NCBI RefSeq assembly: GCF_025273675.1
Contig: NZ_CP045809.1
Coordinates: forward strand, 4,898,001 to 4,962,000
DNA length: 64,000 nt
Direction of reading: 5' to 3'
From: Gordonia pseudamarae
GTDB taxonomy: Bacteria; Actinomycetota; Actinomycetes; Mycobacteriales; Mycobacteriaceae
A program made the position numbers and the translations under genes. Position 1 is the first letter of the stretch. Each line of letters starts with the position of its first letter. The notes under the pieces are model-generated. The model did not search any database. It saw only the letters and a list, made by a program, of their open reading frames with translations, and was not told where the DNA came from. Positions 1-64,000 of the stretch are shown here, piece after piece.

Positions 1-827
1 CTCCGGAGATAGCCGACGATGTGCCGGAGCTTGACCGCGCTCGGCCAGTCGTCGGCGCGGAAGTAGGCATCGGAACCGCCGTCGACGAAGACGACACTCC
101 CGCACAGGAAGCTCGCCGCGTCGGACAGCATGAAGATCACCCAATCCGCCAGCTGTCCGGCATCGCCGAAGCCGCCGATCGGCACCGGGAAGCTGCGGAT
201 CGCCTTGGCTTCCGCAGGCGTGGACAGCTGCTCTTCGAGCAACGGGGTGAGGATCGCTCCCGGCGCGATGGCATTGAGCCGGATGCCGCGGCCCGCCCAG
301 TTTGCGGTCACCGCCGTTCGGCGCACCCATCGGCTGACCGCGATCTTGGATCCCGCGTAGGCGATGGCAGGCGCGCTCTTTCCGAAGATGCGGATCGACT
401 TGAGAACCTTCTCGATGTCACGGTCGCGGTAGGCCTTCAAGGTACGAGCGGGTACGGCCGGCACGGTGGTGGTCGAGTTGCTGGAGAAGACGACCACCTT
501 TGCCGACTCCGCCGCCGCCAGAGCGGGCTGCCATCCTTCGAGTAGCTCGACCACGCCCAGGTAGTTGACCTCGGCGATCATCTGCAGACGATCCTTTCCT
601 GGCGACGGACCGAGGCCCGCCGCCAGGACTGCACCGTCGAGCCGGCCGCCGCATGCGTCCAGCACAGCTGAGATCGCCGACGCCCGGCCGGTCGAGGTGG
701 AGAGATCCGCGACGACATCGGCTTCCCTGATATCCACACCGATCACCGTATTGCCCTGTGCTCTAAGCTTTTCCACCACCTCCAGACCCATTCCCGAGGC
801 CGACCCGGTAACCGCGTACACACCCAT
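1..827 (-). CDS. SDR family oxidoreductase, C-terminus cut by window edge
   Basis: This reading frame starts at an ATG at 827 and is still open at position 1, so about 275 residues are visible and the C-terminus is missing. The N-terminus has a Rossmann glycine motif (GSASGMG) and a YAGSK segment that supplies the Tyr and Lys of the SDR active site. A VDGG segment near the visible end is typical of the family C-terminus. It is a classical short-chain dehydrogenase, probably a hydroxysteroid or alcohol dehydrogenase given the neighbourhood. It is divergent from the TetR gene at 917, with an 89-bp gap. The substrate cannot be read from sequence. Confidence 0.85.
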   Translation of the reverse strand, partial: MGVYAVTGSASGMGLEVVEKLRAQGNTVIGVDIREADVVADLSTSTGRASAISAVLDACGGRLDGAVLAAGLGPSPGKDRLQMIAEVNYLGVVELLEGWQPALAAAESAKVVVFSSNSTTTVPAVPARTLKAYRDRDIEKVLKSIRIFGKSAPAIAYAGSKIAVSRWVRRTAVTANWAGRGIRLNAIAPGAILTPLLEEQLSTPAEAKAIRSFPVPIGGFGDAGQLADWVIFMLSDAASFLCGSVVFVDGGSDAYFRADDWPSAVKLRHIVGYLR

Positions 828-916
828 CTCCAGACACTCCTATCTCAACCGTCGTTCGGCGATGCAACTTTCCGTCGATATTTGACACACTACGACAAAA
901 ATGGTCAGCTTGATTC

Positions 917-1552
917 ATGTTCGCTGCATCCACGCGACACGACGCCGACGGCCCGGCGCCGGTGGTGCGACGTGGGCGCGGGCGGCCCAGCGTCCTCGAC
1001 GCCGAGGCGGTGGTCGGTGCGGCGTTCGAACTCTGGAACGAGAAGGGCTTCGCCGCCACCAGTTGGGCAGACCTGGCCGAGGCCACCGGAATCAGCGCCC
1101 GTACCCTGATGCGGCACTACCCGTCGAAGCACGCGATCGCCTGGCACGGCGTGGCCCCGGCCACCGAACGGCTCCGCGCGTCACTCGCTGCGGCACCCGC
1201 GTCTGCCTCCGTCGCCGACGCGATCCGCACCGCGGTGGTCGAGTCGGTGACCCATCGTCCGTTCATGCCGGGCCTGAGCAGGTCGTGGTTGCGATTGATG
1301 CTGAGTGAACCGGAACTGGCCGCGATGGCCCCTCGCGCGCACTTGCCCTGGATCGAGGAGATCGCCGCGTTCATCTCCGCACGCCTCGATGCCCCTGCCG
1401 GCGTGTGCCGTGCTCTCGGAGCAACCTACGAGGCCGCCGCGTTCGCCGCCCTGCGCGAGTGGGCCGAAACCGACGTGGGCGATCCGGCCGACGCCGTCGA
1501 CGAGGTGTTGCGCTGGATCGACATACACCTCCCCCACCCGCCCCGGGCCTGA
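917..1552 (+). CDS. TetR/AcrR family transcriptional regulator
   Basis: This 211-residue protein has a TetR helix-turn-helix at about residues 25-70 (FAATSWADLAEATGISARTL, then RHYPSK). A variable helical ligand-binding domain follows. The first 20 residues are an arginine-rich, low-complexity lead. It is divergent from the SDR at 827 and is followed 65 bp downstream by an Old Yellow Enzyme-like gene on the same strand. Regulation of one or both neighbours is inferred from position. I see no clear palindrome in the 89-bp divergent gap. Confidence 0.88.
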   Translation: MFAASTRHDADGPAPVVRRGRGRPSVLDAEAVVGAAFELWNEKGFAATSWADLAEATGISARTLMRHYPSKHAIAWHGVAPATERLRASLAAAPASASVADAIRTAVVESVTHRPFMPGLSRSWLRLMLSEPELAAMAPRAHLPWIEEIAAFISARLDAPAGVCRALGATYEAAAFAALREWAETDVGDPADAVDEVLRWIDIHLPHPPRA

Positions 1553-1553
1553 T

Positions 1554-1586
1554 CTATCCCCCAGACCTGCCCTATCCCCCAGACCT
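1554..1586. repeat. Two direct copies of a 15-bp sequence before the OYE-like gene
   Basis: The sequence CTATCCCCCAGACCT occurs at 1554-1568 and again at 1572-1586, in the leader between the TetR stop and the OYE start at 1618. No function is apparent. Confidence 0.7.
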
Positions 1587-1617
1587 ATTCCATCCACAGC
1601 CCGGGAGAAGAAAGTCG

Positions 1618-2862
1618 ATGTCCACTCGCACAACAGATCCGCGTCCCCCCTCACCGACCACCGATCCCCTCGCACCCGCCCGCCTCGGGCCCATCGAACT
1701 CCGCAACCGGGTGATCAAGTCGGCCACCTTCGAGGGTGCGACACCCGGCGCACTCGTCAGCCGGAAACTGATCGACTTCCACGTCGCGGTGGGTGCCGGC
1801 GGCGTCGGGATGACCACCGTCGCCTACCTCGCAGTCGCCCCGGAGGGCCGCACCGAACGCGATCAGATCTATTGGCGGCGTGAGGCATTGCCCGGCCTGC
1901 GCGACCTGACCGACGCCGTGCACGCTACCGGCGCCAAGGTGTCCGCCCAGATCGGGCATGCCGGCCCGGTAGCCAACTCGCGTTCGACCGGGCTGCCCTC
2001 GCTGTCCCCGTCGTCGCGCCCGAACCCGCTGTCGATGAGCTTCGACCGGGCCGCCACCGACGACGACATCGCACGGATCATCGATGCTCACGGCCAGGCC
2101 GTCCGATACGCCAAAGAGGTGGGGTTCGACGCCGTCGAAGTGCATATGGGGCACAACTATCTGGCGAGTTCGTTCCTGAGCCCGTCGATCAACAGGCGTC
2201 GCGACCGCTGGGGCGGCTCCCTGGCCAACCGCGCCGAGTTCCCTCGCCGCATCCTCTCCGCGGTCGCGGAGGCGGCCGACGGCGAGATCGCCGTGCTCGC
2301 CAAACTGAACATGGCCGACGGTGTTCCCGGTGGCCTCTGGCTCGACGAATCGCTCCAGGTCGGCCAGATGATCGAGAGCGACGGGCATCTCGACGCCCTC
2401 GAACTCACCGGAGGTTCGTCGCTCTCGAACCCCATGTACCTGTTCCGCGGGGATGTGCCGGTGCGGGAGATGGCGCAGACACAGACCGGGATCGTCAAAC
2501 TCGGCATGAAACTGTTCGGCAGCGCGGTGTTCAAGAAGTATCCGTACGAACCGCTCTACTTCCGCGACTACGCCCGACAGTTCCGCGACACACTGTCGAT
2601 GCCGCTGGTTCTGCTCGGCGGGATCACCGACCTCGACGGGATGACGTCGGCCATGAGCGACGGCTTCGACTTCGTCGCGATGGCGCGGGCACTCCTGCGC
2701 GAGCCGGACCTGATCCACCGTATCGAGAAGGACTCGGCCACCCGCTCGCTGTGCATTCACTGCAACCAGTGCGCCGCAAGCATCTTCACCGGCACCCGCT
2801 GCCCGCTGGCCACACCGGCGGCCGTTCCGATTTCGCTGCCACTGGTCGAACGCCAGGTGTAG
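1618..2862 (+). CDS. Old Yellow Enzyme-like NADH:flavin oxidoreductase (2,4-dienoyl-CoA reductase type barrel)
   Basis: The protein has 414 residues. It starts at ATG 1618, which has a purine-rich GGGAGAAGAAAG ribosome site just upstream; an upstream in-frame extension would overlap the TetR gene. It is an FMN TIM barrel with an N-terminal PARLGPIELRNR segment, QIGHAGP, GHNYLASSFLSP and a C-terminal LLGGITD phosphate-binding stretch. The C-terminus carries CIHCNQC plus a later cysteine, the pattern that holds a 4Fe-4S cluster in 2,4-dienoyl-CoA reductase and BaiCD-type steroid reductases. The FAD/NAD domain that normally follows is absent. It is a close paralogue of the gene at 5944. Reduction of a steroid enone (Delta4 or Delta1) is a reasonable inference, not shown. 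Confidence 0.88.
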   Translation: MSTRTTDPRPPSPTTDPLAPARLGPIELRNRVIKSATFEGATPGALVSRKLIDFHVAVGAGGVGMTTVAYLAVAPEGRTERDQIYWRREALPGLRDLTDAVHATGAKVSAQIGHAGPVANSRSTGLPSLSPSSRPNPLSMSFDRAATDDDIARIIDAHGQAVRYAKEVGFDAVEVHMGHNYLASSFLSPSINRRRDRWGGSLANRAEFPRRILSAVAEAADGEIAVLAKLNMADGVPGGLWLDESLQVGQMIESDGHLDALELTGGSSLSNPMYLFRGDVPVREMAQTQTGIVKLGMKLFGSAVFKKYPYEPLYFRDYARQFRDTLSMPLVLLGGITDLDGMTSAMSDGFDFVAMARALLREPDLIHRIEKDSATRSLCIHCNQCAASIFTGTRCPLATPAAVPISLPLVERQV

Positions 2863-2879
2863 CACCCGGGGAGGTGGAC

Positions 2880-2896
2880 CTCCCTCCCAGTGGCCA
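2880..2896. promoter_or_regulatory. Weak copy of the recurring YTCCCR-N5-YGGGAR palindrome
   Basis: CTCCCT-CCCAG-TGGCCA lies 43 bp before the ketosteroid isomerase start. It keeps the 5-bp spacer and most of both arms but departs at two or three positions, so it is a candidate only. Confidence 0.35.
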
Positions 2897-2938
2897 CCGG
2901 CGGACCCGAAACGGTCGGTGCCTGGTGGAATCCTGACC

Positions 2939-3328
2939 ATGACTGCCACACCCGACTTGAGCGACCGGATCCGGGCCGCCGTGATCACCTATCTCGACCG
3001 AATCGGTACGGCGTCCTCGTCGCAGATCGCCGAGCTCTATGCGATCGACGCCACGCTCGAGGACCCGGCCGGGTCGCCCACGCGAACCGGCCGGGCCGAG
3101 ATCACCGACTTCTACCGCGGTCTCGACAACGTCGACGCGCACGCCGAACTGCTGACGTTGCGCATATCCGGAACCACCGCGGCCTTCCATTTTCGGGTGA
3201 CCACCAACCTGCCGCAGGCCACCGTCGTGGTGGAGCCCATCGATGTGATGACCTTTGACCAGACCGGCCACATCACCTCGATGAGGGCGATCTGGTCTCC
3301 CGCCGACATGACCATGACTCCTTCCTGA
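2939..3328 (+). CDS. Steroid Delta5-3-ketoisomerase (KSI, NTF2-like fold)
   Basis: The 129-residue protein has the length of bacterial ketosteroid isomerases. Compared with the Pseudomonas putida enzyme from memory, all three catalytic positions are present: Tyr18 (for Tyr16), Asp42 in the LEDP segment (for the base Asp40) and Asp102 in IDVM (for Asp103). The YAIDATLEDP and GRAEITDFYR stretches also match. It would convert 3-keto-Delta5 steroids to 3-keto-Delta4 steroids in the cytoplasm, after oxidation of a 3beta-hydroxyl group. ATG 2939 was chosen; an in-frame GTG at 2918 would add seven residues that align poorly. It follows the OYE gene by 76 bp and may be cotranscribed with it. Confidence 0.9.
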   Translation: MTATPDLSDRIRAAVITYLDRIGTASSSQIAELYAIDATLEDPAGSPTRTGRAEITDFYRGLDNVDAHAELLTLRISGTTAAFHFRVTTNLPQATVVVEPIDVMTFDQTGHITSMRAIWSPADMTMTPS

Positions 3329-3342
3329 TCGGCGTCGGAGTC

Positions 3343-3715
3343 ATGAACGAACAGCTCCGCGACCTGCTGGACCGGCAGGCGATCTGCGACGTCGTCGCCC
3401 GATACTGCCGTGCGATCGATCGACGCGACTTCGATCTGCTGCGCACCTGCTACCACCCCGGTGCGGTGGACGTCACACCGGATTCGACGGCTATGTCGAG
3501 GACTACATCGCGTGGTTGGAACGCGTCCTGTCCGTCTATCCGCTGACCCAGCATCTGATCGGCCAGCAACTCATCGAGATCGGCGGGGACGTCGCCCGCT
3601 GTGAGACCTATGGGCAGGCCACCCATTGGACCGGACCCGACAGCGATGCCGAATTGGATTACACGTCGGGATTCAGATACATCGATCGCGTGGAACGGCG
3701 AGCTGGCAGGAGCCG
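3343..3715 (+). pseudogene. Broken SnoaL/NTF2-like gene (frameshift)
   Basis: The reading frame begins at ATG 3343 with a normal SnoaL-like N-terminus (RQAICDVVARYCRAIDRRDF). After about residue 42 the frame fails near 3470-3474. One missing base there would restore a continuous protein through GYVEDYIAWLERVLS into the frame that carries LTQHLIGQQLIEIGG and TSGFRYIDRVERR. The second frame then stops at 3725, short of the usual C-terminus. The product was probably an NTF2-fold hydrolase or isomerase relative of about 150 residues. It lies 14 bp after the isomerase gene and abuts an unrelated gene fragment. Confidence 0.75.
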
Positions 3716-3994
3716 ATCAGTCTGACCATCGACGTACTGTCCGGCGGTCGGGTCAACCTCTCCGTCGGGGTCGGACATGCCGACGCCGAGTTCGCCGCAC
3801 TGGGAGTGCCTTTCACCAAGCGCCGTAGGATCACCGACTACTGTGGCGCCTACGCCGACGCCGGAGTCACCCGCACCACGATTCGCCGGCCACGCGAGAT
3901 CGGCTCCGTCGCGGAGTATCTGGACTACTTGGAGTGGTTCTCGGCCGAGGTCATCGGCCAGGTCGACGAGACGACCGTCCGGCGCGGGCGGTGA
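3716..3994 (+). pseudogene. Remnant of an LLM-class (F420-dependent) flavin oxidoreductase
   Basis: From about 3716 the frame reads ISLTIDVLSGGRVNLSVGVG, then an EFAALGVPF stretch, a typical internal segment of luciferase-like monooxygenases. This runs directly into a C-terminal type segment (ADAGVTRTTI, then EYLDYLEWFSAEV) and a stop at 3992-3994. About 100 N-terminal residues and a large central block seen in intact members are missing, so this is a deletion derivative fused to the SnoaL remnant. It ends immediately before the stop codon of the convergent hydrolase gene. Confidence 0.7.
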
Positions 3995-4855
3995 TCAGCG
4001 CGTCAGGAATGCCAGGACCGCCGACTCGAAAGCCTCGCGCTGCTCGATCATCACCCAGTGGCCGCAGTCGGGGAAGATGTGGACCTCACCGCGCGGCAGC
4101 ATGCGCATCGGGATGATGGACATGTCGACCGGACTGACCCGGTCGTCGCGACCCCAGGTGACCAGCGTCGGCACCTGCACCTTGCGCATGTGCGCCCACT
4201 GCGGAGGTTCGGTCGAGGCGCGCTGCGCAGCAACCATCCGCTCGAGTGCGGCCCCACCGTACATGCGGCGGGCGCCGGCCAGGGTCGCCGGGTCGGTGGC
4301 CTGCGCCCAGCGTTCCTCGATCAACTCGTCGGTGACCAGCGACGGGTCGTAGACCATCGAATGCAGCCACGCGACAAGCCGCTCGCGCGTCGGATTGTCG
4401 GTGAACTCGCTGAGCAACTTGATGCCCTCGCCGGGGAACGGGCTGTACAGGTTGCCACCGATGCCGCCGATGGTCACCAGCCGATCCACCCGTTGTGGGT
4501 GATTGATCGCCACGTCGATCGCTACGCCCCCACCCATGGAATTCCCGACGATCGACACCCGGTCGAGCCCCAGCCCGTCGAGGAACAGCGGGACGGCCTT
4601 GCGGGCCGACAGCATCGGATGCGGGTCGTCGAACTCGTCACTGACACCGAACCCGGGGAACTCCAGGATGAAGGTCCGGAAGTGCCGGGCGAACCTGGAC
4701 AGGTTTCCGCCGAAATTGCGCCATCCGGTGACGCCGGGGCCCGAACCGTGCAGCAACAGCAACGGAGGTCCGTCGCCGGCCTCCCGGTACCGGAGCACAC
4801 CGTGCTCGGTCTGCAATTCGCGCAGGGCGGGTGCGGTGGCCACGGATGTGCTCAT
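3995..4855 (-). CDS. hsaD: HsaD-like meta-cleavage product hydrolase (alpha/beta hydrolase)
   Basis: The 286-residue alpha/beta hydrolase has the HGSGPG oxyanion motif near residue 36, nucleophile Ser106 in GNSMGG, acid Asp238 in GRDDRV and His266 in CGHW. The segment around GIKLLSEF, NPTRERL and SMVYDPSLVTDELI resembles mycobacterial HsaD, which hydrolyses the ring-cleaved steroid 4,9-DSHA. ATG 4855 has a strong GAGGAG ribosome site. Upstream in-frame starts would translate a 16-bp tandem repeat, so they are rejected. It is the third gene of an hsaB-like/small protein/hydrolase set on this strand. Other meta-cleavage hydrolases are possible, but the hsaA/hsaC genes nearby favour this role. 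Confidence 0.85.
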   Translation of the reverse strand: MSTSVATAPALRELQTEHGVLRYREAGDGPPLLLLHGSGPGVTGWRNFGGNLSRFARHFRTFILEFPGFGVSDEFDDPHPMLSARKAVPLFLDGLGLDRVSIVGNSMGGGVAIDVAINHPQRVDRLVTIGGIGGNLYSPFPGEGIKLLSEFTDNPTRERLVAWLHSMVYDPSLVTDELIEERWAQATDPATLAGARRMYGGAALERMVAAQRASTEPPQWAHMRKVQVPTLVTWGRDDRVSPVDMSIIPMRMLPRGEVHIFPDCGHWVMIEQREAFESAVLAFLTR

Positions 4856-4866
4856 GTCTCCTCGGT

Positions 4867-4960
4867 GAAACTGTTCGGGGTTGAAACTGTTCGGGGTTGA
4901 AACTGTTCGGGGTTGAAACTGTTCGGGGTTGAAACTGTTCGGGGTTGAAACTGTTCGGTT
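4867..4960. repeat. 16-bp tandem repeat (five full copies plus a partial) in the hydrolase leader
   Basis: The unit GAAACTGTTCGGGGTT is repeated head to tail without variation from 4867 to 4946, with a sixth, shortened copy to 4960. It lies between the stop of the small CxxC gene (4967) and the hydrolase start (4855), so it forms most of that intercistronic leader. On the coding strand it can be read in frame with the hydrolase as a repetitive peptide. There are no spacers, so it is not a CRISPR array. Confidence 0.95.
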
Positions 4961-4966
4961 CAACTC

Positions 4967-5227
4967 TCAGTGCAGGCGCGGGATCGCCGCGCCGACCGGC
5001 AGTTCGATCTGCGACTCACAGAGTTTGTGCGATGCGACCGCATCGTCGATGGTTCGGCGCAACTCCTCGCATCGCCGCGCCAGACTGCCGAAGCCGTGGT
5101 GACCGGCCGCGATCAACGGGCACTCTTCGGCATTCGACATCCACTGGATGGATGTGTGTGCGGCGCTATACTTCTCGACCAGAACTCCGCGCCCGCACGC
5201 ATGGCAGTTCAGCTGCTGCATCGCCAT
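4967..5227 (-). CDS. Small CxxC-containing protein of unknown function
   Basis: This 86-residue protein has an N-terminal CHACGRG motif, with other cysteines at EECP, RRCEE and KLCES. Paired cysteines suggest a zinc- or iron-binding site. It starts at ATG 5227 with an AGGAG ribosome site, only 4 bp after the flavin reductase stop, so the two genes are very probably cotranslated. It sits between hsaB-like and hsaD-like genes, which suggests a helper of ring A cleavage or of the flavin reductase. I do not recognise a named family. ATG 5221 is an alternative start. Confidence 0.7.
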   Translation of the reverse strand: MAMQQLNCHACGRGVLVEKYSAAHTSIQWMSNAEECPLIAAGHHGFGSLARRCEELRRTIDDAVASHKLCESQIELPVGAAIPRLH

Positions 5228-5231
5228 CGGA

Positions 5232-5771
5232 TCACTCCTGGATCGTCGAATGTGCCACGCCGCCGTAGGCGCCTCGGAAGAAGACCAGGGGCGCCAGGTC
5301 GGATGCGTGCAGGTGACGTAGCCGGGAAACGACGATCGTATGGTCTCCGGCAGGGTGTTCGACCTCGAGTTCTGCTTCCATCCAGGCGAGACACTCGTCG
5401 AGGACGGGTGCGCCGCAGGGCGACGGGTTCCAGCTCAGACCCCGGAACTTCTCATCGCCGCGAGCCGACAGCTGCCGACAGACATGCTCCTGCCCACCGG
5501 AGAGGATGTTGACCGTGTACTCGCCCACCGCCCGCAGGCGAGGCCACGAGGTACTCGTCCGCGCCACGCAGAAGGCAACCAGCGGAGGGTCGAGGGAGAC
5601 CGAGGTGAACGAGTTGGCGGCCAGACCCGTCGGGGCTCCCGAATCGGCATCGAGGCCGGTGATGGCCACCACCCCGGTTGCGAAGTGCCCGAGGACATCG
5701 CGCATCTGTGCCGGATCGACGACGGGCATGCTCGCCCCGGACGACGCCGTCGTTGTTGTTGTCGCTGCCAT
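5232..5771 (-). CDS. hsaB: HsaB-like flavin reductase
   Basis: The 179-residue protein has the flavin reductase-like (FMN-binding split barrel) pattern: HFATGVVAIT at the start, LAANSFTSVSLDPPLV, then ILSGGQE and a C-terminal GDHTIVV segment. HsaB, the reductase partner of HsaA, has similar length and motifs and supplies reduced FMN for hydroxylation of 3-HSA. Here the HsaA gene is about 11 kb away rather than adjacent. ATG 5771 has a GGAGG ribosome site; a 37-residue upstream extension has no family similarity. It is the first gene of a three-gene operon and is divergent from the OYE-like gene at 5944. Confidence 0.8.
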   Translation of the reverse strand: MAATTTTTASSGASMPVVDPAQMRDVLGHFATGVVAITGLDADSGAPTGLAANSFTSVSLDPPLVAFCVARTSTSWPRLRAVGEYTVNILSGGQEHVCRQLSARGDEKFRGLSWNPSPCGAPVLDECLAWMEAELEVEHPAGDHTIVVSRLRHLHASDLAPLVFFRGAYGGVAHSTIQE

Positions 5772-5839
5772 CTCGCCTCCTCGATGGAGATTGTTGTGAC
5801 GACGACCATAGGTGCTCAGGGTGTGCGGGCGATGTCTCC

Positions 5840-5856
5840 TTCCCGATGGACGGGAG
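5840..5856. promoter_or_regulatory. Recurring palindrome TTCCCG-ATGGA-CGGGAG in a divergent promoter
   Basis: The arms are nearly perfect complements with a 5-bp spacer. The site lies 69 bp before the hsaB-like start and 88 bp before the OYE-like start, and could serve both. It is one of about ten matching sites in the catabolic region. Confidence 0.6.
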
Positions 5857-5885
5857 GGTTGTTCGGACGGCGGCCGGACCACATG

Positions 5886-5900
5886 ACCACTCAGCAGGAG
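5886..5900. promoter_or_regulatory. Weak copy of the recurring palindrome near the OYE-like gene
   Basis: ACCA-CTCAG-CAGGAG keeps the spacer consensus (CTCAG) but has degenerate arms. It lies 44 bp before the start at 5944, a spacing also seen at several other copies. Confidence 0.3.
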
Positions 5901-5943
5901 ATGCCCCTGGTCAACAGGATTCGCTGCTCATAGCGTCTGCCCC

Positions 5944-7137
5944 ATGACCATCTCCCTCCCGCCGGACGTACTGGCACCAGCCCGACTCGGACCGATCAAC
6001 ATGCGCAACAGAATCATCAAATCCGCGACTTTCGAGCACATGTCGCCCGGTGCGCTCGTGAGTGACGACCTGATCGAATTCCACCGGGCGGTTGCCGCCG
6101 GCGGCGTCGGTATGACCACGGTCGCGTATTGCGCGGTCGCACCGGAAGGTCGAACCGAGGCCGACCAATTGTGGATGCGCCCGGAGGCGGTGCCCGGTCT
6201 GCGCGCGCTGACAGACGCGGTCCATTCGCATGGCGCGGCGGCCTCCGCCCAGATCGGGCATGCCGGACCGGTCGCCAACTCGAAGTCGACCGGCCATCCC
6301 GCGCTCTCCTCCTCGCGTCGTTTCAGCCCGATGGGCGCTCGGATGGTGCAGGCGGCCACCCTCGCCGACATCGAACGCATTCGTCTCGCCCACGGTGACG
6401 CCACGAGTCTCGCGATCGAATCGGGATTCGACGCGGTCGAGATTCACTTCGGGCATAACTACTTCGCCAGTTCGTTCCTCAGCCCGAACCTCAACCACCG
6501 CGACGACCGCTACGGCGGCAGCCTCGAGAATCGCGCGCGTCTGCTCCGCGAGACCGCGGCCGAGGTTCGTCGTGCAGCCGGCAACAACATCGCCGTCCTC
6601 GCCAAACTGAACATGGACGACGGTGTCCCCGGCGGGTTCTGGCTCGACGAGGCGATCACGGTGGCACGCTGGCTCGAAGAGGACGGCAATCTCGACGCGA
6701 TCGAGTTGACCATCGGCAGTTCACTTCTCAATCCGATGTACCTGTTCAAGGGTGAGGCGCCGCTCGCGGAGTTCGGCGCGATCATGCCTCCGGTCATGCG
6801 GGCCGGCATAAAGATGTTCGGCAAGTACTTCATCCGCGAGTACCCGTACCAGGACCTCTTCATGCTCGAGCAGGCGCGACAGATCCGCGACGCCGTAGAG
6901 ATGCCGCTGATCCTTCTCGGCGGGGTGACCGACAAAGAGGATATGGATCGGGCGATGGCGGAGGGATTCGAGTACGTGGCGATGGCACGCGCTCTGCTTC
7001 GGGAACCGGACCTGATCAACCGGATCGCCAAGGACCACCACGCCAGATCGCTGTGCATCCATTGCAATAAGTGCATGCCGACGATCTTCTCCGGGACTCG
7101 ATGCGTCCTCGCCGGCACCGGCAGCACCAACGACTGA
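5944..7137 (+). CDS. Old Yellow Enzyme-like NADH:flavin oxidoreductase, second paralogue
   Basis: The 397-residue protein is a clear paralogue of the product at 1618, with the same landmarks: PARLGPINMRNR, QIGHAGPVANSKSTG, GHNYFASSFLSP, LLGGVTD and the C-terminal CIHCNKC with a following cysteine. As in the first copy, the cluster-binding cysteines are kept although the C-terminal FAD/NAD domain of 2,4-dienoyl-CoA reductases is missing. Electrons may therefore come from NAD(P)H or from a separate protein. The copies may act on different double bonds of a steroid. The gene stands alone, convergent with the frameshifted dehydrogenase gene. Confidence 0.88.
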   Translation: MTISLPPDVLAPARLGPINMRNRIIKSATFEHMSPGALVSDDLIEFHRAVAAGGVGMTTVAYCAVAPEGRTEADQLWMRPEAVPGLRALTDAVHSHGAAASAQIGHAGPVANSKSTGHPALSSSRRFSPMGARMVQAATLADIERIRLAHGDATSLAIESGFDAVEIHFGHNYFASSFLSPNLNHRDDRYGGSLENRARLLRETAAEVRRAAGNNIAVLAKLNMDDGVPGGFWLDEAITVARWLEEDGNLDAIELTIGSSLLNPMYLFKGEAPLAEFGAIMPPVMRAGIKMFGKYFIREYPYQDLFMLEQARQIRDAVEMPLILLGGVTDKEDMDRAMAEGFEYVAMARALLREPDLINRIAKDHHARSLCIHCNKCMPTIFSGTRCVLAGTGSTND

Positions 7138-7158
7138 CACCACCCTGCCGTCGACTAC

Positions 7159-7196
7159 ATCGGCTGGCTCCGACCGGTCAGGTCGGGCCGGCCGAT
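7159..7196. terminator. Hairpin between convergent genes, likely bidirectional terminator
   Basis: ATCGGC and CCGACC on the left pair with GGTCGG and GCCGAT on the right, with a small internal mismatch and a 5-bp loop. It lies in the 69-bp gap between convergent stops. There is no clear T-tract. Confidence 0.5.
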
Positions 7197-7206
7197 GGGT
7201 GTCGGA

Positions 7207-8885
7207 TCAGTTGCGTGTCACTGCATCTCGGGCGGCGATGTATCCGAACACCAGTCCCTGGCCGATGGTCGCCCCCGCCCCGGGATAGGTCGTGCCGAAG
7301 GCGTTCGCCGCCGTGTTGCCGATGGCGTACAGCCCGGCAATGGACGAACCGTCCTCGCGCAGCACGCGCGCGTGGTCGTCGGCAACCAGTCCGCCGCACG
7401 TGCCGAGGTCGCTGAGGACCATGCGCACCGCGTACAACGCACCGTCGCGCACGGCACGCAGGTTCGGATTCGGGGTGATCGTCGGATCGCCGTAGTAGCG
7501 ATCGTAGGCACTCGCCCCCGCGAGAAGGCATGATCGATCCCCAGATCGGCCGACGCGTTGAATGACTTGAACGTCTCGGACAACGCCAGCTCGTCGACTC
7601 CCATGGACAGAGCGAGGTCGCGCGGGTTGTCGGCGGTGTGCGCGATCCCTTCGTGGAACCACGACTCCGGAAGCGGCTGACGCGGGAACAGACCGCCGGC
7701 GAAGACGTAGCTGTTGCGATAGCGCTGGTCGAACACGATCCACATCTCCCCGACCGGGTCGCCGTCACGCTCGCGCCGCAACACCTGCTGGCCGAAACTC
7801 ATGTAGTCGAGCGCCTCGTTGACGAAGCGACGGCCGGTCGCATCGACGATGAACGAGCCCGGCAACGAACGGTCGGCCAGCAGCACCGAGGGTTCACCGC
7901 CCTCGACAGCGGCGACCGCCGGGAACCACCACGCCTGCTCCATCTGACCGACCGCGGCACCCGCCTCGACCGCCAGCGTGATGGCGTCGCCGGTGTTGGT
8001 CTCACACCCGAGACTCGCATGTTCGACCAGACTCTCCGACTGGTACGTCCGGCGCATGGCCATGTCGTGGTCGAAACCTCCGGCCGCGAGGACGACGCCT
8101 TTGGCCGCGCGAACAGTGGTCGGCACCCCGTCGCGGTCGACGACCACGCCGGTGACCTCACCGTCGTCGACGATCAACCGGGTCAATGCGGTTCGCGTCC
8201 AGATCGGGAAACCCGCGCGGACGGCACCGGCGAACAGACCCGCCGCCAACGCCTGCCCGCCGGCGGCGTAATGGCGCTTGAGCGCCAGACCGCCCAGCCC
8301 GATCCCCAGCGCCTTGGCGACGCGACGCATCGACCTTGCCGGCGTACTCGTGATCAGGTTCAGCCACTTGTAGTCCGCGCCGGTCACCGGCATCGGGAGA
8401 GGCGATTCAAGCAGCCCCGGCCGAAGCCTGGCCCGCTCGGCACCCAGGCTGTTCAGATCGAAAGGCTTGCACTCACAGGTACGACCGACAGCCGAGCCAC
8501 CGGGTTGCTCCGGGTGATAGTCGGAGTAGCCCTCGGCCCAGAAGAACGTCATCGGTGTGGTGCGCGAGAGCATCTCGATCGTGGCGGAGCCGTGCTCGAC
8601 AAATGCGGCGCGGCGCGAAGACGGCGCGCTGTCACCGACCACCGAATCGAGGTATTGCAGCGCCTGTTCCGCGGTGTCGTCCGGTTGCTGCCGTGCGAGA
8701 ACCGGATTGCCGGGCACCCAGAACGCACCACCCGATCTCGCCGTCGAGCCGCCCACGTAGCCGGACTTCTCCACAACGAGGACCGACAACCCGCTCTCGT
8801 GCGCCGAGAGCGCTGCGGCCAGGCCTGTCCCGGACCCCACCACAACGAGGTCGACACGAAGCTCCCCGTCGATGTCGGGGGCCAT
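7207..8885 (-). pseudogene. KstD-like FAD-binding dehydrogenase with a single frameshift
   Basis: The frame opens at ATG 8885 with a GSGTGLAAALSAH FAD-binding motif and STARSGGAFWVPGN, typical of 3-ketosteroid dehydrogenase relatives. It runs intact for about 455 residues to FSRG. At a run of five C (7515-7519, G on the coding strand) one base appears missing. The remainder continues in another frame as ASAYDRYYGDP and ends with GTTYPGAGATIGQG, which carries the C-terminal Tyr expected of the family. If repaired, the protein would be about 560 residues. It is the last gene of an SDR-SDR-BVMO-dehydrogenase operon and is coupled to the BVMO by TGATG. The shift may be real or a homopolymer sequencing error. 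Confidence 0.8.
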
Positions 8886-10861
8886 CACTCACTGTCCTGC
8901 CGGTTGTCGGCGGCCGGCGTCAGCACCAGGTCCTCGGGGTGGGGTGCGCGCAGCATCGTCCAGTAGTCGACGAGCCGCCACGGACACGGAACAATCGCCC
9001 GACCGGCGCTGTTGCGGTAATAGCCGTTCACCTGGGCTCCCGGATGGACCCACACCGTCTTGTCGAGCGCGGCGTCGACCTTCTCGTTGTACTCGTCGAG
9101 CACCTCTTGCCTCACATCCATCGCATCGAGATCGTTCTCGAGCAGATACTGCAGGCACTCGACGATGTAGTGGACCTGCTCCTCGCTGAGGATATTATGT
9201 CCCGCACCGTGATTCGGGGCCGAGTTCGGACCGGCGGTGACGAACAGGTTGGGGAACCCGGAAACCTGCACGCCGAGGTAGGCCCGCGGGTCGTCGCCAC
9301 CCTTCCAGACCTCGGCCAGCGTACGGCCTTCGGAGCCGACGATGTCGATCGTCGTGGTGAACTGCAGTTGGAAGCCGGTGGCCAGGATGATCACGTCAGC
9401 GGCGATGAACTGTCCGTCGGTGGTGTAGACGCCGTCGGGGGTGACACGTTCGAAGGATGCCCGGTGCAGAGTCACGTGGTCCCGGGTCAGTGCACGAAAG
9501 AATCCTGGGTCCTTCACGATTCGTTTGGCGTAGGGCCGGAAGGTCGGCGTCAGCTTCTCGATCAGATCCGGCCGGTTCGGGAAGCTCTTCTGCAGGTAGG
9601 CCTGTGCGTTACGCAGCACCATGTCGTTGGCCGGCGATGCGGAGAAGTGCTCGGCCGCCCAGTCGTCCTCGATACGCGGGAGGGAGTACAGGTTGTCCGA
9701 AGCGAACCAATACGACCGCAGCCGGAACCACTCCTGATAGAACGGGATGTGCGCCAGCGCCCACTTCTCGCCATCGGGCACGTTGTTGACGACTGCCTTC
9801 TCCGGGACAAGCCAGTGCGGGGACCGCACCACCACGTCGAGGGATTCGACCTTGTCGACGATGCCGGCGACCACCTGGACCGAGGTGCACCCGGTCCCGA
9901 GGACCACGACGCGCTTTCCGGTGAGGTCGAGGTCGGCGTCCCAGGAGGCGGTGTGCACCATCGTCCCGGCGAACGAGTCCAGTCCCGGAACATCCGGGAT
10001 GTTCGCCTCGTTCAGCATGCCCAGGGCGGTGATCACGGCACGCGCGTGGTGCTTCTCGGTCTGGCCATCGGCGTTCTGCGTCAAGACATCCCACTGCCGG
10101 CTCGCGACGTTCCATGTCGCCGACAGCACCCGGGTGCGGAACCGGATGTTGTCCCGCAGACGGTATTTGTCGACGACGCGCAGAAGGTATTCCTGGTACT
10201 CGGTGCCGGTCGGGTAATACTTCGACCAGTCGGGATTCAGCTCGAACGAGTACGAGTAGTAGTGACTGGGTGTATCGACCGCGGCGCCGGGATAGGTGTT
10301 ACGCCACCAGGTTCCGCCGATCTCGTCGTCCGCCTCGAACACCGTGTAGTCGAATCCGGCGTCGCCGAGCTTGATGGCGGCGTTGATGCCGACGATTCCT
10401 GCGCCGATCACGATCACGTCGAAGTCGGCCGGCGGTGACACCGTCACCGGTACCACCCGTCGCGAGGCGACGAACCCCGCCTGTTCGAGCAGCAGCGGCA
10501 CGAACTCGGGGTCCACCCGCTCGCTGGTGGCCACCGTTGCCATCCGCTCGAACAGCGCATCGTCTGGTACCCCCAGAGCGGCCACCGATTCGGTGGTCAG
10601 GATCGCAGCGGCACGCGCCCGGATGTCGGCCACCACGTCGGCCGGAAACGTGCCGGGCGGCGAGGTCGGGGTGATCCCCTTGGCATAGTGATTGCCCGGT
10701 TCGGTGATCTCCAGACGTGCGCCGAATTCATCGAGCAGACCCAGATCGCCGGTGACATGCACGAGCGACATCAACAGGGGCGCCGGATCGCAGGTCTCGA
10801 TCGCATCGCGCAACCGTGTCGCTTCGTCGGATGTGACATCCGTGGTGATGGTGTCGGTCAT
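8885..10861 (-). CDS. Baeyer-Villiger monooxygenase with N-terminal extension (HAPMO-like)
   Basis: The 658-residue flavoprotein has about 130 extra N-terminal residues before the FAD motif GAGIVGINAA, as in 4-hydroxyacetophenone monooxygenase. Further landmarks are EIGGTWWRNTYPGAAVD, the Baeyer-Villiger fingerprint FAGTMVHTASWD and a second nucleotide motif GTGCTS for NADPH. It would insert oxygen next to a ketone to give an ester or lactone. ATG 10861 is used; it overlaps the upstream SDR stop as ATGA, and a 37-residue upstream extension is low-complexity. The steroid context suggests a ketosteroid substrate (side chain or ring D), but that is inference. Confidence 0.9.
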   Translation of the reverse strand: MTDTITTDVTSDEATRLRDAIETCDPAPLLMSLVHVTGDLGLLDEFGARLEITEPGNHYAKGITPTSPPGTFPADVVADIRARAAAILTTESVAALGVPDDALFERMATVATSERVDPEFVPLLLEQAGFVASRRVVPVTVSPPADFDVIVIGAGIVGINAAIKLGDAGFDYTVFEADDEIGGTWWRNTYPGAAVDTPSHYYSYSFELNPDWSKYYPTGTEYQEYLLRVVDKYRLRDNIRFRTRVLSATWNVASRQWDVLTQNADGQTEKHHARAVITALGMLNEANIPDVPGLDSFAGTMVHTASWDADLDLTGKRVVVLGTGCTSVQVVAGIVDKVESLDVVVRSPHWLVPEKAVVNNVPDGEKWALAHIPFYQEWFRLRSYWFASDNLYSLPRIEDDWAAEHFSASPANDMVLRNAQAYLQKSFPNRPDLIEKLTPTFRPYAKRIVKDPGFFRALTRDHVTLHRASFERVTPDGVYTTDGQFIAADVIILATGFQLQFTTTIDIVGSEGRTLAEVWKGGDDPRAYLGVQVSGFPNLFVTAGPNSAPNHGAGHNILSEEQVHYIVECLQYLLENDLDAMDVRQEVLDEYNEKVDAALDKTVWVHPGAQVNGYYRNSAGRAIVPCPWRLVDYWTMLRAPHPEDLVLTPAADNRQDSE

Positions 10862-11745
10862 CGTTGGCCTTCCGTGAGCGCGACGCCCATGCGTTCGAGC
10901 ATGGCGCGCGGGTGGGCTGGTGGGCTGAGGTCGAGGAGTTGGTGTGCTCGCCGAGTGGTGGTCGAGGTGCACATCTCATCGTCGGAGAGAATCCAGAAGT
11001 CGCCGCGAGCGATCTGGGCGATCATGTGCTCGGCAGCGGCGAGGGGATCGAGTCCCTTCTCGACGTTGTCGCGTTGCATGGCGTCGAAGACGGCATTGGC
11101 CACCGGGTTGGTGGTGGGCGATTCGCGCCGGGCCGCGAGGAAGATATCGCTGCGGATCGAGTGCGGGATGACCGCGCTCACCTGGATCGGGGCGTCGAGG
11201 ATCGCGAGATCCTGATACAGGCACTCCGTCATGGCGAGAACGGCGTGTTTGCTGACGATGTAGGGCGATTGAACGGCGACCGTGGTTACCCCACCCACCG
11301 ACGAGAGGTTCGCGATACAGCTCGGTGTGCCCGAGTCAAGAATGCGCGGCACGAAGGACCGCACACAGTGGAAGACCCCGTCGACGTTGATCCGCATCAG
11401 CCGCTCCCACCGCGGGATGTCGATCTCCCAGAGGAATCCGGACGATTCGATGCCTGCGTTGTTGATGAGCAACTCCACGCTCCCGAACCGATCGAAGACC
11501 TCGGCGGCCATCTCCTCGACGTCCGCGGCATCTGCGACGTCGACGCGACGGGCAATCGACTGGCCCCCTTGGGATTCTATGCTCCGTGCGACATCGGATG
11601 CCCGCGCTGCGTCGAGGTCCGCGACGACGACGGTCATGCCCAGACGAGCCAGGTGGCGTGCGAGTCCTTCGCCGATCCCCGCGGCCGCGCCGGTGACGAC
11701 GGCGGTACCCGAGGAGAATCGCTGTGCTGCAGTGATATCGGTCAT
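10858..11745 (-). CDS. SDR family oxidoreductase with a long C-terminus
   Basis: The 295-residue SDR has cofactor motif GAAAGIG, NNAG, a serine in LSSVGG and an active-site segment YIVSK. It extends about 40 residues past the usual SDR core. It starts at ATG 11745, 4 bp after the previous SDR stop, and overlaps the Baeyer-Villiger gene by ATGA, so the genes are translationally linked. It may make the ketone that the monooxygenase attacks. A hydroxysteroid dehydrogenase role is inferred from position only. Confidence 0.88.
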   Translation of the reverse strand: MTDITAAQRFSSGTAVVTGAAAGIGEGLARHLARLGMTVVVADLDAARASDVARSIESQGGQSIARRVDVADAADVEEMAAEVFDRFGSVELLINNAGIESSGFLWEIDIPRWERLMRINVDGVFHCVRSFVPRILDSGTPSCIANLSSVGGVTTVAVQSPYIVSKHAVLAMTECLYQDLAILDAPIQVSAVIPHSIRSDIFLAARRESPTTNPVANAVFDAMQRDNVEKGLDPLAAAEHMIAQIARGDFWILSDDEMCTSTTTRRAHQLLDLSPPAHPRAMLERMGVALTEGQR

Positions 11746-11749
11746 GTCG

Positions 11750-12637
11750 CTAGACGCCCAGCGGCTTGATGTTCGGATTGGACCACGCCGGCGGCTCGCG
11801 CCGGGGAAGTTCACTCGTGCCGTCCAGCGTCATCACGGGAATGCCCGCGGCCCACGGGTAGTGGAGGCTGAACGTGACGAGTCCGGTTCGCTCGGCTGCC
11901 GGTGCGGTACACATCTCCAGAACCGTCTGCGCCAGGTACTCGACGGGTTCGGTCTCGTATCCCTCGGGAAGCAGAGCGGCCGCGCCGGGAGTCATGATCG
12001 CGGTGGACGGCCCGACGGCGTTGACCGCAATCCCGGCATCGAGAACCTCGGCGGCGAGACCCTGCGTGAATCGGTGTTGCGCGGCTTTCGCGGCGGCATA
12101 GATGACGTCACCGGAGGTCTTGTTGTAGTCGCGGTACGGACGGATCGGGCTCAGTCCGGTGGACGATCCGATGTTGACGATCCATCCGGCACCCTGTTTG
12201 CGCATGTGTCCGAGCGCGGACTGACTGAGCCGGAAGGGAATACGCAGGTAGTGGTCGAGAGTACGATCAAAGGTCGCCAACGTCATGTCCTCGATCGAAC
12301 TGTAGTCGGCGAAGCCCGCGTTGTTGACCAGGATGTCGATCCCGCCGACCGCCTGGACCACCGAGTCCACGAGAACGTCTCGCTGCTCGGCATTCTCGAG
12401 ATCTGCCGGCATGGCGATCGCGGTGCCACCCATCTCCTCGATCAGGGCCACGGTCTCGTCCAGGGACCCTTCGATCGTCTGCACACTGCCGCTGCGCACG
12501 GACGGGCTGGGCCGGGCTGCGCGTGCGGTGACGACGACGGTCGCACCCTCCGCGGCCAACCGGGTGGCGATACCCCGGCCGATTCCTCGGCTGCTCCCGG
12601 TCACCAGGGCCGTGCGCCCGACCAACCGCTGTGTCAT
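11750..12637 (-). CDS. SDR family oxidoreductase
   Basis: The 295-residue SDR has GSSRGIG, NNAGFAD, a serine in NIGSSTG and the active-site segment YAAAKA. An insertion around residues 40-60 is somewhat longer than in the standard fold. It is the first gene of the operon SDR-SDR-BVMO-dehydrogenase running down to 7207. One copy of the recurring palindrome lies 86 bp upstream of its start. The substrate is unknown; an alcohol or hydroxysteroid dehydrogenase is likely. Confidence 0.88.
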   Translation of the reverse strand: MTQRLVGRTALVTGSSRGIGRGIATRLAAEGATVVVTARAARPSPSVRSGSVQTIEGSLDETVALIEEMGGTAIAMPADLENAEQRDVLVDSVVQAVGGIDILVNNAGFADYSSIEDMTLATFDRTLDHYLRIPFRLSQSALGHMRKQGAGWIVNIGSSTGLSPIRPYRDYNKTSGDVIYAAAKAAQHRFTQGLAAEVLDAGIAVNAVGPSTAIMTPGAAALLPEGYETEPVEYLAQTVLEMCTAPAAERTGLVTFSLHYPWAAGIPVMTLDGTSELPRREPPAWSNPNIKPLGV

Positions 12638-12722
12638 GTTGCATCAACTCCAAATACTGTGCGCTGGTTCACACTTGTCTTGACCATACTGAGGGCTTGA
12701 CTGCCGCCCGAGTCGGTGGTGG

Positions 12723-12737
12723 ACCACTCAATGGGAG
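12723..12737. promoter_or_regulatory. Recurring palindrome, half-degenerate: ACCA-CTCAA-TGGGAG
   Basis: The right arm and spacer match the consensus; the left arm is shortened. It lies 86 bp before the start of the SDR-SDR-BVMO operon and overlaps the last codon of the esterase gene upstream. Confidence 0.5.
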
Positions 12738-13720
12738 GCGGGATCCGCGGGTGCCGACGGCGCGAGTGCGTCGCGCATCATCGCCCACAGCCGCTCGCGG
12801 GCGGGTGGGGTCAGCGAGAGCGACGGGAAGGTGAGGAAACCGTGGAACAGTCCGTCGAACCGGTGTGCGCGGACCGGCACACCGGCGGCGGCCAGGCGAC
12901 GCGCGTACTCCTCACCCGCGCTGCAGGGTGGATCCAATTCGGCGGTGGCCACCAGCGCGGGCGGTAGTCCCGCAAGCGATGTCGCTCGCATCGGGATCAC
13001 GTAGGGGTCTTGCGAACCGCCGGGTGCGTACTGCTCCCAGTACCATCGCATCGCCTTCGTGCTGTTGTAGTAGCCGACACCGTAGAGCCGATAGGACTCG
13101 GTCTCGAAGTCGTCGTCGATGACCGGATACAGCAGTATCTGCGCCGCGATCGACGGCCCCCCGTGATCCCGCGCGTACAGCGCCGTCGCCGCAGCCAAGT
13201 TGCCTCCGGCGCTGTCGCCGGCCAACGCGATACGCGACCGGTCACCGCCGTAGTCCTCGATGTTGCCCGCCGCCCAACGCAGCGCGGAGTACACGTCACG
13301 CATCGCGTCCGGGGACCGATGCTCCGGGGCCAGCCGGTAGTCCACGGCCACGACGATCGCGGCGACGCACTCGGCCATCGACCGACAGAACTCGTCGTGG
13401 CTGTCCAGATCGCAAAAGACGAATCCTCCGCCGTGAGCGAACACGATCACCGGCAGCAACGCCGGCGCATCCCCCAACTGCGACTCATCGACGTTGTGGG
13501 GCACGAAGATTCGCAGTGCGAGATCGCCACCCTCGCCCTCGATCGTCACGTCACGGGCGATCCGCATGTCCGGCTCGTGGGCCAAGGGCGCGCGCCGGGA
13601 TGTGATGATGTCCCGTAGCTCGGGAGCGGAGAACTCCGTCACGTCCGGGAATCCCGCCTCCAGGGCGGCGAGCATCATCTCCACGTCCGGATGGAGGTCA
13701 TCGCGGCGAGAAGCGGTCAT
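12728..13720 (-). CDS. HSL-family alpha/beta hydrolase (esterase) coupled to a steroid-type BVMO
   Basis: The 330-residue carboxylesterase belongs to the hormone-sensitive lipase family: FAHGGGFVF supplies the oxyanion hole, GDSAGG the nucleophilic serine, and the C-terminal ELDPP and LFHGF segments the acid and histidine. Its start overlaps the stop of the Baeyer-Villiger gene by ATGA. In progesterone breakdown a BVMO turns the C17 acetyl group into an acetate ester that an esterase then removes, so this pairing fits a steroid-ester hydrolase. It is the last gene of the unit that begins at kshA. Confidence 0.88.
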   Translation of the reverse strand: MTASRRDDLHPDVEMMLAALEAGFPDVTEFSAPELRDIITSRRAPLAHEPDMRIARDVTIEGEGGDLALRIFVPHNVDESQLGDAPALLPVIVFAHGGGFVFCDLDSHDEFCRSMAECVAAIVVAVDYRLAPEHRSPDAMRDVYSALRWAAGNIEDYGGDRSRIALAGDSAGGNLAAATALYARDHGGPSIAAQILLYPVIDDDFETESYRLYGVGYYNSTKAMRWYWEQYAPGGSQDPYVIPMRATSLAGLPPALVATAELDPPCSAGEEYARRLAAAGVPVRAHRFDGLFHGFLTFPSLSLTPPARERLWAMMRDALAPSAPADPASH

Positions 13721-15321
13721 CGGATGTCGAATCCCTTGTAGCCCGCGGCGGCCACGTCGTCGAGGATCGCACCGTAGTTGGCGAATCCCCCGATGTAGGG
13801 CATGAACACCCTGGGCTTACCCGGAATGTTCGCGCCCATGTACCAGGAGTTGGCGGTTGGGAACAGCGTACCCGCGGCCTTCTCGTTGCATTCGGCGACC
13901 CAGTCGTCGACCGACTGCTCGGTTGCCTCGATCGCCGAACCGCCGTGCGCGTCCACGTACCCGATGCACGCGGAGATCCAGTCGACGTGCTGCTCGGCAC
14001 CGAGAACCATGTTCGCGAGGACACTGGGGCTGCCGGCACCGGTGGTCATGAACAGGTTCGGGAAACCGTTGGCGGTCAGTCCGAGGTAGGTCCGCGGACC
14101 CGCCGACCACTCATCGAGGAGCGTGCGACCGGCCCGGCCGCGGATGTCGATGCGCGACAGGGTTCCCGTCATCGCATCGAATCCGGTGGCGTAGACGATG
14201 ACATCGAGATCGAAGTGTTCTCCGCTGGTGTCGATGCCGGTCGGCACGATGGTCTCGATCGGTGTCTTACGGAGGTTGACGAGCGTGACGTTGTCACGAT
14301 TGAAGGTGGTGAAGTACCCGGAATCGGTGACGATGCGCTTGGTCCCGATGGGATGGTCGGTGGGGATCAGCTCGTCGGCCAGGGCCGGATCGTTCACCAT
14401 GTCGCGGATCTTGGCCTCCACATACTCGCGTGCGGTGTCGTTGGCCTCCTTGGAGATCGTCTGATCGGGGAAGGCCTTCGCGAACAGATAGCCCCCGCGA
14501 TTCCACCACTCGTCATAGACCCGGGTCCGCTCCTGCGCACTGACCTCCAAGGCGCCCTTGGGATATGCGGAGTTCGGGGTGCCGCCGCCGCTCGCCCGCG
14601 AGAGCCGCCGCCGTTCGTCGTAGTCGGCCTTGACCTCGGCGATGAATTCCTCGGACAACGGCCGGTTGCCGGCTGGGATGGAGTAGTTGGGCGTGCGCTG
14701 GAAGACCACCACCCGCTCGGCGGACTCCGCGATCACCGGAATCGATTGAATCCCGGACGATCCCGTACCGATCACCCCGACGCGCTTGCCGCTGAAGTCG
14801 ACCGGATCGTGTGGCCACTCACCGGTGTGATAGCTCTCGCCGGCGAAGGACTCCGCACCCGCGATGTCGGGGCGGTTGGCGGTGGACAACACGCCGGTGG
14901 CGAAGATGACGAACCGAGCGGTCTTCACGACGCCCGTGTCGGTGGTGACGGTCCACGTCGAGTCGGTGTCGTCCCAGACCGCGCTCACCACCTTGGTCTC
15001 GAACGAGTAGGCGCTCCGCAGGTCGTGACGGTCGGCGACGTGCTCGAGATACCGCAGGATTTCCTCCTGCGTGGCGAATCGTTCCGTCCAGGTCCATTCC
15101 TGCTGCAGTTCGGAGTCGAAGGAGTAGGAGTAGTCGATGCTCTCCACGTCGCATCGCGCGCCGGGATATCGGTTGTGGTACCACGTGCCGCCGACGTCGG
15201 CGGCACTCTCGAACCCGGCGATGCTGCGCCCCTGCGCGCGCAGCTTGTAGACGGCATACAAGCCGGATATCCCGGCGCCGACGACGATGACGTCGACATC
15301 GGTACGCGGCAGCTTAAACAT
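13717..15321 (-). CDS. Baeyer-Villiger monooxygenase, steroid monooxygenase-like
   Basis: The 534-residue protein has the type I BVMO layout: FAD motif GAGISG, GGTWYHNRYPGARCD, fingerprint FAGESYHTGEWPHD and NADPH motif GTGSSG. The stretches RCDVESIDYSYSF, TGSSGIQSIP and RVFMPYIGGF resemble the Rhodococcus steroid monooxygenase (STMO) and cyclohexanone monooxygenase group as I remember them. STMO converts progesterone to testosterone acetate. ATG 15321 was chosen because the longer frame adds a 51-residue arginine/proline-rich lead. It is followed by an overlapping esterase gene, which strengthens the side-chain-removal reading. Cyclic ketone oxidation remains possible. Confidence 0.88.
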   Translation of the reverse strand: MFKLPRTDVDVIVVGAGISGLYAVYKLRAQGRSIAGFESAADVGGTWYHNRYPGARCDVESIDYSYSFDSELQQEWTWTERFATQEEILRYLEHVADRHDLRSAYSFETKVVSAVWDDTDSTWTVTTDTGVVKTARFVIFATGVLSTANRPDIAGAESFAGESYHTGEWPHDPVDFSGKRVGVIGTGSSGIQSIPVIAESAERVVVFQRTPNYSIPAGNRPLSEEFIAEVKADYDERRRLSRASGGGTPNSAYPKGALEVSAQERTRVYDEWWNRGGYLFAKAFPDQTISKEANDTAREYVEAKIRDMVNDPALADELIPTDHPIGTKRIVTDSGYFTTFNRDNVTLVNLRKTPIETIVPTGIDTSGEHFDLDVIVYATGFDAMTGTLSRIDIRGRAGRTLLDEWSAGPRTYLGLTANGFPNLFMTTGAGSPSVLANMVLGAEQHVDWISACIGYVDAHGGSAIEATEQSVDDWVAECNEKAAGTLFPTANSWYMGANIPGKPRVFMPYIGGFANYGAILDDVAAAGYKGFDIR

Positions 15322-15376
15322 GAGAGGTGTCCTTAGGTAATCGGGCGGCTTGGGTTTCAGATGCTTGCTGAGTAGA

Positions 15377-16342
15377 TCAGGCGGTGGCGGACGAGCTTGT
15401 GACGGCGGCCTCGTTGTCGCCGACGCCCGCTGCCTCGCGTATCGCCGCAACTTCCTTGGCCCACAGCCATTCATGTCCCCAATAGCTGTCCTTGGTGATT
15501 TCCTCGGCCGTGTAGTACGACTCGTCGACGAGCTTTCCCTCGGTGCCGAACTCGATGTCCCAGCCGCCCGGGACGCGGACGTAGAAGGAGATCATCTTGT
15601 CGTTGGTGTGCCGGCCGAGTGTCGAGGACACCGGGAAGTCGTGCGCGTTCACCTGGTCGTAGGCCCGCCCTACCGCGTCGAGCGAGTCGACCTCGACCAT
15701 GACATGGATGACGCCCGGGTCACGCCCCTCGGTGGTGGGCATCAACGCAAGGCTGTGGTGTCGCTGGTTGACGCCGAGGAACCGAATGCGCAGAGGCGGG
15801 TTGACGCCGACCGGTGACATCCGGAACGCCCCACGGGACAGGAAACCCAGTGTCTCGGTGTAGAACCGGAAGGATTCGTCGAAGTTTGTGGTGGGCATCA
15901 CCACGTGCCCCATACCCTGGCCTCCGGTGATGAACCGCTGGCCGTACTTGGTGAGCACCGGACTGTGGTCGAGCACCGGACCAAAGAATATCTCGAGCGG
16001 GGTGCCACCCGGATCCTTCAGACACAGGCCCCCCTCGACCCGGCGATCGTCGGCGAGTTCCTGTGACATCGGCTCGTATGGGTGCGCCTCGGCGTCGAGC
16101 ACGGCCGCCACCTGCCGCAGCGCCTGGACATCGCGCACCTCCCAGCCGACCGCGGTGACACGGTCGACGTCGCCGCGTTCGACGGTGAAGCGGCACTGCC
16201 GTTCATCCATCCGGAAGTGCAGAGCATCACCCTCGACACCCGATCCCGACGCAAAGCCGAGAACATCGAAACCCAATGTGCGCCAACGGTCTATATCGGT
16301 GGCTTGGACGCGGACATAGCCGAGCCCCTTGATTTCGGTCAT
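15377..16342 (-). CDS. hsaC: HsaC-type extradiol dioxygenase (ring A catechol cleavage)
   Basis: The 321-residue type I extradiol dioxygenase has two vicinal-oxygen-chelate modules. The iron ligands in the second module are visible: His146 in GMGHVV, His213 in IHVMVEV and Glu264 in WDIEFG. The active-site His pair in RHHSLAL is also present. The protein resembles HsaC, which cleaves 3,4-DHSA, the catecholic ring A of 9,10-seco steroids; BphC-like biphenyl enzymes share the fold. Placement next to hsaA and kshA supports the steroid role. The start at 16342 lies 29 bp after the hsaA stop. Confidence 0.92.
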   Translation of the reverse strand: MTEIKGLGYVRVQATDIDRWRTLGFDVLGFASGSGVEGDALHFRMDERQCRFTVERGDVDRVTAVGWEVRDVQALRQVAAVLDAEAHPYEPMSQELADDRRVEGGLCLKDPGGTPLEIFFGPVLDHSPVLTKYGQRFITGGQGMGHVVMPTTNFDESFRFYTETLGFLSRGAFRMSPVGVNPPLRIRFLGVNQRHHSLALMPTTEGRDPGVIHVMVEVDSLDAVGRAYDQVNAHDFPVSSTLGRHTNDKMISFYVRVPGGWDIEFGTEGKLVDESYYTAEEITKDSYWGHEWLWAKEVAAIREAAGVGDNEAAVTSSSATA

Positions 16343-16371
16343 GGTTTGACTCCTCTCGGTTCGGCGTCGGA

Positions 16372-17556
16372 TCAGATCATCACCTGCAGCGGTCCGGGCG
16401 GGACGACGATCCCGAGAGATGCCATCGCGGCCGCGTGGTAGGTCGTGCTCGATACGTGGATCGCGTGGTGCAGACCGGCGTGCGCGTCACGCCAGAAGCG
16501 TTGCAGCGGATTGTCCATGCGCAGTGCGTTGCCACCGGACCGGTCGAAGACCTCGTCCGCGGCGCGAACCGCCCGCCACGCCGAGCGCACCTGGTTGCGG
16601 CGTGATGTCGCCCGCGTCTCGAAGTCGATCTCCTTGCCGGCGTCGACGAGGTCGTAGATACGGCTCACGTTGGACAGCAATTGTGCCCGTGCGGCATCGA
16701 TCTCGGCGGCCGCTTCGCCGAGCGCGTGCAATACGTAAGGATCGTCCTTGATCGCGGTACCGTTGGCACCCACCCGGCTGCGCTGATACTTGATGCCCTC
16801 GGCCAGCACGCCCTCGCAGATACCGATGGTGGCCGAGGTGATGCCCAGCGGGAACATCGTCGACCACGGCATCTTGTACAGGGTTTCGGTGACACCGTAC
16901 TCGCGAGCAGCGGTGCCGTCGATGACCTCGGCCGAACGCATCACGCGATAATCCGGAATGAAGGCGTCCTTGACGATGATGTCCTTGCTGCCGGTGCCGC
17001 GCAGCCCGACGACGTCCCAGGAGTCCTGAACGATCTCATAGTCCTTGCGCGGCAGGATGACATGCAGTCCCTGAGGCGGCATCAGCGGCTTGCCGTCGGC
17101 GCCACCGATCATGGCGCCCAGAAAGATCCAGTCGCAGTGGTCGGTGCCCGAGGAGAACTGCCAGCGGCCGTTCATCACGAAGCCGCCCTCGGTGGGTACC
17201 GCGATGCCGCCGGGCATGTACGGCGAGGCCTGCCAGGTATCGGAGTTGTCCCCGAGAATCTCCTCCTGCACCTTGGGATCGGCGAATGCCAACTGCCACG
17301 GGTGAACTCCGACGATGCCGCCGATCCATCCGGCCGAGCCGTACAGACTCGCGGTGCGCATGACGGTCTCCGCGAACTCACGCGGGTGCGCCTCGAAGCC
17401 GTCGTACTTCTTGCGCTGCAGCAGCCGGATGATGCCGGTGTGCTTGAGGCTCTTGGCCATGCCGTCGGGCAGGCGGCCGAGCTTGTCACCCTCGTCGGCG
17501 CCCGCTCGCAGTTCGTCGGCGATCGCCTCGATGTTGTCTAGAACCTGGTAGGACAT
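16372..17556 (-). CDS. hsaA: HsaA-type flavin-dependent 3-HSA hydroxylase, oxygenase subunit
   Basis: The 394-residue protein has the acyl-CoA dehydrogenase fold used by reduced-flavin monooxygenases. Segments GSAGWIGGIVGVHPWQLA, SSGTDHCDWIF, VVGLRGTGSKD, KMPWSTM and QRFWRDAHAG line up with mycobacterial HsaA as I recall it. HsaA hydroxylates 3-HSA to the catechol 3,4-DHSA using FMNH2 from HsaB. The start is ATG 17556, downstream of kshA and upstream of hsaC in one run of genes. The reductase partner is probably the hsaB-like gene at 5232. Confidence 0.92.
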   Translation of the reverse strand: MSYQVLDNIEAIADELRAGADEGDKLGRLPDGMAKSLKHTGIIRLLQRKKYDGFEAHPREFAETVMRTASLYGSAGWIGGIVGVHPWQLAFADPKVQEEILGDNSDTWQASPYMPGGIAVPTEGGFVMNGRWQFSSGTDHCDWIFLGAMIGGADGKPLMPPQGLHVILPRKDYEIVQDSWDVVGLRGTGSKDIIVKDAFIPDYRVMRSAEVIDGTAAREYGVTETLYKMPWSTMFPLGITSATIGICEGVLAEGIKYQRSRVGANGTAIKDDPYVLHALGEAAAEIDAARAQLLSNVSRIYDLVDAGKEIDFETRATSRRNQVRSAWRAVRAADEVFDRSGGNALRMDNPLQRFWRDAHAGLHHAIHVSSTTYHAAAMASLGIVVPPGPLQVMI

Positions 17557-17613
17557 GTTCTTCTCCTGATGTATCGGCAGGGCTTGGGTGGGCTGGATGG
17601 CAGTGGGAGCCTG

Positions 17614-18807
17614 TCAGCCCGCAGATACGGCGTCTTGTGCGTGGGTGAGGTTGGGCGCGAACGCAGTACGTCCGGCGGCGAGGTTCTCGTCGACCTCGGC
17701 CTGCCAGTTCTTCAGTGCGCGTTCGGTGTCGATCTCGAACTCGAACCGGTTCACCATCTCCGGTTCGATGTCGTCGACATCGACGTAGAACTGTTCGTAC
17801 CAGCGGCGGAGCTGATAGACGGGTCCGTCTTCCTCGGACAGCAGCGGGTTGTCAATGCGCGACTTGTTCTTCCAGATCGCGACATCCTGCTCGAAGCCGA
17901 TGGATATCCCCTTCGCGACGGCCTGGGCGATCTGTTCGGCCGCGGCGTCGTCCATGCCGGCGGGCTTCTCCACCATCACCCCGTACTGCAGCCGGAACGA
18001 CGTAGGCGTCACCGGATAGTGGCAGTTGATCAGGTAGATATTGGGTTCACCCTCCCCGGTCCGACCCGCACTCCACAATTTGTCGATCATGTAGGACGGG
18101 CCGAAATAGGTTGCATGAGACTGATTCTCGGAGCTGTAGTTGGTGCTCTGACTCACCCCGGCAGCATCCGCGCGCGGACGTGAACGCATCATCTGCGTCG
18201 CTGTGTGGCCCTCGAAGATGTTCACGAAGTAGGTCGGCATGCCGTAGTGCACGTAAAAGAAGTGCGCCATATCGACCACGTTGTCGACGATCTCGCGGCA
18301 ATGCGAGCCCTCGACGTCGACGTAGTTCCACACCCAGTCGGTCCAGCCGGCATCGCCGTAGATCGGGATCTCCGGGATCGTCAACTCCTCCAGGGGTTTA
18401 CCGCCCTCCGGGTCGTTCCAGACGAACAACTGTCCACTGACCTCCATCGAGGGCCACGCACGCGTCCGGGCCAGTGGCGGAACACGGCGTGCGTAGGGGA
18501 TCCCCGAGCACTTTCCGTCGCCTCGCCAGCGCCAGTCGTGGAACGGGCATGCGATCGAATTGCCTTTGACGCTGCCGTGCGCGAGATTACCGCCCATATG
18601 CGGGCAGTAGCCGTTGAGGATGTTCACCTTGCCGTCCTCGCCCGCGAAGACCACGAGGTCGGTGCCGAAGGCCTGAACCTGATGTGGCTGACCATCATTG
18701 AAATCGCGGACCAGTCCGAGGCAGTGCCACCCGCGGGCGAATCGCTCCGGGGGGACACCGGTGTCGATGATCCGCACCTTGGCTTCGGTGTCAGACGTGG
18801 AACTCAT
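17614..18807 (-). CDS. kshA: 3-ketosteroid 9alpha-hydroxylase, Rieske oxygenase component KshA
   Basis: The 397-residue Rieske oxygenase has cluster ligands Cys68, His70, Cys87 and His90 (CPH, then CPFH). The mononuclear iron site is His182 and His187 in DMAHFFYVHYGMP with Asp308 in GFEQD, plus the bridging Asp179. PYARRVPPLARTRAW and LLSEEDGPVYQLRRWY are typical of KshA. With KshB it hydroxylates C9 of AD or ADD; together with Delta1-dehydrogenation this opens ring B. It heads the unit kshA-hsaA-hsaC-BVMO-esterase, and a strong palindrome lies 94 bp upstream. Confidence 0.95.
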   Translation of the reverse strand: MSSTSDTEAKVRIIDTGVPPERFARGWHCLGLVRDFNDGQPHQVQAFGTDLVVFAGEDGKVNILNGYCPHMGGNLAHGSVKGNSIACPFHDWRWRGDGKCSGIPYARRVPPLARTRAWPSMEVSGQLFVWNDPEGGKPLEELTIPEIPIYGDAGWTDWVWNYVDVEGSHCREIVDNVVDMAHFFYVHYGMPTYFVNIFEGHTATQMMRSRPRADAAGVSQSTNYSSENQSHATYFGPSYMIDKLWSAGRTGEGEPNIYLINCHYPVTPTSFRLQYGVMVEKPAGMDDAAAEQIAQAVAKGISIGFEQDVAIWKNKSRIDNPLLSEEDGPVYQLRRWYEQFYVDVDDIEPEMVNRFEFEIDTERALKNWQAEVDENLAAGRTAFAPNLTHAQDAVSAG

Positions 18808-18900
18808 TGTGCCTCCCTGATCGGATTGTCACGGCAGACCTACCTCACTCGTGGGCCGTGTGATCAGCTTGGCAATTCGACCGACTCCTGTGATGCAGGT

Positions 18901-18917
18901 CTCCCACACAATGGGAG
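18901..18917. promoter_or_regulatory. Recurring palindrome CTCCCA-CACAA-TGGGAG upstream of kshA
   Basis: The two 6-bp arms are perfect complements with a 5-bp spacer. The site lies 94 bp before the kshA start, in the 123-bp gap after the kshB stop. Confidence 0.65.
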
Positions 18918-18930
18918 GCCAATTGGAGGA

Positions 18931-20025
18931 TCAGTACTCGATGTCGATCTCGCCGGAGACCGGCTCGGCCTGACAGGCCAGGATGTAGCCTTCGGCGATG
19001 TCGTCATCGGTGAGAACCTCGTTGCGCGCCATGCGCACCTCGCCCGACTTCAGCGTGCAGACGCACGCACTGCACGCGCCTTCGCGGCACGAGAACGGCG
19101 CGTCGAGGCCATCCTCGAGGAGGGCGTCGAGGAGCTTGCGGTCGCGCTTCCAGGCCACCGTCCGGCTCTCCCCGTCCAACTCGACCGTCACTTCCACCGA
19201 ATCGGTGTCCGCGTCATCGCCCGCGGTCGCGGGCGTGTCAGGCAATGCGAACGGGTCACCGCTCAGCGAGAGAAAGCGTTCGGAGTGGATGCGTTCGGTC
19301 GGGACGCCGAGACTGCGGCACACGCCGGTCACCAGGTCCATCAGCGGTTCCGGACCGCAGACGAAGACCGCCCGGTCGGCGATCGGCCCGGCCAGCGCGG
19401 TGAGATGTCCCGGTGTCAGATACCCCTGCACGGATTCGAGGACATGGACCACGGTGAGCCGATCGGGGAACTCCTCGGTCATGCGGCGAAGCCGCTCACC
19501 GAAGATGATCGAGCGCTCGTCGCGGTTCGCGTAGATCAGTAGCACGTTGCCTGTGCCGCCGTACAGGATGGACTTGGCAATCGACATCACCGGCGTGATA
19601 CCGCTGCCACCGGCCACCAGAACCACCGACTCGTCCAGTGATGCGGGGGTGAACACCCCGGTCGGTGGCAGCACCTGGAGACGATCACCTGGCGCCACCT
19701 CGTCGCAGATCCAATTCGAACCCGTCCCGCCCTGCACCCGCTTCACCGTGAACGTGAGATCGTCGACGCCCTCGGTGTGCGGTGAACTCGACAGCGAATA
19801 GCAGCGGGCGGTCCCCCGCCCGCGGTCGGGAACACGGATCGTGATGAACTGCCCTGCGCGGTAAGTGAACCGGCCGGCATCCTCGGGCTCGGGACGGACC
19901 ACGAACGAACGCGCATCAGAGGCCTCATCCACGATGGCCGCGACGGTAACGGTCCGGACTCCGGGCGCGAGGGGCTCGGAGGGCGCGTCGGCCCCGACAC
20001 TCGCTGTAAGCGTTTGACTGGTCAT
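18931..20025 (-). CDS. kshB: 3-ketosteroid 9alpha-hydroxylase reductase KshB
   Basis: The 364-residue protein has three parts: an FAD domain (ARCYSLSSSP, then FTVKR), an NAD domain (GGSGITPVMSI and FVCGPEP) and a C-terminal plant-type 2Fe-2S domain (FSCREGACSACVC with a later CQ). It moves electrons from NADH to KshA. ATG 20025 has a GAGGAG site at a good distance; a GTG at 20028 is a possible alternative. The gene precedes kshA on the same strand but a 123-bp gap with its own palindrome separates them, so they may have separate promoters. Confidence 0.93.
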   Translation of the reverse strand: MTSQTLTASVGADAPSEPLAPGVRTVTVAAIVDEASDARSFVVRPEPEDAGRFTYRAGQFITIRVPDRGRGTARCYSLSSSPHTEGVDDLTFTVKRVQGGTGSNWICDEVAPGDRLQVLPPTGVFTPASLDESVVLVAGGSGITPVMSIAKSILYGGTGNVLLIYANRDERSIIFGERLRRMTEEFPDRLTVVHVLESVQGYLTPGHLTALAGPIADRAVFVCGPEPLMDLVTGVCRSLGVPTERIHSERFLSLSGDPFALPDTPATAGDDADTDSVEVTVELDGESRTVAWKRDRKLLDALLEDGLDAPFSCREGACSACVCTLKSGEVRMARNEVLTDDDIAEGYILACQAEPVSGEIDIEY

Positions 20026-20072
20026 CACATCTCCTCGTGACGCATCCGAACGAAGACACTTCTCGATTGAGG

Positions 20073-20088
20073 GTCCACTCAGAGGCCC
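20073..20088. promoter_or_regulatory. Weak proximal copy of the recurring palindrome before kshB
   Basis: GTCCA-CTCAG-AGGCCC keeps the CTCAG core and part of each arm. It is 48 bp before the kshB start, with a stronger copy further upstream. Confidence 0.3.
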
Positions 20089-20140
20089 GATCGTGGGCAG
20101 TCCGAAGGTAGGTGGCCTCGAGCAGCGGTGGAGACGGGTG

Positions 20141-20156
20141 TCTCGCTGAACGGGAG
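20141..20156. promoter_or_regulatory. Recurring palindrome TCTCG-CTGAA-CGGGAG between kshB and the IclR gene
   Basis: The right arm is intact and the left arm degenerate, with the 5-bp spacer kept. It lies 116 bp before kshB and 133 bp before the divergent IclR gene, so it could control either or both. Confidence 0.5.
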
Positions 20157-20288
20157 GCCAGAATATTCAAGACCGCGGCGGGGGTGTGTTCTCATGGCTG
20201 TGGATTCAGGACCGGGTTTGGTACCGTCGCCGCGCGCGGGTAACGTGACACACATCATAGCGTTGTTGAAGGTTGCTCGGGAGGTTCG

Positions 20289-21086
20289 GTGAGAAGGTCG
20301 CGCACCGACGGGGTTCCGGTATCAGTCGTCGACCGGGTATCGCTCGTGCTCGACACCTTCAACGGGGCCGGGCCGCTCACGCTGGCGCAGGTGACGGCCC
20401 GTACCGGGCTTCCGCGATCGTCTGTTCACCGCCTCCTCGACCAACTCGCGAACGCGGGCTGGCTCGCCCGCGCCGATCAGACCTACGAATACGGTGTCAA
20501 GGCTTACGAGGCCGGGCAGGCAGCCCTCAATCAGAATCGGCTTCTGCACGGAGCCATTCCGACGATGCGTGCCTTTGCCCAACGAACCGGTTTTACGGTC
20601 CAGGTGGGCGTCGTAGATCACGGCGACACCGTCTACCTGGCGAAGGTTAACGGTCGGATATCCGGCCCCACACCCACGCGCGTCGGCCTGAGAGTGCCGG
20701 CCCACCTCACCGCGACAGGCAAGGCCATCCTCGCCAACTCGGCACCCTCGATCGAGGAGATCGATCTGTCCGAACTGAGGCGAACCGACACCGGGGCCCT
20801 CGTTGCGCGGACATCGCTCAGCATCACCTCAGTCGATCGACTTCGCGCCGACCTGCAACTGACACTCGATCGGGGTGCCGCCTTCGATCGCGGAGAACTC
20901 TTCCCAGGCATCGCCTGCGTCGCGACCTCGATCGGTCCGCCCGACCACCATTACGGAAACACCGCGGCGGTCGCCGTGTGCGCACCCGTCAGCTCGATGG
21001 ATCTGCGGCAGATGGTGGGTCCGGTTCGGGTCGCAGCGCGCGAGATCTGGGATCGCTGCGTCTCGGCGGACCTCGCCAAGCACTGA
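20289..21086 (+). CDS. IclR family transcriptional regulator (first)
   Basis: The 265-residue protein has an N-terminal winged helix (LTLAQVTARTGLPRSSVHRL) and an IclR effector domain with DTVYLAKV, PAHLTATGKAIL and a final VAAREIW helix. GTG 20289 is preceded by GGGAGG. It is divergent from kshB and sits in the middle of the steroid genes, so it is the leading candidate to bind the recurring 17-bp palindrome. That link is inference. Its likely ligand would be a steroid or ring-cleavage intermediate. Confidence 0.9.
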   Translation: MRRSRTDGVPVSVVDRVSLVLDTFNGAGPLTLAQVTARTGLPRSSVHRLLDQLANAGWLARADQTYEYGVKAYEAGQAALNQNRLLHGAIPTMRAFAQRTGFTVQVGVVDHGDTVYLAKVNGRISGPTPTRVGLRVPAHLTATGKAILANSAPSIEEIDLSELRRTDTGALVARTSLSITSVDRLRADLQLTLDRGAAFDRGELFPGIACVATSIGPPDHHYGNTAAVAVCAPVSSMDLRQMVGPVRVAAREIWDRCVSADLAKH

Positions 21087-21104
21087 GGATTCGTCATCGG
21101 CACC

Positions 21105-21120
21105 GTCCGCACAATGGGAA
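21105..21120. promoter_or_regulatory. Recurring palindrome GTCCG-CACAA-TGGGAA before an SDR gene
   Basis: The right arm and spacer match the kshA site; the left arm is partly degenerate. It lies 105 bp before the SDR start at 21225. Confidence 0.5.
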
Positions 21121-21224
21121 TCGAGCCGGATTCACACCCCTCCTGTCGGTGATGATCGACGGGCATCGACGACCAGCCGGATGTGGGCGGGTCGTCACGC
21201 CGACCGAACTGAAGGGAAGTCAAC

Positions 21225-22019
21225 GTGGACAACAGATTCGAAAACCGTAGGGTGATCATCACCGGAGCGGGGTCGGGAATCGGTCAGGCCACCTCGCTGC
21301 GTCTGGTCGCCGAGGGCGCGGCTGTGGTCGCATGCGACGTGCACCAAGAGGGTCTCGACCGCACCGCCGAACGCGCGCGGACCACCGGACCCGGCAGCCT
21401 GTCGACGCATGTCGTGGACGTCTCCGACGAATCGTCGGTAACCGAATGCGTCGGTGCGGCGACCGAAGAACTGGGTGGCATAGACATTCTGGTGAATGCC
21501 GCGGGCATCCTCCGAAGTGCGCACACCCATGAACTCTCGCTCAAGGAATGGAACCGCATCATCGGTGTCAACCTCACCGGCACGTTCCTGATGATCCGCG
21601 ATGCGATTCCGGCGTTGAAGGTGTCCGGCCGCGGTGTCATCGTCAACTTCAGTTCCACGTCGGCGACGTTCGCGCACCCGTACATGGCCGCGTATGCGGC
21701 GAGCAAGGGTGGGATATGGTCGCTGACCCACACCGTCGCCGCGGAGTACGCCAAGGACGGTATCCGTGCCGTATCGGTTGCGCCCGGGAGCATCTCGTCC
21801 GGGATGACCGCGGCGCCCGGACTTCCCTCCGACGCCGACCTCAGCCACTACGCGCGGGTACAGCCGGTGATCGAGGCGTTGCCCTCCGACGCCGACCTCT
21901 CGATCCCCGGGATGGCCGGGCCCGAGGCGGTGGCCGGAGTCATCGCCATGCTCGCCTCCGATGACGGCGCATTCATCACCGGAACCGAGATCCGGATCGA
22001 CGGCGGCGCGCACATGTGA
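21225..22019 (+). CDS. SDR family oxidoreductase
   Basis: The 264-residue classical SDR has GAGSGIG, the YAASK active-site segment and a C-terminal TEIRIDGG. GTG 21225 is preceded by GAAGGGAAG. It is a single gene after the IclR regulator and convergent with kstD. Such SDRs often oxidise the 17beta- or 3-hydroxyl group of steroids, but the substrate is not determined. Confidence 0.88.
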   Translation: MDNRFENRRVIITGAGSGIGQATSLRLVAEGAAVVACDVHQEGLDRTAERARTTGPGSLSTHVVDVSDESSVTECVGAATEELGGIDILVNAAGILRSAHTHELSLKEWNRIIGVNLTGTFLMIRDAIPALKVSGRGVIVNFSSTSATFAHPYMAAYAASKGGIWSLTHTVAAEYAKDGIRAVSVAPGSISSGMTAAPGLPSDADLSHYARVQPVIEALPSDADLSIPGMAGPEAVAGVIAMLASDDGAFITGTEIRIDGGAHM

Positions 22020-22027
22020 GATCTGCC

Positions 22028-22096
22028 GTCCCTCCACCGATCGCCTCGGTCGATGGAGGGACAGGCCGCGGTGGGCTTACCCCTACCACCGCGGCC
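22028..22096. terminator. Two adjacent hairpins between convergent genes
   Basis: GTCCCTCCA (22028-22036) pairs with TGGAGGGAC (22054-22062), with further pairing inside the loop. GGCCGCGGTGG (22064-22074) pairs with CCACCGCGGCC (22086-22096). Both lie in the 98-bp gap between the SDR and kstD stops. No T-tract is evident, so termination in both directions is inferred. Confidence 0.6.
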
Positions 22097-22117
22097 CGCC
22101 GGTCTGGTGTTTCTCGC

Positions 22118-23677
22118 TCAGGCGAGAACCTTTGCCGCCGAGGGCATGCGCGCGATCATGTCGGTCACGGCCCGATAGGCCATCACCATCCCGGAACCGA
22201 GCGGGGTACCCGGTCCCGGATAGGCACTGCCCGAGATCGACGCCGACGAGTTGCCCGCGGCGTACAACCCGTCAATCGAGCGGCCGCCGACACCCTGGAC
22301 CGCACCGTTACGGTCGATCACCGCGCCGCCCTTCGTCCCGAGGTCGCCAAGGACCAGGCGAACCGCATGGAGTCGCTTGCCGCCGATGGGGAGCAGACAG
22401 TCGGCCGCCACCGTGCCGCCCACGAAGAACCGCCCGTATGGATCCTCGCCGCGCGCGAAGTCGTCGTCGTGACCCTGTCGCGCGAATCCGTTGAAACGGT
22501 CGATGGTCGCAGTGAGTCGTTCGCCGTCGACGCCGATGCTCTCGGCCAGTTCGGCGGCGCTGTCCGCGGTATGCCATAGACCGGCCGCCGTCATCTCACC
22601 GATAATCGGTGCGGGAGAGGCGATCGCCGGCATCTGATCGCCGGCGGTGTCGTCGAAGACGAACCAGAACTCGGTACCCGGTTCTGAAAGCATCCTTTCA
22701 CGCATCGCGCGACCCATCTGATCATAGGGAAGCAGTTCGTTGGCGAAGCGCTGCCCGCTTCCGTCCACGACGATGCCCGCTCGCAGTCCGAGGGTGAAGA
22801 CGGCCCGACCGTTGGGGAACAGGGTCGCGGGAGCCCACCAGCACTGATCGAGCAGGTCGAGTTTCGCTCCCGCTTCCTGCAACATCCTGACCGCGTCGCC
22901 GGTTCCGGTGTCCGGGCTCGACGACGTCCAGTCTGCCGTGGGCATCTGTGTCCACTCGCGACGCAAGGCCGCATCGGCCTCGTAGCCTCCCGCGGCGACG
23001 AGCACCCCGCCCCTGGCCTCGAGGTTCTGGGGGCCGTCGTCACCGTCCACGATCACTCCGACGACCCGGCCGGCCTCCTGTACGAGGCTCAATGCCCGGG
23101 TACGCAGCCGGAGATCCGCATTCTCGGACTGGTCGAGGGCCAGCACGAGGCGGGCGATCCATGCCTGCCCACCGATCAATACCGACCGGTCGACAGGAAC
23201 GTCGAACTGGTCGGCCGACACCATCGGCCGGATGTCCGACAATCGACTGCCGACTTCCTCGGCCGTGATCTCACGCGCGAAGATGCTGCGGCCGTTGGCA
23301 CTTCGCCCGGGTGCTGCGAAGTAGTCCGGGAACGGCTGGTGCATGAGCGGGATTCCGGCGCTGTTCTCCAGGAAGCCGGCGACCTCGGGGCCGGTCTCCA
23401 GGAAGGCTCGCTGCACATCTTCGGGAGTGCGATCGCCGACCACGGTGTGGAAGTACTCCAGTCCCTTGGCCACCGAGTCGTCGACGCCGTCGCGCGCGAG
23501 GACGTGATTACCCGGGAGCCAGACGCTCCCACCGGAGTACGCCGATGTACCGCCGAAGTACTCGGTCTTCTCGATCACACACGTGGACAGCCCCCGCGTG
23601 GCCGCGGCGACCGCACCTGCCAACGCCGCCCCGCCGGAACCGATCACCACCACGTCATAGCTCTTGTCCCACGCCAT
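22118..23677 (-). CDS. kstD: 3-ketosteroid Delta1-dehydrogenase-like flavoprotein
   Basis: The 519-residue FAD-dependent dehydrogenase has GSGGAALAGAVAA, TSAYSGGSVWLPGNHVL, LVAAGGYE and a C-terminal SAYPGPGTPLGSG. That last segment holds the Tyr and Gly expected in the KstD active site, and another Tyr lies in the FPDYF stretch. KstD introduces the C1-C2 double bond into 3-keto steroids, which with KshAB opens ring B. Delta4-dehydrogenases have the same fold, so the exact position of desaturation is not certain. It is a single gene with a palindrome copy 79 bp upstream. Confidence 0.85.
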   Translation of the reverse strand: MAWDKSYDVVVIGSGGAALAGAVAAATRGLSTCVIEKTEYFGGTSAYSGGSVWLPGNHVLARDGVDDSVAKGLEYFHTVVGDRTPEDVQRAFLETGPEVAGFLENSAGIPLMHQPFPDYFAAPGRSANGRSIFAREITAEEVGSRLSDIRPMVSADQFDVPVDRSVLIGGQAWIARLVLALDQSENADLRLRTRALSLVQEAGRVVGVIVDGDDGPQNLEARGGVLVAAGGYEADAALRREWTQMPTADWTSSSPDTGTGDAVRMLQEAGAKLDLLDQCWWAPATLFPNGRAVFTLGLRAGIVVDGSGQRFANELLPYDQMGRAMRERMLSEPGTEFWFVFDDTAGDQMPAIASPAPIIGEMTAAGLWHTADSAAELAESIGVDGERLTATIDRFNGFARQGHDDDFARGEDPYGRFFVGGTVAADCLLPIGGKRLHAVRLVLGDLGTKGGAVIDRNGAVQGVGGRSIDGLYAAGNSSASISGSAYPGPGTPLGSGMVMAYRAVTDMIARMPSAAKVLA

Positions 23678-23755
23678 CGTGCACCCAACCTTCTATCGCA
23701 TTCACAGTGATGTCGGCGCTGACGCTAATCGCACCAGCACAGCGAGGACGACCCG

Positions 23756-23772
23756 TTCCCGCTCAGCGGTCG
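23756..23772. promoter_or_regulatory. Recurring palindrome TTCCCG-CTCAG-CGGTCG upstream of kstD
   Basis: The left arm and the CTCAG spacer are consensus; the right arm is intact for three bases. It lies 79 bp before the kstD start. Confidence 0.5.
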
Positions 23773-23797
23773 ACTGGGCCCGACGTCCCGGTCGGCC

Positions 23798-24208
23798 TCA
23801 GCTGACCGGACGCTGGACGAACTCGATCAGATAGCCGTCGGGATCGCGCACGACCCCGATCACCAGCCCACCGTGGGCTTCATACGTGGTCGCCGGTTTC
23901 TCGATCACTCCCCCGTGCGAGCGTGCTGACTCCATCACCGCGCGCGCATCGGGGGTGTTCACGACGAACTTCACCAAACCGCCGCGGTGGTCGACGGTGG
24001 TGTTGGCATGTGGCTTGAGAAGTTCCACACCCGCCTGTCCGAGACGCAGGATCACCGCATCGAACTCCGCGGTGAACAGGTCCCTCTCGCGGCCGAATCC
24101 GCATGCGGTGTAGAAGCGGCAGGAGCGATCCAGGTCGGCGACCGTGATCGCACTCAGCGAGAGCCAGGCGTGCCCGACACTCTGTCCGGATCCTTCGTCG
24201 CTGGTCAT
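23798..24208 (-). CDS. VOC (glyoxalase-fold) family protein
   Basis: The 136-residue protein is one vicinal-oxygen-chelate domain: DLDRSCRFYTACGF in the first repeat, and GVVRDPDGYLIEFVQRP at the end with the metal-ligand Glu position. Its start overlaps the SDR stop by ATGA. It could be a small lyase, isomerase or epimerase. Methylmalonyl-CoA epimerase-like or glyoxalase-like activity cannot be distinguished here. Confidence 0.8.
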   Translation of the reverse strand: MTSDEGSGQSVGHAWLSLSAITVADLDRSCRFYTACGFGRERDLFTAEFDAVILRLGQAGVELLKPHANTTVDHRGGLVKFVVNTPDARAVMESARSHGGVIEKPATTYEAHGGLVIGVVRDPDGYLIEFVQRPVS

Positions 24209-24963
24209 CGGGTCTGCGAACCGCCGTTGAAATCAATTGTCTGACCGGTCATCCCGCCGGCCTCATCGGAGGCCAGATAGGCGCAGAAGGCACCTGCCTC
24301 GATCGGGTCCCCGAGTCGTCCGATCGGAATGCTCGCGAGCGCCTTCTCGAGCATCTCGGCGGAATAGATGTGTTCGAGGTTCTTCTGCTGTCCGAGGGCC
24401 ACCACGTTGGCGGTAATGCCGAACTGTCCCGTTTCGGCGGCGAGATGCCGGATGAAGCCCTCGATACCGCTCTTGCCCGTCGCGTACATCGACACCCCGA
24501 TGTTCTGGCCCGTACGCGCCGAGCCCGAAGAGATCTGCACGATCCGACCCCAACCGCGGTCCCGCATGCCGAAAATCACCGCGTAGACACAGTTCATCGC
24601 GCCGTAGATATTGAGGTCGATCGGGCCTCGCCATTGGTCCGGGGTGAGCTCCAGAAATCGCTTGTTGACCCGACTATCGGCGATCCCCGCATTGTTCACG
24701 AGAATGTCGACCGGCCCGCCGAGCTCGGTCTCAGCCGACCGAACTGCCGAGATCGTCGCGTCGAGGTCGGTGACGTCGAAGACGGCCGGTGCCGCGCGAT
24801 TGCCCTCCGCGACGATGCCGGCAGCAACCTTTTCGGCGCGGTCGGCGTGTAGATCGTTGACGATGACGGCGGCGCCCTGCCGGGCCAGCACGGTGGCGAT
24901 CCCGGCCCCCACACTCTGACCCGCCCCGGATACCAAGGCGATTCTTCCTTGCAGACTGAACAT
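24205..24963 (-). CDS. SDR family oxidoreductase
   Basis: The 252-residue SDR has GAGQSVG, NNAGIAD, a serine in QISSGSA and the YATGK active-site segment, ending in TIDFNGGS. It is the first gene of an SDR-VOC pair and is divergent from the enoyl-CoA hydratase operon. The shared 127-bp gap holds a perfect GntR-type palindrome 88 bp before this start, so the pair may belong to that regulon rather than to the 17-bp palindrome regulon. Confidence 0.88.
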   Translation of the reverse strand: MFSLQGRIALVSGAGQSVGAGIATVLARQGAAVIVNDLHADRAEKVAAGIVAEGNRAAPAVFDVTDLDATISAVRSAETELGGPVDILVNNAGIADSRVNKRFLELTPDQWRGPIDLNIYGAMNCVYAVIFGMRDRGWGRIVQISSGSARTGQNIGVSMYATGKSGIEGFIRHLAAETGQFGITANVVALGQQKNLEHIYSAEMLEKALASIPIGRLGDPIEAGAFCAYLASDEAGGMTGQTIDFNGGSQTR

Positions 24964-25050
24964 TTCGAACTCCTCTCGCGGCCACGAGATCCGCGGGCCG
25001 ACGCTGTGTTCTGCCAGTCCACTTCATCCCGGCAGAATCTGTCAATGATT

Positions 25051-25073
25051 TTGGATACACATTTTGTATCCAA
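25051..25073. promoter_or_regulatory. Perfect inverted repeat TTGGATACA-N5-TGTATCCAA, likely GntR operator
   Basis: Two 9-bp arms flank a 5-bp spacer in the divergent promoter between the SDR (24963) and the enoyl-CoA hydratase (25091). The TGTATCCAA half-site is of the kind bound by FadR-type GntR proteins. A GntR gene is the fifth gene of the rightward operon, so autoregulation of that operon is likely. Confidence 0.7.
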
Positions 25074-25090
25074 TCGGCTACTGTGTCGAC

Positions 25091-25909
25091 ATGAACGCAC
25101 CGACATCTCCGCCGGCATCGTCATCGGGCACCAGTGAGGCCGGCACCATCGGGACCACCTTCATCGACGGCATCGCCCGCCTGACGCTGAACAATCCACG
25201 CCGCAAGAACGCGATCAACCTCGACATGGCGGCCGCCGTCGTCGAGTTCTGCGACCGCGTCACCGACGACCTCAGCATCGGCGCCGTGATCGTGGATGCG
25301 GCCGGGCCCTACTTCTGCAGCGGCGCCGACACACGTGACCTGGCGGCCTCCTCTGCCGACCCGGCGTCTCCGGAGGCCGTCCGGCGCACGTCGGCGGTCT
25401 ACGGGTCGTTCGTGCGAGTCGGCGAGCTGCCGGTACCGACCGTGTCGGTGGTCGTCGGCGGAGCGGTCGGGGCCGGACTCAACCTCGCGCTCGCCACCGA
25501 TATGCTGATCACGACTCCGGAGTCGTTGCTGGAGAGCGGCTTTCTCGCACGGCGTATCCATCCGGGCGGTGGCCACCTCGCGCTGCTCGGGCGCAAGGTG
25601 GGCTGGTCGACCACGATCGCGATGGCCACCTGCGGTGCGTCGATGACCGGATCGGAGGCGGTCGAGCGCGGACTGGCCCATGCCGCGGTTGCGGCGGAGG
25701 AGATCGCCTCCTACGCCGAGCAGCTCGTGGCTCCGGCGGCCGAGGATCCCGAACTCACCCGCCGGATCCTGCGGAGCGCCCGCCTCGAACTCGGCCCGCC
25801 CGCGGTCAGCCTGCCGTCGGCCCTGGAGATCGAGCGTGGTGTCCAGATGTGGTCGATGTCCCGTAAGGGCAAGCAGGCGTGGTCCTCTCGCGGACCGCAG
25901 CGCTCATGA
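25091..25909 (+). CDS. Enoyl-CoA hydratase/isomerase family protein
   Basis: The 272-residue crotonase-fold protein has LTLNNPRRKNAIN at the N-terminus, the oxyanion segment FCSGADTRDLA and a second glycine-rich segment VGGAVGAGLNLALATD. The usual first catalytic glutamate position is not obvious, so isomerase or hydratase activity is left open. ATG 25091 was chosen: it lies 17 bp after the palindrome, whereas an earlier in-frame start would overlap it. It is the first gene of a six-gene run ending at 31127, with each junction an ATGA overlap. The operon looks like a CoA-ester degradation unit. Confidence 0.87.
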   Translation: MNAPTSPPASSSGTSEAGTIGTTFIDGIARLTLNNPRRKNAINLDMAAAVVEFCDRVTDDLSIGAVIVDAAGPYFCSGADTRDLAASSADPASPEAVRRTSAVYGSFVRVGELPVPTVSVVVGGAVGAGLNLALATDMLITTPESLLESGFLARRIHPGGGHLALLGRKVGWSTTIAMATCGASMTGSEAVERGLAHAAVAAEEIASYAEQLVAPAAEDPELTRRILRSARLELGPPAVSLPSALEIERGVQMWSMSRKGKQAWSSRGPQRS

Positions 25910-27066
25910 CTGCCTCCGCACCGTCGGCCGCGGCCGCGGTGAACGACCGCACTCTGACCGAGCTGCGCGGCGAGGTGCGGGCCTTCCTGCGCGATGAGCT
26001 CGCGCAGGGCCGGTTCACCCCCTCCTGCGACAGTTGGATGTCGGGTTGCGATCCCGAGTTCAGCAAGCGGGTCGCCCTGCACGGGTGGCTGGGCATGACC
26101 ATGCCACTCGAATACGGCGGGCACGCGCGCAGTCCACTCGAACGGTTCGTGGTGAGTGAGGAGATGCTGGCTGCGGGAGCTCCTGTCGCGGCGCATTGGA
26201 TCGCCGACCGCCAGATGGCTCCCGGCATCCTCGCGCACGGGACACAGGCGCAGAAGTCGCGCTATCTACCTGCCATCGCAGCAGGCGAAGCGTTCTTCGC
26301 CATCGGTATGAGCGAACCCGACTCCGGCTCCGATCTTGCCGGAATACGCACTTGTGCAAAAGATCTGGGAGACTCCTGGCGTCTATCGGGAACCAAGGTC
26401 TGGACCACTCAGGCACACAACTCGCACGCCATGGTGGTCCTCGCACGCACAGACGGGCGGCCCGAGGATCGCCAGCAGGGACTGTCGCAGTTCATCGTCG
26501 ACCTCCCGCATCCCGATGTCGAGATCCGTCCGATCCGCAGCATCGACGGCGAGGCGCATTTCAACGAGGTGATCTTCCACGACGCTGTCCTCCCCGCAGA
26601 CGCCCTGCTCGGCGTCCGGGGCGCCGGATGGGCCCAGGTGATGGGTGAACTCGCCTACGAGCGGTCCGGCCCCGAGCGTTACCTGTCCACGATGCCGCTC
26701 TTGCGCGCGTGGGCCGACCGGTTGCGTCGCGGCGAGACCACCGACGCCCAGCGGGTCACGCTGGGCAACCTCACCGCGCACGCCTGGGCGTTACGCCACA
26801 TGTCGTGGTCCGTTGCCCAAGAGCTCGCCGCAGGGCGCAAACCCGACGTCCTGGCCGCAATGGTCAAGGACGCCGGCTCGTCCTTCGAAGGCGAACTCGT
26901 GGAGGCGATCCGATCGTCGAGCGGCGTGACGGCCCGGCGCGACGAACAGGACCCTTTCGCCACGCTGCTCGCCGGCGCGGTTCTACACACGCCCGCATTC
27001 ACCTTGCGCGGCGGCACCAACGAGATCCTGCGCGGGATCGTGGCACGCGGATTGGGAATTCGATGA
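25906..27066 (+). CDS. Acyl-CoA dehydrogenase (larger partner of a pair)
   Basis: The 386-residue acyl-CoA dehydrogenase has FAIGMSEPDSGSDLAGIRT for flavin and substrate binding, a KVWTTQAH strand, AYERSGPER and a C-terminal RGGTNEILRGI. The Glu in AYERSGPER is a candidate catalytic base; the C-terminal Glu position of short-chain enzymes is replaced here. ATG 25906 overlaps the previous stop. It is followed directly by a second, more divergent dehydrogenase gene, the arrangement of heterotetrameric steroid side-chain dehydrogenases in mycobacteria. A short-chain steroid or cyclic acyl-CoA is a plausible substrate. Confidence 0.88.
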   Translation: MTASAPSAAAAVNDRTLTELRGEVRAFLRDELAQGRFTPSCDSWMSGCDPEFSKRVALHGWLGMTMPLEYGGHARSPLERFVVSEEMLAAGAPVAAHWIADRQMAPGILAHGTQAQKSRYLPAIAAGEAFFAIGMSEPDSGSDLAGIRTCAKDLGDSWRLSGTKVWTTQAHNSHAMVVLARTDGRPEDRQQGLSQFIVDLPHPDVEIRPIRSIDGEAHFNEVIFHDAVLPADALLGVRGAGWAQVMGELAYERSGPERYLSTMPLLRAWADRLRRGETTDAQRVTLGNLTAHAWALRHMSWSVAQELAAGRKPDVLAAMVKDAGSSFEGELVEAIRSSSGVTARRDEQDPFATLLAGAVLHTPAFTLRGGTNEILRGIVARGLGIR

Positions 27067-28202
27067 CCGACATACGCGCCGAGCTGCGCCGGACCACCAC
27101 CGACATCATCAATCGCCTCGGCACCCGCCTGGAGACACCCGCGGGCACCGACACCGCCCTCTGGGAAGCACTGGTGGACGCCGGTTTCACCGAGATCGGT
27201 GTCGACGAGCAGGACGGTGACGCCGGCGGCACACTCGCCGATGTGCTCGCTGTCGTGGCCGCCGTCGCGGGTGCGGGTGCGACGATTCCGCTGATCGAGC
27301 ACACGGCCCTTGCCAAGTGGCTGGCCGCCCGGGCGGGGATCGCGCTCGACGTCACCGACGCGGGCGGGCCGACATCAACCGTGACGGTGGCGATCGGCGA
27401 CGATCTCCGCATCGAGGCGACGGACGGCATCACTACCGTGCACGGCACCGCACACGAGGTCGTCTCGGGCGGTGCGCGATTCGTGCTCGTGGCGGTGCCC
27501 GATACCGCGGACGCGACCACCCTCGCCCTGGTCGATCTCGGTGCCGATGGCGTGACGGTGAGCGGCGGAACCGACCTGGTGGGGACTGCCCTGGCCGACG
27601 TCGACTTCGCCGACGCCGCCGCGATCCAGACCGGACGTGCACCGGTGAGCATCGACGAGGTCCGCACTCGCGGGGCACTCGCGTACGCGGTGGCCCTGGC
27701 CGCGGCCGCCCAACGGGTTCGCGACATCACCGTCGCCTACGCGGGTCAGCGCGTCCAGTTCGGGCGTCCGCTCACCAAGTTTCAGGCGATCCAGCAACGT
27801 TTGGCTCAGCTCGCCGGGACGACGGCCCTGATGACGGCGGCGGCCGATGCCGCGACCCGGGAGTTCGACGCCTCGGGTGACGAACGGGTGGTCGCGGCCG
27901 CGAAGACCGTCACCTCGGCATCGGCCCGGGACATCGCCTCGGCGGGTCATCAGATCCACGGGGCGATCGGATTCACCGCAGAGCACAGCCTGGGCCGATC
28001 GACGACCTCGCTCTGGTCCTGGCGCGACCGCTTCGGAAACGAACAGGACTGGGCGCGGGTACTCGCCCGGCACATTCTCGACGATGGCGTCGACGTGTGG
28101 GACATCATCGTCGGCGACTCCGGATCATCCGGGGACGTCGGCGCGACATCGCCGTCCCGATCCGGGTCGGACGCACGGCACCAGGAAGGAACCCACGCAT
28201 GA
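27063..28202 (+). CDS. Acyl-CoA dehydrogenase (divergent partner subunit)
   Basis: The 379-residue protein keeps the C-terminal half of the family (VQFGRPLTKFQAIQQRLAQL, then GHQIHGAIGFTAEHSLGR), but its N-terminal half is alanine-rich and lacks the clear flavin-binding segments of its neighbour. The C-terminus has a serine/glycine-rich tail of about 35 residues. Its start overlaps the previous stop by ATGA, which supports a complex with the preceding dehydrogenase in which only one subunit type carries a full active site. That assembly is inferred from known steroid dehydrogenase pairs. Confidence 0.83.
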   Translation: MTDIRAELRRTTTDIINRLGTRLETPAGTDTALWEALVDAGFTEIGVDEQDGDAGGTLADVLAVVAAVAGAGATIPLIEHTALAKWLAARAGIALDVTDAGGPTSTVTVAIGDDLRIEATDGITTVHGTAHEVVSGGARFVLVAVPDTADATTLALVDLGADGVTVSGGTDLVGTALADVDFADAAAIQTGRAPVSIDEVRTRGALAYAVALAAAAQRVRDITVAYAGQRVQFGRPLTKFQAIQQRLAQLAGTTALMTAAADAATREFDASGDERVVAAAKTVTSASARDIASAGHQIHGAIGFTAEHSLGRSTTSLWSWRDRFGNEQDWARVLARHILDDGVDVWDIIVGDSGSSGDVGATSPSRSGSDARHQEGTHA

Positions 28203-29461
28203 CGACCGCACCGAGCGACACCCAGCCGCAGGACTCTGCGATCGATGCGCGTGCCGCCTGGCGGTCCGCATCCGATCCCGAAAACCGCGGTGCCCTCGCG
28301 GGCCTGCGGGTGCTGGATCTGAGCCGGGTGCTGGCCGGGCCGCTCGCGGCCCAGATGCTGGCCGATCAGGGTGCCGAGGTACTCAAGGTGGAGGCGCCCT
28401 CGGGTGACGAGACACGCGGCTGGGGACCACCTTTCGTCAGCGAGGACAGCAGCGCCTACTACACCGGCATGAATCACAGCAAAGACAACCTGTGCCTGGA
28501 TCTGCGGACCGAGGCCGGGCGGGATGTCCTGGGACATCTCCTCGATGCCGCCGACGTGGTGATCGAGAACTTCAAGGCTGGCACACTGTCGAGATGGGGT
28601 TTCGACTACGAATCGGTTCTCGCCGAACGCAATCCCACCCTCGTGTATACCCGAATCACCGGGTTCGGGGTCGACGGTCCAATGGCCGGTGCGCCGGGAT
28701 ACGACGCGGTGCTGCAGAGCTTCGGTGGCCTGATGAGCATCAACGGATACCCCGACGGGAACCCGCTCCGCGTGGGGGTGCCCATCGTCGACATCGTCGC
28801 GGCCAACATGGCGTTCTCTGGAACGCTGCTCGCGCTTCTCGAACGCGAGCGCAGCGGTCTCGGACAACTCGTGGACATCACCCTGCTCGATGCGGTGGTG
28901 TCGATTCTGCATCCGCACTCGGCGAACTGGACCGCCAGCGGCGCGGTTCCGCAGCGCACCGGCGACGTCCATCCCACGGTGGTCCCCTACCAGGTGTTCG
29001 ACGCGGCCGACGGGCAGATCTTCATCAGCGCGGCGAACGATCGCCAATTCGCCTCTCTCACTCAGATTCTCGGTATGCCCGAGTTGGCTTCCGATCCGCG
29101 ATTCACCACCAACGGCCAGCGGCATGCCCACCGCGCGGAACTGATCGGCATCCTCTCGGAGGTCGTGTCGGCGCGCCCGCGCGTCGAACTCGCCGACCTG
29201 CTCGATGCGGCCGGCGTAGCGTCGAGTCCGGTTAACACGATCGACCAGGCGCTGCGCGAACCTCAGGTCCGTCACCGCGGGCTCTTCCTGGATACCGAGG
29301 ACTACCGGGGCGTAGGTGTGCCACTGTCGTTGAGCCGCTCCAGATCTCGTCCCCCTAGGCCGGCAGCCGCGCGTGGTGAACACACTGTCGCGGTCCTCGA
29401 GGCCATGGGATACGCGCCCGCACACATCGACGCGTTGCTCAACGAGGGCGTCCTCGGATGA
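28199..29461 (+). CDS. Class III CoA-transferase (CaiB/BaiF family)
   Basis: The 420-residue protein has the family N-terminus LRVLDLSRVLAGPLAAQMLADQGAEV, VEAPSGDETR, and the conserved catalytic aspartate in PGYDAVLQS. It would move CoA between a donor thioester and a carboxylic acid, so it could activate the substrate of this operon without ATP. ATG 28199 overlaps the previous stop and has an AGGAAGGA site. An upstream in-frame extension of 34 arginine-rich residues lies inside the dehydrogenase gene and is rejected. Confidence 0.9.
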   Translation: MTTAPSDTQPQDSAIDARAAWRSASDPENRGALAGLRVLDLSRVLAGPLAAQMLADQGAEVLKVEAPSGDETRGWGPPFVSEDSSAYYTGMNHSKDNLCLDLRTEAGRDVLGHLLDAADVVIENFKAGTLSRWGFDYESVLAERNPTLVYTRITGFGVDGPMAGAPGYDAVLQSFGGLMSINGYPDGNPLRVGVPIVDIVAANMAFSGTLLALLERERSGLGQLVDITLLDAVVSILHPHSANWTASGAVPQRTGDVHPTVVPYQVFDAADGQIFISAANDRQFASLTQILGMPELASDPRFTTNGQRHAHRAELIGILSEVVSARPRVELADLLDAAGVASSPVNTIDQALREPQVRHRGLFLDTEDYRGVGVPLSLSRSRSRPPRPAAARGEHTVAVLEAMGYAPAHIDALLNEGVLG

Positions 29462-30132
29462 GCATCGGGGTGGACCGCGCAGGTGTCGGACGTGCCGCCG
29501 GGCGTGTGGCGAACGAACTGGAACGACGCATCGTGACCGGAGAACTGTTGCCCGGACAGCCGATTCGCCAGGAGTTGATGGCCGAACAGCTCGGCGTCAG
29601 CCGACTCCCGATCCGCGAGGCATTGCGGCAGCTCACCGCCGAAGGCCTGGTGGCCCACACACCGAACGTCGGCTATGTGGTGGCCCGTCTGGACCAGGAC
29701 GAGATCGAACAGATCTATCTCATGCGCGCCGCGCTCGAACCCGAGGTTCTGCGGTCCCTGCCTCGACTCGCCGGCACCGCGATGCGCGAGGTGTCAGATG
29801 CAGCGGCGCGAGTGCGGTCGGCGGCCGAGCGGGGTGATCTCCTCGAGATGCGTCTGGAGAACCGGACGTTCCACTTCGCCATGTTCGACAGGTCACCGCT
29901 GCAGCTGGTCGTGTCCGAGCTGCGCAGGCTGTGGACGCTCGCGATGCCGTATCACGCGGTCTACCTCTACGACCCCGAGGCGAGGGCACGAGTGCTCGCC
30001 GAACACGACGCGATGGTCGACGCCCTGACCGACGGCGACAACGACAGAGTCGTCGCGTTGATGGCACAGCATCGGCAGGGTGGCGAAAGCGGGGCCACGG
30101 TGGTCCTGCAAACCTCGAGGAGAACGCCATGA
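29458..30132 (+). CDS. GntR family regulator, FCD subfamily
   Basis: The 224-residue protein has an N-terminal winged helix (LERRIVTGELLPGQPIRQEL, then LGVSRLPIREALRQLTAEGL) and a helical FCD effector domain with LMRAALEPEV and LAEHDAMVDAL. ATG 29458 overlaps the CoA-transferase stop. Sitting inside the operon, it probably controls it through the TTGGATACA-N5-TGTATCCAA site at 25051. The effector is likely an acyl-CoA or acid handled by the operon. Confidence 0.9.
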   Translation: MSIGVDRAGVGRAAGRVANELERRIVTGELLPGQPIRQELMAEQLGVSRLPIREALRQLTAEGLVAHTPNVGYVVARLDQDEIEQIYLMRAALEPEVLRSLPRLAGTAMREVSDAAARVRSAAERGDLLEMRLENRTFHFAMFDRSPLQLVVSELRRLWTLAMPYHAVYLYDPEARARVLAEHDAMVDALTDGDNDRVVALMAQHRQGGESGATVVLQTSRRTP

Positions 30133-31127
30133 CCGATATCACGCACGTCGAAAGCGATGTCCCACTCGATGTCTGGGATCCCGACGTCGCACCCATGGTC
30201 GAGAGAATGCGGCAGTCGGGGGCGACTTCGTTCCGGACGGTCGGCGTCCAGGGCGTCCGGAACAATCTCGAATCCATCGTCCGGCCCACCGGACCCGCGA
30301 TGGCGTCCGTGCATGACGCCGATTGCGAGGGACCCGGCGGGCCGATCCCACTGCGCATCTATCGCCCGCCCACCGCGCCCGGGTCCGGCGCTCCCGCACT
30401 CGTCTGGTTCCACGGTGGCGGCATGATCATGGGCTCTCTCGACTCGTTCGACCGCCTCGCCCGCGACGTCGCGGCAGCCACCGGGGCGGTCGTGGTCAAC
30501 GTCGATTACCGGCTGGCACCCGAGCATCGGTATCCGGCCGGGCACGACGATGCGTACGCCGCGCTGTGCTGGGTGAATCGGCACGCCGACCAGATCGGGG
30601 TCGACCGCGCGCGGATCGGTGTCGGCGGGGACAGCGCCGGCGGCGGCCTGGCCGCGGCGACGGCCCTGCGGTCACGCGACGAACACGGCCCGAACATCTG
30701 CCAGCAGATCATGTTCTACCCTGGGCTGGAGCGCCCGGTCGACCGGCCGTCGATGAGGCGATTCGGCAACAGCGCATTCCTCACCGTCGACGACATCACC
30801 TGGATGAAGAACCTCTACCTCGGCGACGATCCGGCCCTCGACGACGAGTACGGGAGCCCGGCACTGGCGACCGACCTCGCCGGGCTCCCACCGGCGATCG
30901 TCGTGACCGGATTCGCCGATCCGCTGCGCGACGGCGTCGAGGAGTACGGCCGCCGTCTGCAGGACGCCGGTGTACCGACCGCAATTCTGCGCTATCCCGG
31001 TGTGGGACATGGCTTTGCCATGCAGACATCAACGGTCGCACGGGCACGTACGGCGATGGCCGAGGTCGGCGCGCTGGCTGCGGCGCGGTTCAGTGCCGGT
31101 CAGGCGGATTCGACCGTCTCGGGATAG
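30129..31127 (+). CDS. HSL-family alpha/beta hydrolase (esterase)
   Basis: The 332-residue esterase has WFHGGGMIMG for the oxyanion hole, GDSAGGG for the nucleophile, DYRLAPEHRYPA and a C-terminal GVGHGFA with the catalytic His. Its start overlaps the GntR stop by ATGA, making it the last gene of the operon from 25091. Its 3' end overlaps the convergent SnoaL-like gene by 28 bp. The substrate may be a steroid ester or lactone, but nothing in the sequence decides this. Confidence 0.88.
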   Translation: MTDITHVESDVPLDVWDPDVAPMVERMRQSGATSFRTVGVQGVRNNLESIVRPTGPAMASVHDADCEGPGGPIPLRIYRPPTAPGSGAPALVWFHGGGMIMGSLDSFDRLARDVAAATGAVVVNVDYRLAPEHRYPAGHDDAYAALCWVNRHADQIGVDRARIGVGGDSAGGGLAAATALRSRDEHGPNICQQIMFYPGLERPVDRPSMRRFGNSAFLTVDDITWMKNLYLGDDPALDDEYGSPALATDLAGLPPAIVVTGFADPLRDGVEEYGRRLQDAGVPTAILRYPGVGHGFAMQTSTVARARTAMAEVGALAAARFSAGQADSTVSG

Positions 31128-31621
31128 ACCTGCTCGAACCAGCCCCGCTGCGTGGCGTCGAAGGTACCGAGTTTCATCGCGTGCCGACCCCACGCCTTGA
31201 TGACGTCGAGGAAGGTCGTGACATCGTAGACGTCTTCCTGCCCGCGGAAGCGCCCGTCTCCGGCATAGGTGAGGATACTGACGTGCGGTGCGCTGTAGGT
31301 GGTGCCGTCGCCGGGATCACTCATCACGTTGTCGCACTTGACCACGATCTTCCCGGCCACCTCGTCGATGACATGCCAGTGTTCGTGGAACGCAACGGTA
31401 TGCGAACCCGGGAACTGGGCGAGACTCGGTTCCGCCCACGCCCAGATCCCCTCGCGTCCCTTCAGGGTGCCGGCCATCTGCTCGTGATACACCACGTCGT
31501 CGGTGTACAGCTCGAGGTAGTCGCGCCAGCTGCGCTCACCCGCCCCGGCCTGGTTGACGGTCGTCAGCCAGTTCTGAAACGCCGACTCCAATTCGTCTCT
31601 GCTCCAACTATTCTCGTTCAT
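31100..31621 (-). CDS. SnoaL/NTF2-like domain protein
   Basis: The 173-residue protein has the cone-shaped NTF2-like fold signature: FQNWLTTVNQAG near the start, YLELYTDDVVYHEQMAG, GREGIWAWAEP, and a histidine/tryptophan-rich strand FHEHWHVID. ATG 31621 was selected because the longer frame runs through an arginine-rich region overlapping the reductase gene. Related proteins include ketosteroid-isomerase-like hydratases, but the KSI triad is not obvious here. It has a palindrome copy 44 bp upstream and its own promoter seems likely. Confidence 0.8.
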   Translation of the reverse strand: MNENSWSRDELESAFQNWLTTVNQAGAGERSWRDYLELYTDDVVYHEQMAGTLKGREGIWAWAEPSLAQFPGSHTVAFHEHWHVIDEVAGKIVVKCDNVMSDPGDGTTYSAPHVSILTYAGDGRFRGQEDVYDVTTFLDVIKAWGRHAMKLGTFDATQRGWFEQVYPETVESA

Positions 31622-31664
31622 GGCTCGACCATATCGATCGGGGGACCGAGCCGGTGAGAGCATC

Positions 31665-31680
31665 GCCCGCTGAGCGGGAT
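31665..31680. promoter_or_regulatory. Recurring palindrome GCCCG-CTGAG-CGGGAT upstream of the SnoaL-like gene
   Basis: The CCCG and CGGG arms are complementary, with the self-complementary type CTGAG spacer. It lies 44 bp before the start at 31621. Confidence 0.55.
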
Positions 31681-31701
31681 GTTTAATTCGGTACTGCCGG
31701 G

Positions 31702-32979
31702 TCAGACGCCCGAGGCGCCCTTGAGGAGGCGACGCATCGGGATGTCGTTGTCGGAGAAGAGCTCCGGGCTCAGAGACACGCCCTTGGCGAGTGCATTGCG
31801 AAGGGCGACGAAATCGGCGGGCGAGTTGAGGCACTCGGCAGCGACCAGGGTGTCGTCGGCGAAGTACAGTGCCACCCGCCGGTTGGGCTTGTCCTGGTCG
31901 GTCCGAACCAGCACCGAGGTGTGCCCACCGATCCTGCCGACGATCTGTAGTTTCTGATCGCCCTGATCCGACCAGAACCACGGGGCCGGCCGGGACTGTA
32001 TCGGCAGCCCCAGCAGAACACAGGCCGCGATGTTGGCCTGCTCGATCGCATTGTCCACCGACTCCAGCCGCAGCCGGGTGCCGTCCGGCCTGACGTGGAC
32101 CGTGCAGTCTCCGATGGCCAAGGTGGTCCCGTCCGACGCGACGCAGCGATCGTCGACGACGATTCCGCCGTCACAGGCGAGCCCGAGTTGCTCGGCGAGT
32201 TCGGTCCGCGGTTCGGCACCGACACCAACGACAACCGTGGATGCCGCGATCTCGCGACCGTCGGCCAGCCGTACGGACCGGATCCCGTTGTGGTCGTGCG
32301 TGATCTCCTCCGGGCGGGTGCCTAACACGATGTCGATGGCGCCGGCGCGATGAGCGGTCATCAGTTCGTCGGCGGTCGTCACACCCACCGCGCGCCCCAT
32401 GAGCTGCGAGCCCGCTTCCACGACCGTCACGTCCGCGCCGAGCAGACGTGCGGTAGCCGCCACCTCGAGTCCGATGAAGCCGCCGCCGATGACGACGATC
32501 GGTCCCTTCGACACTCGTTCGGCGATGCGCTGCGCGTGATCCATGTCGCGCAGCACCAACACGTCGGGGTGGTCGGCGCCGGGCAGAGACAGTTGTCTGG
32601 CCCGAGCCCCAGTCGCGAGCACCAGTCGGTCGAACCTCCGTTCACGGGTGCCCGCGTCGTCGGTGACCGCCAGCGCAACGCCATCCTCGGTGTGCCGGAC
32701 CTCGGTCACCCTGGTACCGGTGCAGAGCTCGATCGCCTTCTCGTCGTACTGATCCGGCCGCCGCAACAACAACGACTCCGCCGTCGCGGCCCCTTTCAGC
32801 CAGGCCTTGGACAGCGGCGGCCGCTGGTACGGCAGGTGCCGCTCCTGTGAGTACAACGTGATCGTCCCCGAGAAGCCCTCGGCGCGTAGTCGATCGGCAA
32901 GGTGCACCGCTGCGTGCGACGCGCCGACGACCGCGATGCTCTCGGCGACCGGGGCATCCTGGTCGGCGTGTGAACTCAT
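31702..32979 (-). CDS. FAD-dependent ferredoxin reductase
   Basis: The 425-residue protein has the two Rossmann motifs of putidaredoxin/rubredoxin reductases: GASHAAVHLADRLR for FAD and GGGFIGLEVAATARLLG for NADH. PYQRPPLSK, LVLATGARAR and the AIGDC segment are also present. It would reduce the ferredoxin encoded 5 bp upstream (32984), which feeds the P450 at 33315. The three genes plus the SDR and SMP-30 genes run in one direction and look like one operon. Confidence 0.93.
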   Translation of the reverse strand: MSSHADQDAPVAESIAVVGASHAAVHLADRLRAEGFSGTITLYSQERHLPYQRPPLSKAWLKGAATAESLLLRRPDQYDEKAIELCTGTRVTEVRHTEDGVALAVTDDAGTRERRFDRLVLATGARARQLSLPGADHPDVLVLRDMDHAQRIAERVSKGPIVVIGGGFIGLEVAATARLLGADVTVVEAGSQLMGRAVGVTTADELMTAHRAGAIDIVLGTRPEEITHDHNGIRSVRLADGREIAASTVVVGVGAEPRTELAEQLGLACDGGIVVDDRCVASDGTTLAIGDCTVHVRPDGTRLRLESVDNAIEQANIAACVLLGLPIQSRPAPWFWSDQGDQKLQIVGRIGGHTSVLVRTDQDKPNRRVALYFADDTLVAAECLNSPADFVALRNALAKGVSLSPELFSDNDIPMRRLLKGASGV

Positions 32980-32983
32980 CGCC

Positions 32984-33304
32984 TCACGCCTGTTCGTCGG
33001 GGATGGTCACATGCAGATCGGTTCCCTCGCTGAGAACCAGCTGACACGACAACCGCGAGTTGTCCTCACGATCGGACGCGGTGCACTCGAGCATGTCGTC
33101 CTCGTCCTCGGAGGGATCATCGAACAGTTTCATCTCTGTGGGGTCGAGGTACACGTGGCAGGTCGCGCAGGACAGCGCGCCGCCGCACTGGCCGACGATG
33201 CCGTTCACGCCGTTCTGCACCGCCGTGGACATGACCGAATCCCCGACCGTACCGTCGATGACTCTCTCGACTCCGTCCGGCTGGGTGTAGAACACCTTGG
33301 GCAC
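32984..33304 (-). CDS. 2Fe-2S ferredoxin (adrenodoxin/putidaredoxin type)
   Basis: The 106-residue protein contains CGGALSCATCH and a later RLSCQL cysteine, the four-cysteine pattern of vertebrate-type 2Fe-2S ferredoxins that serve P450s. GTG 33304 is the only sensible start. It lies between the P450 gene (10-bp gap) and the reductase gene (4-bp gap), so the electron chain reductase-ferredoxin-P450 is complete in this operon. Confidence 0.94.
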   Translation of the reverse strand: MPKVFYTQPDGVERVIDGTVGDSVMSTAVQNGVNGIVGQCGGALSCATCHVYLDPTEMKLFDDPSEDEDDMLECTASDREDNSRLSCQLVLSEGTDLHVTIPDEQA

Positions 33305-33314
33305 TTGGGTTCTC

Positions 33315-34562
33315 CTACCAGGTGACAGGCAGATCCGTGATCGCCTGCGTCAGATTGTCCTTGTCCACGATTGCTTCGCCCGCCAGTGTGAGCTCGGGGA
33401 TGCGCTTGTACAGTTCGGCCAGACCGACCTGCATCTCCATCCGCGCGAGCGGCGCGCCCAGACAGTGGTGCATTCCGTAGCTCAACGTGAGGTGCGGATT
33501 GTTCTCGCGACGGATGTCGAAGACATCGTCGTGCTCGAGCGCGACGCCGTCATGCCCGCAGCACATCGGATCGAACAGCGCGGCCTCACCTTTCGCGATG
33601 AACTGGCCTTCGATCGTCACATCCTCGGTGGCCACGAACGGCACCATTCCACCCCCACCGGTGACCTTGTCGCCGATGGCCATGCGACCGTGCCGCAGGA
33701 TCTCCTCGACCGCGGTCGGCGCGACCCCGTCGGGATCGGAGAGGAACACCTCGAGCTGGTCGGGATTGCGCAACAGGGAGAGCACGCCGGCACCGATGAA
33801 GTTCGCGGTGTTGTCGAATCCGCCGATGATGAGGACCAGTGCGATGGGCAGGATCTCACCGTCGGTGAGTGAGTCGTCCTTGTCGCGCGCGTTGGCGAGA
33901 TCGCTGAGCAGGTCCTCGCGCGGCTCACGCCGACGCTCCTCGATGAGCGCCATCATGTACACAACCAGCTCGGTCATGTTCGCCACGACCTCTTCCTCGG
34001 GCATGTTGGCCACCGCGAGGGTCGAGGAACTCCACTTCTGGAACTTCGGCCGATCCTCCGGCGGCACGCCGAGCAGATTCGCGAGCATCTGGATGGGAAG
34101 CGCGACCGTGTACTCCTCGACCAGGTTGACCGGACCGCCCTTGGCCACCATCTCGTCGATGAGGTGGTTCGCGAACTCGATCGCCGAATCCCGCATCGCC
34201 TTCACACGTTTGGGCGAGATCGAGCGCTGCACGAGTTTGCGGAGCTTGGTGTGGTGCGGCGGATCCTCGAACTGGATGGTGGTCTTCAGGAAGTCGGGGA
34301 ACTCCACGAAATAGGGCACCACGCGCTCACCGGTCCGGAAGGGCTCGCGCACGAAACGGCTGTCAGCGAGCATCTGGCGGGCGGCGCTGTTGCGGTGGAT
34401 GACCCATACGTCGCCGCCGAAAGGCATGGTGACCTTGGTCATCGGGCGGTCGACGGCGATCGCCCGATAACGTTGGCCCGCCTCGGTCGGCGTGACGGCA
34501 CCGAAGGGATATTCGGCGGGCGCGTCCGTCGTGGTCGGATGGGGCATTTCGGTTGTACTCAC
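33315..34562 (-). CDS. Cytochrome P450
   Basis: The 415-residue soluble P450 has an I-helix segment GGFDNTAN at 247-254, the ExxR pair Glu287/Arg290 and the haem-binding motif SYGMHHCLGAPLAR with Cys367. The start is GTG 34562, with CGGAG upstream; a 36-residue arginine-rich extension is rejected. The neighbouring ferredoxin and reductase would drive it, and an SDR 31 bp upstream could oxidise the alcohol formed. It could hydroxylate a steroid nucleus or side chain; I cannot assign a CYP family by eye. Confidence 0.93.
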   Translation of the reverse strand: MSTTEMPHPTTTDAPAEYPFGAVTPTEAGQRYRAIAVDRPMTKVTMPFGGDVWVIHRNSAARQMLADSRFVREPFRTGERVVPYFVEFPDFLKTTIQFEDPPHHTKLRKLVQRSISPKRVKAMRDSAIEFANHLIDEMVAKGGPVNLVEEYTVALPIQMLANLLGVPPEDRPKFQKWSSSTLAVANMPEEEVVANMTELVVYMMALIEERRREPREDLLSDLANARDKDDSLTDGEILPIALVLIIGGFDNTANFIGAGVLSLLRNPDQLEVFLSDPDGVAPTAVEEILRHGRMAIGDKVTGGGGMVPFVATEDVTIEGQFIAKGEAALFDPMCCGHDGVALEHDDVFDIRRENNPHLTLSYGMHHCLGAPLARMEMQVGLAELYKRIPELTLAGEAIVDKDNLTQAITDLPVTW

Positions 34563-34593
34563 TGGTGACTCCGGGTGGGCTGGGTGTGACGGG

Positions 34594-35502
34594 TCAGGAA
34601 GAAACCGGCATTTGCGCCGGCGCGACGACCTGCGGAATGGCCTCGGGGGTGATCGCCATGATCTGGTCAAAGCTCTCCGCGATCGACTCGATGGTCAATC
34701 CGGGATCGTGGATCCCCACCGTGTTGACGAGGGCGAGACGGTTCACGATGCCACCGGCGACGTTGAAGACCTCACCGGTGACCGTGCATTCGGGGTGGAC
34801 GAGGTAGGCGGCCACCGGAGCGACATGTTCGGGAAGCAACGAGGTCCGCATGTACTCCATGATCTCGGGGGAAAGCGTCTCGGCGGCCGCTTCGGCCATC
34901 CGGGTGCCCGCGCCCGGCGCGATCGCGTTGACCTTGATGCCGGCTTCGAGCCCTTCGAGGGCAAGGTTTCGGGTCAGACCGAACAGTGCGCCCTTCGAGC
35001 CGCCGTAGTGGGCCATTCCCGGGTTACCCAGCATGGCAGCCGAAATCGTGTTGACGATGCGGGGGGCATCCGCGTTCAGCAGATGCGGCCACGCCGCGCG
35101 GCACACGCGCAGCGCTCCGAAGTAGTGCACGTCGAGGTGGCGCTGGTACTCCTCGTCGGGAACCTCGGCGAACGGCGCGGTGCGCACAATGCCCGCGTTG
35201 TTGATAACGGCGCTGAGGCCGCCGAATGCGGAGAGAGCGGCGTCGACGAGAGCGTGGGCACCTTCTTCGGTTGCGACGTTGGCGTTGCACGCCACCGCCT
35301 TTCCGCCCGCGGCCGTGATCTCGGCGACGACCGCGCCGGCGGGATCGTCGCCGACGACACCCGCGCCGTCGATGCTCGATCCGAGGTCACCGACGACGAC
35401 GGACGCGCCACGCGAGGCCAGCAGCCGAGCATGGGCGCGGCCGATGCCGCGTCCCGCACCCGTGACGATCACGACGCGATCAGTGAAATCCAGTGTTGCC
35501 AT
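34594..35502 (-). CDS. SDR family oxidoreductase with extended C-terminus
   Basis: The 302-residue SDR has GAGRGIG, an acidic insert around residue 45, NNAGIVR, NTISAAM and the active-site segment YGGSK. The pattern and length resemble the dehydrogenase domain of 17beta-HSD type 4 and similar bacterial hydroxyacyl-CoA or hydroxysteroid dehydrogenases. It lies between SMP-30 and the P450 in one operon. The C-terminal 60 residues are specific to this subgroup and have no clear motif. Confidence 0.88.
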   Translation of the reverse strand: MATLDFTDRVVIVTGAGRGIGRAHARLLASRGASVVVGDLGSSIDGAGVVGDDPAGAVVAEITAAGGKAVACNANVATEEGAHALVDAALSAFGGLSAVINNAGIVRTAPFAEVPDEEYQRHLDVHYFGALRVCRAAWPHLLNADAPRIVNTISAAMLGNPGMAHYGGSKGALFGLTRNLALEGLEAGIKVNAIAPGAGTRMAEAAAETLSPEIMEYMRTSLLPEHVAPVAAYLVHPECTVTGEVFNVAGGIVNRLALVNTVGIHDPGLTIESIAESFDQIMAITPEAIPQVVAPAQMPVSS

Positions 35503-35549
35503 GTTCTTCTCCTGTTTCCGGAGGGATGAGCCGGGGGACTGAGATGGCG

Positions 35550-36521
35550 TCAGGGACGCGTCGCGCCGCCGCTATGGGCGACGTCGGCGACCCACAGTGC
35601 GCCGAGCGCCTCGCGCGCCGACTTCTCGAAGTCGAAGACCTCGACACCCACGGTCATGTAGAGGGTCTTGCGGTCGGTGCCGCCGAGCACGCATGCCGAC
35701 GCCAGGCCGCTCTCGAGCGGGACCGCGATCTTGTCGGTGACGCCGTTCTCGGTGAATCGAGCGACATAGCCGCAGCCGGGCATCGAGGCCCACACTCCAC
35801 CTTCGTCGTCGAGACCGATGCCGTCGGGAAGGAACGGGCACTGCGCGAACTCGCGCGGGTTCGACAGGGTGCCGTCGTCGGAGCGGTCCAAGGTGATGAT
35901 CCGGTTGGCGAAGGCCTCCGCCGTGATCACCTTGCTGCCATCGGCGGTGATCGCGATCCCGTTCGCGCCCATCAGAGGACCCGCCTTGTCGGCGGTGGAG
36001 GCCGAACCGTCGGGTGCCACCACGATGATCGGCGAAGCGGCCGGCGCTGCGCCGTTGAACATGTCGAATCCGAGTTGGGTGACATAGGCGCGGCCCTGCG
36101 CGTCGACGACCATGTCGTTGATCGGGCCGGGTGCGAACTCGGAGACATCCGCGTAGACGCTGAGGTCGTCGACTCCGTTGCCATCGTGGACCAGCACGAC
36201 CTTCTCGTGCATGGAGTTGACGATCAGCCGGCCGTCGGGCAGCCAACCGAATCCACCGAGGACGATCGGGGCATCCGAGCCCTCGGCGCGGGCGGTCGCG
36301 TCGACGACGACCGCGACGTTGCCGTCGGCGTCGACGGTCTTCAGGGTCGAGGTGTACATGTCGGAGAACCAGAACAGGTCGTCGTGCCAGCGTGGGCATT
36401 CCGGCCACGAGAAGCCCTTGGCCAGCTCACGCGCGGGGTGGGGGTCGGCGTCGGCGACTGCGGCCTCGATGGCCTTGGCGATGTCAGCGGGATCGGGATA
36501 GTCGAGTGCATTCTCGGACAT
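35550..36521 (-). CDS. SMP-30/gluconolactonase-type lactonase
   Basis: The 323-residue protein is a six-bladed propeller of the SMP-30 family. Metal-ligand positions are visible as Glu in WPECPRWH, Asn in GPINDMVVD and Asp in LPDGIGLD. It would hydrolyse a lactone. Baeyer-Villiger enzymes elsewhere in the region can make lactones, for example from ring D, so a steroid lactone is a plausible substrate; this is inference. It is the first gene of the SMP-30/SDR/P450/ferredoxin/reductase unit, with a palindrome 125 bp upstream. Confidence 0.88.
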   Translation of the reverse strand: MSENALDYPDPADIAKAIEAAVADADPHPARELAKGFSWPECPRWHDDLFWFSDMYTSTLKTVDADGNVAVVVDATARAEGSDAPIVLGGFGWLPDGRLIVNSMHEKVVLVHDGNGVDDLSVYADVSEFAPGPINDMVVDAQGRAYVTQLGFDMFNGAAPAASPIIVVAPDGSASTADKAGPLMGANGIAITADGSKVITAEAFANRIITLDRSDDGTLSNPREFAQCPFLPDGIGLDDEGGVWASMPGCGYVARFTENGVTDKIAVPLESGLASACVLGGTDRKTLYMTVGVEVFDFEKSAREALGALWVADVAHSGGATRP

Positions 36522-36622
36522 GTACTGGGTCCTCCGGTGATGATGTTGAACAACAACGTAATTGAGCGGTCGAGCGACTCGTGAACTGGGTCACATCGCC
36601 TTGTCACCGTGACCCTAGGCGC

Positions 36623-37438
36623 TCATTCGAGGCGCAAATCGGCATCTCCCACCCAGTGGGCACTCTGTTCGGAGCGATCGGCGTCATGCCTGCGTGCAGC
36701 GTCCTCGCCGGTGGTTTCGGTCGTCTGTCCACCGCCCAGATATGCGCGCTCGATACGTTGTGGATCGGCCCGGAAGGCCGATGCGTCGTCCTGGTCCACG
36801 ACGCGGCCGTGGACCAGGACGCTTGCGCGGTCGGCAGCTGCCAGCGCGAGGTGGACATGCTGCTCCACCAATACCACCGCCATGCCCTCGTCCCGCGCCA
36901 GCGCGACGAGAACCTCGAGGATCTCGTCGACGATGACGGGCGCCAGACCCATGCTCAGCTCGTCGATGAGCAGCACTTTGGGGTGCTGCAGAATGGCACG
37001 GCCGATGGCGAGCATCTGTTGCTCACCACCGGAGAGGCGCCCGGCGTCGACCTTCAATCGCCGCCGCAGCGAGGGGAAGCGATCGAGGACGGTGTCGAGC
37101 GCGGCGCGTCGGCCGGCACGTTCGCGGACAGCGAGTTTCAGGTTCTGCTCGGTCGAGAGCAGGCGGAACAGCGCCCGATCGTCGGGTACCAGCACCATCC
37201 CGGACCGCACCGCCTGACGCGGATTCCCACTGGCCACAGCATGGCCGTCGACCCTCACCTCACCCGCTGCGCGGGGAAGCAGTCCGGACAAGGCCATCAG
37301 CAGTGTGGTCTTGCCCGCACCGTTCGGTCCGAGCAGACAAGTGATCTGCCCCGGGTCCAATGTCAGATCGATGCCTCGCAGACACGGGATACCCTTGCTG
37401 TAGCCGGCGTCGAGTTTGACGCATTCCAAGACCGACAT
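36623..37438 (-). CDS. Liv-type ABC transporter ATPase (LivF)
   Basis: The 271-residue ATPase has Walker A GPNGAGKTT, the signature LSGGEQQMLAIGR and Walker B KVLLIDELSMGL, with the LivF spacing. The last 25 residues extend past the usual end and are charged. It starts 2 bp after the fused permease/ATPase gene, so it is part of the same operon and supplies the second ATPase of the importer. A palindrome for the downstream SMP-30 gene lies inside its 3' end. Confidence 0.93.
   Translation of the reverse strand: MSVLECVKLDAGYSKGIPCLRGIDLTLDPGQITCLLGPNGAGKTTLLMALSGLLPRAAGEVRVDGHAVASGNPRQAVRSGMVLVPDDRALFRLLSTEQNLKLAVRERAGRRAALDTVLDRFPSLRRRLKVDAGRLSGGEQQMLAIGRAILQHPKVLLIDELSMGLAPVIVDEILEVLVALARDEGMAVVLVEQHVHLALAAADRASVLVHGRVVDQDDASAFRADPQRIERAYLGGGQTTETTGEDAARRHDADRSEQSAHWVGDADLRLE
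36646..36661. promoter_or_regulatory. Recurring palindrome CTCCCA-CCCAG-TGGGC upstream of SMP-30
   Basis: CCCA and TGGG arms with a 5-bp spacer lie 125 bp before the SMP-30 start. The site is within the 3' end of livF, so the operator overlaps coding sequence. Confidence 0.5.
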
Positions 37439-37440
37439 CG

Positions 37441-40212
37441 CTATGCCTCCTGCGGAGTGAGTGTGGGTGCGTGCAGCTCGGGGATCGCCTCTGCCGGATC
37501 CGCCACCGCATCCGCGGGCACGCCGAGATAGGCGCGCAGGACCTCCGGATGTGAGCGGACCTCTTCGGGTGTGCCACTGGCGATGACCGTGCCGAGGTCG
37601 AGGACGACCACGCGGTCACACACGGTCAGCACAAGTTCCATGTCGTGGTCGACGAGCAGGATCGCCGTGCCCGCGTCCCGGACCGCCCGCAACTTCACAC
37701 CGAGCCATCGGCTCTCGGTGCTGTCGAGGCCCGCGGCGGGCTCGTCGAGAAGTGCCACCAACGGCTCGGAGACAAGCAGCCGCGCCACGGAAACCAGCTG
37801 TCGTTGGCCTTGAGACAGCGAGGCCACCTCGGCCTCGGCCATCTCGGCCAGACCCAGCATCGACAGAGTGCGCGCGATCCGGTCGCCCGCGGAGATCTGG
37901 GATCGCGATCGTGCCGCACCGACCGCCACGTTCTCCGCGACGGTCAGGTCGTCGTAGAGTTCCACGTCCTGGAAGCTGCGCCGCAGACCCAGGCGGCTGC
38001 GCGCGTGAGGGGTCTTCCCCGAGATGTCGCGGCCGTCGAGGGTCACCGTGCCGGTCGATCTCGCGAAACCGGTGAGCGCGTCGATGACCGTCGTCTTACC
38101 TGCACCGTTGGGCCCGATGAGGCCGACGATCTCGCCCGGCCGCACCTCGAACCCGACGTCGCAGGCCGCTTTGACAGCACCGTAGGAGACGCTCACGCCG
38201 TCGGCCTGCAACAGCGGCTTGTCACCGGTTGCAGGGGTCACCGGCGGCGGCTCGGCGACATCGGTGGAGAGCTTGCCGCGTGTCCGGCGGATCGCGGGCC
38301 ACGGGATGCGCGGCAGACGTCCGGCCACACCGTCCGGATTGAACATGACGGTGATGATCAGGAGCAGGCCACTGAGCACGGCGTAGTAGTCGCCGACGTG
38401 CACGACGCGGTCCATGAACAGGTAGAGAAGGCCACCGGGTGCCATGATCCCGGCGAGGATGCCACCGGTGATGGAGGTGATGCCGGCGAGGTAGATGACC
38501 GCGAACAGCGAGATACCCAGGAACACCCCGAACGGTTCGGGTGTGGCGAGCATCTGCTGATATCCGAGCAGGGCACCGCCGAGCCCGGCGATGAAGGCGC
38601 CGATAGCGAAGGCCAGCAACTTGGTGCGGGACACATCGATACCGCTCGCTGCGGCGGAGCGCTCGTTGGCGCGCACGGCGAGCATGTCGGTTCCCGGTCG
38701 GCTGCGCCGCAGCCAGGCCAGCCCGAGACCCGCCGCGACCAGCACCGTCAGGCACATGATCCCGAAGGCGACGCGCGGATAGTTCTCTCCCGCACCGATC
38801 CCGAGATCGATGCCGAAGATGCGGGGAGACTCGATGGGCGATCCGTCCACGCCTCCGTTGAGGTCGGGATTGCGGAACCAGAACGCCTCCACGAACACCG
38901 CGAGGGCGAGGGTGACGACGGTGAGGGGCAGTCCGCGCACACGTAGCGCGGGCAAGCCGACGACCACACCCACCACGGTCGCGAACATCGCGGCGAGTAT
39001 CGGCGCCAACGGGAACGGCACGCCGAGGTGCTCGTTCACCACGCTCAGGGCATATGCGGACACACCCGCGAGGGTGAGCTGTGCCAGCGAGACCTGGCCG
39101 GCATAACCGGTGATCACCACCTGCGACAGCGCGATCACACCGAAGATGATGGACGTGATCACCGCTGCCCGCCAGCTGCCCGCCGTCGCGACGAGTGCGA
39201 CGACGGCGAGGCCGGTGGCGAGTACCGCGGGAACCGCGATGCGCTCGGGTCGCGGTGCGCGGCCCAGCGTCTGGCGGATCACGCTACCCCGGTCCGGAAG
39301 CGGACGGCCACGGACGACCAGGTAGACGAGGATCAGGAGCAGCGGAATAGACTCGGCCATACCAGATTTGGGGAACCAGTCGACGGACCCCTGCAGATTG
39401 GTCACCTCGGCCTGCAGTGAGCCGATCAGGATACCGGCCACCACCGTGAGCCAGATCGAGGAGAAGTTGCCCACCAGCGTCGCGGCGAGGGCGGGCACGA
39501 TGAACAGCGAGTATGCGATGGGATTCAGGGTGACCAGCGGCGCTATCATGATGCCACCGAAGCCGGCGACCGCCGACGACAGGCCCCAGTTGCACACCGC
39601 GATCCGATCCGGCGACAGGCCGGTGAGGAACGCACCCTTCTCCGACTCGGCCGCAGCCTCGGTGGCCACCCCGAACCGCGTGAACCGGAAGGTGAGTGTG
39701 GTGACAACCGCCAGTACGAGGATCACCACGGTCAGCCAGATGCGGTCGGTGGGAGCGACCGCGTCTCCCATCGAGATCGTCTTGAGCGGGAAGATCGGCT
39801 CGACCGAGACGACCTGCGTCCCAACCCGTTGCGCGATCAGCGCCTGCAGCAGCACCATCAGGCCGATAGATGCCACGGCCTTGGCCACCACGGACGCCGA
39901 CCGCATCGGCCGGAAGATGAGCAGATAACACACCACGCCCAGGAGCGCGGAAACGGCCAGAGAAACCGCCATGGCCGGTAGGACGTCGAGCGACCCGCCG
40001 AGTTCGATCGTTCCCGGCAGACCCGGGATAGGCACCAGGAGTTCACCTTTGCGTAGCAGCGCGAAGGTATAGGCCGCGTACAGCGCAACCGCTCCGGTTG
40101 CGAAGTTGACGACTCCCGAACTCTTGAATGTCATCACGAGTGCGAGCCCCAGCGCGGCATACACCGCACCGTTACCGAGGCCCAGCACGAGATAGGAAAG
40201 GTGATCTGTCAT
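37441..40212 (-). CDS. Fused Liv-type ABC importer: permease LivH, permease LivM and ATPase LivG in one chain
   Basis: The 923-residue protein joins three parts usually encoded by separate genes. Residues 1-300 are a LivH permease (YLVLGLGNGAVYAALGLALV). About 330-635 is a LivM permease (GYAGQVSLAQLTLAGVSAYA, then LRGL segments). About 665-905 is a LivG ATPase with Walker A GPNGAGKTT, signature LSQGQRQL and Walker B ALLDEPAAGLD. It would form the membrane core with LivF, fed by the lipoprotein encoded upstream. Branched-chain amino acids are the family default; an aromatic or steroid acid is likely here from context. ATG 40212 follows GGAGGG. Confidence 0.93.
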   Translation of the reverse strand: MTDHLSYLVLGLGNGAVYAALGLALVMTFKSSGVVNFATGAVALYAAYTFALLRKGELLVPIPGLPGTIELGGSLDVLPAMAVSLAVSALLGVVCYLLIFRPMRSASVVAKAVASIGLMVLLQALIAQRVGTQVVSVEPIFPLKTISMGDAVAPTDRIWLTVVILVLAVVTTLTFRFTRFGVATEAAAESEKGAFLTGLSPDRIAVCNWGLSSAVAGFGGIMIAPLVTLNPIAYSLFIVPALAATLVGNFSSIWLTVVAGILIGSLQAEVTNLQGSVDWFPKSGMAESIPLLLILVYLVVRGRPLPDRGSVIRQTLGRAPRPERIAVPAVLATGLAVVALVATAGSWRAAVITSIIFGVIALSQVVITGYAGQVSLAQLTLAGVSAYALSVVNEHLGVPFPLAPILAAMFATVVGVVVGLPALRVRGLPLTVVTLALAVFVEAFWFRNPDLNGGVDGSPIESPRIFGIDLGIGAGENYPRVAFGIMCLTVLVAAGLGLAWLRRSRPGTDMLAVRANERSAAASGIDVSRTKLLAFAIGAFIAGLGGALLGYQQMLATPEPFGVFLGISLFAVIYLAGITSITGGILAGIMAPGGLLYLFMDRVVHVGDYYAVLSGLLLIITVMFNPDGVAGRLPRIPWPAIRRTRGKLSTDVAEPPPVTPATGDKPLLQADGVSVSYGAVKAACDVGFEVRPGEIVGLIGPNGAGKTTVIDALTGFARSTGTVTLDGRDISGKTPHARSRLGLRRSFQDVELYDDLTVAENVAVGAARSRSQISAGDRIARTLSMLGLAEMAEAEVASLSQGQRQLVSVARLLVSEPLVALLDEPAAGLDSTESRWLGVKLRAVRDAGTAILLVDHDMELVLTVCDRVVVLDLGTVIASGTPEEVRSHPEVLRAYLGVPADAVADPAEAIPELHAPTLTPQEA

Positions 40213-40236
40213 GGCGACCCTCCAGCCGTCTGTAAC

Positions 40237-41475
40237 TCAGCCCGCGATCTTCAGATCGACCGGAACCGCCTGGTCATTGAGCGTGCCGATGAGCATCTGA
40301 TCCGAGCAGATCGCCGGCATCTGCGGGACTGCCGTTCCGTTGCAGGAGAACGTGATGCCTCCGCCGGCAGGCATCTCCACATTCGTGGTGGTCTTCAATG
40401 AGTTCTTGATCGCAGCAGGCGTGACGTCGCCGGTGATCCCACTGGTTGCACCGACCAGTGCCATCACGACCTGATAACCCGACGATGCCGCGCCGGTGAC
40501 ATTGGTGTCGGGCGCATAAGTGGTCAGCACCGATCGGTAGAGAACCGAACTCGGCTGATCCGACAGGTAGTCGGTCGCGGTGATACCGGTGCTGCCCTCG
40601 ATCGTGTCGAGTCCGATGACGTCGGTGACGGACGGATCAAGACATGCCGGGATGAACACCTTCTTGACCGACGGGTCGATGGTCAGGGCCGACTTGTACA
40701 CCGACGCGCAGGTTGCCGCATCGGCCATCACGCTCATGCCGTCCGGCTTGCTCGACAGGCCCGAGTTGACCAGCGGCGACGCGTCCGGCACGCCGAGCGG
40801 GATCGGGACCACGTTCAGCTTCACACCCATGCCGGAAAATACCGGTTCGCCCGTGGCGCGAACGATCGCCGAGATTCCCCCGCCATCGCTGGCAAAGATG
40901 GTGAAGGACTTCATGTTCTGGTCCTTGGCAGCAGTCGCCATAGCCGTCATCGTCCCGGGCAGGCCCGCCGACAGCGAGGACGAGCCCGGTGAGGTGAGCT
41001 CAGCCTGCGAAACCCCGTTGAGGGTGACGAACGGGATGCCCGCACCCGACACGATCGGCAAGATCACCGCGCCCATGGATGTTCCCGGCGACAGCACCGC
41101 GCTGACCTTCTGCTCGACGAATTGGTTGGCGCACTTGGTCGCCGACGTCGGCTCCTCCTGCTGCTTACACACCACGAGGTTGATCGGATGGCCCGCGAGG
41201 CCGCCCCCGTTCTTGTTCACGTACTGCACAGCGGCCTCTGCGCCCTCCCGCATCTCCGGCATCGAGACCGCGGCACCGCCTTCGGTGGACACGAAGCCGA
41301 TCGTCACCGGCGTGCCTGTGGCGGGCTTGTCCGGCAGGGCCGTCGTCGAACCGATTGACTTGTTGCTGCTGTCCGAGTCGTTGCTACACGCGGTCGCACC
41401 TAGTCCAGCGAGCAGCACAAGACTGCCAGCCACTGCGAGGGCACGGCGATGACCGCCCCTTCCACCAACCTTCAT
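40237..41475 (-). CDS. ABC transporter substrate-binding lipoprotein (LivK family)
   Basis: The 412-residue protein begins with a lipoprotein signal: a positively charged start, a hydrophobic stretch and ATAC, where the Cys at about 30 would be lipidated. The mature part is a periplasmic-binding-protein type 1 fold (VTIGFVSTEGGAAVSMPEMR, and LSPGTSMGAVILP). AAGGAG precedes ATG 41475. It is the first gene of the importer operon. The ligand is not known; the regulon site upstream links it to steroid catabolism. Confidence 0.92.
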   Translation of the reverse strand: MKVGGRGGHRRALAVAGSLVLLAGLGATACSNDSDSSNKSIGSTTALPDKPATGTPVTIGFVSTEGGAAVSMPEMREGAEAAVQYVNKNGGGLAGHPINLVVCKQQEEPTSATKCANQFVEQKVSAVLSPGTSMGAVILPIVSGAGIPFVTLNGVSQAELTSPGSSSLSAGLPGTMTAMATAAKDQNMKSFTIFASDGGGISAIVRATGEPVFSGMGVKLNVVPIPLGVPDASPLVNSGLSSKPDGMSVMADAATCASVYKSALTIDPSVKKVFIPACLDPSVTDVIGLDTIEGSTGITATDYLSDQPSSVLYRSVLTTYAPDTNVTGAASSGYQVVMALVGATSGITGDVTPAAIKNSLKTTTNVEMPAGGGITFSCNGTAVPQMPAICSDQMLIGTLNDQAVPVDLKIAG

Positions 41476-41616
41476 GATTTCGTACTCCTTGTCGGTGAGC
41501 GACGACCGATGTCTCGCTCTGATCGGCCGGAACGGGCTTGGGTTGCGTTGACGAGCGTCGGTTCCGAAGCCGGCGCGCCATTATGAACTCGACGATGTCG
41601 CGGTCAGCTCCGACGA

Positions 41617-41633
41617 TTCCCGGTCACCGGGAG
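41617..41633. promoter_or_regulatory. Recurring palindrome TTCCCG-GTCAC-CGGGAG upstream of the importer
   Basis: This is one of the best copies, with five complementary pairs in the arms. It lies 142 bp before the livK start in the 363-bp divergent region that also holds the IclR-gene palindrome. The rest of that region has no ORF I would support. Confidence 0.6.
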
Positions 41634-41769
41634 ACTCGCTCCTCGGGTTCGAACCCGGTCGCCCGGCGGTGGCGACGCCTCGACGACCTGCGGACGCCCC
41701 TGTCCCCGGGCACCCCGTGCACGTGGCCCACTTCACAAATGCGCCGAAATGTGCAATATTCCTCATGAA

Positions 41770-41792
41770 GGCTATTTCTAATCGAAATAGCC
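41770..41792. promoter_or_regulatory. Perfect inverted repeat GGCTATTTC-N5-GAAATAGCC upstream of the second IclR gene
   Basis: Two 9-bp arms with a 5-bp spacer end 46 bp before the IclR start at 41839. It differs from the CCCG/CGGG family. Position suggests autoregulation by the IclR protein. The flanking AT-rich stretch is a likely promoter. Confidence 0.65.
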
Positions 41793-41838
41793 AGTTCAAG
41801 CCCACCCTGCCCGCACAGCTTCGCAGCAAGGAGTCATC

Positions 41839-42612
41839 ATGACCGTCACCCAGGACCTCGATGTCACCGCCGCGTCGCCCAGCGCAACCCTGGACCGCCT
41901 GTCGCTGGTGCTCGACGCGTTCGATGGCCGCGACAGTCTCAGCCTGGCCGAGGTGGTCCTACGCACCGGCCTCCCCCGCTCGTCGGCTCACCGCATGCTC
42001 GACCGGCTGGTCGCGCTTCGTTGGCTGCGGCGAGAGGGCCGCTCATACAGTCTCGGTATCCGGCTGGTCGAACTCGGTTCGCTCGCAGTCCACCAGGACA
42101 AGGTGCACTCCGCCGCCATGGAACACCTGCATCAGCTCTATCGGACCACCGGCATGGTGGTTCACCTCGCGGTCCTCGACGGCGACGACGTGGTGTATCT
42201 GGAAAAGATCGGCGGCCGATTCGCTGCCCACGTACCGACTCGAGTCGGCGGTCGCAGACCGGCTCACACGTCGGCGCTCGGGGCCGCACTTCTCGCGTTC
42301 AACGGGACCACGGGAGCACGTTACGACCACATCCGCGACCACGGCTACGCGATCGAGCGCAACGGAGCGCTGCGCGGATTCGGGTGCATAGCTGCGCCGA
42401 TCGGCCCGATCGGCGAGGCCACCACCGCGGTCTCGATCTGTGGACCGCTACGCCACATGGCATTCGACAGCCGGATGACCTCACCGGTCTTGCTGACGGC
42501 ACAGGCCGCCTGGCGCAGCATGTCCGAGGGAGTTCGGGTCACTCCGACACTCGCTCGGCGAAACATGCTCCGCCGCATGCCCACCGCGCCCAGCGTGCTG
42601 GCCGAGGGATGA
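41839..42612 (+). CDS. IclR family transcriptional regulator (second)
   Basis: The 257-residue protein has the winged helix LSLAEVVLRTGLPRSSAHRML and the effector domain (DDVVYLEKIGG, PAHTSALGAALL, GFGCIAAPIG). It resembles the first IclR protein at 20289 in the helix-turn-helix. AAGGAG precedes ATG 41839. It is divergent from the importer operon, so it may control livK-livHMG-livF as well as itself. Confidence 0.9.
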   Translation: MTVTQDLDVTAASPSATLDRLSLVLDAFDGRDSLSLAEVVLRTGLPRSSAHRMLDRLVALRWLRREGRSYSLGIRLVELGSLAVHQDKVHSAAMEHLHQLYRTTGMVVHLAVLDGDDVVYLEKIGGRFAAHVPTRVGGRRPAHTSALGAALLAFNGTTGARYDHIRDHGYAIERNGALRGFGCIAAPIGPIGEATTAVSICGPLRHMAFDSRMTSPVLLTAQAAWRSMSEGVRVTPTLARRNMLRRMPTAPSVLAEG

Positions 42613-42641
42613 GGCCGGCGCCGTCGTACACCCCTCTGCAC

Positions 42642-43310
42642 TCACGCCTCCACGTTCGCTTCTGCAGAAACCGAACGCCAATTACCCGGATGCCGGGGCT
42701 GCGGCAGGTCCTGGGCGTCTCGAACCGCCAGCTCACGGTATCTCGTTGCCGCTTCGTCGATATCGACCAGCAGTTGCTCGGCTAGCTCGATCTCTGCCCG
42801 GAAGTACCGCTCCGACCAGCGCAGACTCATCTGCGAGAACGCCCACCCCGGTTCGGTATCCGAGTGCGCGGCACGCAGGCCGGCCTGCTCGGCACGGTCG
42901 CGAAGGTTGTCGATGTGCTCGCGCACGACGCGTTTGAGCTGCTCTGGTTCCTGCAGGTGCCCCATCCACATCCGAAGCATCACACCGTGTTTGAGCACCG
43001 GCATGTCGACGTCGGCGTCACGCGACCAATTGCGCAGTGCGCGTACACCTTCAGATGTGATGCCATACAGCCTACGGCCGCGAACGCCCTCGTCGGAGAC
43101 AACACGGGACGTCACCAGATCGAGTTCCTCGAGCTTCTTGAGCTCACCATAGACCTGGCTGATCGACGGGCTCCAATAGAAGAACCCGATGCTCCAGTCC
43201 GCCCACTTCTTGAGGTCGTTGCCGGTCAACTCCTCGCCGAAGGCGAGCATGCCGAGAACCGCCCAGCTCGTGGCTGGCAGGTTCGGGTATGAATCTGCAT
43301 CGGATTCCAC
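42642..43310 (-). CDS. PadR family transcriptional regulator
   Basis: The 222-residue protein has an N-terminal PadR winged helix (SWAVLGMLAFGEELTGNDL, then GELKKLEELDLVTSRV and RRLYGITSEG). A helical dimerisation region with HIDNLRDRAEQ follows. GTG 43310 is used; no strong ribosome site is visible. It is divergent from a pair of small barrel-protein genes and probably controls them. A copy of the recurring palindrome lies between. Confidence 0.88.
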   Translation of the reverse strand: MESDADSYPNLPATSWAVLGMLAFGEELTGNDLKKWADWSIGFFYWSPSISQVYGELKKLEELDLVTSRVVSDEGVRGRRLYGITSEGVRALRNWSRDADVDMPVLKHGVMLRMWMGHLQEPEQLKRVVREHIDNLRDRAEQAGLRAAHSDTEPGWAFSQMSLRWSERYFRAEIELAEQLLVDIDEAATRYRELAVRDAQDLPQPRHPGNWRSVSAEANVEA

Positions 43311-43356
43311 GAGGCATCACACTACTCCGCTCACCTGGAGCAATGGCCAGCACTGT

Positions 43357-43373
43357 CTCCCGGCCACTGGGAA
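43357..43373. promoter_or_regulatory. Recurring palindrome CTCCCG-GCCAC-TGGGAA in a divergent promoter
   Basis: The outer arms are mostly complementary, with a 5-bp spacer. It lies 43 bp before the barrel-protein gene at 43416 and 47 bp before the PadR start at 43310. Confidence 0.5.
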
Positions 43374-43415
43374 ACAACGACAAGGCCTCAGAGTACGGCC
43401 GATACGTTGACTGAC

Positions 43416-43763
43416 ATGACCACGGACACAATCTATGTCGTCGACAGAGTGCTGGTGAGGTCTGGCCACGCACGTGAGTTCATCGACGCCTATCTCGACC
43501 AGTACGTCCCCCGGGCAACCGCTCGCGGCCTCGTGTTGGATCGCCTCCTGATGACCCCGCCGGTCTGGGACGACGACGAAGAGCACGTCGTCACCGCGAC
43601 CTGGACCGTCGAGGGCCCCAAGGAGTGGTGGGCGGCGGCGGTGGCCGCACGGCACGACCCCACCGCATCGGACTGGTGGAGGTCAATGGAGCCCATGGTC
43701 ATCGAACGCACTCGGACTACGGAAGCCGAACCAGCTGCGGTAGAAAGGATGTCGCGTGTATAA
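43416..43763 (+). CDS. Small dimeric alpha/beta-barrel-like protein
   Basis: The 115-residue protein begins TIYVVDRVLVRSGHAREFIDAY and contains EEHVVTATWTVEG and EWWAAAVAARHDP. These fit a NIPSNAP/EthD-like ferredoxin-fold domain, though the assignment is from pattern only. ATG 43416 is preferred to an upstream TTG. It overlaps the next gene by 8 bp, so the two are coupled. It could be a helper or a cofactor-free enzyme of the catabolic region. Confidence 0.7.
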   Translation: MTTDTIYVVDRVLVRSGHAREFIDAYLDQYVPRATARGLVLDRLLMTPPVWDDDEEHVVTATWTVEGPKEWWAAAVAARHDPTASDWWRSMEPMVIERTRTTEAEPAAVERMSRV

Positions 43764-44439
43764 GGTCACCCGCGTGCTCGATCTGCACGATCCCGACGAC
43801 GAGCTGACCACGGCGATGGCGGTCAAGCGGCTCCGTTCGGCCGCCGACGCATCGCCGGCGATTGCCACGCTCGTGGCACCCACACTCCCCGGCGTCCGTA
43901 ACGGAGGAGATCTCCTGGTGCACCTGCAGTTCCGCGAGCACGACGATTGGCTTCGCAGTCGGTCGGCCATCGACGAAGCGACATCGGACAGTTCGGTCAG
44001 ATCGCTGCGTTCAGTCGAATACATCGGCGCCACCGGCGACAGAGCCGGCAGACGGTCGTGGTCACCGCAGGTGTATCGCACACTGCTGCTGAATGTTGAG
44101 GATTCGGCCAGTCCCGAACAGCTCCACCATTTCGAGCGCGCGACCCTCGCAATGCCGCAGCACATCCAGGCAATCGGCGCCTGGCAGCTGAGCCGGGTCG
44201 TCCACGTCGAGGGCGGATCACGCTACACGCACGTGTGGGAGCAGGAGTTCTCCGACCTGGCGGACCTCCACTGCGCCTACATGTTCCATCCCATCCACTG
44301 GGGCCTGGTGGACCGATGGTTCGATCCCGAGTGCCCCGATCAGATCATCGCTGACCGGGTGTGCCACAGTTTCTGCGCATCGACCGCCCCGCTCATCGAT
44401 GCGGTTGAGGCAACCAACCCACACGCCAGGGCACGGTAA
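43756..44439 (+). CDS. Stress-responsive A/B barrel (Dabb)-like protein
   Basis: The 227-residue protein has two halves that look related: the N-terminal half ends in SLRSVEYIG, and the C-terminal half contains RYTHVWEQEFSDLADLHCAYMFHPIHW, a pattern typical of Dabb domains. GTG 43756 overlaps the preceding gene. Dabb and EthD proteins often support catabolic pathways as small lyases or cyclases. A specific reaction cannot be stated. It is the last intact gene before the tRNA boundary. Confidence 0.72.
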   Translation: MYKVTRVLDLHDPDDELTTAMAVKRLRSAADASPAIATLVAPTLPGVRNGGDLLVHLQFREHDDWLRSRSAIDEATSDSSVRSLRSVEYIGATGDRAGRRSWSPQVYRTLLLNVEDSASPEQLHHFERATLAMPQHIQAIGAWQLSRVVHVEGGSRYTHVWEQEFSDLADLHCAYMFHPIHWGLVDRWFDPECPDQIIADRVCHSFCASTAPLIDAVEATNPHARAR

Positions 44440-44577
44440 CTACACTCCACTCGGGTGACCCGGCTGATCCGTCCCGGTGTTTCCGGAGGTTCGTCTCACA
44501 GGGAGAATGAAACCTATGGCAGCGGGATCGATGCGGTACTCAGCCGGCACATATCCTGGGTTCACGTCAGACCCGGA

Positions 44578-44611
44578 TAGTGTTGCGTGGCAGGTAGTGT
44601 TGCGTGGCAGG
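44578..44611. repeat. 17-bp tandem duplication next to mobile-element remnants
   Basis: TAGTGTTGCGTGGCAGG is repeated exactly at 44578-44594 and 44595-44611, in the 398-bp gap between the Dabb gene and the tRNA. It directly precedes the IS3-like scrap. Confidence 0.9.
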
Positions 44612-44659
44612 GGCTTAAATGTTTCTCGATGCACTGTTGAGCGGGCTATGCGGGGATGA
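44595..44659 (+). pseudogene. Scrap resembling an IS3-family transposase (OrfB start)
   Basis: A short stretch reads LRGRGLNVSRCTVERAMRG before a stop. It resembles the helix-turn-helix of IS3-type OrfB proteins. Only about 20 residues remain, so the call rests on one motif. Confidence 0.45.
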
Positions 44660-44790
44660 GGATGGCGTCGGACGTGTACTCGGACCTGTTCGACGATGAC
44701 CTCGACGCCGTCGGCGTCGCTCTGGATCACGCGCGGTCGGCCGCACGTGTGCCCAAAACGTGCCCACAAACCGAACACATGAGCGCCTGA
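44641..44790 (+). pseudogene. 3' fragment of a phage-type tyrosine recombinase (integrase)
   Basis: The frame from 44641 to the TGA at 44788-44790 reads SDVYSDLFDDDLDAVGVALD and then a charged tail. This is the usual C-terminus of actinobacterial tyrosine integrases, with the catalytic Tyr inside DVYSDLFD. An in-frame stop at 44638 and the overlapping IS-like scrap show that the rest of the gene is gone. It reads toward, and ends 47 bp before, the 3' end of the tRNA-Ser gene, the classic position for an integrase at the edge of an element inserted in a tRNA. Confidence 0.7.
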
Positions 44791-44803
44791 CAGGTACAGA
44801 AAG

Positions 44804-44828
44804 GGCCCCTACCAGCACGATAGGGGCC
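44804..44828 (-). terminator. Rho-independent terminator downstream of tRNA-Ser
   Basis: GGCCCCTA and TAGGGGCC pair across a 9-bp loop, and on the tRNA strand the stem is followed by CTTTCT. It lies 9 bp beyond the tRNA 3' end. Confidence 0.75.
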
Positions 44829-44837
44829 TTCATTCTG

Positions 44838-44923
44838 CGGAAGCGGAGGGATTTGAACCCCCGGTGCTGTTTAGGCACGCTCGCTTTCAAGGCGAGTGCA
44901 TTCGGCCGCTCTGCCACGCTTCC
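44838..44923 (-). tRNA. tRNA-Ser (anticodon UGA)
   Basis: The 86-nt gene reads on the minus strand from 44923. The acceptor stem is GGAAGCG paired with CGCTTCC plus a discriminator G. The anticodon stem-loop CTCGC-CTTGAAA-GCGAG gives anticodon TGA, there is a long class II variable arm as in serine tRNAs, and the T-loop is TTCAAAT. CCA is not encoded. An integrase remnant lies next to its 3' end. Confidence 0.95.
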
Positions 44924-44964
44924 TTCGATCACGAGGCTACTCGACACCGGTGTCGGCCCACAAA

Positions 44965-45957
44965 ATGAATACCGGTTCTGTCACAGTGGAGGGCGTGCGC
45001 GCCGTAACCGATACCGAATCCCTGTCCCTGTCCGACGTTCCCGATCCGGCTGCCGACCCGGGCCAGGTGGTGATCGACGTGGCCGCCGCCGGAGTCAACC
45101 GGGCGGACCTGCTGCAACGACGCGGGGCGTATCCGCCGCCGAAGGGGGCGTCGGAGATTCTGGGACTGGAGGTGTCCGGGCGGATCAGCGCGGTCGGCGC
45201 CGATTCCGGCGGTTGGCGGGTCGGTGACGAGGTGTGTGCGTTGCTGGCCGGCGGCGGGTACGCCGAGAAGGTGGCGGTGCCCGCCGCGCAGGTGCTTCCC
45301 GTTCCGGCGGGCGTCGACCTGGTGTCGGCCGCGGCGTTGCCCGAGGTGGCGTGCACCGTGGTGTCGAATCTGATCCTGACCGCGAACCTGCGGGCCGGTG
45401 AGCTGCTGCTGATCCACGGCGGGTCCAGCGGCATCGGCACCCACGCCATCCAGCTGGCCGCCGCCCTCGGTGCTCGCATCGCGGTCACCGCCCGCAATAG
45501 GGCCAAACTCGACCGGTGCGCCGAACTCGGCGCCGACATCCTCATCGACTACACCGTCGACGACTTCGCACAGGTCATGAAGGACAACGGCGGTGCCGAC
45601 GTCATCCTCGACATCATGGGGGCCAAATATCTGCCCGGCAATATCGCGGCGCTGCGCACCGGTGGGCGACTGGTCACCATCGGCCTGCAGGGCGGGGTGA
45701 AAGGCGAGCTGAACATGGGTGTGCTGCTGGCCAAACGGCTGTCGGTGTTCGGTACCACGCTGCGGTCGCGGCCCGTCGACGGTCCCGGCGGAAAAGGTGA
45801 GGTGGTGGCCCGGACCCGGGAGGTCACGTGGCCGCTCATCGAGGCCGGGCGAGTGGTGCCGATCATCGACTCGGTGTTCGGTGTCGACGACGCCGCAGCC
45901 GCGCATGCACGGCTCGACAGCGGCGAAGCGATCGGGAAGGTGCTACTGTGCGCGTAG
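44965..45957 (+). CDS. Zinc-free MDR-family NAD(P)H:quinone oxidoreductase
   Basis: The 330-residue medium-chain dehydrogenase has GVNRADLLQRRGAYPPP, LGLEVSGRI, VCALLAGGGYAE and the cofactor motif HGGSSGIGTHAIQLA. The zinc-binding cysteines are absent, as in quinone oxidoreductases. As I recall it corresponds to Rv3777 of M. tuberculosis by position. ATG 44965 was chosen because an upstream in-frame GTG lies in the tRNA gene. No strong ribosome site is visible, so the message may be leaderless. Confidence 0.88.
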   Translation: MNTGSVTVEGVRAVTDTESLSLSDVPDPAADPGQVVIDVAAAGVNRADLLQRRGAYPPPKGASEILGLEVSGRISAVGADSGGWRVGDEVCALLAGGGYAEKVAVPAAQVLPVPAGVDLVSAAALPEVACTVVSNLILTANLRAGELLLIHGGSSGIGTHAIQLAAALGARIAVTARNRAKLDRCAELGADILIDYTVDDFAQVMKDNGGADVILDIMGAKYLPGNIAALRTGGRLVTIGLQGGVKGELNMGVLLAKRLSVFGTTLRSRPVDGPGGKGEVVARTREVTWPLIEAGRVVPIIDSVFGVDDAAAAHARLDSGEAIGKVLLCA

Positions 45958-46100
45958 TCACCGTACTGAAGCCACGCTGTCGAGAACCGTTGTCATCAAC
46001 GCCATGCTCGGCCGATGAGCGCACTCACCGGGATGTCGCCGGAGTCGGCCCGCCGAGCACCGTGCTCGTGGGAACGGCACGGTGTTGTCGCCGTCGGGGT

Positions 46101-46757
46101 TCAGATCTCCGGCCAATGATGCTCGAGGCCGACGAGGATAAACTCGATCTTGGCGTCCACCACGCCGCGTTCGCGCCACGACTCCCTGGGCTCGATGATC
46201 GACGAGCTCGCGACGGCGTCTTTCACGCGATCGAATCCGCTGACGCCGCGGCCGTCCACTTCCCGCAAGGACTCCACACCGAGGTGGCAGGCGAACACCG
46301 TATCCCCGATGAAGTCGAGCGCGAACATCGCCTGCCCAGCGGTCTTTCCGTGCACGGCGAGCGCTCGCGCGTACTCGGCGATGATGCCTTCGATCCGGGT
46401 GAAGGCCGGCGCGTAGTCGTACACGACGCGGCTCAACCCGGGAAAGTCCTCGCACACCCGCCAGCACTCGTCGGCCCACAGTCGCAGCACCGCCCCCCAG
46501 TCGGTCTCGTTCTCGGGCAGGCGGATTCCGCCGGCGATGCGGTCCAGGCACGCGACGACGATCTCCTCTCGTGAGGGGAACAGCCGATAGATCGCCGGGG
46601 TGACCACGCCGAGCCGCCGCGCGATCGCGGCCATGGTGAAGCGGTCCAGTCGTTCGTCGAACACCGCCGCGAGGACGTCGTCCTCGGTGAAGGCCGGCTT
46701 GCGGCCCGCCTTCTTGCCCGGCGCCCGCGCGGCGGCATCGACATTGACCTGACTCAT
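46101..46757 (-). CDS. TetR family transcriptional regulator
   Basis: The 218-residue protein has the helix-turn-helix FTMAAIARRLGVVTPAIYRLFPSREEI at about residues 40-65, after a lysine/arginine-rich lead. The C-terminal domain has no recognisable ligand motif. It starts 9 bp after the second ABC gene and closes a three-gene operon. The TGAACG-A-CGTTCA palindrome before the first ABC gene (50459) is the likely operator for autoregulation. Confidence 0.9.
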   Translation of the reverse strand: MSQVNVDAAARAPGKKAGRKPAFTEDDVLAAVFDERLDRFTMAAIARRLGVVTPAIYRLFPSREEIVVACLDRIAGGIRLPENETDWGAVLRLWADECWRVCEDFPGLSRVVYDYAPAFTRIEGIIAEYARALAVHGKTAGQAMFALDFIGDTVFACHLGVESLREVDGRGVSGFDRVKDAVASSSIIEPRESWRERGVVDAKIEFILVGLEHHWPEI

Positions 46758-46766
46758 GCGGCCAGT

Positions 46767-48527
46767 CTAATTAGTCAGCTGCCACCCCTGCGCGCTCTCG
46801 AGCCGGTGCCAGAACCGCGCGTAGGTTCCGTCGACGGCGAGAAGCTCCTCATGCGTTCCCTGCGCCTCGACCCGGCCGTCGGCATCAATCGCGACAATCT
46901 TGTCGGCACCGGCGATCGTCGCCAGACGGTGGGCGATGATGATCACCGTCGCCTGCTCGCGCAACCTCTCGACCGCCGCGATGATGTTCGACTCGTTCTC
47001 GATGTCCAGCGCCGAGGTCGCCTCGTCGAGAAGAACGATCGGCGCCTTCTTCAGCAGAGCCCGCGCAATCGCCACGCGTTGGCGCTCGCCACCGGAGAGC
47101 CCCCTGCCGCCTTCACCCACCTGCGTTCCCCAGCCCTCGGGCAGCCGTTCGGCGATCTCGCGGACACCGGCGAGATCGGCCGCCTCACGGACCTCCTCGT
47201 CGGTGGCGTCGGCCCGGCCCACCCGGACATTGGCCTCGAGGGTGTCGTCGAACAGGTAGACGTCCTGGAACACCATCGACAGCTGGCCCATCAGCTGCTC
47301 GGTGGTCTGCTCGGTGACCGGCACGCCGCCGACGAGCACCCGGCCGCTGTCGACGTCGTAGAAGCGGCTGATGACGCGTGCGACCGTGGTCTTGCCACCG
47401 CCCGACGGACCGACCAAGGCCACCATGGATCCGGCCGGAACCGTCATCGACACGTTCTGCAGTGCGGGCGCGGGCTTACCCGGGTAGGTGAAGGTGACGT
47501 TCTCCAGCTCCACCGCGCCGGGTGCGGTGAGCGTGGCGGGCGCGCCCGGCTCCGGGAGCGGTGTCGCGGTCAGCACGTCGTCCAGTCCGTCGAGGAGCGG
47601 CCGCCGCGACTCGAGAGCCATCGCGCTGGAGGTGATCGCGGAGAGCGTCGAGGTGAACCGCAGCGCCAGGCCGATGAAGGCCATCGCCGGAATCGGTTCG
47701 AGCGCACCGTCGACGGCGAGAGTTCCGGTCACCGTGATGAGCACCACGACGACACCCTGGGTCACCATGCCGCTGAGCAGCATCCCCACCGACTCGAGCC
47801 ACAGCCCCTTCGTCTTGGCCGCGCGGGCCTCGTCCAGTGCCTGGCTCAACGGCCGGTAGTCGTCGCTGCGATCGCAGGACCGGATGGCACCCTGACACTG
47901 GGCGTACTCGACTATCCGGTTGGCCAGCGTCACCTCCGGCGGTTCGTGGATCGCCCGCCCCCTGCGCAACAGCGCCGTCGACGCGAGCGTGATGAACACG
48001 AACACGGGGACCGCAACGGTGAGGATCGCGCCGAGGGCCGGGTCCCAGAACCAGGCCGCGACGATGATCACGAACGCCGCGGTCGAGCGCGAGACGAGCG
48101 GCCCGAACATGTGCGCGAAGATCTCGCCGGCCGACATCAGCTCCGAAGACACCATCCGCGAGAGCGCACCGGCGATGGGGCGGGCGAACCAGCCGAGCGG
48201 CTGCTTCGCCACCTGATCGCCGACCAATCGGTGCAGGCTTCGCAGGAAGTCCAGTGCGACGGCGTAGTTCGTCCGTTCCGACAGATAGTTCAGCCCGAAG
48301 CTGAGCACTGCGAGGATACCGAGGATCCACAACCACCCGGCCAGCCCCAGACCCCACACCGGGCCGTCCTCCGCCAGTGCGGTGACCGTGGGGAGCAATG
48401 CCGCGAGAGCACAGCCCTCCACGAGGCCCACGATCATGCTGCCGACGATGGCCGGGCGCATGTTCTCGGGGCGGGACACCATCCGCTTCATCCGGGGGAT
48501 GATGTCGATCAGCGGCAGCGTGGTCAT
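46767..48527 (-). CDS. ABC transporter, fused permease and ATPase (second subunit)
   Basis: The 586-residue half-transporter has an N-terminal membrane domain of about 320 residues and a C-terminal ATPase with Walker A GPSGGGKTT, signature LSGGERQRVAIAR and Walker B IVLLDEATSALD. Its start overlaps the preceding ABC gene by ATGA, so the two probably form a heterodimer. Such pairs export small molecules or import siderophores; no siderophore-interacting domain is present. The signature and Walker motifs look intact. Confidence 0.92.
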   Translation of the reverse strand: MTTLPLIDIIPRMKRMVSRPENMRPAIVGSMIVGLVEGCALAALLPTVTALAEDGPVWGLGLAGWLWILGILAVLSFGLNYLSERTNYAVALDFLRSLHRLVGDQVAKQPLGWFARPIAGALSRMVSSELMSAGEIFAHMFGPLVSRSTAAFVIIVAAWFWDPALGAILTVAVPVFVFITLASTALLRRGRAIHEPPEVTLANRIVEYAQCQGAIRSCDRSDDYRPLSQALDEARAAKTKGLWLESVGMLLSGMVTQGVVVVLITVTGTLAVDGALEPIPAMAFIGLALRFTSTLSAITSSAMALESRRPLLDGLDDVLTATPLPEPGAPATLTAPGAVELENVTFTYPGKPAPALQNVSMTVPAGSMVALVGPSGGGKTTVARVISRFYDVDSGRVLVGGVPVTEQTTEQLMGQLSMVFQDVYLFDDTLEANVRVGRADATDEEVREAADLAGVREIAERLPEGWGTQVGEGGRGLSGGERQRVAIARALLKKAPIVLLDEATSALDIENESNIIAAVERLREQATVIIIAHRLATIAGADKIVAIDADGRVEAQGTHEELLAVDGTYARFWHRLESAQGWQLTN

Positions 48528-50422
48528 CGCCGACCTCCGTCGTTGTCACGGGCCGACGCGGCCGGCATGTCATCCGCCGACGCGGCCGCGAGCCGGCCCG
48601 CCGCACCGGTCGCCTGCCACAGCCGCGCGTAGTCGCGGTTGTCGAGCAACTCCTCGTGGGTTCCGATCGCGGTCACCCGGCCCGCGTTGACCACGATGAT
48701 CTGGTCGACACCCTTGACAACCTCGGGCCGATGCGCGATCACGAGGACCGTCCGCCCGTGCGCGAGGGACGAGAGCGCCTTCTGGATCTGGTGCTCGGAC
48801 TCCGGATCGGTCAGCGCGGTGGCCTCATCGAGGATCAGGATGGGAGCATCCACAATCAGGGCCCTGGCGATGGCGATACGCTGAGCCTGCCCGCCGGACA
48901 GACCGGCGTCCGCGCCGTAGACGGTGTCGAATCCCGCTGGGAGTGACTCGATCTCGTCGAGGATGCGCGCCGCGCTCGCCGCCTGCCGCACCTGCTCGTC
49001 GGTCGCCTCCGGCCGGCCGAGCGCGATATTGTCGCGAATGCTGATGCCGAGGAGCTGCGGGTCCTGCAGCACGAATCCGACCCGGGAGTACAGATCGGAC
49101 ATCTCCTGGATGGGGATATCGCCGATGCTGATCGTCCCCGACCGCGGATCGTCGAATCGGGCGAGCAAGGTGGCGATGGTGGACTTGCCCGAGCCGGACG
49201 GTCCGATGAGGGCGGTCACGGTCCCCTCCCGCAGAGTGAAGCTCACGTCGTCGACGGCGAGTGTGGCATCGGGTTCGCTTCCGTAGGAGTAGCTCACGCC
49301 GTCGAATGTCACGTCCCCCGCCGTCGGCGTCCGGCCACCGCCCTGGTCGGCCCGAGGAAGGACCGGCGTGTTCACCAACCCAACCAGTCGCAGGGCGGAG
49401 GCCCCGGCAATCTGTGTGGCCCACATGGAGTTCATCAGCGTCTCGATCGCGAACGGGATGAGCAGGGCGATAAGCGAGGTGGCGAGGACGTCCGCGGCGC
49501 TGACGACGTCGTTGTGGACGAGGATCGAACCGACTCCGATGTTGATCACGAGGATGAGCGGCACCGCGAGGAGAGAATTTCCGAGGGCACCGACCCGGAT
49601 CAGCGGCTTCACCCAGTCCGCGTAGAACTCGTAGAACTCGTCGGCGGCCCGCTGGTAGTTGTGGTGCGAATGCCCGACCCGGCCGAATGCCTTCACCACC
49701 GTGATGCCGGTCACGAACTCGACCATGCGCGCCGAGACCGCCGACAGCCGGTGGTCCATCTCCGCGGTCTTGACTCCCATCCCGCGCATCTGCGTCGCCA
49801 TCGCCAGGATGTAGAGCGGGAGCGTGGCAATCGCCAGCAGGCCCAGTCGCCAGTCGATGACGAAGGCGTAGACCATCAGTGCCAGCGGCATCGCCGTGGC
49901 CATGGTCCCGTCGACCGGCTGATGGGCGATGAGTTGGTGGATCGCCCCGATGTCGTCCTGGAGGCCCTTTCGAACCCGGCCGGAGTTGGTGGAGGTGAAC
50001 CAGCCGAGCGGTACGCGGGCGAATCGCCGCACCAGCCGCAGCTGGATGACGTGGCCGAGCTTGATGTCGGCGACATGGGTGATGGCCAGTGCGATGAAGT
50101 AGATGAACAGGCGTAGGGCAAAGGTGATCACCAGGACCCGGATCCAGCGGTTCACCTCATCGCCGTCCACGGCGACACCCGAGTTGTAGGCGTCGAGCAG
50201 GACCCCACCGATCTGCACCAGTGCGATATAGGGAAACACCGCGAGGATGCCGGAGACTATCGCGAGAACGCGCCCGACGGCGAGGGGTACCGCCACCGGC
50301 TTCATCAGATCCTTGAGTGCCCGGGCACCCGCCTTCTGCTGCGCCGCACTGGGTTCCGCCGAATCCGGGTCGGCTCCGAAAGGTGCGGTGTCACTGACGC
50401 CTACGGTCGTGGTTGTCGTCAT
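48524..50422 (-). CDS. ABC transporter, fused permease and ATPase (first subunit)
   Basis: The 632-residue half-transporter has a 45-residue cytoplasmic lead, a six-helix membrane domain and an ATPase with Walker A GPSGSGKST, signature LSGGQAQRIAIAR and Walker B ILILDEATALTD. In the last motif the usual Ser-Ala-Leu is replaced by Ala-Leu-Thr, which may mark the weaker site of a heterodimer. ATG 50422 follows AGGAAGG. It is the first gene of the ABC-ABC-TetR operon. Confidence 0.92.
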   Translation of the reverse strand: MTTTTTVGVSDTAPFGADPDSAEPSAAQQKAGARALKDLMKPVAVPLAVGRVLAIVSGILAVFPYIALVQIGGVLLDAYNSGVAVDGDEVNRWIRVLVITFALRLFIYFIALAITHVADIKLGHVIQLRLVRRFARVPLGWFTSTNSGRVRKGLQDDIGAIHQLIAHQPVDGTMATAMPLALMVYAFVIDWRLGLLAIATLPLYILAMATQMRGMGVKTAEMDHRLSAVSARMVEFVTGITVVKAFGRVGHSHHNYQRAADEFYEFYADWVKPLIRVGALGNSLLAVPLILVINIGVGSILVHNDVVSAADVLATSLIALLIPFAIETLMNSMWATQIAGASALRLVGLVNTPVLPRADQGGGRTPTAGDVTFDGVSYSYGSEPDATLAVDDVSFTLREGTVTALIGPSGSGKSTIATLLARFDDPRSGTISIGDIPIQEMSDLYSRVGFVLQDPQLLGISIRDNIALGRPEATDEQVRQAASAARILDEIESLPAGFDTVYGADAGLSGGQAQRIAIARALIVDAPILILDEATALTDPESEHQIQKALSSLAHGRTVLVIAHRPEVVKGVDQIIVVNAGRVTAIGTHEELLDNRDYARLWQATGAAGRLAAASADDMPAASARDNDGGRR

Positions 50423-50458
50423 GAGCCTTCCTGGAATCAGGGTAGCCACAGTTATTTA

Positions 50459-50471
50459 TGAACGACGTTCA
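50459..50471. promoter_or_regulatory. TetR-type palindrome TGAACG-A-CGTTCA before the ABC operon
   Basis: Six-base arms around one central base lie 37 bp before the start of the first ABC gene. It fits an operator for the TetR protein encoded at the end of the same operon. Confidence 0.6.
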
Positions 50472-50573
50472 CTTTAGGTCGTCGGACGACCCGGCACAAG
50501 GCCCGGACATCCACCACCGGTGGCCCCGGGACCGTCCGGTATCTATCCGCGGCGCGCGGAGCGGATATGGTGC

Positions 50574-51770
50574 TCAGCCGAGGGAGGCGAGGGTGCGGAC
50601 GAGATGGTCGACCTCGACGGGGGTCGAGTACGGGCCGAGACCGATGGTGATCGCACCGCCGAAGTCGTTGACGCCCATCACATCGAGGGCACGGCTCGGG
50701 ATGCCGGTGAGGGCACGGATGCCGTTGTCGGCCAGACGCCGGACCACCTTGTCGGCACTGATGCCGGCGACGGTGAAGCTGAGCAGCGGCACCCGGTTGG
50801 CCGATTCACCGATCACATGCACCTGGTTGAGATTTTCCAGCGTCGAGCGCAGGTAGGTCATCAGCCGGTCGAGGTATTCGCCCTGGCCGCTGATGGCGGC
50901 GGTCAGCCGGTGCCTACGTTTGCCGATGGCGTCCTCGTCGAGGTTTGCCAGATATTCCACGGATGCCACAGTGCCGGCGAGCAGTGCGCCGCTGACCCGT
51001 TCCGGTTCGAGCCGGGAGGGACCGGTGGCCCGCGGATCGAGACTGACCGACTCGAGTGAGGCGATACGGCCGGGGTCGGCGAACACCATCGCCGCCACGG
51101 GTGGGCCGCCCCACCGCTGCGCCGACACGACCATCACGTCGGCGCCCAGTTTCCGGATGTCGAGAGTGCGGAACGGTGCGGCGCTGGTGGCGTCGACGAC
51201 GAACAGGGCCCGCGCGTGACCGGCACCGTCGGCGATGGGCGCCAGGTCGGTGACCACCCCGGTCACCGACGACGCCATCGCCACCGTCACCACCGACACC
51301 GGGCCGGACAACAACCGCTCGTACTGCCAGGAGGGCAGCTCGCCGGTCTCGACGGCGATCTCACCCCACCGGACATTCCAGCCACTGCGTTTGGCCAGCC
51401 GCAGCCACGGGACGATGTTCTCCTCGTCGTCGGTGCGGCTGACCACGACGTCTCCGACCGCCTTACGGGAGGCGAGCAAGGATTCACCGAGCGCCGACAG
51501 CAGCGAGAACCGTGAGTTGCCGAGCACCACTCCGGCCGGATCCCCGCCCACCAGGTCGGCGATGGCACGGCGGGCCCGATCGGTGACGTCGGCGGTCGCC
51601 CGCCCCGACGGGTACAGCGGATCGGGGGGAGCCGCGAACTGCCGGAAACCTGTCGACACGGCCGTGGACACCGAGTTGGGGATCATCATCCCCGCCTGCG
51701 GATCGAAATGGATCCAGCCGTCGCCGAGTGAGGGGAACAGTCCACGCACATACGCGACATCGAACGCCAT
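50574..51770 (-). CDS. Class V aminotransferase-fold protein lacking the PLP lysine
   Basis: The 398-residue protein has the class V aminotransferase/cysteine desulfurase fold: FDPQAGMMIPNSV at the start, VVDATSAAPF with the PLP-contacting Asp193, and LLSFTVAGISADKVVRRL in the small domain. Where active members have Gly/Ser-His-Lys, this one reads VVSAQRWGGPP, so Arg219 sits at the lysine that binds PLP. It may be inactive or use another chemistry. By position it corresponds to Rv3778c. ATG 51770 was chosen; the longer frame is a shadow of the upstream region. Confidence 0.85.
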   Translation of the reverse strand: MAFDVAYVRGLFPSLGDGWIHFDPQAGMMIPNSVSTAVSTGFRQFAAPPDPLYPSGRATADVTDRARRAIADLVGGDPAGVVLGNSRFSLLSALGESLLASRKAVGDVVVSRTDDEENIVPWLRLAKRSGWNVRWGEIAVETGELPSWQYERLLSGPVSVVTVAMASSVTGVVTDLAPIADGAGHARALFVVDATSAAPFRTLDIRKLGADVMVVSAQRWGGPPVAAMVFADPGRIASLESVSLDPRATGPSRLEPERVSGALLAGTVASVEYLANLDEDAIGKRRHRLTAAISGQGEYLDRLMTYLRSTLENLNQVHVIGESANRVPLLSFTVAGISADKVVRRLADNGIRALTGIPSRALDVMGVNDFGGAITIGLGPYSTPVEVDHLVRTLASLG

Positions 51771-51888
51771 GGCCACCACCCTAACGCCCGGCCCTGGCCG
51801 AACCCATGCAATGCCGCCCACAGCACCACCGGGAGGAAGGCGGGGGGAACGGGGCCCGCGCTCGCGGTGGCCGCATAAACTTCTGACC

Positions 51889-52425
51889 ATGACCTCAGGA
51901 GGTATCCCCAACCCGTTCAGCAACGACCCGTCAGCGGCCGCCGGATCCGGCGACGATGAGCAGATCGTGGTCGTCAACACCGACGGCGAGGCGCAGAGCG
52001 TCGCGGAGATGGTGGAGCAGCCGGCCAAGGTGATGCGGATCGGCACGATGATCAAGCAACTGCTGGAGGAGGTGCGCGCCGCACCTCTCGACGAGGCCTC
52101 CCGCAACCGGCTGCGCGACATCCACCAGACGTCGATCCGGGAGCTGGAAGGTGGGCTGGCGCCGGAACTGCGCGAAGAGTTGGAGCGGCTGGCGCTGCCG
52201 TTCTCCGATGACGCGACGCCCTCGGATGCGGAACTGCGGATCGCGCAGGCCCAACTCGTCGGCTGGCTCGAAGGTCTGTTCCACGGGATCCAGACCGCGC
52301 TGTTCGCTCAGCAGATGGCGGCGCGGGCCCAGTTGGAGCAGATGCGCCAGGGCGCGTTGCCGCCGGGCCTGGGCGGTCCGAGCGGTACGGGCCACGGCCA
52401 CGACAGCACAGGGCAGTATCTGTAG
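51889..52425 (+). CDS. bpa: Bacterial proteasome activator Bpa (PafE)
   Basis: The 178-residue helical protein matches Bpa (Rv3780): a conserved EMVEQPAKVMRIGTMIKQLL helix, then LREELERLALPF and AQLVGWLEGLFHGIQTALFAQQ. It ends in GQYL, the C-terminal tail that docks into the 20S proteasome. It forms an ATP-independent ring that feeds unfolded proteins to the proteasome. ATG 51889 gives the expected N-terminus. It precedes the arabinogalactan genes, as in M. tuberculosis. Confidence 0.93.
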   Translation: MTSGGIPNPFSNDPSAAAGSGDDEQIVVVNTDGEAQSVAEMVEQPAKVMRIGTMIKQLLEEVRAAPLDEASRNRLRDIHQTSIRELEGGLAPELREELERLALPFSDDATPSDAELRIAQAQLVGWLEGLFHGIQTALFAQQMAARAQLEQMRQGALPPGLGGPSGTGHGHDSTGQYL

Positions 52426-52476
52426 CGCCGTGCGGCGGCGCCGGGACGGCGCGGTCCGCTTGTATGCTGGGTCTCC

Positions 52477-53337
52477 GTGTCAGTAGTAGTCGGCGACGAC
52501 GTACCCCCTGCCCCCGAGGTGTCGGATTCACGCACGCTACGGCGAGGTGTGGCCGATCTCGTCTCGGGATTGCGCAATCACGAGCTGTGGCTGCATCTGG
52601 GTTGGCAGGACATCCGGCAACGGTACCGGCGTTCGGTGCTCGGACCGCTGTGGATCACCATCGCCACGGGTGTGACCGCGGTGGCGATGGGGCTGCTGTA
52701 CGGCGAGCTGTTCGATCAGGACATCAAGACGTTCCTGCCGTATGTGACGCTGGGTTTCATCTTCTGGAACTTCATCCAGATGTCGATCCTCGACGGCGCC
52801 GAGGTATTCAGCAAGAACGAGGGGTTGATCAAGCAGATCCCGGCGCCGGTGAGTGTGCACGTCTACCGGGTGGTGTGGCGGCAGCTGATCATCTTCGCCC
52901 ACAATCTGGTGATCTTCGTGATCGTGCTGATCGTGTTCCCGCAGGATCCGGGGTGGGGCGCGCTGCTGGTGATTCCGGCGTTCGCGCTGTACATCCTCAA
53001 CTCGGTGTGGGTGGCCATCGTGTTCGGCATCCTGTCGACCCGGTTCCGCGACATCGGCCAGTTGCTGACCACGACCGTGCAGTTGGTGTTCTTCATGACG
53101 CCGATCATCTGGTCCGCGGACAGTCTGAGCAGCACCACGCACGAGTCGTCGAGCAGGCTCAAGATCGTCGAGATCAACCCGATGTTCCACTACCTTGAGG
53201 TGGCCCGTGGTCCGTTGCTGGGTAATGACATCGAGTTCTACCACTGGGCGGTGGTGTTGGGTTGTACCGCCGTCGGCTGGCTGCTGGCCCTGTTCGTGAT
53301 GCGTAACTATCGGGCCCGCGTGCCCTACTGGGTGTAG
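52477..53337 (+). CDS. wzm: Polysaccharide ABC exporter permease Wzm (galactan)
   Basis: The 286-residue ABC-2 type permease has a cytoplasmic lead, then HLGWQDIRQRYRRSVLGPLW and about six membrane segments, ending in VMRNYRARVPYWV. With Wzt it would flip the lipid-linked galactan across the membrane for arabinogalactan assembly. GTG 52477 fits the family N-terminus. It is followed 12 bp later by wzt. The order wzm-wzt-glfT1 here is altered relative to my memory of M. tuberculosis. Confidence 0.92.
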   Translation: MSVVVGDDVPPAPEVSDSRTLRRGVADLVSGLRNHELWLHLGWQDIRQRYRRSVLGPLWITIATGVTAVAMGLLYGELFDQDIKTFLPYVTLGFIFWNFIQMSILDGAEVFSKNEGLIKQIPAPVSVHVYRVVWRQLIIFAHNLVIFVIVLIVFPQDPGWGALLVIPAFALYILNSVWVAIVFGILSTRFRDIGQLLTTTVQLVFFMTPIIWSADSLSSTTHESSSRLKIVEINPMFHYLEVARGPLLGNDIEFYHWAVVLGCTAVGWLLALFVMRNYRARVPYWV

Positions 53338-53349
53338 GAGAGACACGAG

Positions 53350-54180
53350 TTGGCAACCTCTGATGTGCGGGTGGATACCTGGAACGCGGGTGTCGATTTC
53401 CCGATTTTCGATGCCAAGACGCGGTCGATCAAGAAGTCGGTGATCGGCGCCGCGGGCGGGGTGATCGGGGCGACCGGATCGAATGTGATGGTCGTCGAGG
53501 CACTCAAGGACATCAACCTGCATCTGCGCCACGGCGACAGGGTCGGTCTGGTGGGCCACAACGGCGCCGGCAAGTCGACGCTGCTGCGGCTGCTGGCCGG
53601 TATCTACGAGCCGACGAGCGGTTCGTGCCGGGTGCGGGGCCGGGTGGCGCCCGTGTTCGACCTCGGCGTCGGCATGGACCCGGAGATCTCCGGGTACGAG
53701 AACATCCTGGTCCGCGGCATGTTCCTGGGGATGAGCCGCAAGGAGATGCTGCGCAAGGTCGACGACATCGCCGAATTCACCGAACTCGGCGACTACCTGG
53801 AAATGCCGCTGCGCACCTATTCGGCGGGTATGCGGGTGCGGGTGGCGCTGGGCGTGGTCACCAGCACCGACCCGGAGATCCTGATCCTCGACGAGGGCAT
53901 CGGCAATGTCGACGCCGCGTTCATGAAGAAGTCGCGCAAACGGCTGCAGGAACTGGTGGAACGTTCGGGCATCCTGGTGTTCGCGAGCCATTCCAACGAG
54001 TTCCTGGCGCAGTTGTGCGATCGTGCGCTGTGGATCGATCACGGCCGGATCCGTCAGGAGGGCGGTATCGAGGAGGTCGTCGAGGCGTACGAGGGTCCGG
54101 AGGCGGCGGCGAATGTGCGCCGGGTGCTGGCCGACATGGACAAGGACGCCGACTCCACCGACGGCGAGGATGCCGAGTGA
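53350..54180 (+). CDS. wzt: Polysaccharide ABC exporter ATPase Wzt (galactan)
   Basis: The 276-residue ATPase has Walker A GHNGAGKST, signature YSAGMRVRVALG and Walker B ILILDEGIGN. The N-terminal 50 residues precede the ATPase domain, as in this subfamily, and no carbohydrate-binding domain follows. It powers Wzm. TTG 53350 is preceded by AGGAGAG. Its stop overlaps the glfT1 start as GTGA. Confidence 0.92.
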   Translation: MATSDVRVDTWNAGVDFPIFDAKTRSIKKSVIGAAGGVIGATGSNVMVVEALKDINLHLRHGDRVGLVGHNGAGKSTLLRLLAGIYEPTSGSCRVRGRVAPVFDLGVGMDPEISGYENILVRGMFLGMSRKEMLRKVDDIAEFTELGDYLEMPLRTYSAGMRVRVALGVVTSTDPEILILDEGIGNVDAAFMKKSRKRLQELVERSGILVFASHSNEFLAQLCDRALWIDHGRIRQEGGIEEVVEAYEGPEAAANVRRVLADMDKDADSTDGEDAE

Positions 54181-55085
54181 ACGAACGTATCGTCGCGGTC
54201 GTCGTCACGCACAGGCGCGCCGGGCTGCTGGCCGAATCCCTGAAGGCCGTCGCGGCCCAGGATCGTCCGGTCGATCACCTGGTGGTGGTCGACAACGCCG
54301 ACGAGGCGGTTGTCGCCGATCTTGTCGCCGGGCAGCCGATTCCGACCACCTACATCGGGTCCAAGCGCAATCTGGGCGGGGCGGGCGGTTTCGCGCTCGG
54401 CATGTTGCAGGCGCTCGCTCTGGGAGCCGACTGGGTGTGGTGTGCCGACGACGACGGGCGTCCGGACGGCCCGGCGGTCCTGTCGACGCTGCTTGCCTGC
54501 GCGCGGCGCCACGGCCTCGACGAGGTGTCACCGGTGGTCGCGCGTATCGACGACCCCGACACCCTCGCCTTCCCGCTGCGCCGAGGGCTGGTGTGGCGGC
54601 GCAGACGCTCGGACTTGTTCGCCGACGGCGAGACCCAGGACGACGATCTGCTGCCCGGGATCGCCTCGCTGTTCAACGGGGCGCTGTTCTCGGCGCACGC
54701 GCTGGAAGTGGTCGGGGTGCCCGATCTACGGCTGTTCTTCCGCGGCGACGAGGTGGAGATCCACCGCAGGCTGCGGCGTTCGGGCCTGAGTTTCGGCACC
54801 TGCCTGACCACCGGGTACCTGCATCCCGACGGCGCCGACGAGTTTCGGCCGATCTTGGGTGGCCGGATGCACACCCAGTACCCCGACAACGAGATCAAAC
54901 GGTTCTTCACCTACCGCAACCGCGGCTATCTGATGAGCCAGCCGGGGATGCGCAAGCTGCTGCCGCAGGAGTATGCCCGGTTCGGATGGTATTTCCTGGT
55001 GCAGCAGCACGACCCGAAGGGTTTCGCCGAATGGGTGCGGCTACGTCGGCTCGGCCGACGGGAACGGTTCATCCGGCCCGAATAG
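54177..55085 (+). CDS. glfT1: Galactofuranosyltransferase GlfT1
   Basis: The 302-residue GT-A glycosyltransferase has RNLGGAGGFALGM, the metal-binding DDD at 91-93 (CADDDGRP), FFRGDEVEIHRR and a C-terminal HTQYPDNEIKRFFTYRNRGY. GlfT1 adds the first two galactofuranose residues to the linker unit of arabinogalactan at the inner membrane face. It starts at GTG 54177, overlapping wzt. Its 3' end overlaps a convergent transposase remnant by 45 bp. Confidence 0.93.
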   Translation: MNERIVAVVVTHRRAGLLAESLKAVAAQDRPVDHLVVVDNADEAVVADLVAGQPIPTTYIGSKRNLGGAGGFALGMLQALALGADWVWCADDDGRPDGPAVLSTLLACARRHGLDEVSPVVARIDDPDTLAFPLRRGLVWRRRRSDLFADGETQDDDLLPGIASLFNGALFSAHALEVVGVPDLRLFFRGDEVEIHRRLRRSGLSFGTCLTTGYLHPDGADEFRPILGGRMHTQYPDNEIKRFFTYRNRGYLMSQPGMRKLLPQEYARFGWYFLVQQHDPKGFAEWVRLRRLGRRERFIRPE

Positions 55086-55298
55086 CGTCATCGCCGGCTC
55101 TTCCTCGGGCAGCCCGAGGTCGAGTTGGCCCTGTCCCTCGCTGAGCCGTTGCGCGGCGACCCGCTTGAGGATGTCGAGTTCCTTGTCGGTGTGCGCCGAT
55201 CCGAGGTGCTCGATCTGCCGTGACCCGCGCCGGTTGGCGTACACGATCTGCACAGCGGTGGCCCCCGAGGCCGTCTTGACCGTCCGAACGTATGCCAC
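55041..55298 (-). pseudogene. N-terminal remnant of an IS1634-type transposase
   Basis: The 85-residue frame begins AYVRTVKTASGATAVQIVY, then SRQIEHLGSAHTDKELDIL and GQLDLGL. This is the usual N-terminus of IS1634/IS1549-type transposases, which are normally about 450 residues or more. The frame then runs into the opposite-strand glfT1 coding end and stops. No catalytic DDE region or inverted repeats are seen, so it is a non-functional remnant. Confidence 0.75.
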
Positions 55299-55301
55299 GG
55301 T

Positions 55302-56108
55302 CTATCTGGTACCGGCGATGTACAGCGAGCGGACCACGTAGTCGGCGAAGACCGTGCGACCCAGACGCAGGTGCACGCCGTCACGGGCCCAGAATCCGGG
55401 GTAGAAGGTGAAGGCGCGGTCCCAGTGGTTGACGTCGAGGTTGGCGTAGCGGACGTCGGCTGCGGTGAGCTGTTGACGCATGACGGCCATGTACCTGTCG
55501 AGGTAGGCGTGGTTCATGTAGCGCGGCGACGAGGATTGGACGATGGTGCGGGGGGTGATCCAGTCGACGCGGGAACGCGAGCCGACGGCGCTCATGACCT
55601 GTTCGATGCGGCTGCTCAGCTGGGCGGCGTCGCCTTTGGTGGCGGCGGCATCGTTGGTGCCGATCTGCACGATGTAGCAGTTGACGCCCTGCCCGCGCAT
55701 CCAGCGGATCACGTGGAGGGCGTTGCCGTGGTAGCCGGTGGTGTTCTTGCCGGCCTGGGTGACCGAGCGTCCGGATGCGGCGCTGTACAGGAACGGTTTG
55801 CCCGTCGTACGCAGGTTGGCTTTGAGCCGTTCCAGGCTGCCGCCGCCGGCACTCAGGCTGGCTCCGACGAGGCCGACTTTGCGGCAGTCGTTGAGGGTGC
55901 GGGGTGCACCGAATCCGGTGGAACCGAGCGATCCGGTGCTCGAGCCGGCGTTGGAGGAGCCGAGTTCGCTGGAGCCGGTGACGAGCGCATCGCTGGAGCC
56001 GGTCGACACGACATCGCTGGAGCCGGTGGGGGCGGCTGCCGCTGTTCCGGCGGTGGGCACCACCAGAGCGGCCAGCATGGACACGGCAACGATCGACTTC
56101 TTCAACAA
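55302..56108 (-). CDS. Secreted SGNH/GDSL-family hydrolase
   Basis: The 268-residue protein has a signal peptide (LKKSIVAVSMLAALVVPTAG, cleavage near AAAAP). A serine/glycine-rich linker of about 45 residues follows, with repeated TGSS units. The hydrolase domain has block I Ser in GLVGASLSAGG, IVQIGTNDAA and the DGVH histidine block. It would act outside the membrane on an ester such as an acylated wall glycan or lipid. TTG 56108 with AAAGGGA is the best start I see. Confidence 0.82.
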   Translation of the reverse strand: MLKKSIVAVSMLAALVVPTAGTAAAAPTGSSDVVSTGSSDALVTGSSELGSSNAGSSTGSLGSTGFGAPRTLNDCRKVGLVGASLSAGGGSLERLKANLRTTGKPFLYSAASGRSVTQAGKNTTGYHGNALHVIRWMRGQGVNCYIVQIGTNDAAATKGDAAQLSSRIEQVMSAVGSRSRVDWITPRTIVQSSSPRYMNHAYLDRYMAVMRQQLTAADVRYANLDVNHWDRAFTFYPGFWARDGVHLRLGRTVFADYVVRSLYIAGTR

Positions 56109-56274
56109 CCCGGTCCCTTTCGCGGTGAGTCTTCGAACGCCGATCGGCGCGCGGGAAAGTTAGGTTCGACTGGCTAATCTATCCGGCGATACCTGGTCGT
56201 TACCAACCAAGAGCCATCGGGTGATGTATGCCACAGCTGCGATAGCCCGAGAATTCTTGAGTCCTAGCCACAAA

Positions 56275-56292
56275 ATTAGAACGTGTTCTAAT
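56275..56292. promoter_or_regulatory. Perfect palindrome ATTAGAAC-GT-GTTCTAAT, KstR-type operator
   Basis: Its core 14 bp (56277-56290) fits the published KstR pattern TNNAACNNGTTNNA. It lies 7 bp before the LLM oxidoreductase start at 56300. KstR controls cholesterol genes, but other TetR proteins bind similar sites. Confidence 0.6.
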
Positions 56293-56299
56293 ATTGGGT

Positions 56300-57181
56300 A
56301 TGCGATTCACGTTCGCCGAAGCGATGACCGATCCCGCCTACTACGCACCGCTCGCGCAGGCCGCCGAGCAGGCCGGATTCGCCGGATTCACCATCCCCGA
56401 CTCCCTTGCCTACCCCGAGGTATCCGACGCGAAGTACCCGTACACCCCCGACGGCAACCGCGAGTTCCTCGAGGACAAGGCGTTCATCGAGACGTTCATC
56501 TCGGCCGCATCGCTGGGCGCGGTCACCTCCACGATCCGGTTCACCCCGTTCGTACTGAAACTGCCCGTCCGCCCGCCGGCGCTGGTGGCCAAGCAGGCGG
56601 CATCGGTGGCCTACCTGACCGGCAATCGCCTCGCGCTCGGTGTGGGCACCAGCCCGTGGCCGGAGGACTACGACGTCATGGGAGTCGACTTCCGCCGACG
56701 GGGCAGGCGGATGGACGAATGCATGGACATCATCCGCGGTCTCACCGGTGGTGAGTACTTCGAGTTCCACGGCGAGTTCTACGACATTCCGAAGGTCAAG
56801 ATGACGCCCGCGCCCACCGAACCGATCCCGCTGCTGGTCGGCGGCCACGCCGACGCCGCGTTGCGCAGAGCCGTGATCCGGGGTGACGGCTGGATGCACG
56901 GCGGTGGCCCGGGCGAGGAACTCGACGCCCTGCTGGCGAAGATCACCGACATCCGCACAGCGGAGGGGAAGCTGAACGACCCGTTCGAGATTCACGTCAT
57001 CTCCCTCGACGCCTACACCGTCGACGGCGTGAAACGACTGGAGGACAAGGGCATCACCGACGTCATCGTCGGATTCCGGGTCCCCTACATCAAGGGCCCC
57101 GACACCGAACCGTTGCAGAAGAAGATCGATCATCTGAACTGGTACGCCGACAACGTGATCGCCAAATGTTCGGCCCCGTGA
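56300..57181 (+). CDS. LLM-class F420-dependent oxidoreductase
   Basis: The 293-residue protein has the luciferase-like TIM barrel pattern: MRFTFAEAMTDPAYYAPLAQAAE at the start, LALGVGTSPWPEDYDVMG, and PLLVGGHADAALRRAV before a C-terminal WYADNVIA. Members use reduced F420 or FMN. ATG 56300 was chosen; a TTG at 56294 is possible. A KstR-type palindrome overlaps the promoter, which could tie this gene to steroid metabolism although it lies in the cell-wall gene region. The substrate is unknown. Confidence 0.88.
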   Translation: MRFTFAEAMTDPAYYAPLAQAAEQAGFAGFTIPDSLAYPEVSDAKYPYTPDGNREFLEDKAFIETFISAASLGAVTSTIRFTPFVLKLPVRPPALVAKQAASVAYLTGNRLALGVGTSPWPEDYDVMGVDFRRRGRRMDECMDIIRGLTGGEYFEFHGEFYDIPKVKMTPAPTEPIPLLVGGHADAALRRAVIRGDGWMHGGGPGEELDALLAKITDIRTAEGKLNDPFEIHVISLDAYTVDGVKRLEDKGITDVIVGFRVPYIKGPDTEPLQKKIDHLNWYADNVIAKCSAP

Positions 57182-57191
57182 CCGGTCCGGA

Positions 57192-58658
57192 TCATCGTCG
57201 GCGGGCGCGCAGAGCCGCATGTGCGGCGCGATAGCCGCACATGCCGTGTACTCCCCCGCCCGGCGCCGTCGATGACGAGCACAGGTAGACGCCCGGTACC
57301 CCCGTCGCATAGGGGTCGGGCGACAGGCGCGGCCGGGCCAGGAGCCCGCGCAGGTCGTTCGCGCCGCCGCCGATGTCACCGCCCACGTTGTTGGGATTGA
57401 ACCGCTCCAGGGCGGCCGGTCCCACGGATTCGACGTCGATGATCCGGTCACGGACACCGGGGGCGAAGCGTTCGATCTGTCCGAGGACGATCTCGGTGCC
57501 GTCGAGTGAACAGCCGTGCGGTACATGGGCATAGGCCAGCGCATGCCGCACCTGATCGGGCGGGTTGCGCAGTCTGGTGGGATCGGCGAGGTACTGCTGC
57601 GTGAGGATCGTGAAGGGCCGGGCGGGCAGCACACCCGCGGCACAGTCCGCCTCTGCGGCGGCGATCTGCGCAGCGCTCCCACCGAGGTGGATCGTTCCGG
57701 CGCGTCGGCATTCGTCCGCCCGCCAGGGAATGTCGCCGTCGATGACCAACCGCACCGCGAAGGCGGCGGGACCACGGCGCGATCGCGACCAGGAGCGCCG
57801 GACCCGGGGCGGCACCCGATCACCGAGGATGCCGAGCGCGGCGCGCGGCGCCACGTCCAGCAAGGTCACGTCGGCGTCGATCCGGCTGAAATCGGTGATG
57901 GTCACACCTGTTTCGACGCGGCCACCGTGTGCGGACAGTTCAGCCACCAGCGCGTCGGAGATGGCCCGCGATCCGCCGACCGCGACCGGCCAGCCGTTAC
58001 GGTGACCGGCGGCGATCAACGCCACCCCGGGCGCGGACGAACCGGTACCGGTGAGCGAGGTGGCGGCGTGTGCGGCGATCCCGGCGAACATCCCGCGCGT
58101 GTGCTCATCGCGAAATGTCCTGGCCAGCAGCATCGCCGGGAGGCCCGCACGCATCGCGAAGCGGGCCAGCGCCAGCGGATGGTCGGGAACGCGCAGCATC
58201 GGCCCGAACACGTCGTCGTAGAGGACACCGTGGTTCTGCTCGCCGCCGACGCGATCACGGGGTGCGTCGTCACCGTCGTCGGCGAACGGCCCGAAAAACC
58301 GCCGCCACCGTCGCCCGTCGCCGCCGAATCCGGATGCAGTCCGGTCGATGTCACGGAACAGCGCCGCGGCCGAGCCATCATCGAACGGGTGCGCGCAGTC
58401 GATGTCGGGCCACGCCCACCGCAGTCCGTGCCGCTCCAGTCCGGCAAATGCGGGCGACCCGGCCCCGAGCGGATGCACGGAGGAACAATGATCGTGCAGC
58501 AGTCCGTCGCGGACGAAACTCCTGGTACCGCCGCCGATCTCGGCTGCCGATTCCACCACCGTCACATCGAGGCCGGCGCGGGCCAGAACCACCGCCCCGG
58601 CCAATCCGTTGGGCCCCGAACCCACGACGACGGCGGTCGACGGCGAGCGGCTGTTCAT
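57192..58658 (-). CDS. Phytoene desaturase-like FAD-dependent oxidoreductase
   Basis: The 488-residue flavoprotein has the FAD motif GSGPNGLAGAVVLARAGLDVTV, an EIGGGTRS segment and a C-terminal GVHGMCGYRAA that closes the FAD site, as in the PYROXD2/CrtI group. The product could be a carotenoid-like or lipid desaturase/isomerase. No carotenoid genes are nearby. ATG 58658 was preferred to a TTG nine codons earlier. It is convergent with the LLM gene and 10 bp apart. The 212 bp between its start and the GtrA gene hold nothing I recognise. Confidence 0.85.
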   Translation of the reverse strand: MNSRSPSTAVVVGSGPNGLAGAVVLARAGLDVTVVESAAEIGGGTRSFVRDGLLHDHCSSVHPLGAGSPAFAGLERHGLRWAWPDIDCAHPFDDGSAAALFRDIDRTASGFGGDGRRWRRFFGPFADDGDDAPRDRVGGEQNHGVLYDDVFGPMLRVPDHPLALARFAMRAGLPAMLLARTFRDEHTRGMFAGIAAHAATSLTGTGSSAPGVALIAAGHRNGWPVAVGGSRAISDALVAELSAHGGRVETGVTITDFSRIDADVTLLDVAPRAALGILGDRVPPRVRRSWSRSRRGPAAFAVRLVIDGDIPWRADECRRAGTIHLGGSAAQIAAAEADCAAGVLPARPFTILTQQYLADPTRLRNPPDQVRHALAYAHVPHGCSLDGTEIVLGQIERFAPGVRDRIIDVESVGPAALERFNPNNVGGDIGGGANDLRGLLARPRLSPDPYATGVPGVYLCSSSTAPGGGVHGMCGYRAAHAALRARRR

Positions 58659-58870
58659 CCGCGCCCGGGGGCGTGCCGCTTGCACAGCGGGATCGCCGTG
58701 TCGTGCCGGACGCGGTCGGTCGGCCGCTCCGGAGCCACACCGCGCCTGCCGTTGACTGGCATCACCATCTCGCTTCCGTCCGAGAGACCGGCTGGTCGGC
58801 GGCTTCGCCCGCTACTTCCCGGGCCTACGCCGAACGGCGGCGAAGGTCCCGGCGACAGACCCGGCACCGA

Positions 58871-59356
58871 TCAGCGGATCTTGAAGATCACCGCCCGCTG
58901 CACCACGAAGTTGATGACCGTCGCGGTGCCCTGCGCTATGCCGTAGGCGAGCAGGGAGTAGATGAAGCCGTCGGGCCACAGATGCACCAACAGCGCGTAC
59001 AGGCCCACCTGGACCAGGAATGTCACCAGATACAGGCACATCACCGCGATGAACCGGGCGGTGCTCGGCTCGGCGCGGAAGGTCCAGCGCCGGTTGATCA
59101 GGTAGGCGGTGGTGGTGCCCAGGACGAACCCGAACGCCTTCGCCAGCCAGGGAGCCCACCCCACCGCCTCCTGCAGCAGGTAGGTGAGGCCGAAGTCGAG
59201 AACACCGCAGCCCGCACCCGTGAGCACGAAGCGGATCAGCTGCGTCTTGAGGTCCGCATCGGTCGACGCCTCCTCGTCGTCGACGGGCAACTCTATCGGC
59301 ATCGGGGCATGCCGGGTGGCGAAGTCCTCGTGGTGACTCTTCTCGGGTTCAGACAC
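58871..59356 (-). CDS. GtrA-family membrane protein
   Basis: The 161-residue protein has a 45-residue polar lead and four membrane segments with the GtrA pattern (FVLTGAGCGVLDFGLTYLL, then FVLGTTTAYLINRRWTF and a final VIFKIR). By position it corresponds to Rv3789 next to dprE1, a protein implicated in arabinan assembly either as a flippase candidate or as an anchor for a glycosyltransferase. It reads opposite to dprE1. Confidence 0.9.
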   Translation of the reverse strand: MSEPEKSHHEDFATRHAPMPIELPVDDEEASTDADLKTQLIRFVLTGAGCGVLDFGLTYLLQEAVGWAPWLAKAFGFVLGTTTAYLINRRWTFRAEPSTARFIAVMCLYLVTFLVQVGLYALLVHLWPDGFIYSLLAYGIAQGTATVINFVVQRAVIFKIR

Positions 59357-59376
59357 GCCCCCATCATGTCACCCGG

Positions 59377-60201
59377 TCAGAACTCCTCGTCGATGTCGGA
59401 GTCGCGGGCCGCCGGCTCCCCCCGGTCGAGGGCGGCCAGCGCGGCCAGGTCATCGGAGTCGTACTCGAAGTCGAACAGGTCGGCGTTCTCGATCTGCCTA
59501 CCCTCGTGCGACGACTTGGGCACCACACTGATGCCGTGCGTGACAGCCCATTTGAGGGCGATCTGGGTGGGCGACTTACCGTACTTGCGGGCCAGCCGGA
59601 TGATCGACGGATCACCCAGCAACCCTTCCTTGCTACCCGTGGGGTGCCATGCCTGCGTGTGGATGCCCTTCTCCGCCATGAACTCCCGCAGCTCGGTGCG
59701 CTGCAGGGCGGGAGAGCACTGGATCTGGTTGAGCGCCGGCCAGCGTCCTGTCTCGTCGTAGAGCAACTGCAGATGGTGACGTTTGAAGTTGGACACCCCG
59801 GCGACCCGCACATAGCCCTCGTCGACCAGCGTGAGCAATGCCTTCCACGACTCGACGGTCTTGCCCAGCGACGGACACGGCCAATGGATCAGATAGATGT
59901 CGAGGTGGTCTATGCCGAGCCGGCGCCCACTGTCCTTGGCCGCGTTGATGGCCTCGTCGAAACCCTGATCACCGCCGGCCAACTTGGTCTGGATCACGAT
60001 GTCGTTGCGGGGGACGGCCGATGCCGTGATCCCCATCCCGACGCTGAGCTCGTTGCTGTACTTGGTGGCCGTGTCGATGAGGCGATAGCCGTTACGCAGC
60101 GCCGTCGACACCGCCCGGATACAGGGACGCCCCAACATGGGAGAGGTCCCGAGCCCGACCAGTGGGATCGAATACCCGTTGTTGAGTGCAACTGTCGGCA
60201 T
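59377..60201 (-). CDS. Aldo/keto reductase
   Basis: The 274-residue protein is an (alpha/beta)8 aldo/keto reductase. The catalytic tetrad is visible as Asp in IDTATKY, Tyr in KYSNE, Lys in QTKLAGG and His in LIHWP. The NADPH-binding C-terminus has VVPKSSHEGRQ. ATG 60201 gives the standard start (PTVALNNGYSIPLVGLGT). It is divergent from a secreted lipase gene, with a small palindrome in the 69-bp gap. Confidence 0.92.
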   Translation of the reverse strand: MPTVALNNGYSIPLVGLGTSPMLGRPCIRAVSTALRNGYRLIDTATKYSNELSVGMGITASAVPRNDIVIQTKLAGGDQGFDEAINAAKDSGRRLGIDHLDIYLIHWPCPSLGKTVESWKALLTLVDEGYVRVAGVSNFKRHHLQLLYDETGRWPALNQIQCSPALQRTELREFMAEKGIHTQAWHPTGSKEGLLGDPSIIRLARKYGKSPTQIALKWAVTHGISVVPKSSHEGRQIENADLFDFEYDSDDLAALAALDRGEPAARDSDIDEEF

Positions 60202-60240
60202 GTCCACCGCGATAACGATACGGGCAGAGCGGTGCATGCG

Positions 60241-60255
60241 GGGCGCAATGCGCCC
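60241..60255. promoter_or_regulatory. 15-bp palindrome GGGCGCA-A-TGCGCCC in a divergent promoter
   Basis: Seven-base complementary arms surround one base, 40 bp before the aldo/keto reductase start and 15 bp before the lipase start. It could be an operator or a hairpin; no regulator is adjacent. Confidence 0.35.
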
Positions 60256-60270
60256 TATACGCTCGATCGG

Positions 60271-61515
60271 ATGAACCACAGGCGCATGTCCGTCCCGCAC
60301 CGATCGACGATCGCCACCCGACGACGAACCGGGCTCGCGGCGGGGGCATGCGCGGTGGTTGCGGCACTGACCCTGGGTCTGGGGGGCGGTCCGGCCGCCG
60401 CCGACGGCCCGCGGTACCGCAGTTGGTCGGGCATGGACACACGCAACTACGCCGGACCCATCCCGGCGAAGGCCGGCACCGTGATCAGCAGCGTCGATCT
60501 CGACAGACGACTATGGGTGCCCAATACCGCACGCGCCCAGCGGTACCTGTACTCGACGCAGAACGTGCACGGCAAAAAGGCCGTCAGCACCGCCGCGGTG
60601 TTCGTACCGGGCGGCACCGCACCGAAGGGCGGCTGGCCGGTCATCGCGTGGGCGCACGGCACCACCGGTCTCGGCGACGACTGCTCCCCGTCCACCCACA
60701 CCCGCAACCCGCGCGACTCGGCGTACCTGGCGCACTGGCTCCAGCAGGGTTACGCCATCGTCGCCACCGACTACGTCGGACTCGGCACGCCCGGGCTGAT
60801 GAGTTACCTCAACGGCCCCACCGAGGCGCGCTCCATCGTCGACTCGGTGAAGGCGGCGCAGCATCTCGACCTTTCGCTGGGCCGTACATGGGCGATCGTC
60901 GGCCAGTCCCAGGGGGCGGGCGCCGCCCTTGCCGGGGCACGCCACGCGACGAGCCTGTCCGCCGGCAGCGGCCTCGACTATCGCGGCGTGGTCGCCACCG
61001 GCACCCCCGCCAACATCGAACTGATCATCGGCCTGGGGGGACCGGGTTTCCCGCCGGTCACCCTCCCCGCGGCCCTCAACGCCTACGTCGCGTACATCCT
61101 CGCCGGATTCACCGACGCCCGGCCCGACCTCGACGTCGAGGGGCTGCTCACCCCCCTGGGCAAGAAGGTCCTCACACAGGCCGCCGAACTCTGCTACGGC
61201 GAGATGGCCGACGCCGTCGATGGCGTCGACATCAGCACCATGTTCCGTAAGCCGGTGTCGAGCCTGCCGAACGCCCAGGCCGCACTCACCGAGTACATGG
61301 GCACCCCGTACACCGGTTACGACCGGCCGATCTTCCTCGGGCAGGGACTGCGCGACGTCGACGTCCCCGCCCCGTCGGCGCTGTCGCTGTACGCGCAGAT
61401 GAAGGCCAACAACCAGCCCGTCGAACTGCACGTCTACCCGAGCATGGACCACTCGGACACCGTCCTGGCCTCACTGAAGGACTCGACCCCGTTCGTCTCC
61501 CGGATCATGCGCTGA
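60271..61515 (+). CDS. Secreted lipase (LIP family)
   Basis: The 414-residue protein starts with a signal peptide (RRRTGLAAGACAVVAALTLG, cleavage near AAADG). The mature enzyme has WAHGTTGLGDDCSPS, the nucleophile in VGQSQGA and a C-terminal MDHSD with the catalytic His, as in secretory lipases. It would hydrolyse lipids or esters outside the cell. Its stop codon overlaps the first base of a 68-bp palindrome. Confidence 0.87.
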   Translation: MNHRRMSVPHRSTIATRRRTGLAAGACAVVAALTLGLGGGPAAADGPRYRSWSGMDTRNYAGPIPAKAGTVISSVDLDRRLWVPNTARAQRYLYSTQNVHGKKAVSTAAVFVPGGTAPKGGWPVIAWAHGTTGLGDDCSPSTHTRNPRDSAYLAHWLQQGYAIVATDYVGLGTPGLMSYLNGPTEARSIVDSVKAAQHLDLSLGRTWAIVGQSQGAGAALAGARHATSLSAGSGLDYRGVVATGTPANIELIIGLGGPGFPPVTLPAALNAYVAYILAGFTDARPDLDVEGLLTPLGKKVLTQAAELCYGEMADAVDGVDISTMFRKPVSSLPNAQAALTEYMGTPYTGYDRPIFLGQGLRDVDVPAPSALSLYAQMKANNQPVELHVYPSMDHSDTVLASLKDSTPFVSRIMR

Positions 61516-61582
61516 AACATCTGCCGATATAGGGCCTGGCTCGGGCATATGCCCGAGCCAGGCCCTATATCGGCAGATGTTT
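61515..61582. terminator. Perfect 68-bp palindrome between the lipase gene and dprE1
   Basis: Each arm is 34 bp and complementary at every position, centred between 61548 and 61549 (GCAT/ATGC). It starts at the last base of the lipase stop and ends 44 bp before dprE1. As RNA it would form a very long hairpin, so it may act as a terminator or processing site; no T-tract follows. It is longer than any ordinary terminator. Confidence 0.6.
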
Positions 61583-61626
61583 GACGGGTGTCGGCGATCA
61601 GGGTCTCCGGAGTATCCTGTGCCCCG

Positions 61627-63051
61627 ATGTCTACAGAAGAGCTCCTGCCGATCGAAACCCGGAAGCTGACGGGATGGTCGCGCACCACACCGATCACCGG
61701 GCACGTCCTGTCCACGCCGTATCCCGAGGTCATCGCCGAGGCCGTCGCCCGAGTCGCCGACGACAACGCCGACAAGCCCGACTACCTCAAGCGTGGAGTC
61801 ATCGCCCGCGGACTGGGCCGCTCGTACAACGAGTCGGGCCAGAACAGCGGCGGCCTGACCATCGACATGACTCCGCTGCGGCGGATCTACGCCATCGACC
61901 CCGACACGGCCACCGTCGACCTCGACGCCGGTGTCAGCCTCGACAACCTCATGCAGGCGGCGCTGCCGTACGGGCTGTGGGTTCCGGTGCTCCCGGGCAC
62001 CCGCCAGGTCACCGTCGGCGGTGCGATCGCCCACGATATCCACGGCAAGAACCACCACAGCCAGGGCAGCTTCGGCAACCACATCGTCGAGATGCAGCTG
62101 CTGGTGGCCGACGGCCGCATCCTCACCCTCACCCCCGACGGCTCCGGCGACGACCCCGACGCGTCGATCTTCTGGGCCACCGTCGGCGGCATCGGACTGA
62201 CCGGCATCGTGTTGCGCGCCAAGATTCAGATGAAGCGCACCGAGAGCGCGTACTTCATCGCCGACACGGCACGCACGAGTTCACTGCAGGAAACCATCGA
62301 CCTGCACCTGTCCGACGGCTTCGAGGACGGCTATGAGTACGCGTCCGGCTGGTTCGACACGATCAGCGCACCACCGAAGCTGGGGCGCGGCACGTTCAGC
62401 CGGGGCAACCTCGCCCGTGTCGACGAACTTCCCGCCAAATATCGGAAAGATCCGCTGAGCTTCAACAACAAGCCGCTGATCACGTTCCCCGACATCTTCC
62501 CGCGCGGCCTGGCCAACAAGCTGAGCTTCTCCGCGGTGGGCGAGGCGTACTACCGGGTCGGGCCGCCCAGCGAGGGCAAGGTCAAGAATCTCGCGCAGTT
62601 CTATCACATGCTCGACGTGTTCGGTGATTGGAACAACGCCTATGGCCGTGGCGGCGGATTCTGCCAGTACCAGTTCATCGTTCCCACCGGCAACGAGGAA
62701 GAGTTCACCCGCACGATCGAACACATCCAAGCCTCGGGCCACGTCAGTTTCCTCAACGTGATCAAACTGTTCGGCGACGGCAACAAGGCGCCACTGAGCT
62801 TCCCGTTCAAGGGCTGGAACGTGTGCCTGGACTTCCCCGTGAAGCGGGGCCTGGCCGAATTCCTCACCGACCTCGACCGGCGCGTGATGGCGATGGGCGG
62901 ACGGCTGTACACGGCAAAGGATTCGCGCACGTCGGCGGAGAACTTCCACCAGATGTACCCGCGCATCGACGAGTGGATCTCGGTGCGCCGGAGCATCGAC
63001 CCCAACCGCGTGTTCATGTCCGACATGGGCCGCCGCCTCGAACTGGCCTGA
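61627..63051 (+). CDS. dprE1: Decaprenylphosphoryl-beta-D-ribose oxidase DprE1
   Basis: The 474-residue FAD oxidoreductase has the VAO-type N-terminus ([37 protein letters not shown]) and the active-site Cys400 in GWNVCLDFP, the residue equivalent to Cys387 hit by benzothiazinones in M. tuberculosis. It oxidises decaprenylphosphoryl ribose as the first step of epimerisation to the arabinose donor. ATG 61627 follows the palindrome by 44 bp. The conserved Cys predicts benzothiazinone sensitivity. Confidence 0.96.
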
Positions 63052-63074
63052 CAGCCATGACAACCCCGCCCCTC

Positions 63075-63156
63075 CGCCGGTTGAGGTGTGAGATGACACT
63101 GTCGCCTCACCGGGTTTCGAGGCTCGTCGCCAGCGCTCCTCACACCTCAACCGGCG
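63075..63156. repeat. 18-bp inverted repeat between dprE1 and dprE2
   Basis: The arm CGCCGGTTGAGGTGTGAG at 63075-63092 is exactly complementary to 63139-63156. The 46-bp loop holds a smaller GCCTC/GAGGC hairpin. It fills most of the 159-bp gap between the two genes and may be an intergenic repeat element or an mRNA stabiliser or attenuator. Similar sequences elsewhere in the genome would decide. Confidence 0.8.
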
Positions 63157-63210
63157 AAGTGGAACGACCAGGGGTCAACCGGCTCAAGGCAAACCGAAAG
63201 AGAGAAACAG

Positions 63211-63972
63211 ATGTTCAACGCCGTCGGCGTTCCCCAATCGATCCTGGTCCTGGGCGGAAGCTCGGAGATCGGGCTGGCCATCACCGAGGAATACCTGAAG
63301 AAGGGCCCGATGCGGGTCGTGCTGGCCGTCGTTCCCGGTGACCCCGCCGCGGCAGCGGCCACCGAACAGCTCAAGGCGGCGGGCGCGTCGTCCGTCGAGT
63401 GCATCGACTTCGACGCCCGTGCGCCCGAAACCCACCCCGACGTCATCGACAAGGCCTTCGCCGGCGGTGACATCGACGTGTCGATCGTCGCCTTCGGCAT
63501 CCAGGGCGACGACGAGCAGGCCTGGCAGGACCACAAGCTGGCCGTCGCCGAAGCCGACATCAACTACACCGCCGCCGTCTCGGTGGGTGTGCTGCTGGGC
63601 CAGAAGCTGCGCGCGCAGGGATTCGGGCAGATCATCGCGATGAGTTCGGTGGCCGGTGAGCGAGTACGTCGCTCCAACTTCGTGTACGGCTCCACCAAAG
63701 CCGGCCTCGACGGTTTCTACCTGGGCCTGGGCGAGGCACTGCGCGAGTTCGGCATCCGGGTTCTCGTGGTGCGTCCGGGCATGGTGCGCACCCGGCTGTC
63801 GGCGCACGTCGCCGAGGCGCCGCTCACCCTGAACAAGGACGAGGTGGGCAAGCTGGTGGTGGCCGCCGCCGACAAGGGCAAGGAAATCGTGTGGGCGCCC
63901 GCCCCATTCCGGATCATCATGTCGGTGCTGCGGCACGTGCCGCGGCCCATCTTCCGCAAGCTGCCGGTGTAA
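63211..63972 (+). CDS. dprE2: Decaprenylphosphoryl-2-keto-ribose reductase DprE2
   Basis: The 253-residue SDR has [17 protein letters not shown], the serine in [14 protein letters not shown] and the active-site segment YGSTK. It reduces the keto intermediate made by DprE1 to decaprenylphosphoryl arabinose. ATG 63211 follows AGAGAAA. It ends 28 bp before the window edge. Confidence 0.95.
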
Positions 63973-64000
63973 CCGGCGGGGTGATGCGAGGCTCGCACCT

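Follow-up and report, generated by a model that had tools for sequence, protein, structure and literature searches.

The window, a 64,000-nucleotide stretch of the Gordonia pseudamarae chromosome, carries to the left of a tRNA gene a steroid catabolic cluster with hsaB, kshA, kshB, kstD2, SDR, OYE-type and SMP-30/P450 genes and livK (Table 1). Two of its regulators, IclR-A and IclR-B, belong to the IclR family, with PF09339 and PF01614 both above the cut-off. Their recognition helices are nearly identical, and the two genes co-occur in all 31 IclR-A genomes entered in the search. KstR and KstR2 are TetR-type repressors of actinobacterial cholesterol catabolism that control hsa, ksh and kstD genes, and the KstR operator consensus is TNNAACNNGTTNNA. 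Their regulons share the hsa, ksh and kstD genes with the window cluster, but the operators differ; neither the KstR nor the KstR2 consensus was found in positions 1 to 44800, and one KstR-like site lies at 56277.

Table 1. Candidate operators and selected genes of the steroid cluster; scores are from a profile trained outside the window, and distances to -10-like hexamers are counted from the palindrome centre
Feature	Position	Strand	Details
hsaB operator core TCCCGATGGACGGGA	5841..5855		exact; profile 19.8; TATGGT starts 38 nt away on - strand
Degenerate candidate operator GACCACTCAGCAGGA, OYE-type gene at 5944	5885..5899		profile 2.7; TAGCGT at +39
Degenerate operator, SDR 11750-12637 (- strand)	12722..12736		profile 8.0; TATGGT at +41
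Baeyer-Villiger monooxygenase	13717..15474	-	closest solved structure steroid monooxygenase 4aos, 744 bits
kshA, 3-ketosteroid 9alpha-hydroxylase oxygenase	17614..18807	-	KshA_C + Rieske
kshA operator TCCCACACAATGGGA	18902..18916		exact; -10-like CAAGCT at +38, - strand
kshB/IclR-A operator TCTCGCTGAACGGGA	20141..20155		profile 16.5; TACCTT at +38 towards kshB
IclR-A, candidate binder	20289..21086	+	HTH_IclR + IclR_C; recognition helix PRSSVHRLLDQL
Weak candidate, SDR 21225	21105..21119		profile 4.6; GATGAT at +39, NANNNT only
Operator, kstD2 22118-23677 (- strand)	23757..23771		profile 9.2; TAGCGT at +37
Operator, SnoaL-like gene 31100-31621 (- strand)	31665..31679		profile 13.3; TATGGT at +39
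Operator, SMP-30/P450 genes 35550- (- strand)	36647..36661		profile 11.5; TAGGGT at +37
Operator TCCCGGTCACCGGGA, between livK and IclR-B	41618..41632		exact Lcin1 word; profile 20.7; CATAAT at +40 towards livK
IclR-B, candidate binder	41839..42612	+	HTH_IclR + IclR_C; recognition helix PRSSAHRMLDRL
PadR-like regulator	42642..43310	-	PadR Pfam barely above cut-off
Operator TCCCGGCCACTGGGA, between PadR and 43416 gene	43358..43372		exact; profile 21.0; TACGTT +38 (+), TAGTGT +41 (-)

An earlier note on this DNA had listed 13 copies of a palindrome, YTCCCR-N5-YGGGAR, as the mark of one regulon. The palindrome is real, but the 17-mer as quoted is too strict, being exact at 4 of the 13 places (5840, 18901, 41617 and 43357), with one mismatch at 36646, two at 20141, 21105, 23756 and 31665, and no match within two mismatches at 2880, 5886, 12723 and 20073. 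Relaxed to two mismatches, it was rejected as a test for want of power: 34 matches in the window against 43 in shuffled sequence mean that the loose pattern by itself proves nothing. The core is TCCCR-N5-YGGGA. Five exact copies of these 15 nt lie in positions 1 to 44800, whereas placing the two arms at 14 other spacer lengths gives 0.57 on average; the 5-bp spacer stands out. Four of them are the exact 17-mers; the fifth, intragenic at 13611, was absent from the earlier list. An unbiased scan of noncoding DNA in the window cluster ranked TCCC-N7-GGGA first of 5376 arm/gap combinations (log10 P -5.4, about 0.02 corrected). The genome holds 14 exact 17-mers, 4 of which fall in the cluster, less than 1% of the chromosome. 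Enrichment is strong by spacer controls, genome background and relatives, and the region to the right of the tRNA, described as free of copies, indeed showed no exact core and no profile score of at least 8.

The profile gave 16.5-21.0 at 5840, 18901, 20141, 41617 and 43357, intermediate scores at 31665, 36646, 23756 and 12723, lower ones at 21105 and 5886 (Table 1), and values below 0 at 2880 and 20073. Good scores at 13611 and 42293 were left off the site list because both positions are intragenic. The bare-core count per genome was tried as a marker and did not separate genomes with the cluster from those without it.

Distances to start codons, which had been grouped into classes of 43-48 and 69-142 bp, reflect unequal leader lengths; it is the spacing to the -10 hexamer that stays nearly constant. 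In clear excess over chance, a -10-like TANNNT begins at a distance of 37-40 nt from the centre of the palindrome, so that the site falls at about -50, a position like that of an activator. The hexamer was found at +36 to +41 in 8 of the 13 sites (5840, 5886, 12723, 20141, 23756, 31665, 36646 and 43357), and this spacing rescues the weak sites 5886, 12723, 23756, 31665 and 36646. In the same interval only NANNNT, a much weaker pattern, occurs at 18901, 21105, 41617 and 2880, and neither pattern at 20073. The hexamers at 18901 and 41617 are conserved in relatives: counting the window, NANNNT lies at +37 to +39 in 26/26 kshA sites, and CATAAT, read by eye, at +39/+40 in 5/5 livK sites. At hsaB, TANNNT is found at +37/+38 in 10/12 sites, window included. 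The TAGCGT of the OYE-type gene and the TATGGT of the SnoaL-like gene (Pfam SnoaL_2) sit 7 and 6 nt 5' of their ATG, respectively, and predict leaderless starts. Altogether, ten of the 13 listed copies have the palindrome score, the spacing to the promoter or conservation in their favour, one (21105) is a weak candidate, and 2880 and 20073 are unsupported.

The spacing recurs in larger samples. TANNNT at +36 to +41 was found 64 times in 276 half-flanks (2.6 expected), 7 times in 30 half-flanks of clusters with a B-type IclR only (0.4 expected) and 13 times in 54 of other related IclR clusters (0.5 expected). Composites of palindrome and hexamer with a profile score of at least 6 number 8 (7 sites) in 44.8 kb, against 1 in a 400-kb genome sample, a background rate that may flatter the cluster, since own-genome loci chosen for an exact palindrome yielded 8 composites in 138 kb, two of them those same palindromes and two near an IclR gene at 992810. 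Many IclR proteins act as repressors, and an IclR repressor released from the sites by a steroid ligand could, at the divergent 43358 site, silence two promoters together. Such repression is rather unlikely here, because a centre near -50, 5' of the -10 region and constant among promoters with predicted starts, is more in keeping with RNA polymerase being contacted than with its being blocked.

Conservation differs among the sites. Those of kshA, PadR and the 43416 gene persist in relatives despite rearranged gene order, with a site at 23/25 kshA homologues outside the window and an exact site at 17/17 homologues of the 43416 gene, window counted. At IclR-A-type loci, a site with at most one mismatch lies within 420 nt upstream in 28/30 (window counted), in some of them the kshA site only. 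The sites of kstD2, SDR 11750, OYE2 and SMP-30 are kept in few relatives or none: outside the window they were found at 2/15 kstD2 homologues (G002 and G018) and 4/18 SDR 11750 homologues, 10/10 OYE2 homologues had no site with at most one mismatch, and no site was seen at the single other SMP-30 start compared. In genome G030 an exact core lies near an SMP-30 start, and the G018 homologue of the SnoaL-like gene has a 1-mismatch site in front.

The exact core at N5 exceeded the mean of 14 other spacers in the same genus (15 vs 1.57), other genera of the family (19 vs 2.64), B-only clusters (4 vs 0.79) and other related IclR clusters (9 vs 1.00, one of the nine, in L042, having prompted the choice of that locus). 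Scanned over spacers 0-12, it was found 34 times at N5 against 0-2 elsewhere in 30 IclR-B loci, and 17 times against 0-2 in 19 hsaB loci, two sets that overlap in some sites and each count the locus of the window itself. P values overstate the case because related genomes are not independent. TCCC-N7-GGGA ranked 1 in the unbiased arm scan in the window and the same genus, 2 in other genera, 3 in IclR-B loci and 8 in other related clusters, and was not among the best eight in the B-only set; in some scans of relatives GTGA-N6-TCAC, TATT-N9-AATA, TTGG-N2-CCAA and TCAA pairs rank higher. No exact core was found in L152, L155, L157, L162, L201, L202, L226, L233, L244 and L245; in a set of 25 loci, 10 had none, most of these carrying 1-mismatch sites.

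Across actinobacterial genera the palindrome is associated with one group of IclR genes, which it accompanies into clusters where the scanned stretch has no PadR gene. The PadR-like protein is extremely improbable as the binder; a site precedes 25/28 PadR homologues examined, but 15/20 loci scanned had no PadR match and 8 of these 15 carry an exact core, in a scan that covered the locus stretches (G031 and G036 carry a PadR gene elsewhere). In G030, moreover, the PadR gene was relocated and the site remained by the 43416 gene. The PadR-like gene is predicted to be one of the targets and not to encode the binder.

Exact cores are present in four B-type clusters (L147, L148, L150 and L153) from genomes with no IclR-A match at E 1e-60. 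Locus L200 has three, with an IclR as the sole regulator among the 10 proteins scanned; it is not a blind test, since one of its sites was known beforehand from the short locus L024. Among 40 further IclR loci, four with a [PA]RSTxHR helix had 4 exact cores (about 0.3 expected), and 36 with other helices had 1 (about 2.1 expected), i.e., no excess; helix classes were set by alignment, with L171, L177 and L191 reassessed, and the expectations are sums over a per-locus table. L177, with one exact core, was placed in the PRS group by its aligned helix PRSTTHR. In a test set chosen by IclR similarity, 20 loci drawn from 42 places, the palindrome was found in 16/20. Thirteen loci from 12 genomes of other families had 21 exact cores vs 0.79 and 15 hexamers vs 0.7, and seven from another genus of the family had 7 vs 0.29 and 6 vs 0.1. 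The helix alone fails to predict the word, as seen from loci lacking the exact core and from the steroid clusters L159 and L163, whose IclR helices read PRSSAHR/PRSTTHR, yet which have no site.

At the promoter of IclR-B a different conserved palindrome, GCTATTTC-N5-GAAATAGC, was found, which in this or a close form is conserved upstream of many IclR-B genes. IclR-B could thus be confined to that word at its own promoter and IclR-A bind the TCCCR sites. This division is unlikely, because TCCCR sites persist in clusters with a B-type IclR only and the two recognition helices scarcely differ. Sorting the sites into two classes, TCCCRY...RYGGGA by kshA and TCCCGG...CCGGGA by PadR, which might map to IclR-A and IclR-B, was considered and dropped, as G030 and the B-only clusters seem, on informal judgment, to mix both.

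The IclR-family group-1 operator is GKTYCRY-W3-RYGRAMC (PMC8222616). The palindrome shares with it the odd-length geometry, with R and Y five bases apart round the centre (R/Y at 13/19), C at 11 and 12, and T at 9. One letter per half is changed, C replacing the group-1 T at position 10/22, and the inner Y/R at 14/18 is only partly kept. It is termed IclR-like rather than a strict group-1 match, because the core with C at 10/22 is the one ranked first by the unbiased window scan. His27 is associated there with G/C at 10/22, and the IclR proteins here have Pro in its place. In the main, geometry and helix residues fit that scheme. Tandem group-1 sites lie 18-22 nt apart in many groups (PMC8222616), and distances here seem to be mostly 39-40 nt: among 13 pairs less than 120 nt apart, five are at 39-40, one at 22 and one at 17.

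The palindrome word was already known. It matches Lcin1, reported in 2020 from Nocardioides simplex VKM Ac-2033D with the consensus TCCCGGT[C/G]ACCGGGA (PMC7593942), of which the 41618 site is an exact copy; elsewhere in the window the sites agree with it in arms and spacer and vary in the letters between. Two loci selected by IclR similarity, L228 and L230, contain TCCCGGTGACCGGGA. In the sections of that report consulted, Lcin1 is given neither a regulator family nor a promoter spacing. The present analysis adds the spacing, the breadth and the proposed IclR assignment. Esterases, two IclR genes and a BVMO that resembles steroid monooxygenase distinguish the window cluster from the Lcin1 system. 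The presumed Lcin1 factor, KR76_18060, is lithocholate-induced and discussed among KstR3 orthologues (PMC7593942, in those sections), which would suit a TetR-type KstR3-like binder. Such a binder is very unlikely: no TetR-type protein was recognised to the left of the tRNA in a scan that covered all but a few small ORFs and allows for a regulator encoded elsewhere, and KR76_18060 may itself be an IclR. In Rhodococcus ruber Chol-4, a steroid cluster that includes iclR, padR and chnB has similar gene names, as annotation only, with no operator described in the excerpt consulted (PMC6498646).

An IclR protein is the best candidate binder, be it IclR-A, IclR-B or both, and one regulon under such a protein, as the earlier note proposed, is the reading best supported by conserved sites, IclR-group association and group-1 geometry. 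The palindrome is probably an IclR-family operator from which one or both proteins activate a non-KstR steroid catabolic cluster from about -50 with a steroid ligand. An IclR dimer would sit on each palindrome, its centre about 50 nt upstream of the predicted transcription start, and in the presence of a steroid-derived ligand would assist initiation by RNA polymerase at the -10 hexamer, whose first base lies 37-40 nt downstream. More tentatively, the two paralogues, each controlled from a CRP-like site of its own, might share operators and work as a two-sensor switch that responds to non-cholesterol steroids. The -50 palindrome would be an old activator element that in several Actinomycetes families governs parallel clusters for steroids, pregnanes and bile acids; this extension is possible but doubtful.

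The regulation of actinobacterial steroid clusters outside KstR is poorly known. Assignment of the orphan Lcin1 word to IclR proteins, together with the near-constant promoter geometry, would provide a testable model that predicts target genes across many genomes and may be of use in strain design for steroid biotransformation and in steroid sensors.

The palindrome TCCCR-N5-YGGGA was concentrated left of the tRNA (window 1-44800, the cluster). Of the 13 copies of the longer form YTCCCR-N5-YGGGAR listed in the earlier note, four were exact (positions in the table below); the others required mismatches, more than two at four places. With up to two mismatches allowed, the 17-mer showed no excess in the window over shuffled sequence. 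The proposed 5-bp spacer was borne out, with five exact 15-nt cores in the cluster, including one within a gene, versus a mean of 0.57 for 14 alternative spacers. TCCC-N7-GGGA ranked first among 5376 arm/gap combinations in an unbiased scan of the noncoding DNA of the cluster. The whole genome contained 14 exact 17-mers, 4 of them in the cluster, and, as had been claimed, the exact core was not found right of the tRNA.

Family searches left of the tRNA identified hsaA-, hsaB-, hsaC-, and hsaD-like genes (all under NCBI curated cutoffs), kshA, a kshB-like reductase, kstD-like genes, two Baeyer-Villiger monooxygenases (BVMOs), esterase-like genes, SDRs, a P450 with redox partners, a Liv-type importer, and regulators, namely, two IclR genes, one PadR, and one GntR-like gene. 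Steroid monooxygenase 4aos was the best match of the BVMO at 13717 (744 bits), and progesterone is a reported substrate of the Rhodococcus rhodochrous steroid monooxygenase (PMC12239570), which makes a pregnane or androgen a plausible substrate of the cluster. No KstR or KstR2 consensus word was present in the cluster.

Matches to IclR-A (E 1e-60) were found in 6 of 59 genus genomes and 32 of 401 family-sample genomes, own genome counted, and IclR-B (E 1e-45) in all 31 IclR-A genomes searched next, the incomplete G295 being omitted. In three same-genus relatives with other gene orders, many sites remained beside the same genes. Sites with at most one mismatch within 230 nt upstream of a homologue, window included, accompanied kshA in 24/26 cases (both exceptions are 62-63% paralogues), the gene at 43416, divergent from PadR, in 17/17, PadR in 25/28, and livK in 4/4; these counts are not independent, because the compared genomes are kin. 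Outside the window, the same search gave only 2/15 for kstD2, 4/18 for SDR 11750, 0/10 for OYE2, and 0/1 for SMP-30, so that several window sites are supported by promoter spacing and score, not by conservation. Across relatives, the arms and spacing were constant and the inner five bases variable.

When sites were aligned by their centers, a −10-like TANNNT hexamer appeared at a near-fixed place, starting at +38 in 14/17 and +39 in 3/17 sites of the 43416 gene, at +37 or +38 in 10/12 hsaB sites, and at +40 in 13/25 PadR sites; livK sites had CATAAT at +39 or +40 in 5/5, judged by eye. TANNNT was not found at that place in kshA sites, where NANNNT occurred at +37 to +39 in 26/26 (CAAGCT in 13). 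All sites outside the window together gave 64 matches at +36 to +41 in 276 half-flanks versus 2.6 expected, and the 13 listed window sites gave 9 in 26 flanks versus about 0.5, calculated from the frequency of the hexamer in noncoding DNA (0.0030-0.0036 per position). A start 6-8 nt past the hexamer makes at least four genes (5944, 31621, 43416, and PadR) look leaderless, and these positions together put the palindrome center near −50 relative to the inferred transcription start. Composites of palindrome and hexamer at a profile score of ≥6 numbered 8 in the cluster (one site counted in both directions) versus 1 in a 400-kb same-genome sample. Own-genome loci picked for an exact palindrome (138 kb) added 8, of which two were the selecting palindromes themselves and two lay near the IclR gene at 992810.

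IclR group-1 operators, GKTYCRY-W3-RYGRAMC according to PMC8222616, share the geometry of the palindrome, which differs by C for T at 10/22. Contact or critical positions 28, 29, 30, 32, and 33 given there (Table 5; TtgV Arg47, Ser48, Thr49, Gln51, and Arg52) align with R, S, S, H, and R in the PRSSxHR segment of IclR-A and IclR-B. The links described there of Arg28 with G/C at 8/24 and, weakly, of His32 with C at 10 agree with these proteins and the word; in contrast to the link of His27 with G/C at 10/22, their position 27 is Pro.

B-type-only clusters carried the exact core in four cases (L147, L148, L150, and L153) and lacked it in L152. The scanned stretch gave no PadR match at 15 loci, of which 8 had the exact core (L042, selected for it, L146, L149, L153, L154, L156, L158, and L200) and 7 did not. 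In 40 further IclR loci, the 36 with other helices held 1 core versus about 2.1 expected, and the four with a [PA]RSTxHR helix held three (L200), one (L177), and none (L201 and L202). The last test set comprised 20 of 42 places found by IclR-B similarity: 13 loci from other families had 21 exact cores versus 0.79 expected and 15 hexamers versus 0.7, and the 7 loci that came from a different genus within the family had 7 versus 0.29 and 6 versus 0.1, with no exact core in L226, L233, L244, and L245. Counting against the IclR assignment, steroid clusters L159 and L163, with similar IclR helices, had no TCCCR site.

Upstream of the IclR genes, the CRP-like GTGA-N6-TCAC was exact in many relatives. 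Across 30 IclR-B loci, TATT-N9-AATA occurred 20 times versus 0.11 expected.

Coordinates of the palindromes and associated features
Feature	Position	Remark
Exact 17-mers	5840, 18901, 41617, 43357	window
Exact core within a gene	13611	window
CRP-like GTGA-N6-TCAC	20245-20258	before IclR-A, imperfect
CRP-like GTGA-N6-TCAC	41723-41736	before IclR-B, imperfect
Perfect palindrome GGCTATTTC-TAATC-GAAATAGCC	41770-41792	~50 nt ahead of IclR-B
KstR-like palindrome TAGAACGTGTTCTA	56277-56290	right of tRNA, immediately ahead of gene at 56294
L042, second catabolic cluster	own genome 982-987 kb	acyl-CoA-dehydrogenase-type, flavin reductase, hydrolase, dioxygenase, and luciferase-like genes; IclR at 992810
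L042 composites	983238, 986835	palindrome plus hexamer
L044, exact site	own genome 1789437	TAACGT at +38, before SDR gene; possible outlying regulon member
L048, AT-centered palindromes TTCCCAAATATTGGGAA, CTCCCATATTTTGGGAA	own genome 3301728, 3315669	14 kb apart, no listed composite; perhaps a different regulator
L159 and L163, ATTGATC-type palindromes, CATTGATC-N4-GATCAATG-like	G018 5.04-5.06 Mb, G014	in place of TCCCR sites

The word itself is already known as Lcin1, TCCCGGT[C/G]ACCGGGA, described in PMC7593942 from cluster E of Nocardioides simplex, which lithocholate induces. KR76_18060 is named there as the presumed factor, and the available text gives no regulator family. The searched literature on IclR and steroid regulation, mostly at the level of listings, showed no paper joining this word to IclR, so the assignment and the promoter spacing appear new within it. 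The kept sites, the near-fixed hexamer spacing, and the enrichment at IclR-similar loci support the proposal of one regulon with an IclR protein as candidate binder, and binding of the palindrome by IclR is likely on this sequence evidence. The palindrome marks a real, widely kept regulon, for which activation is the better of two modes.
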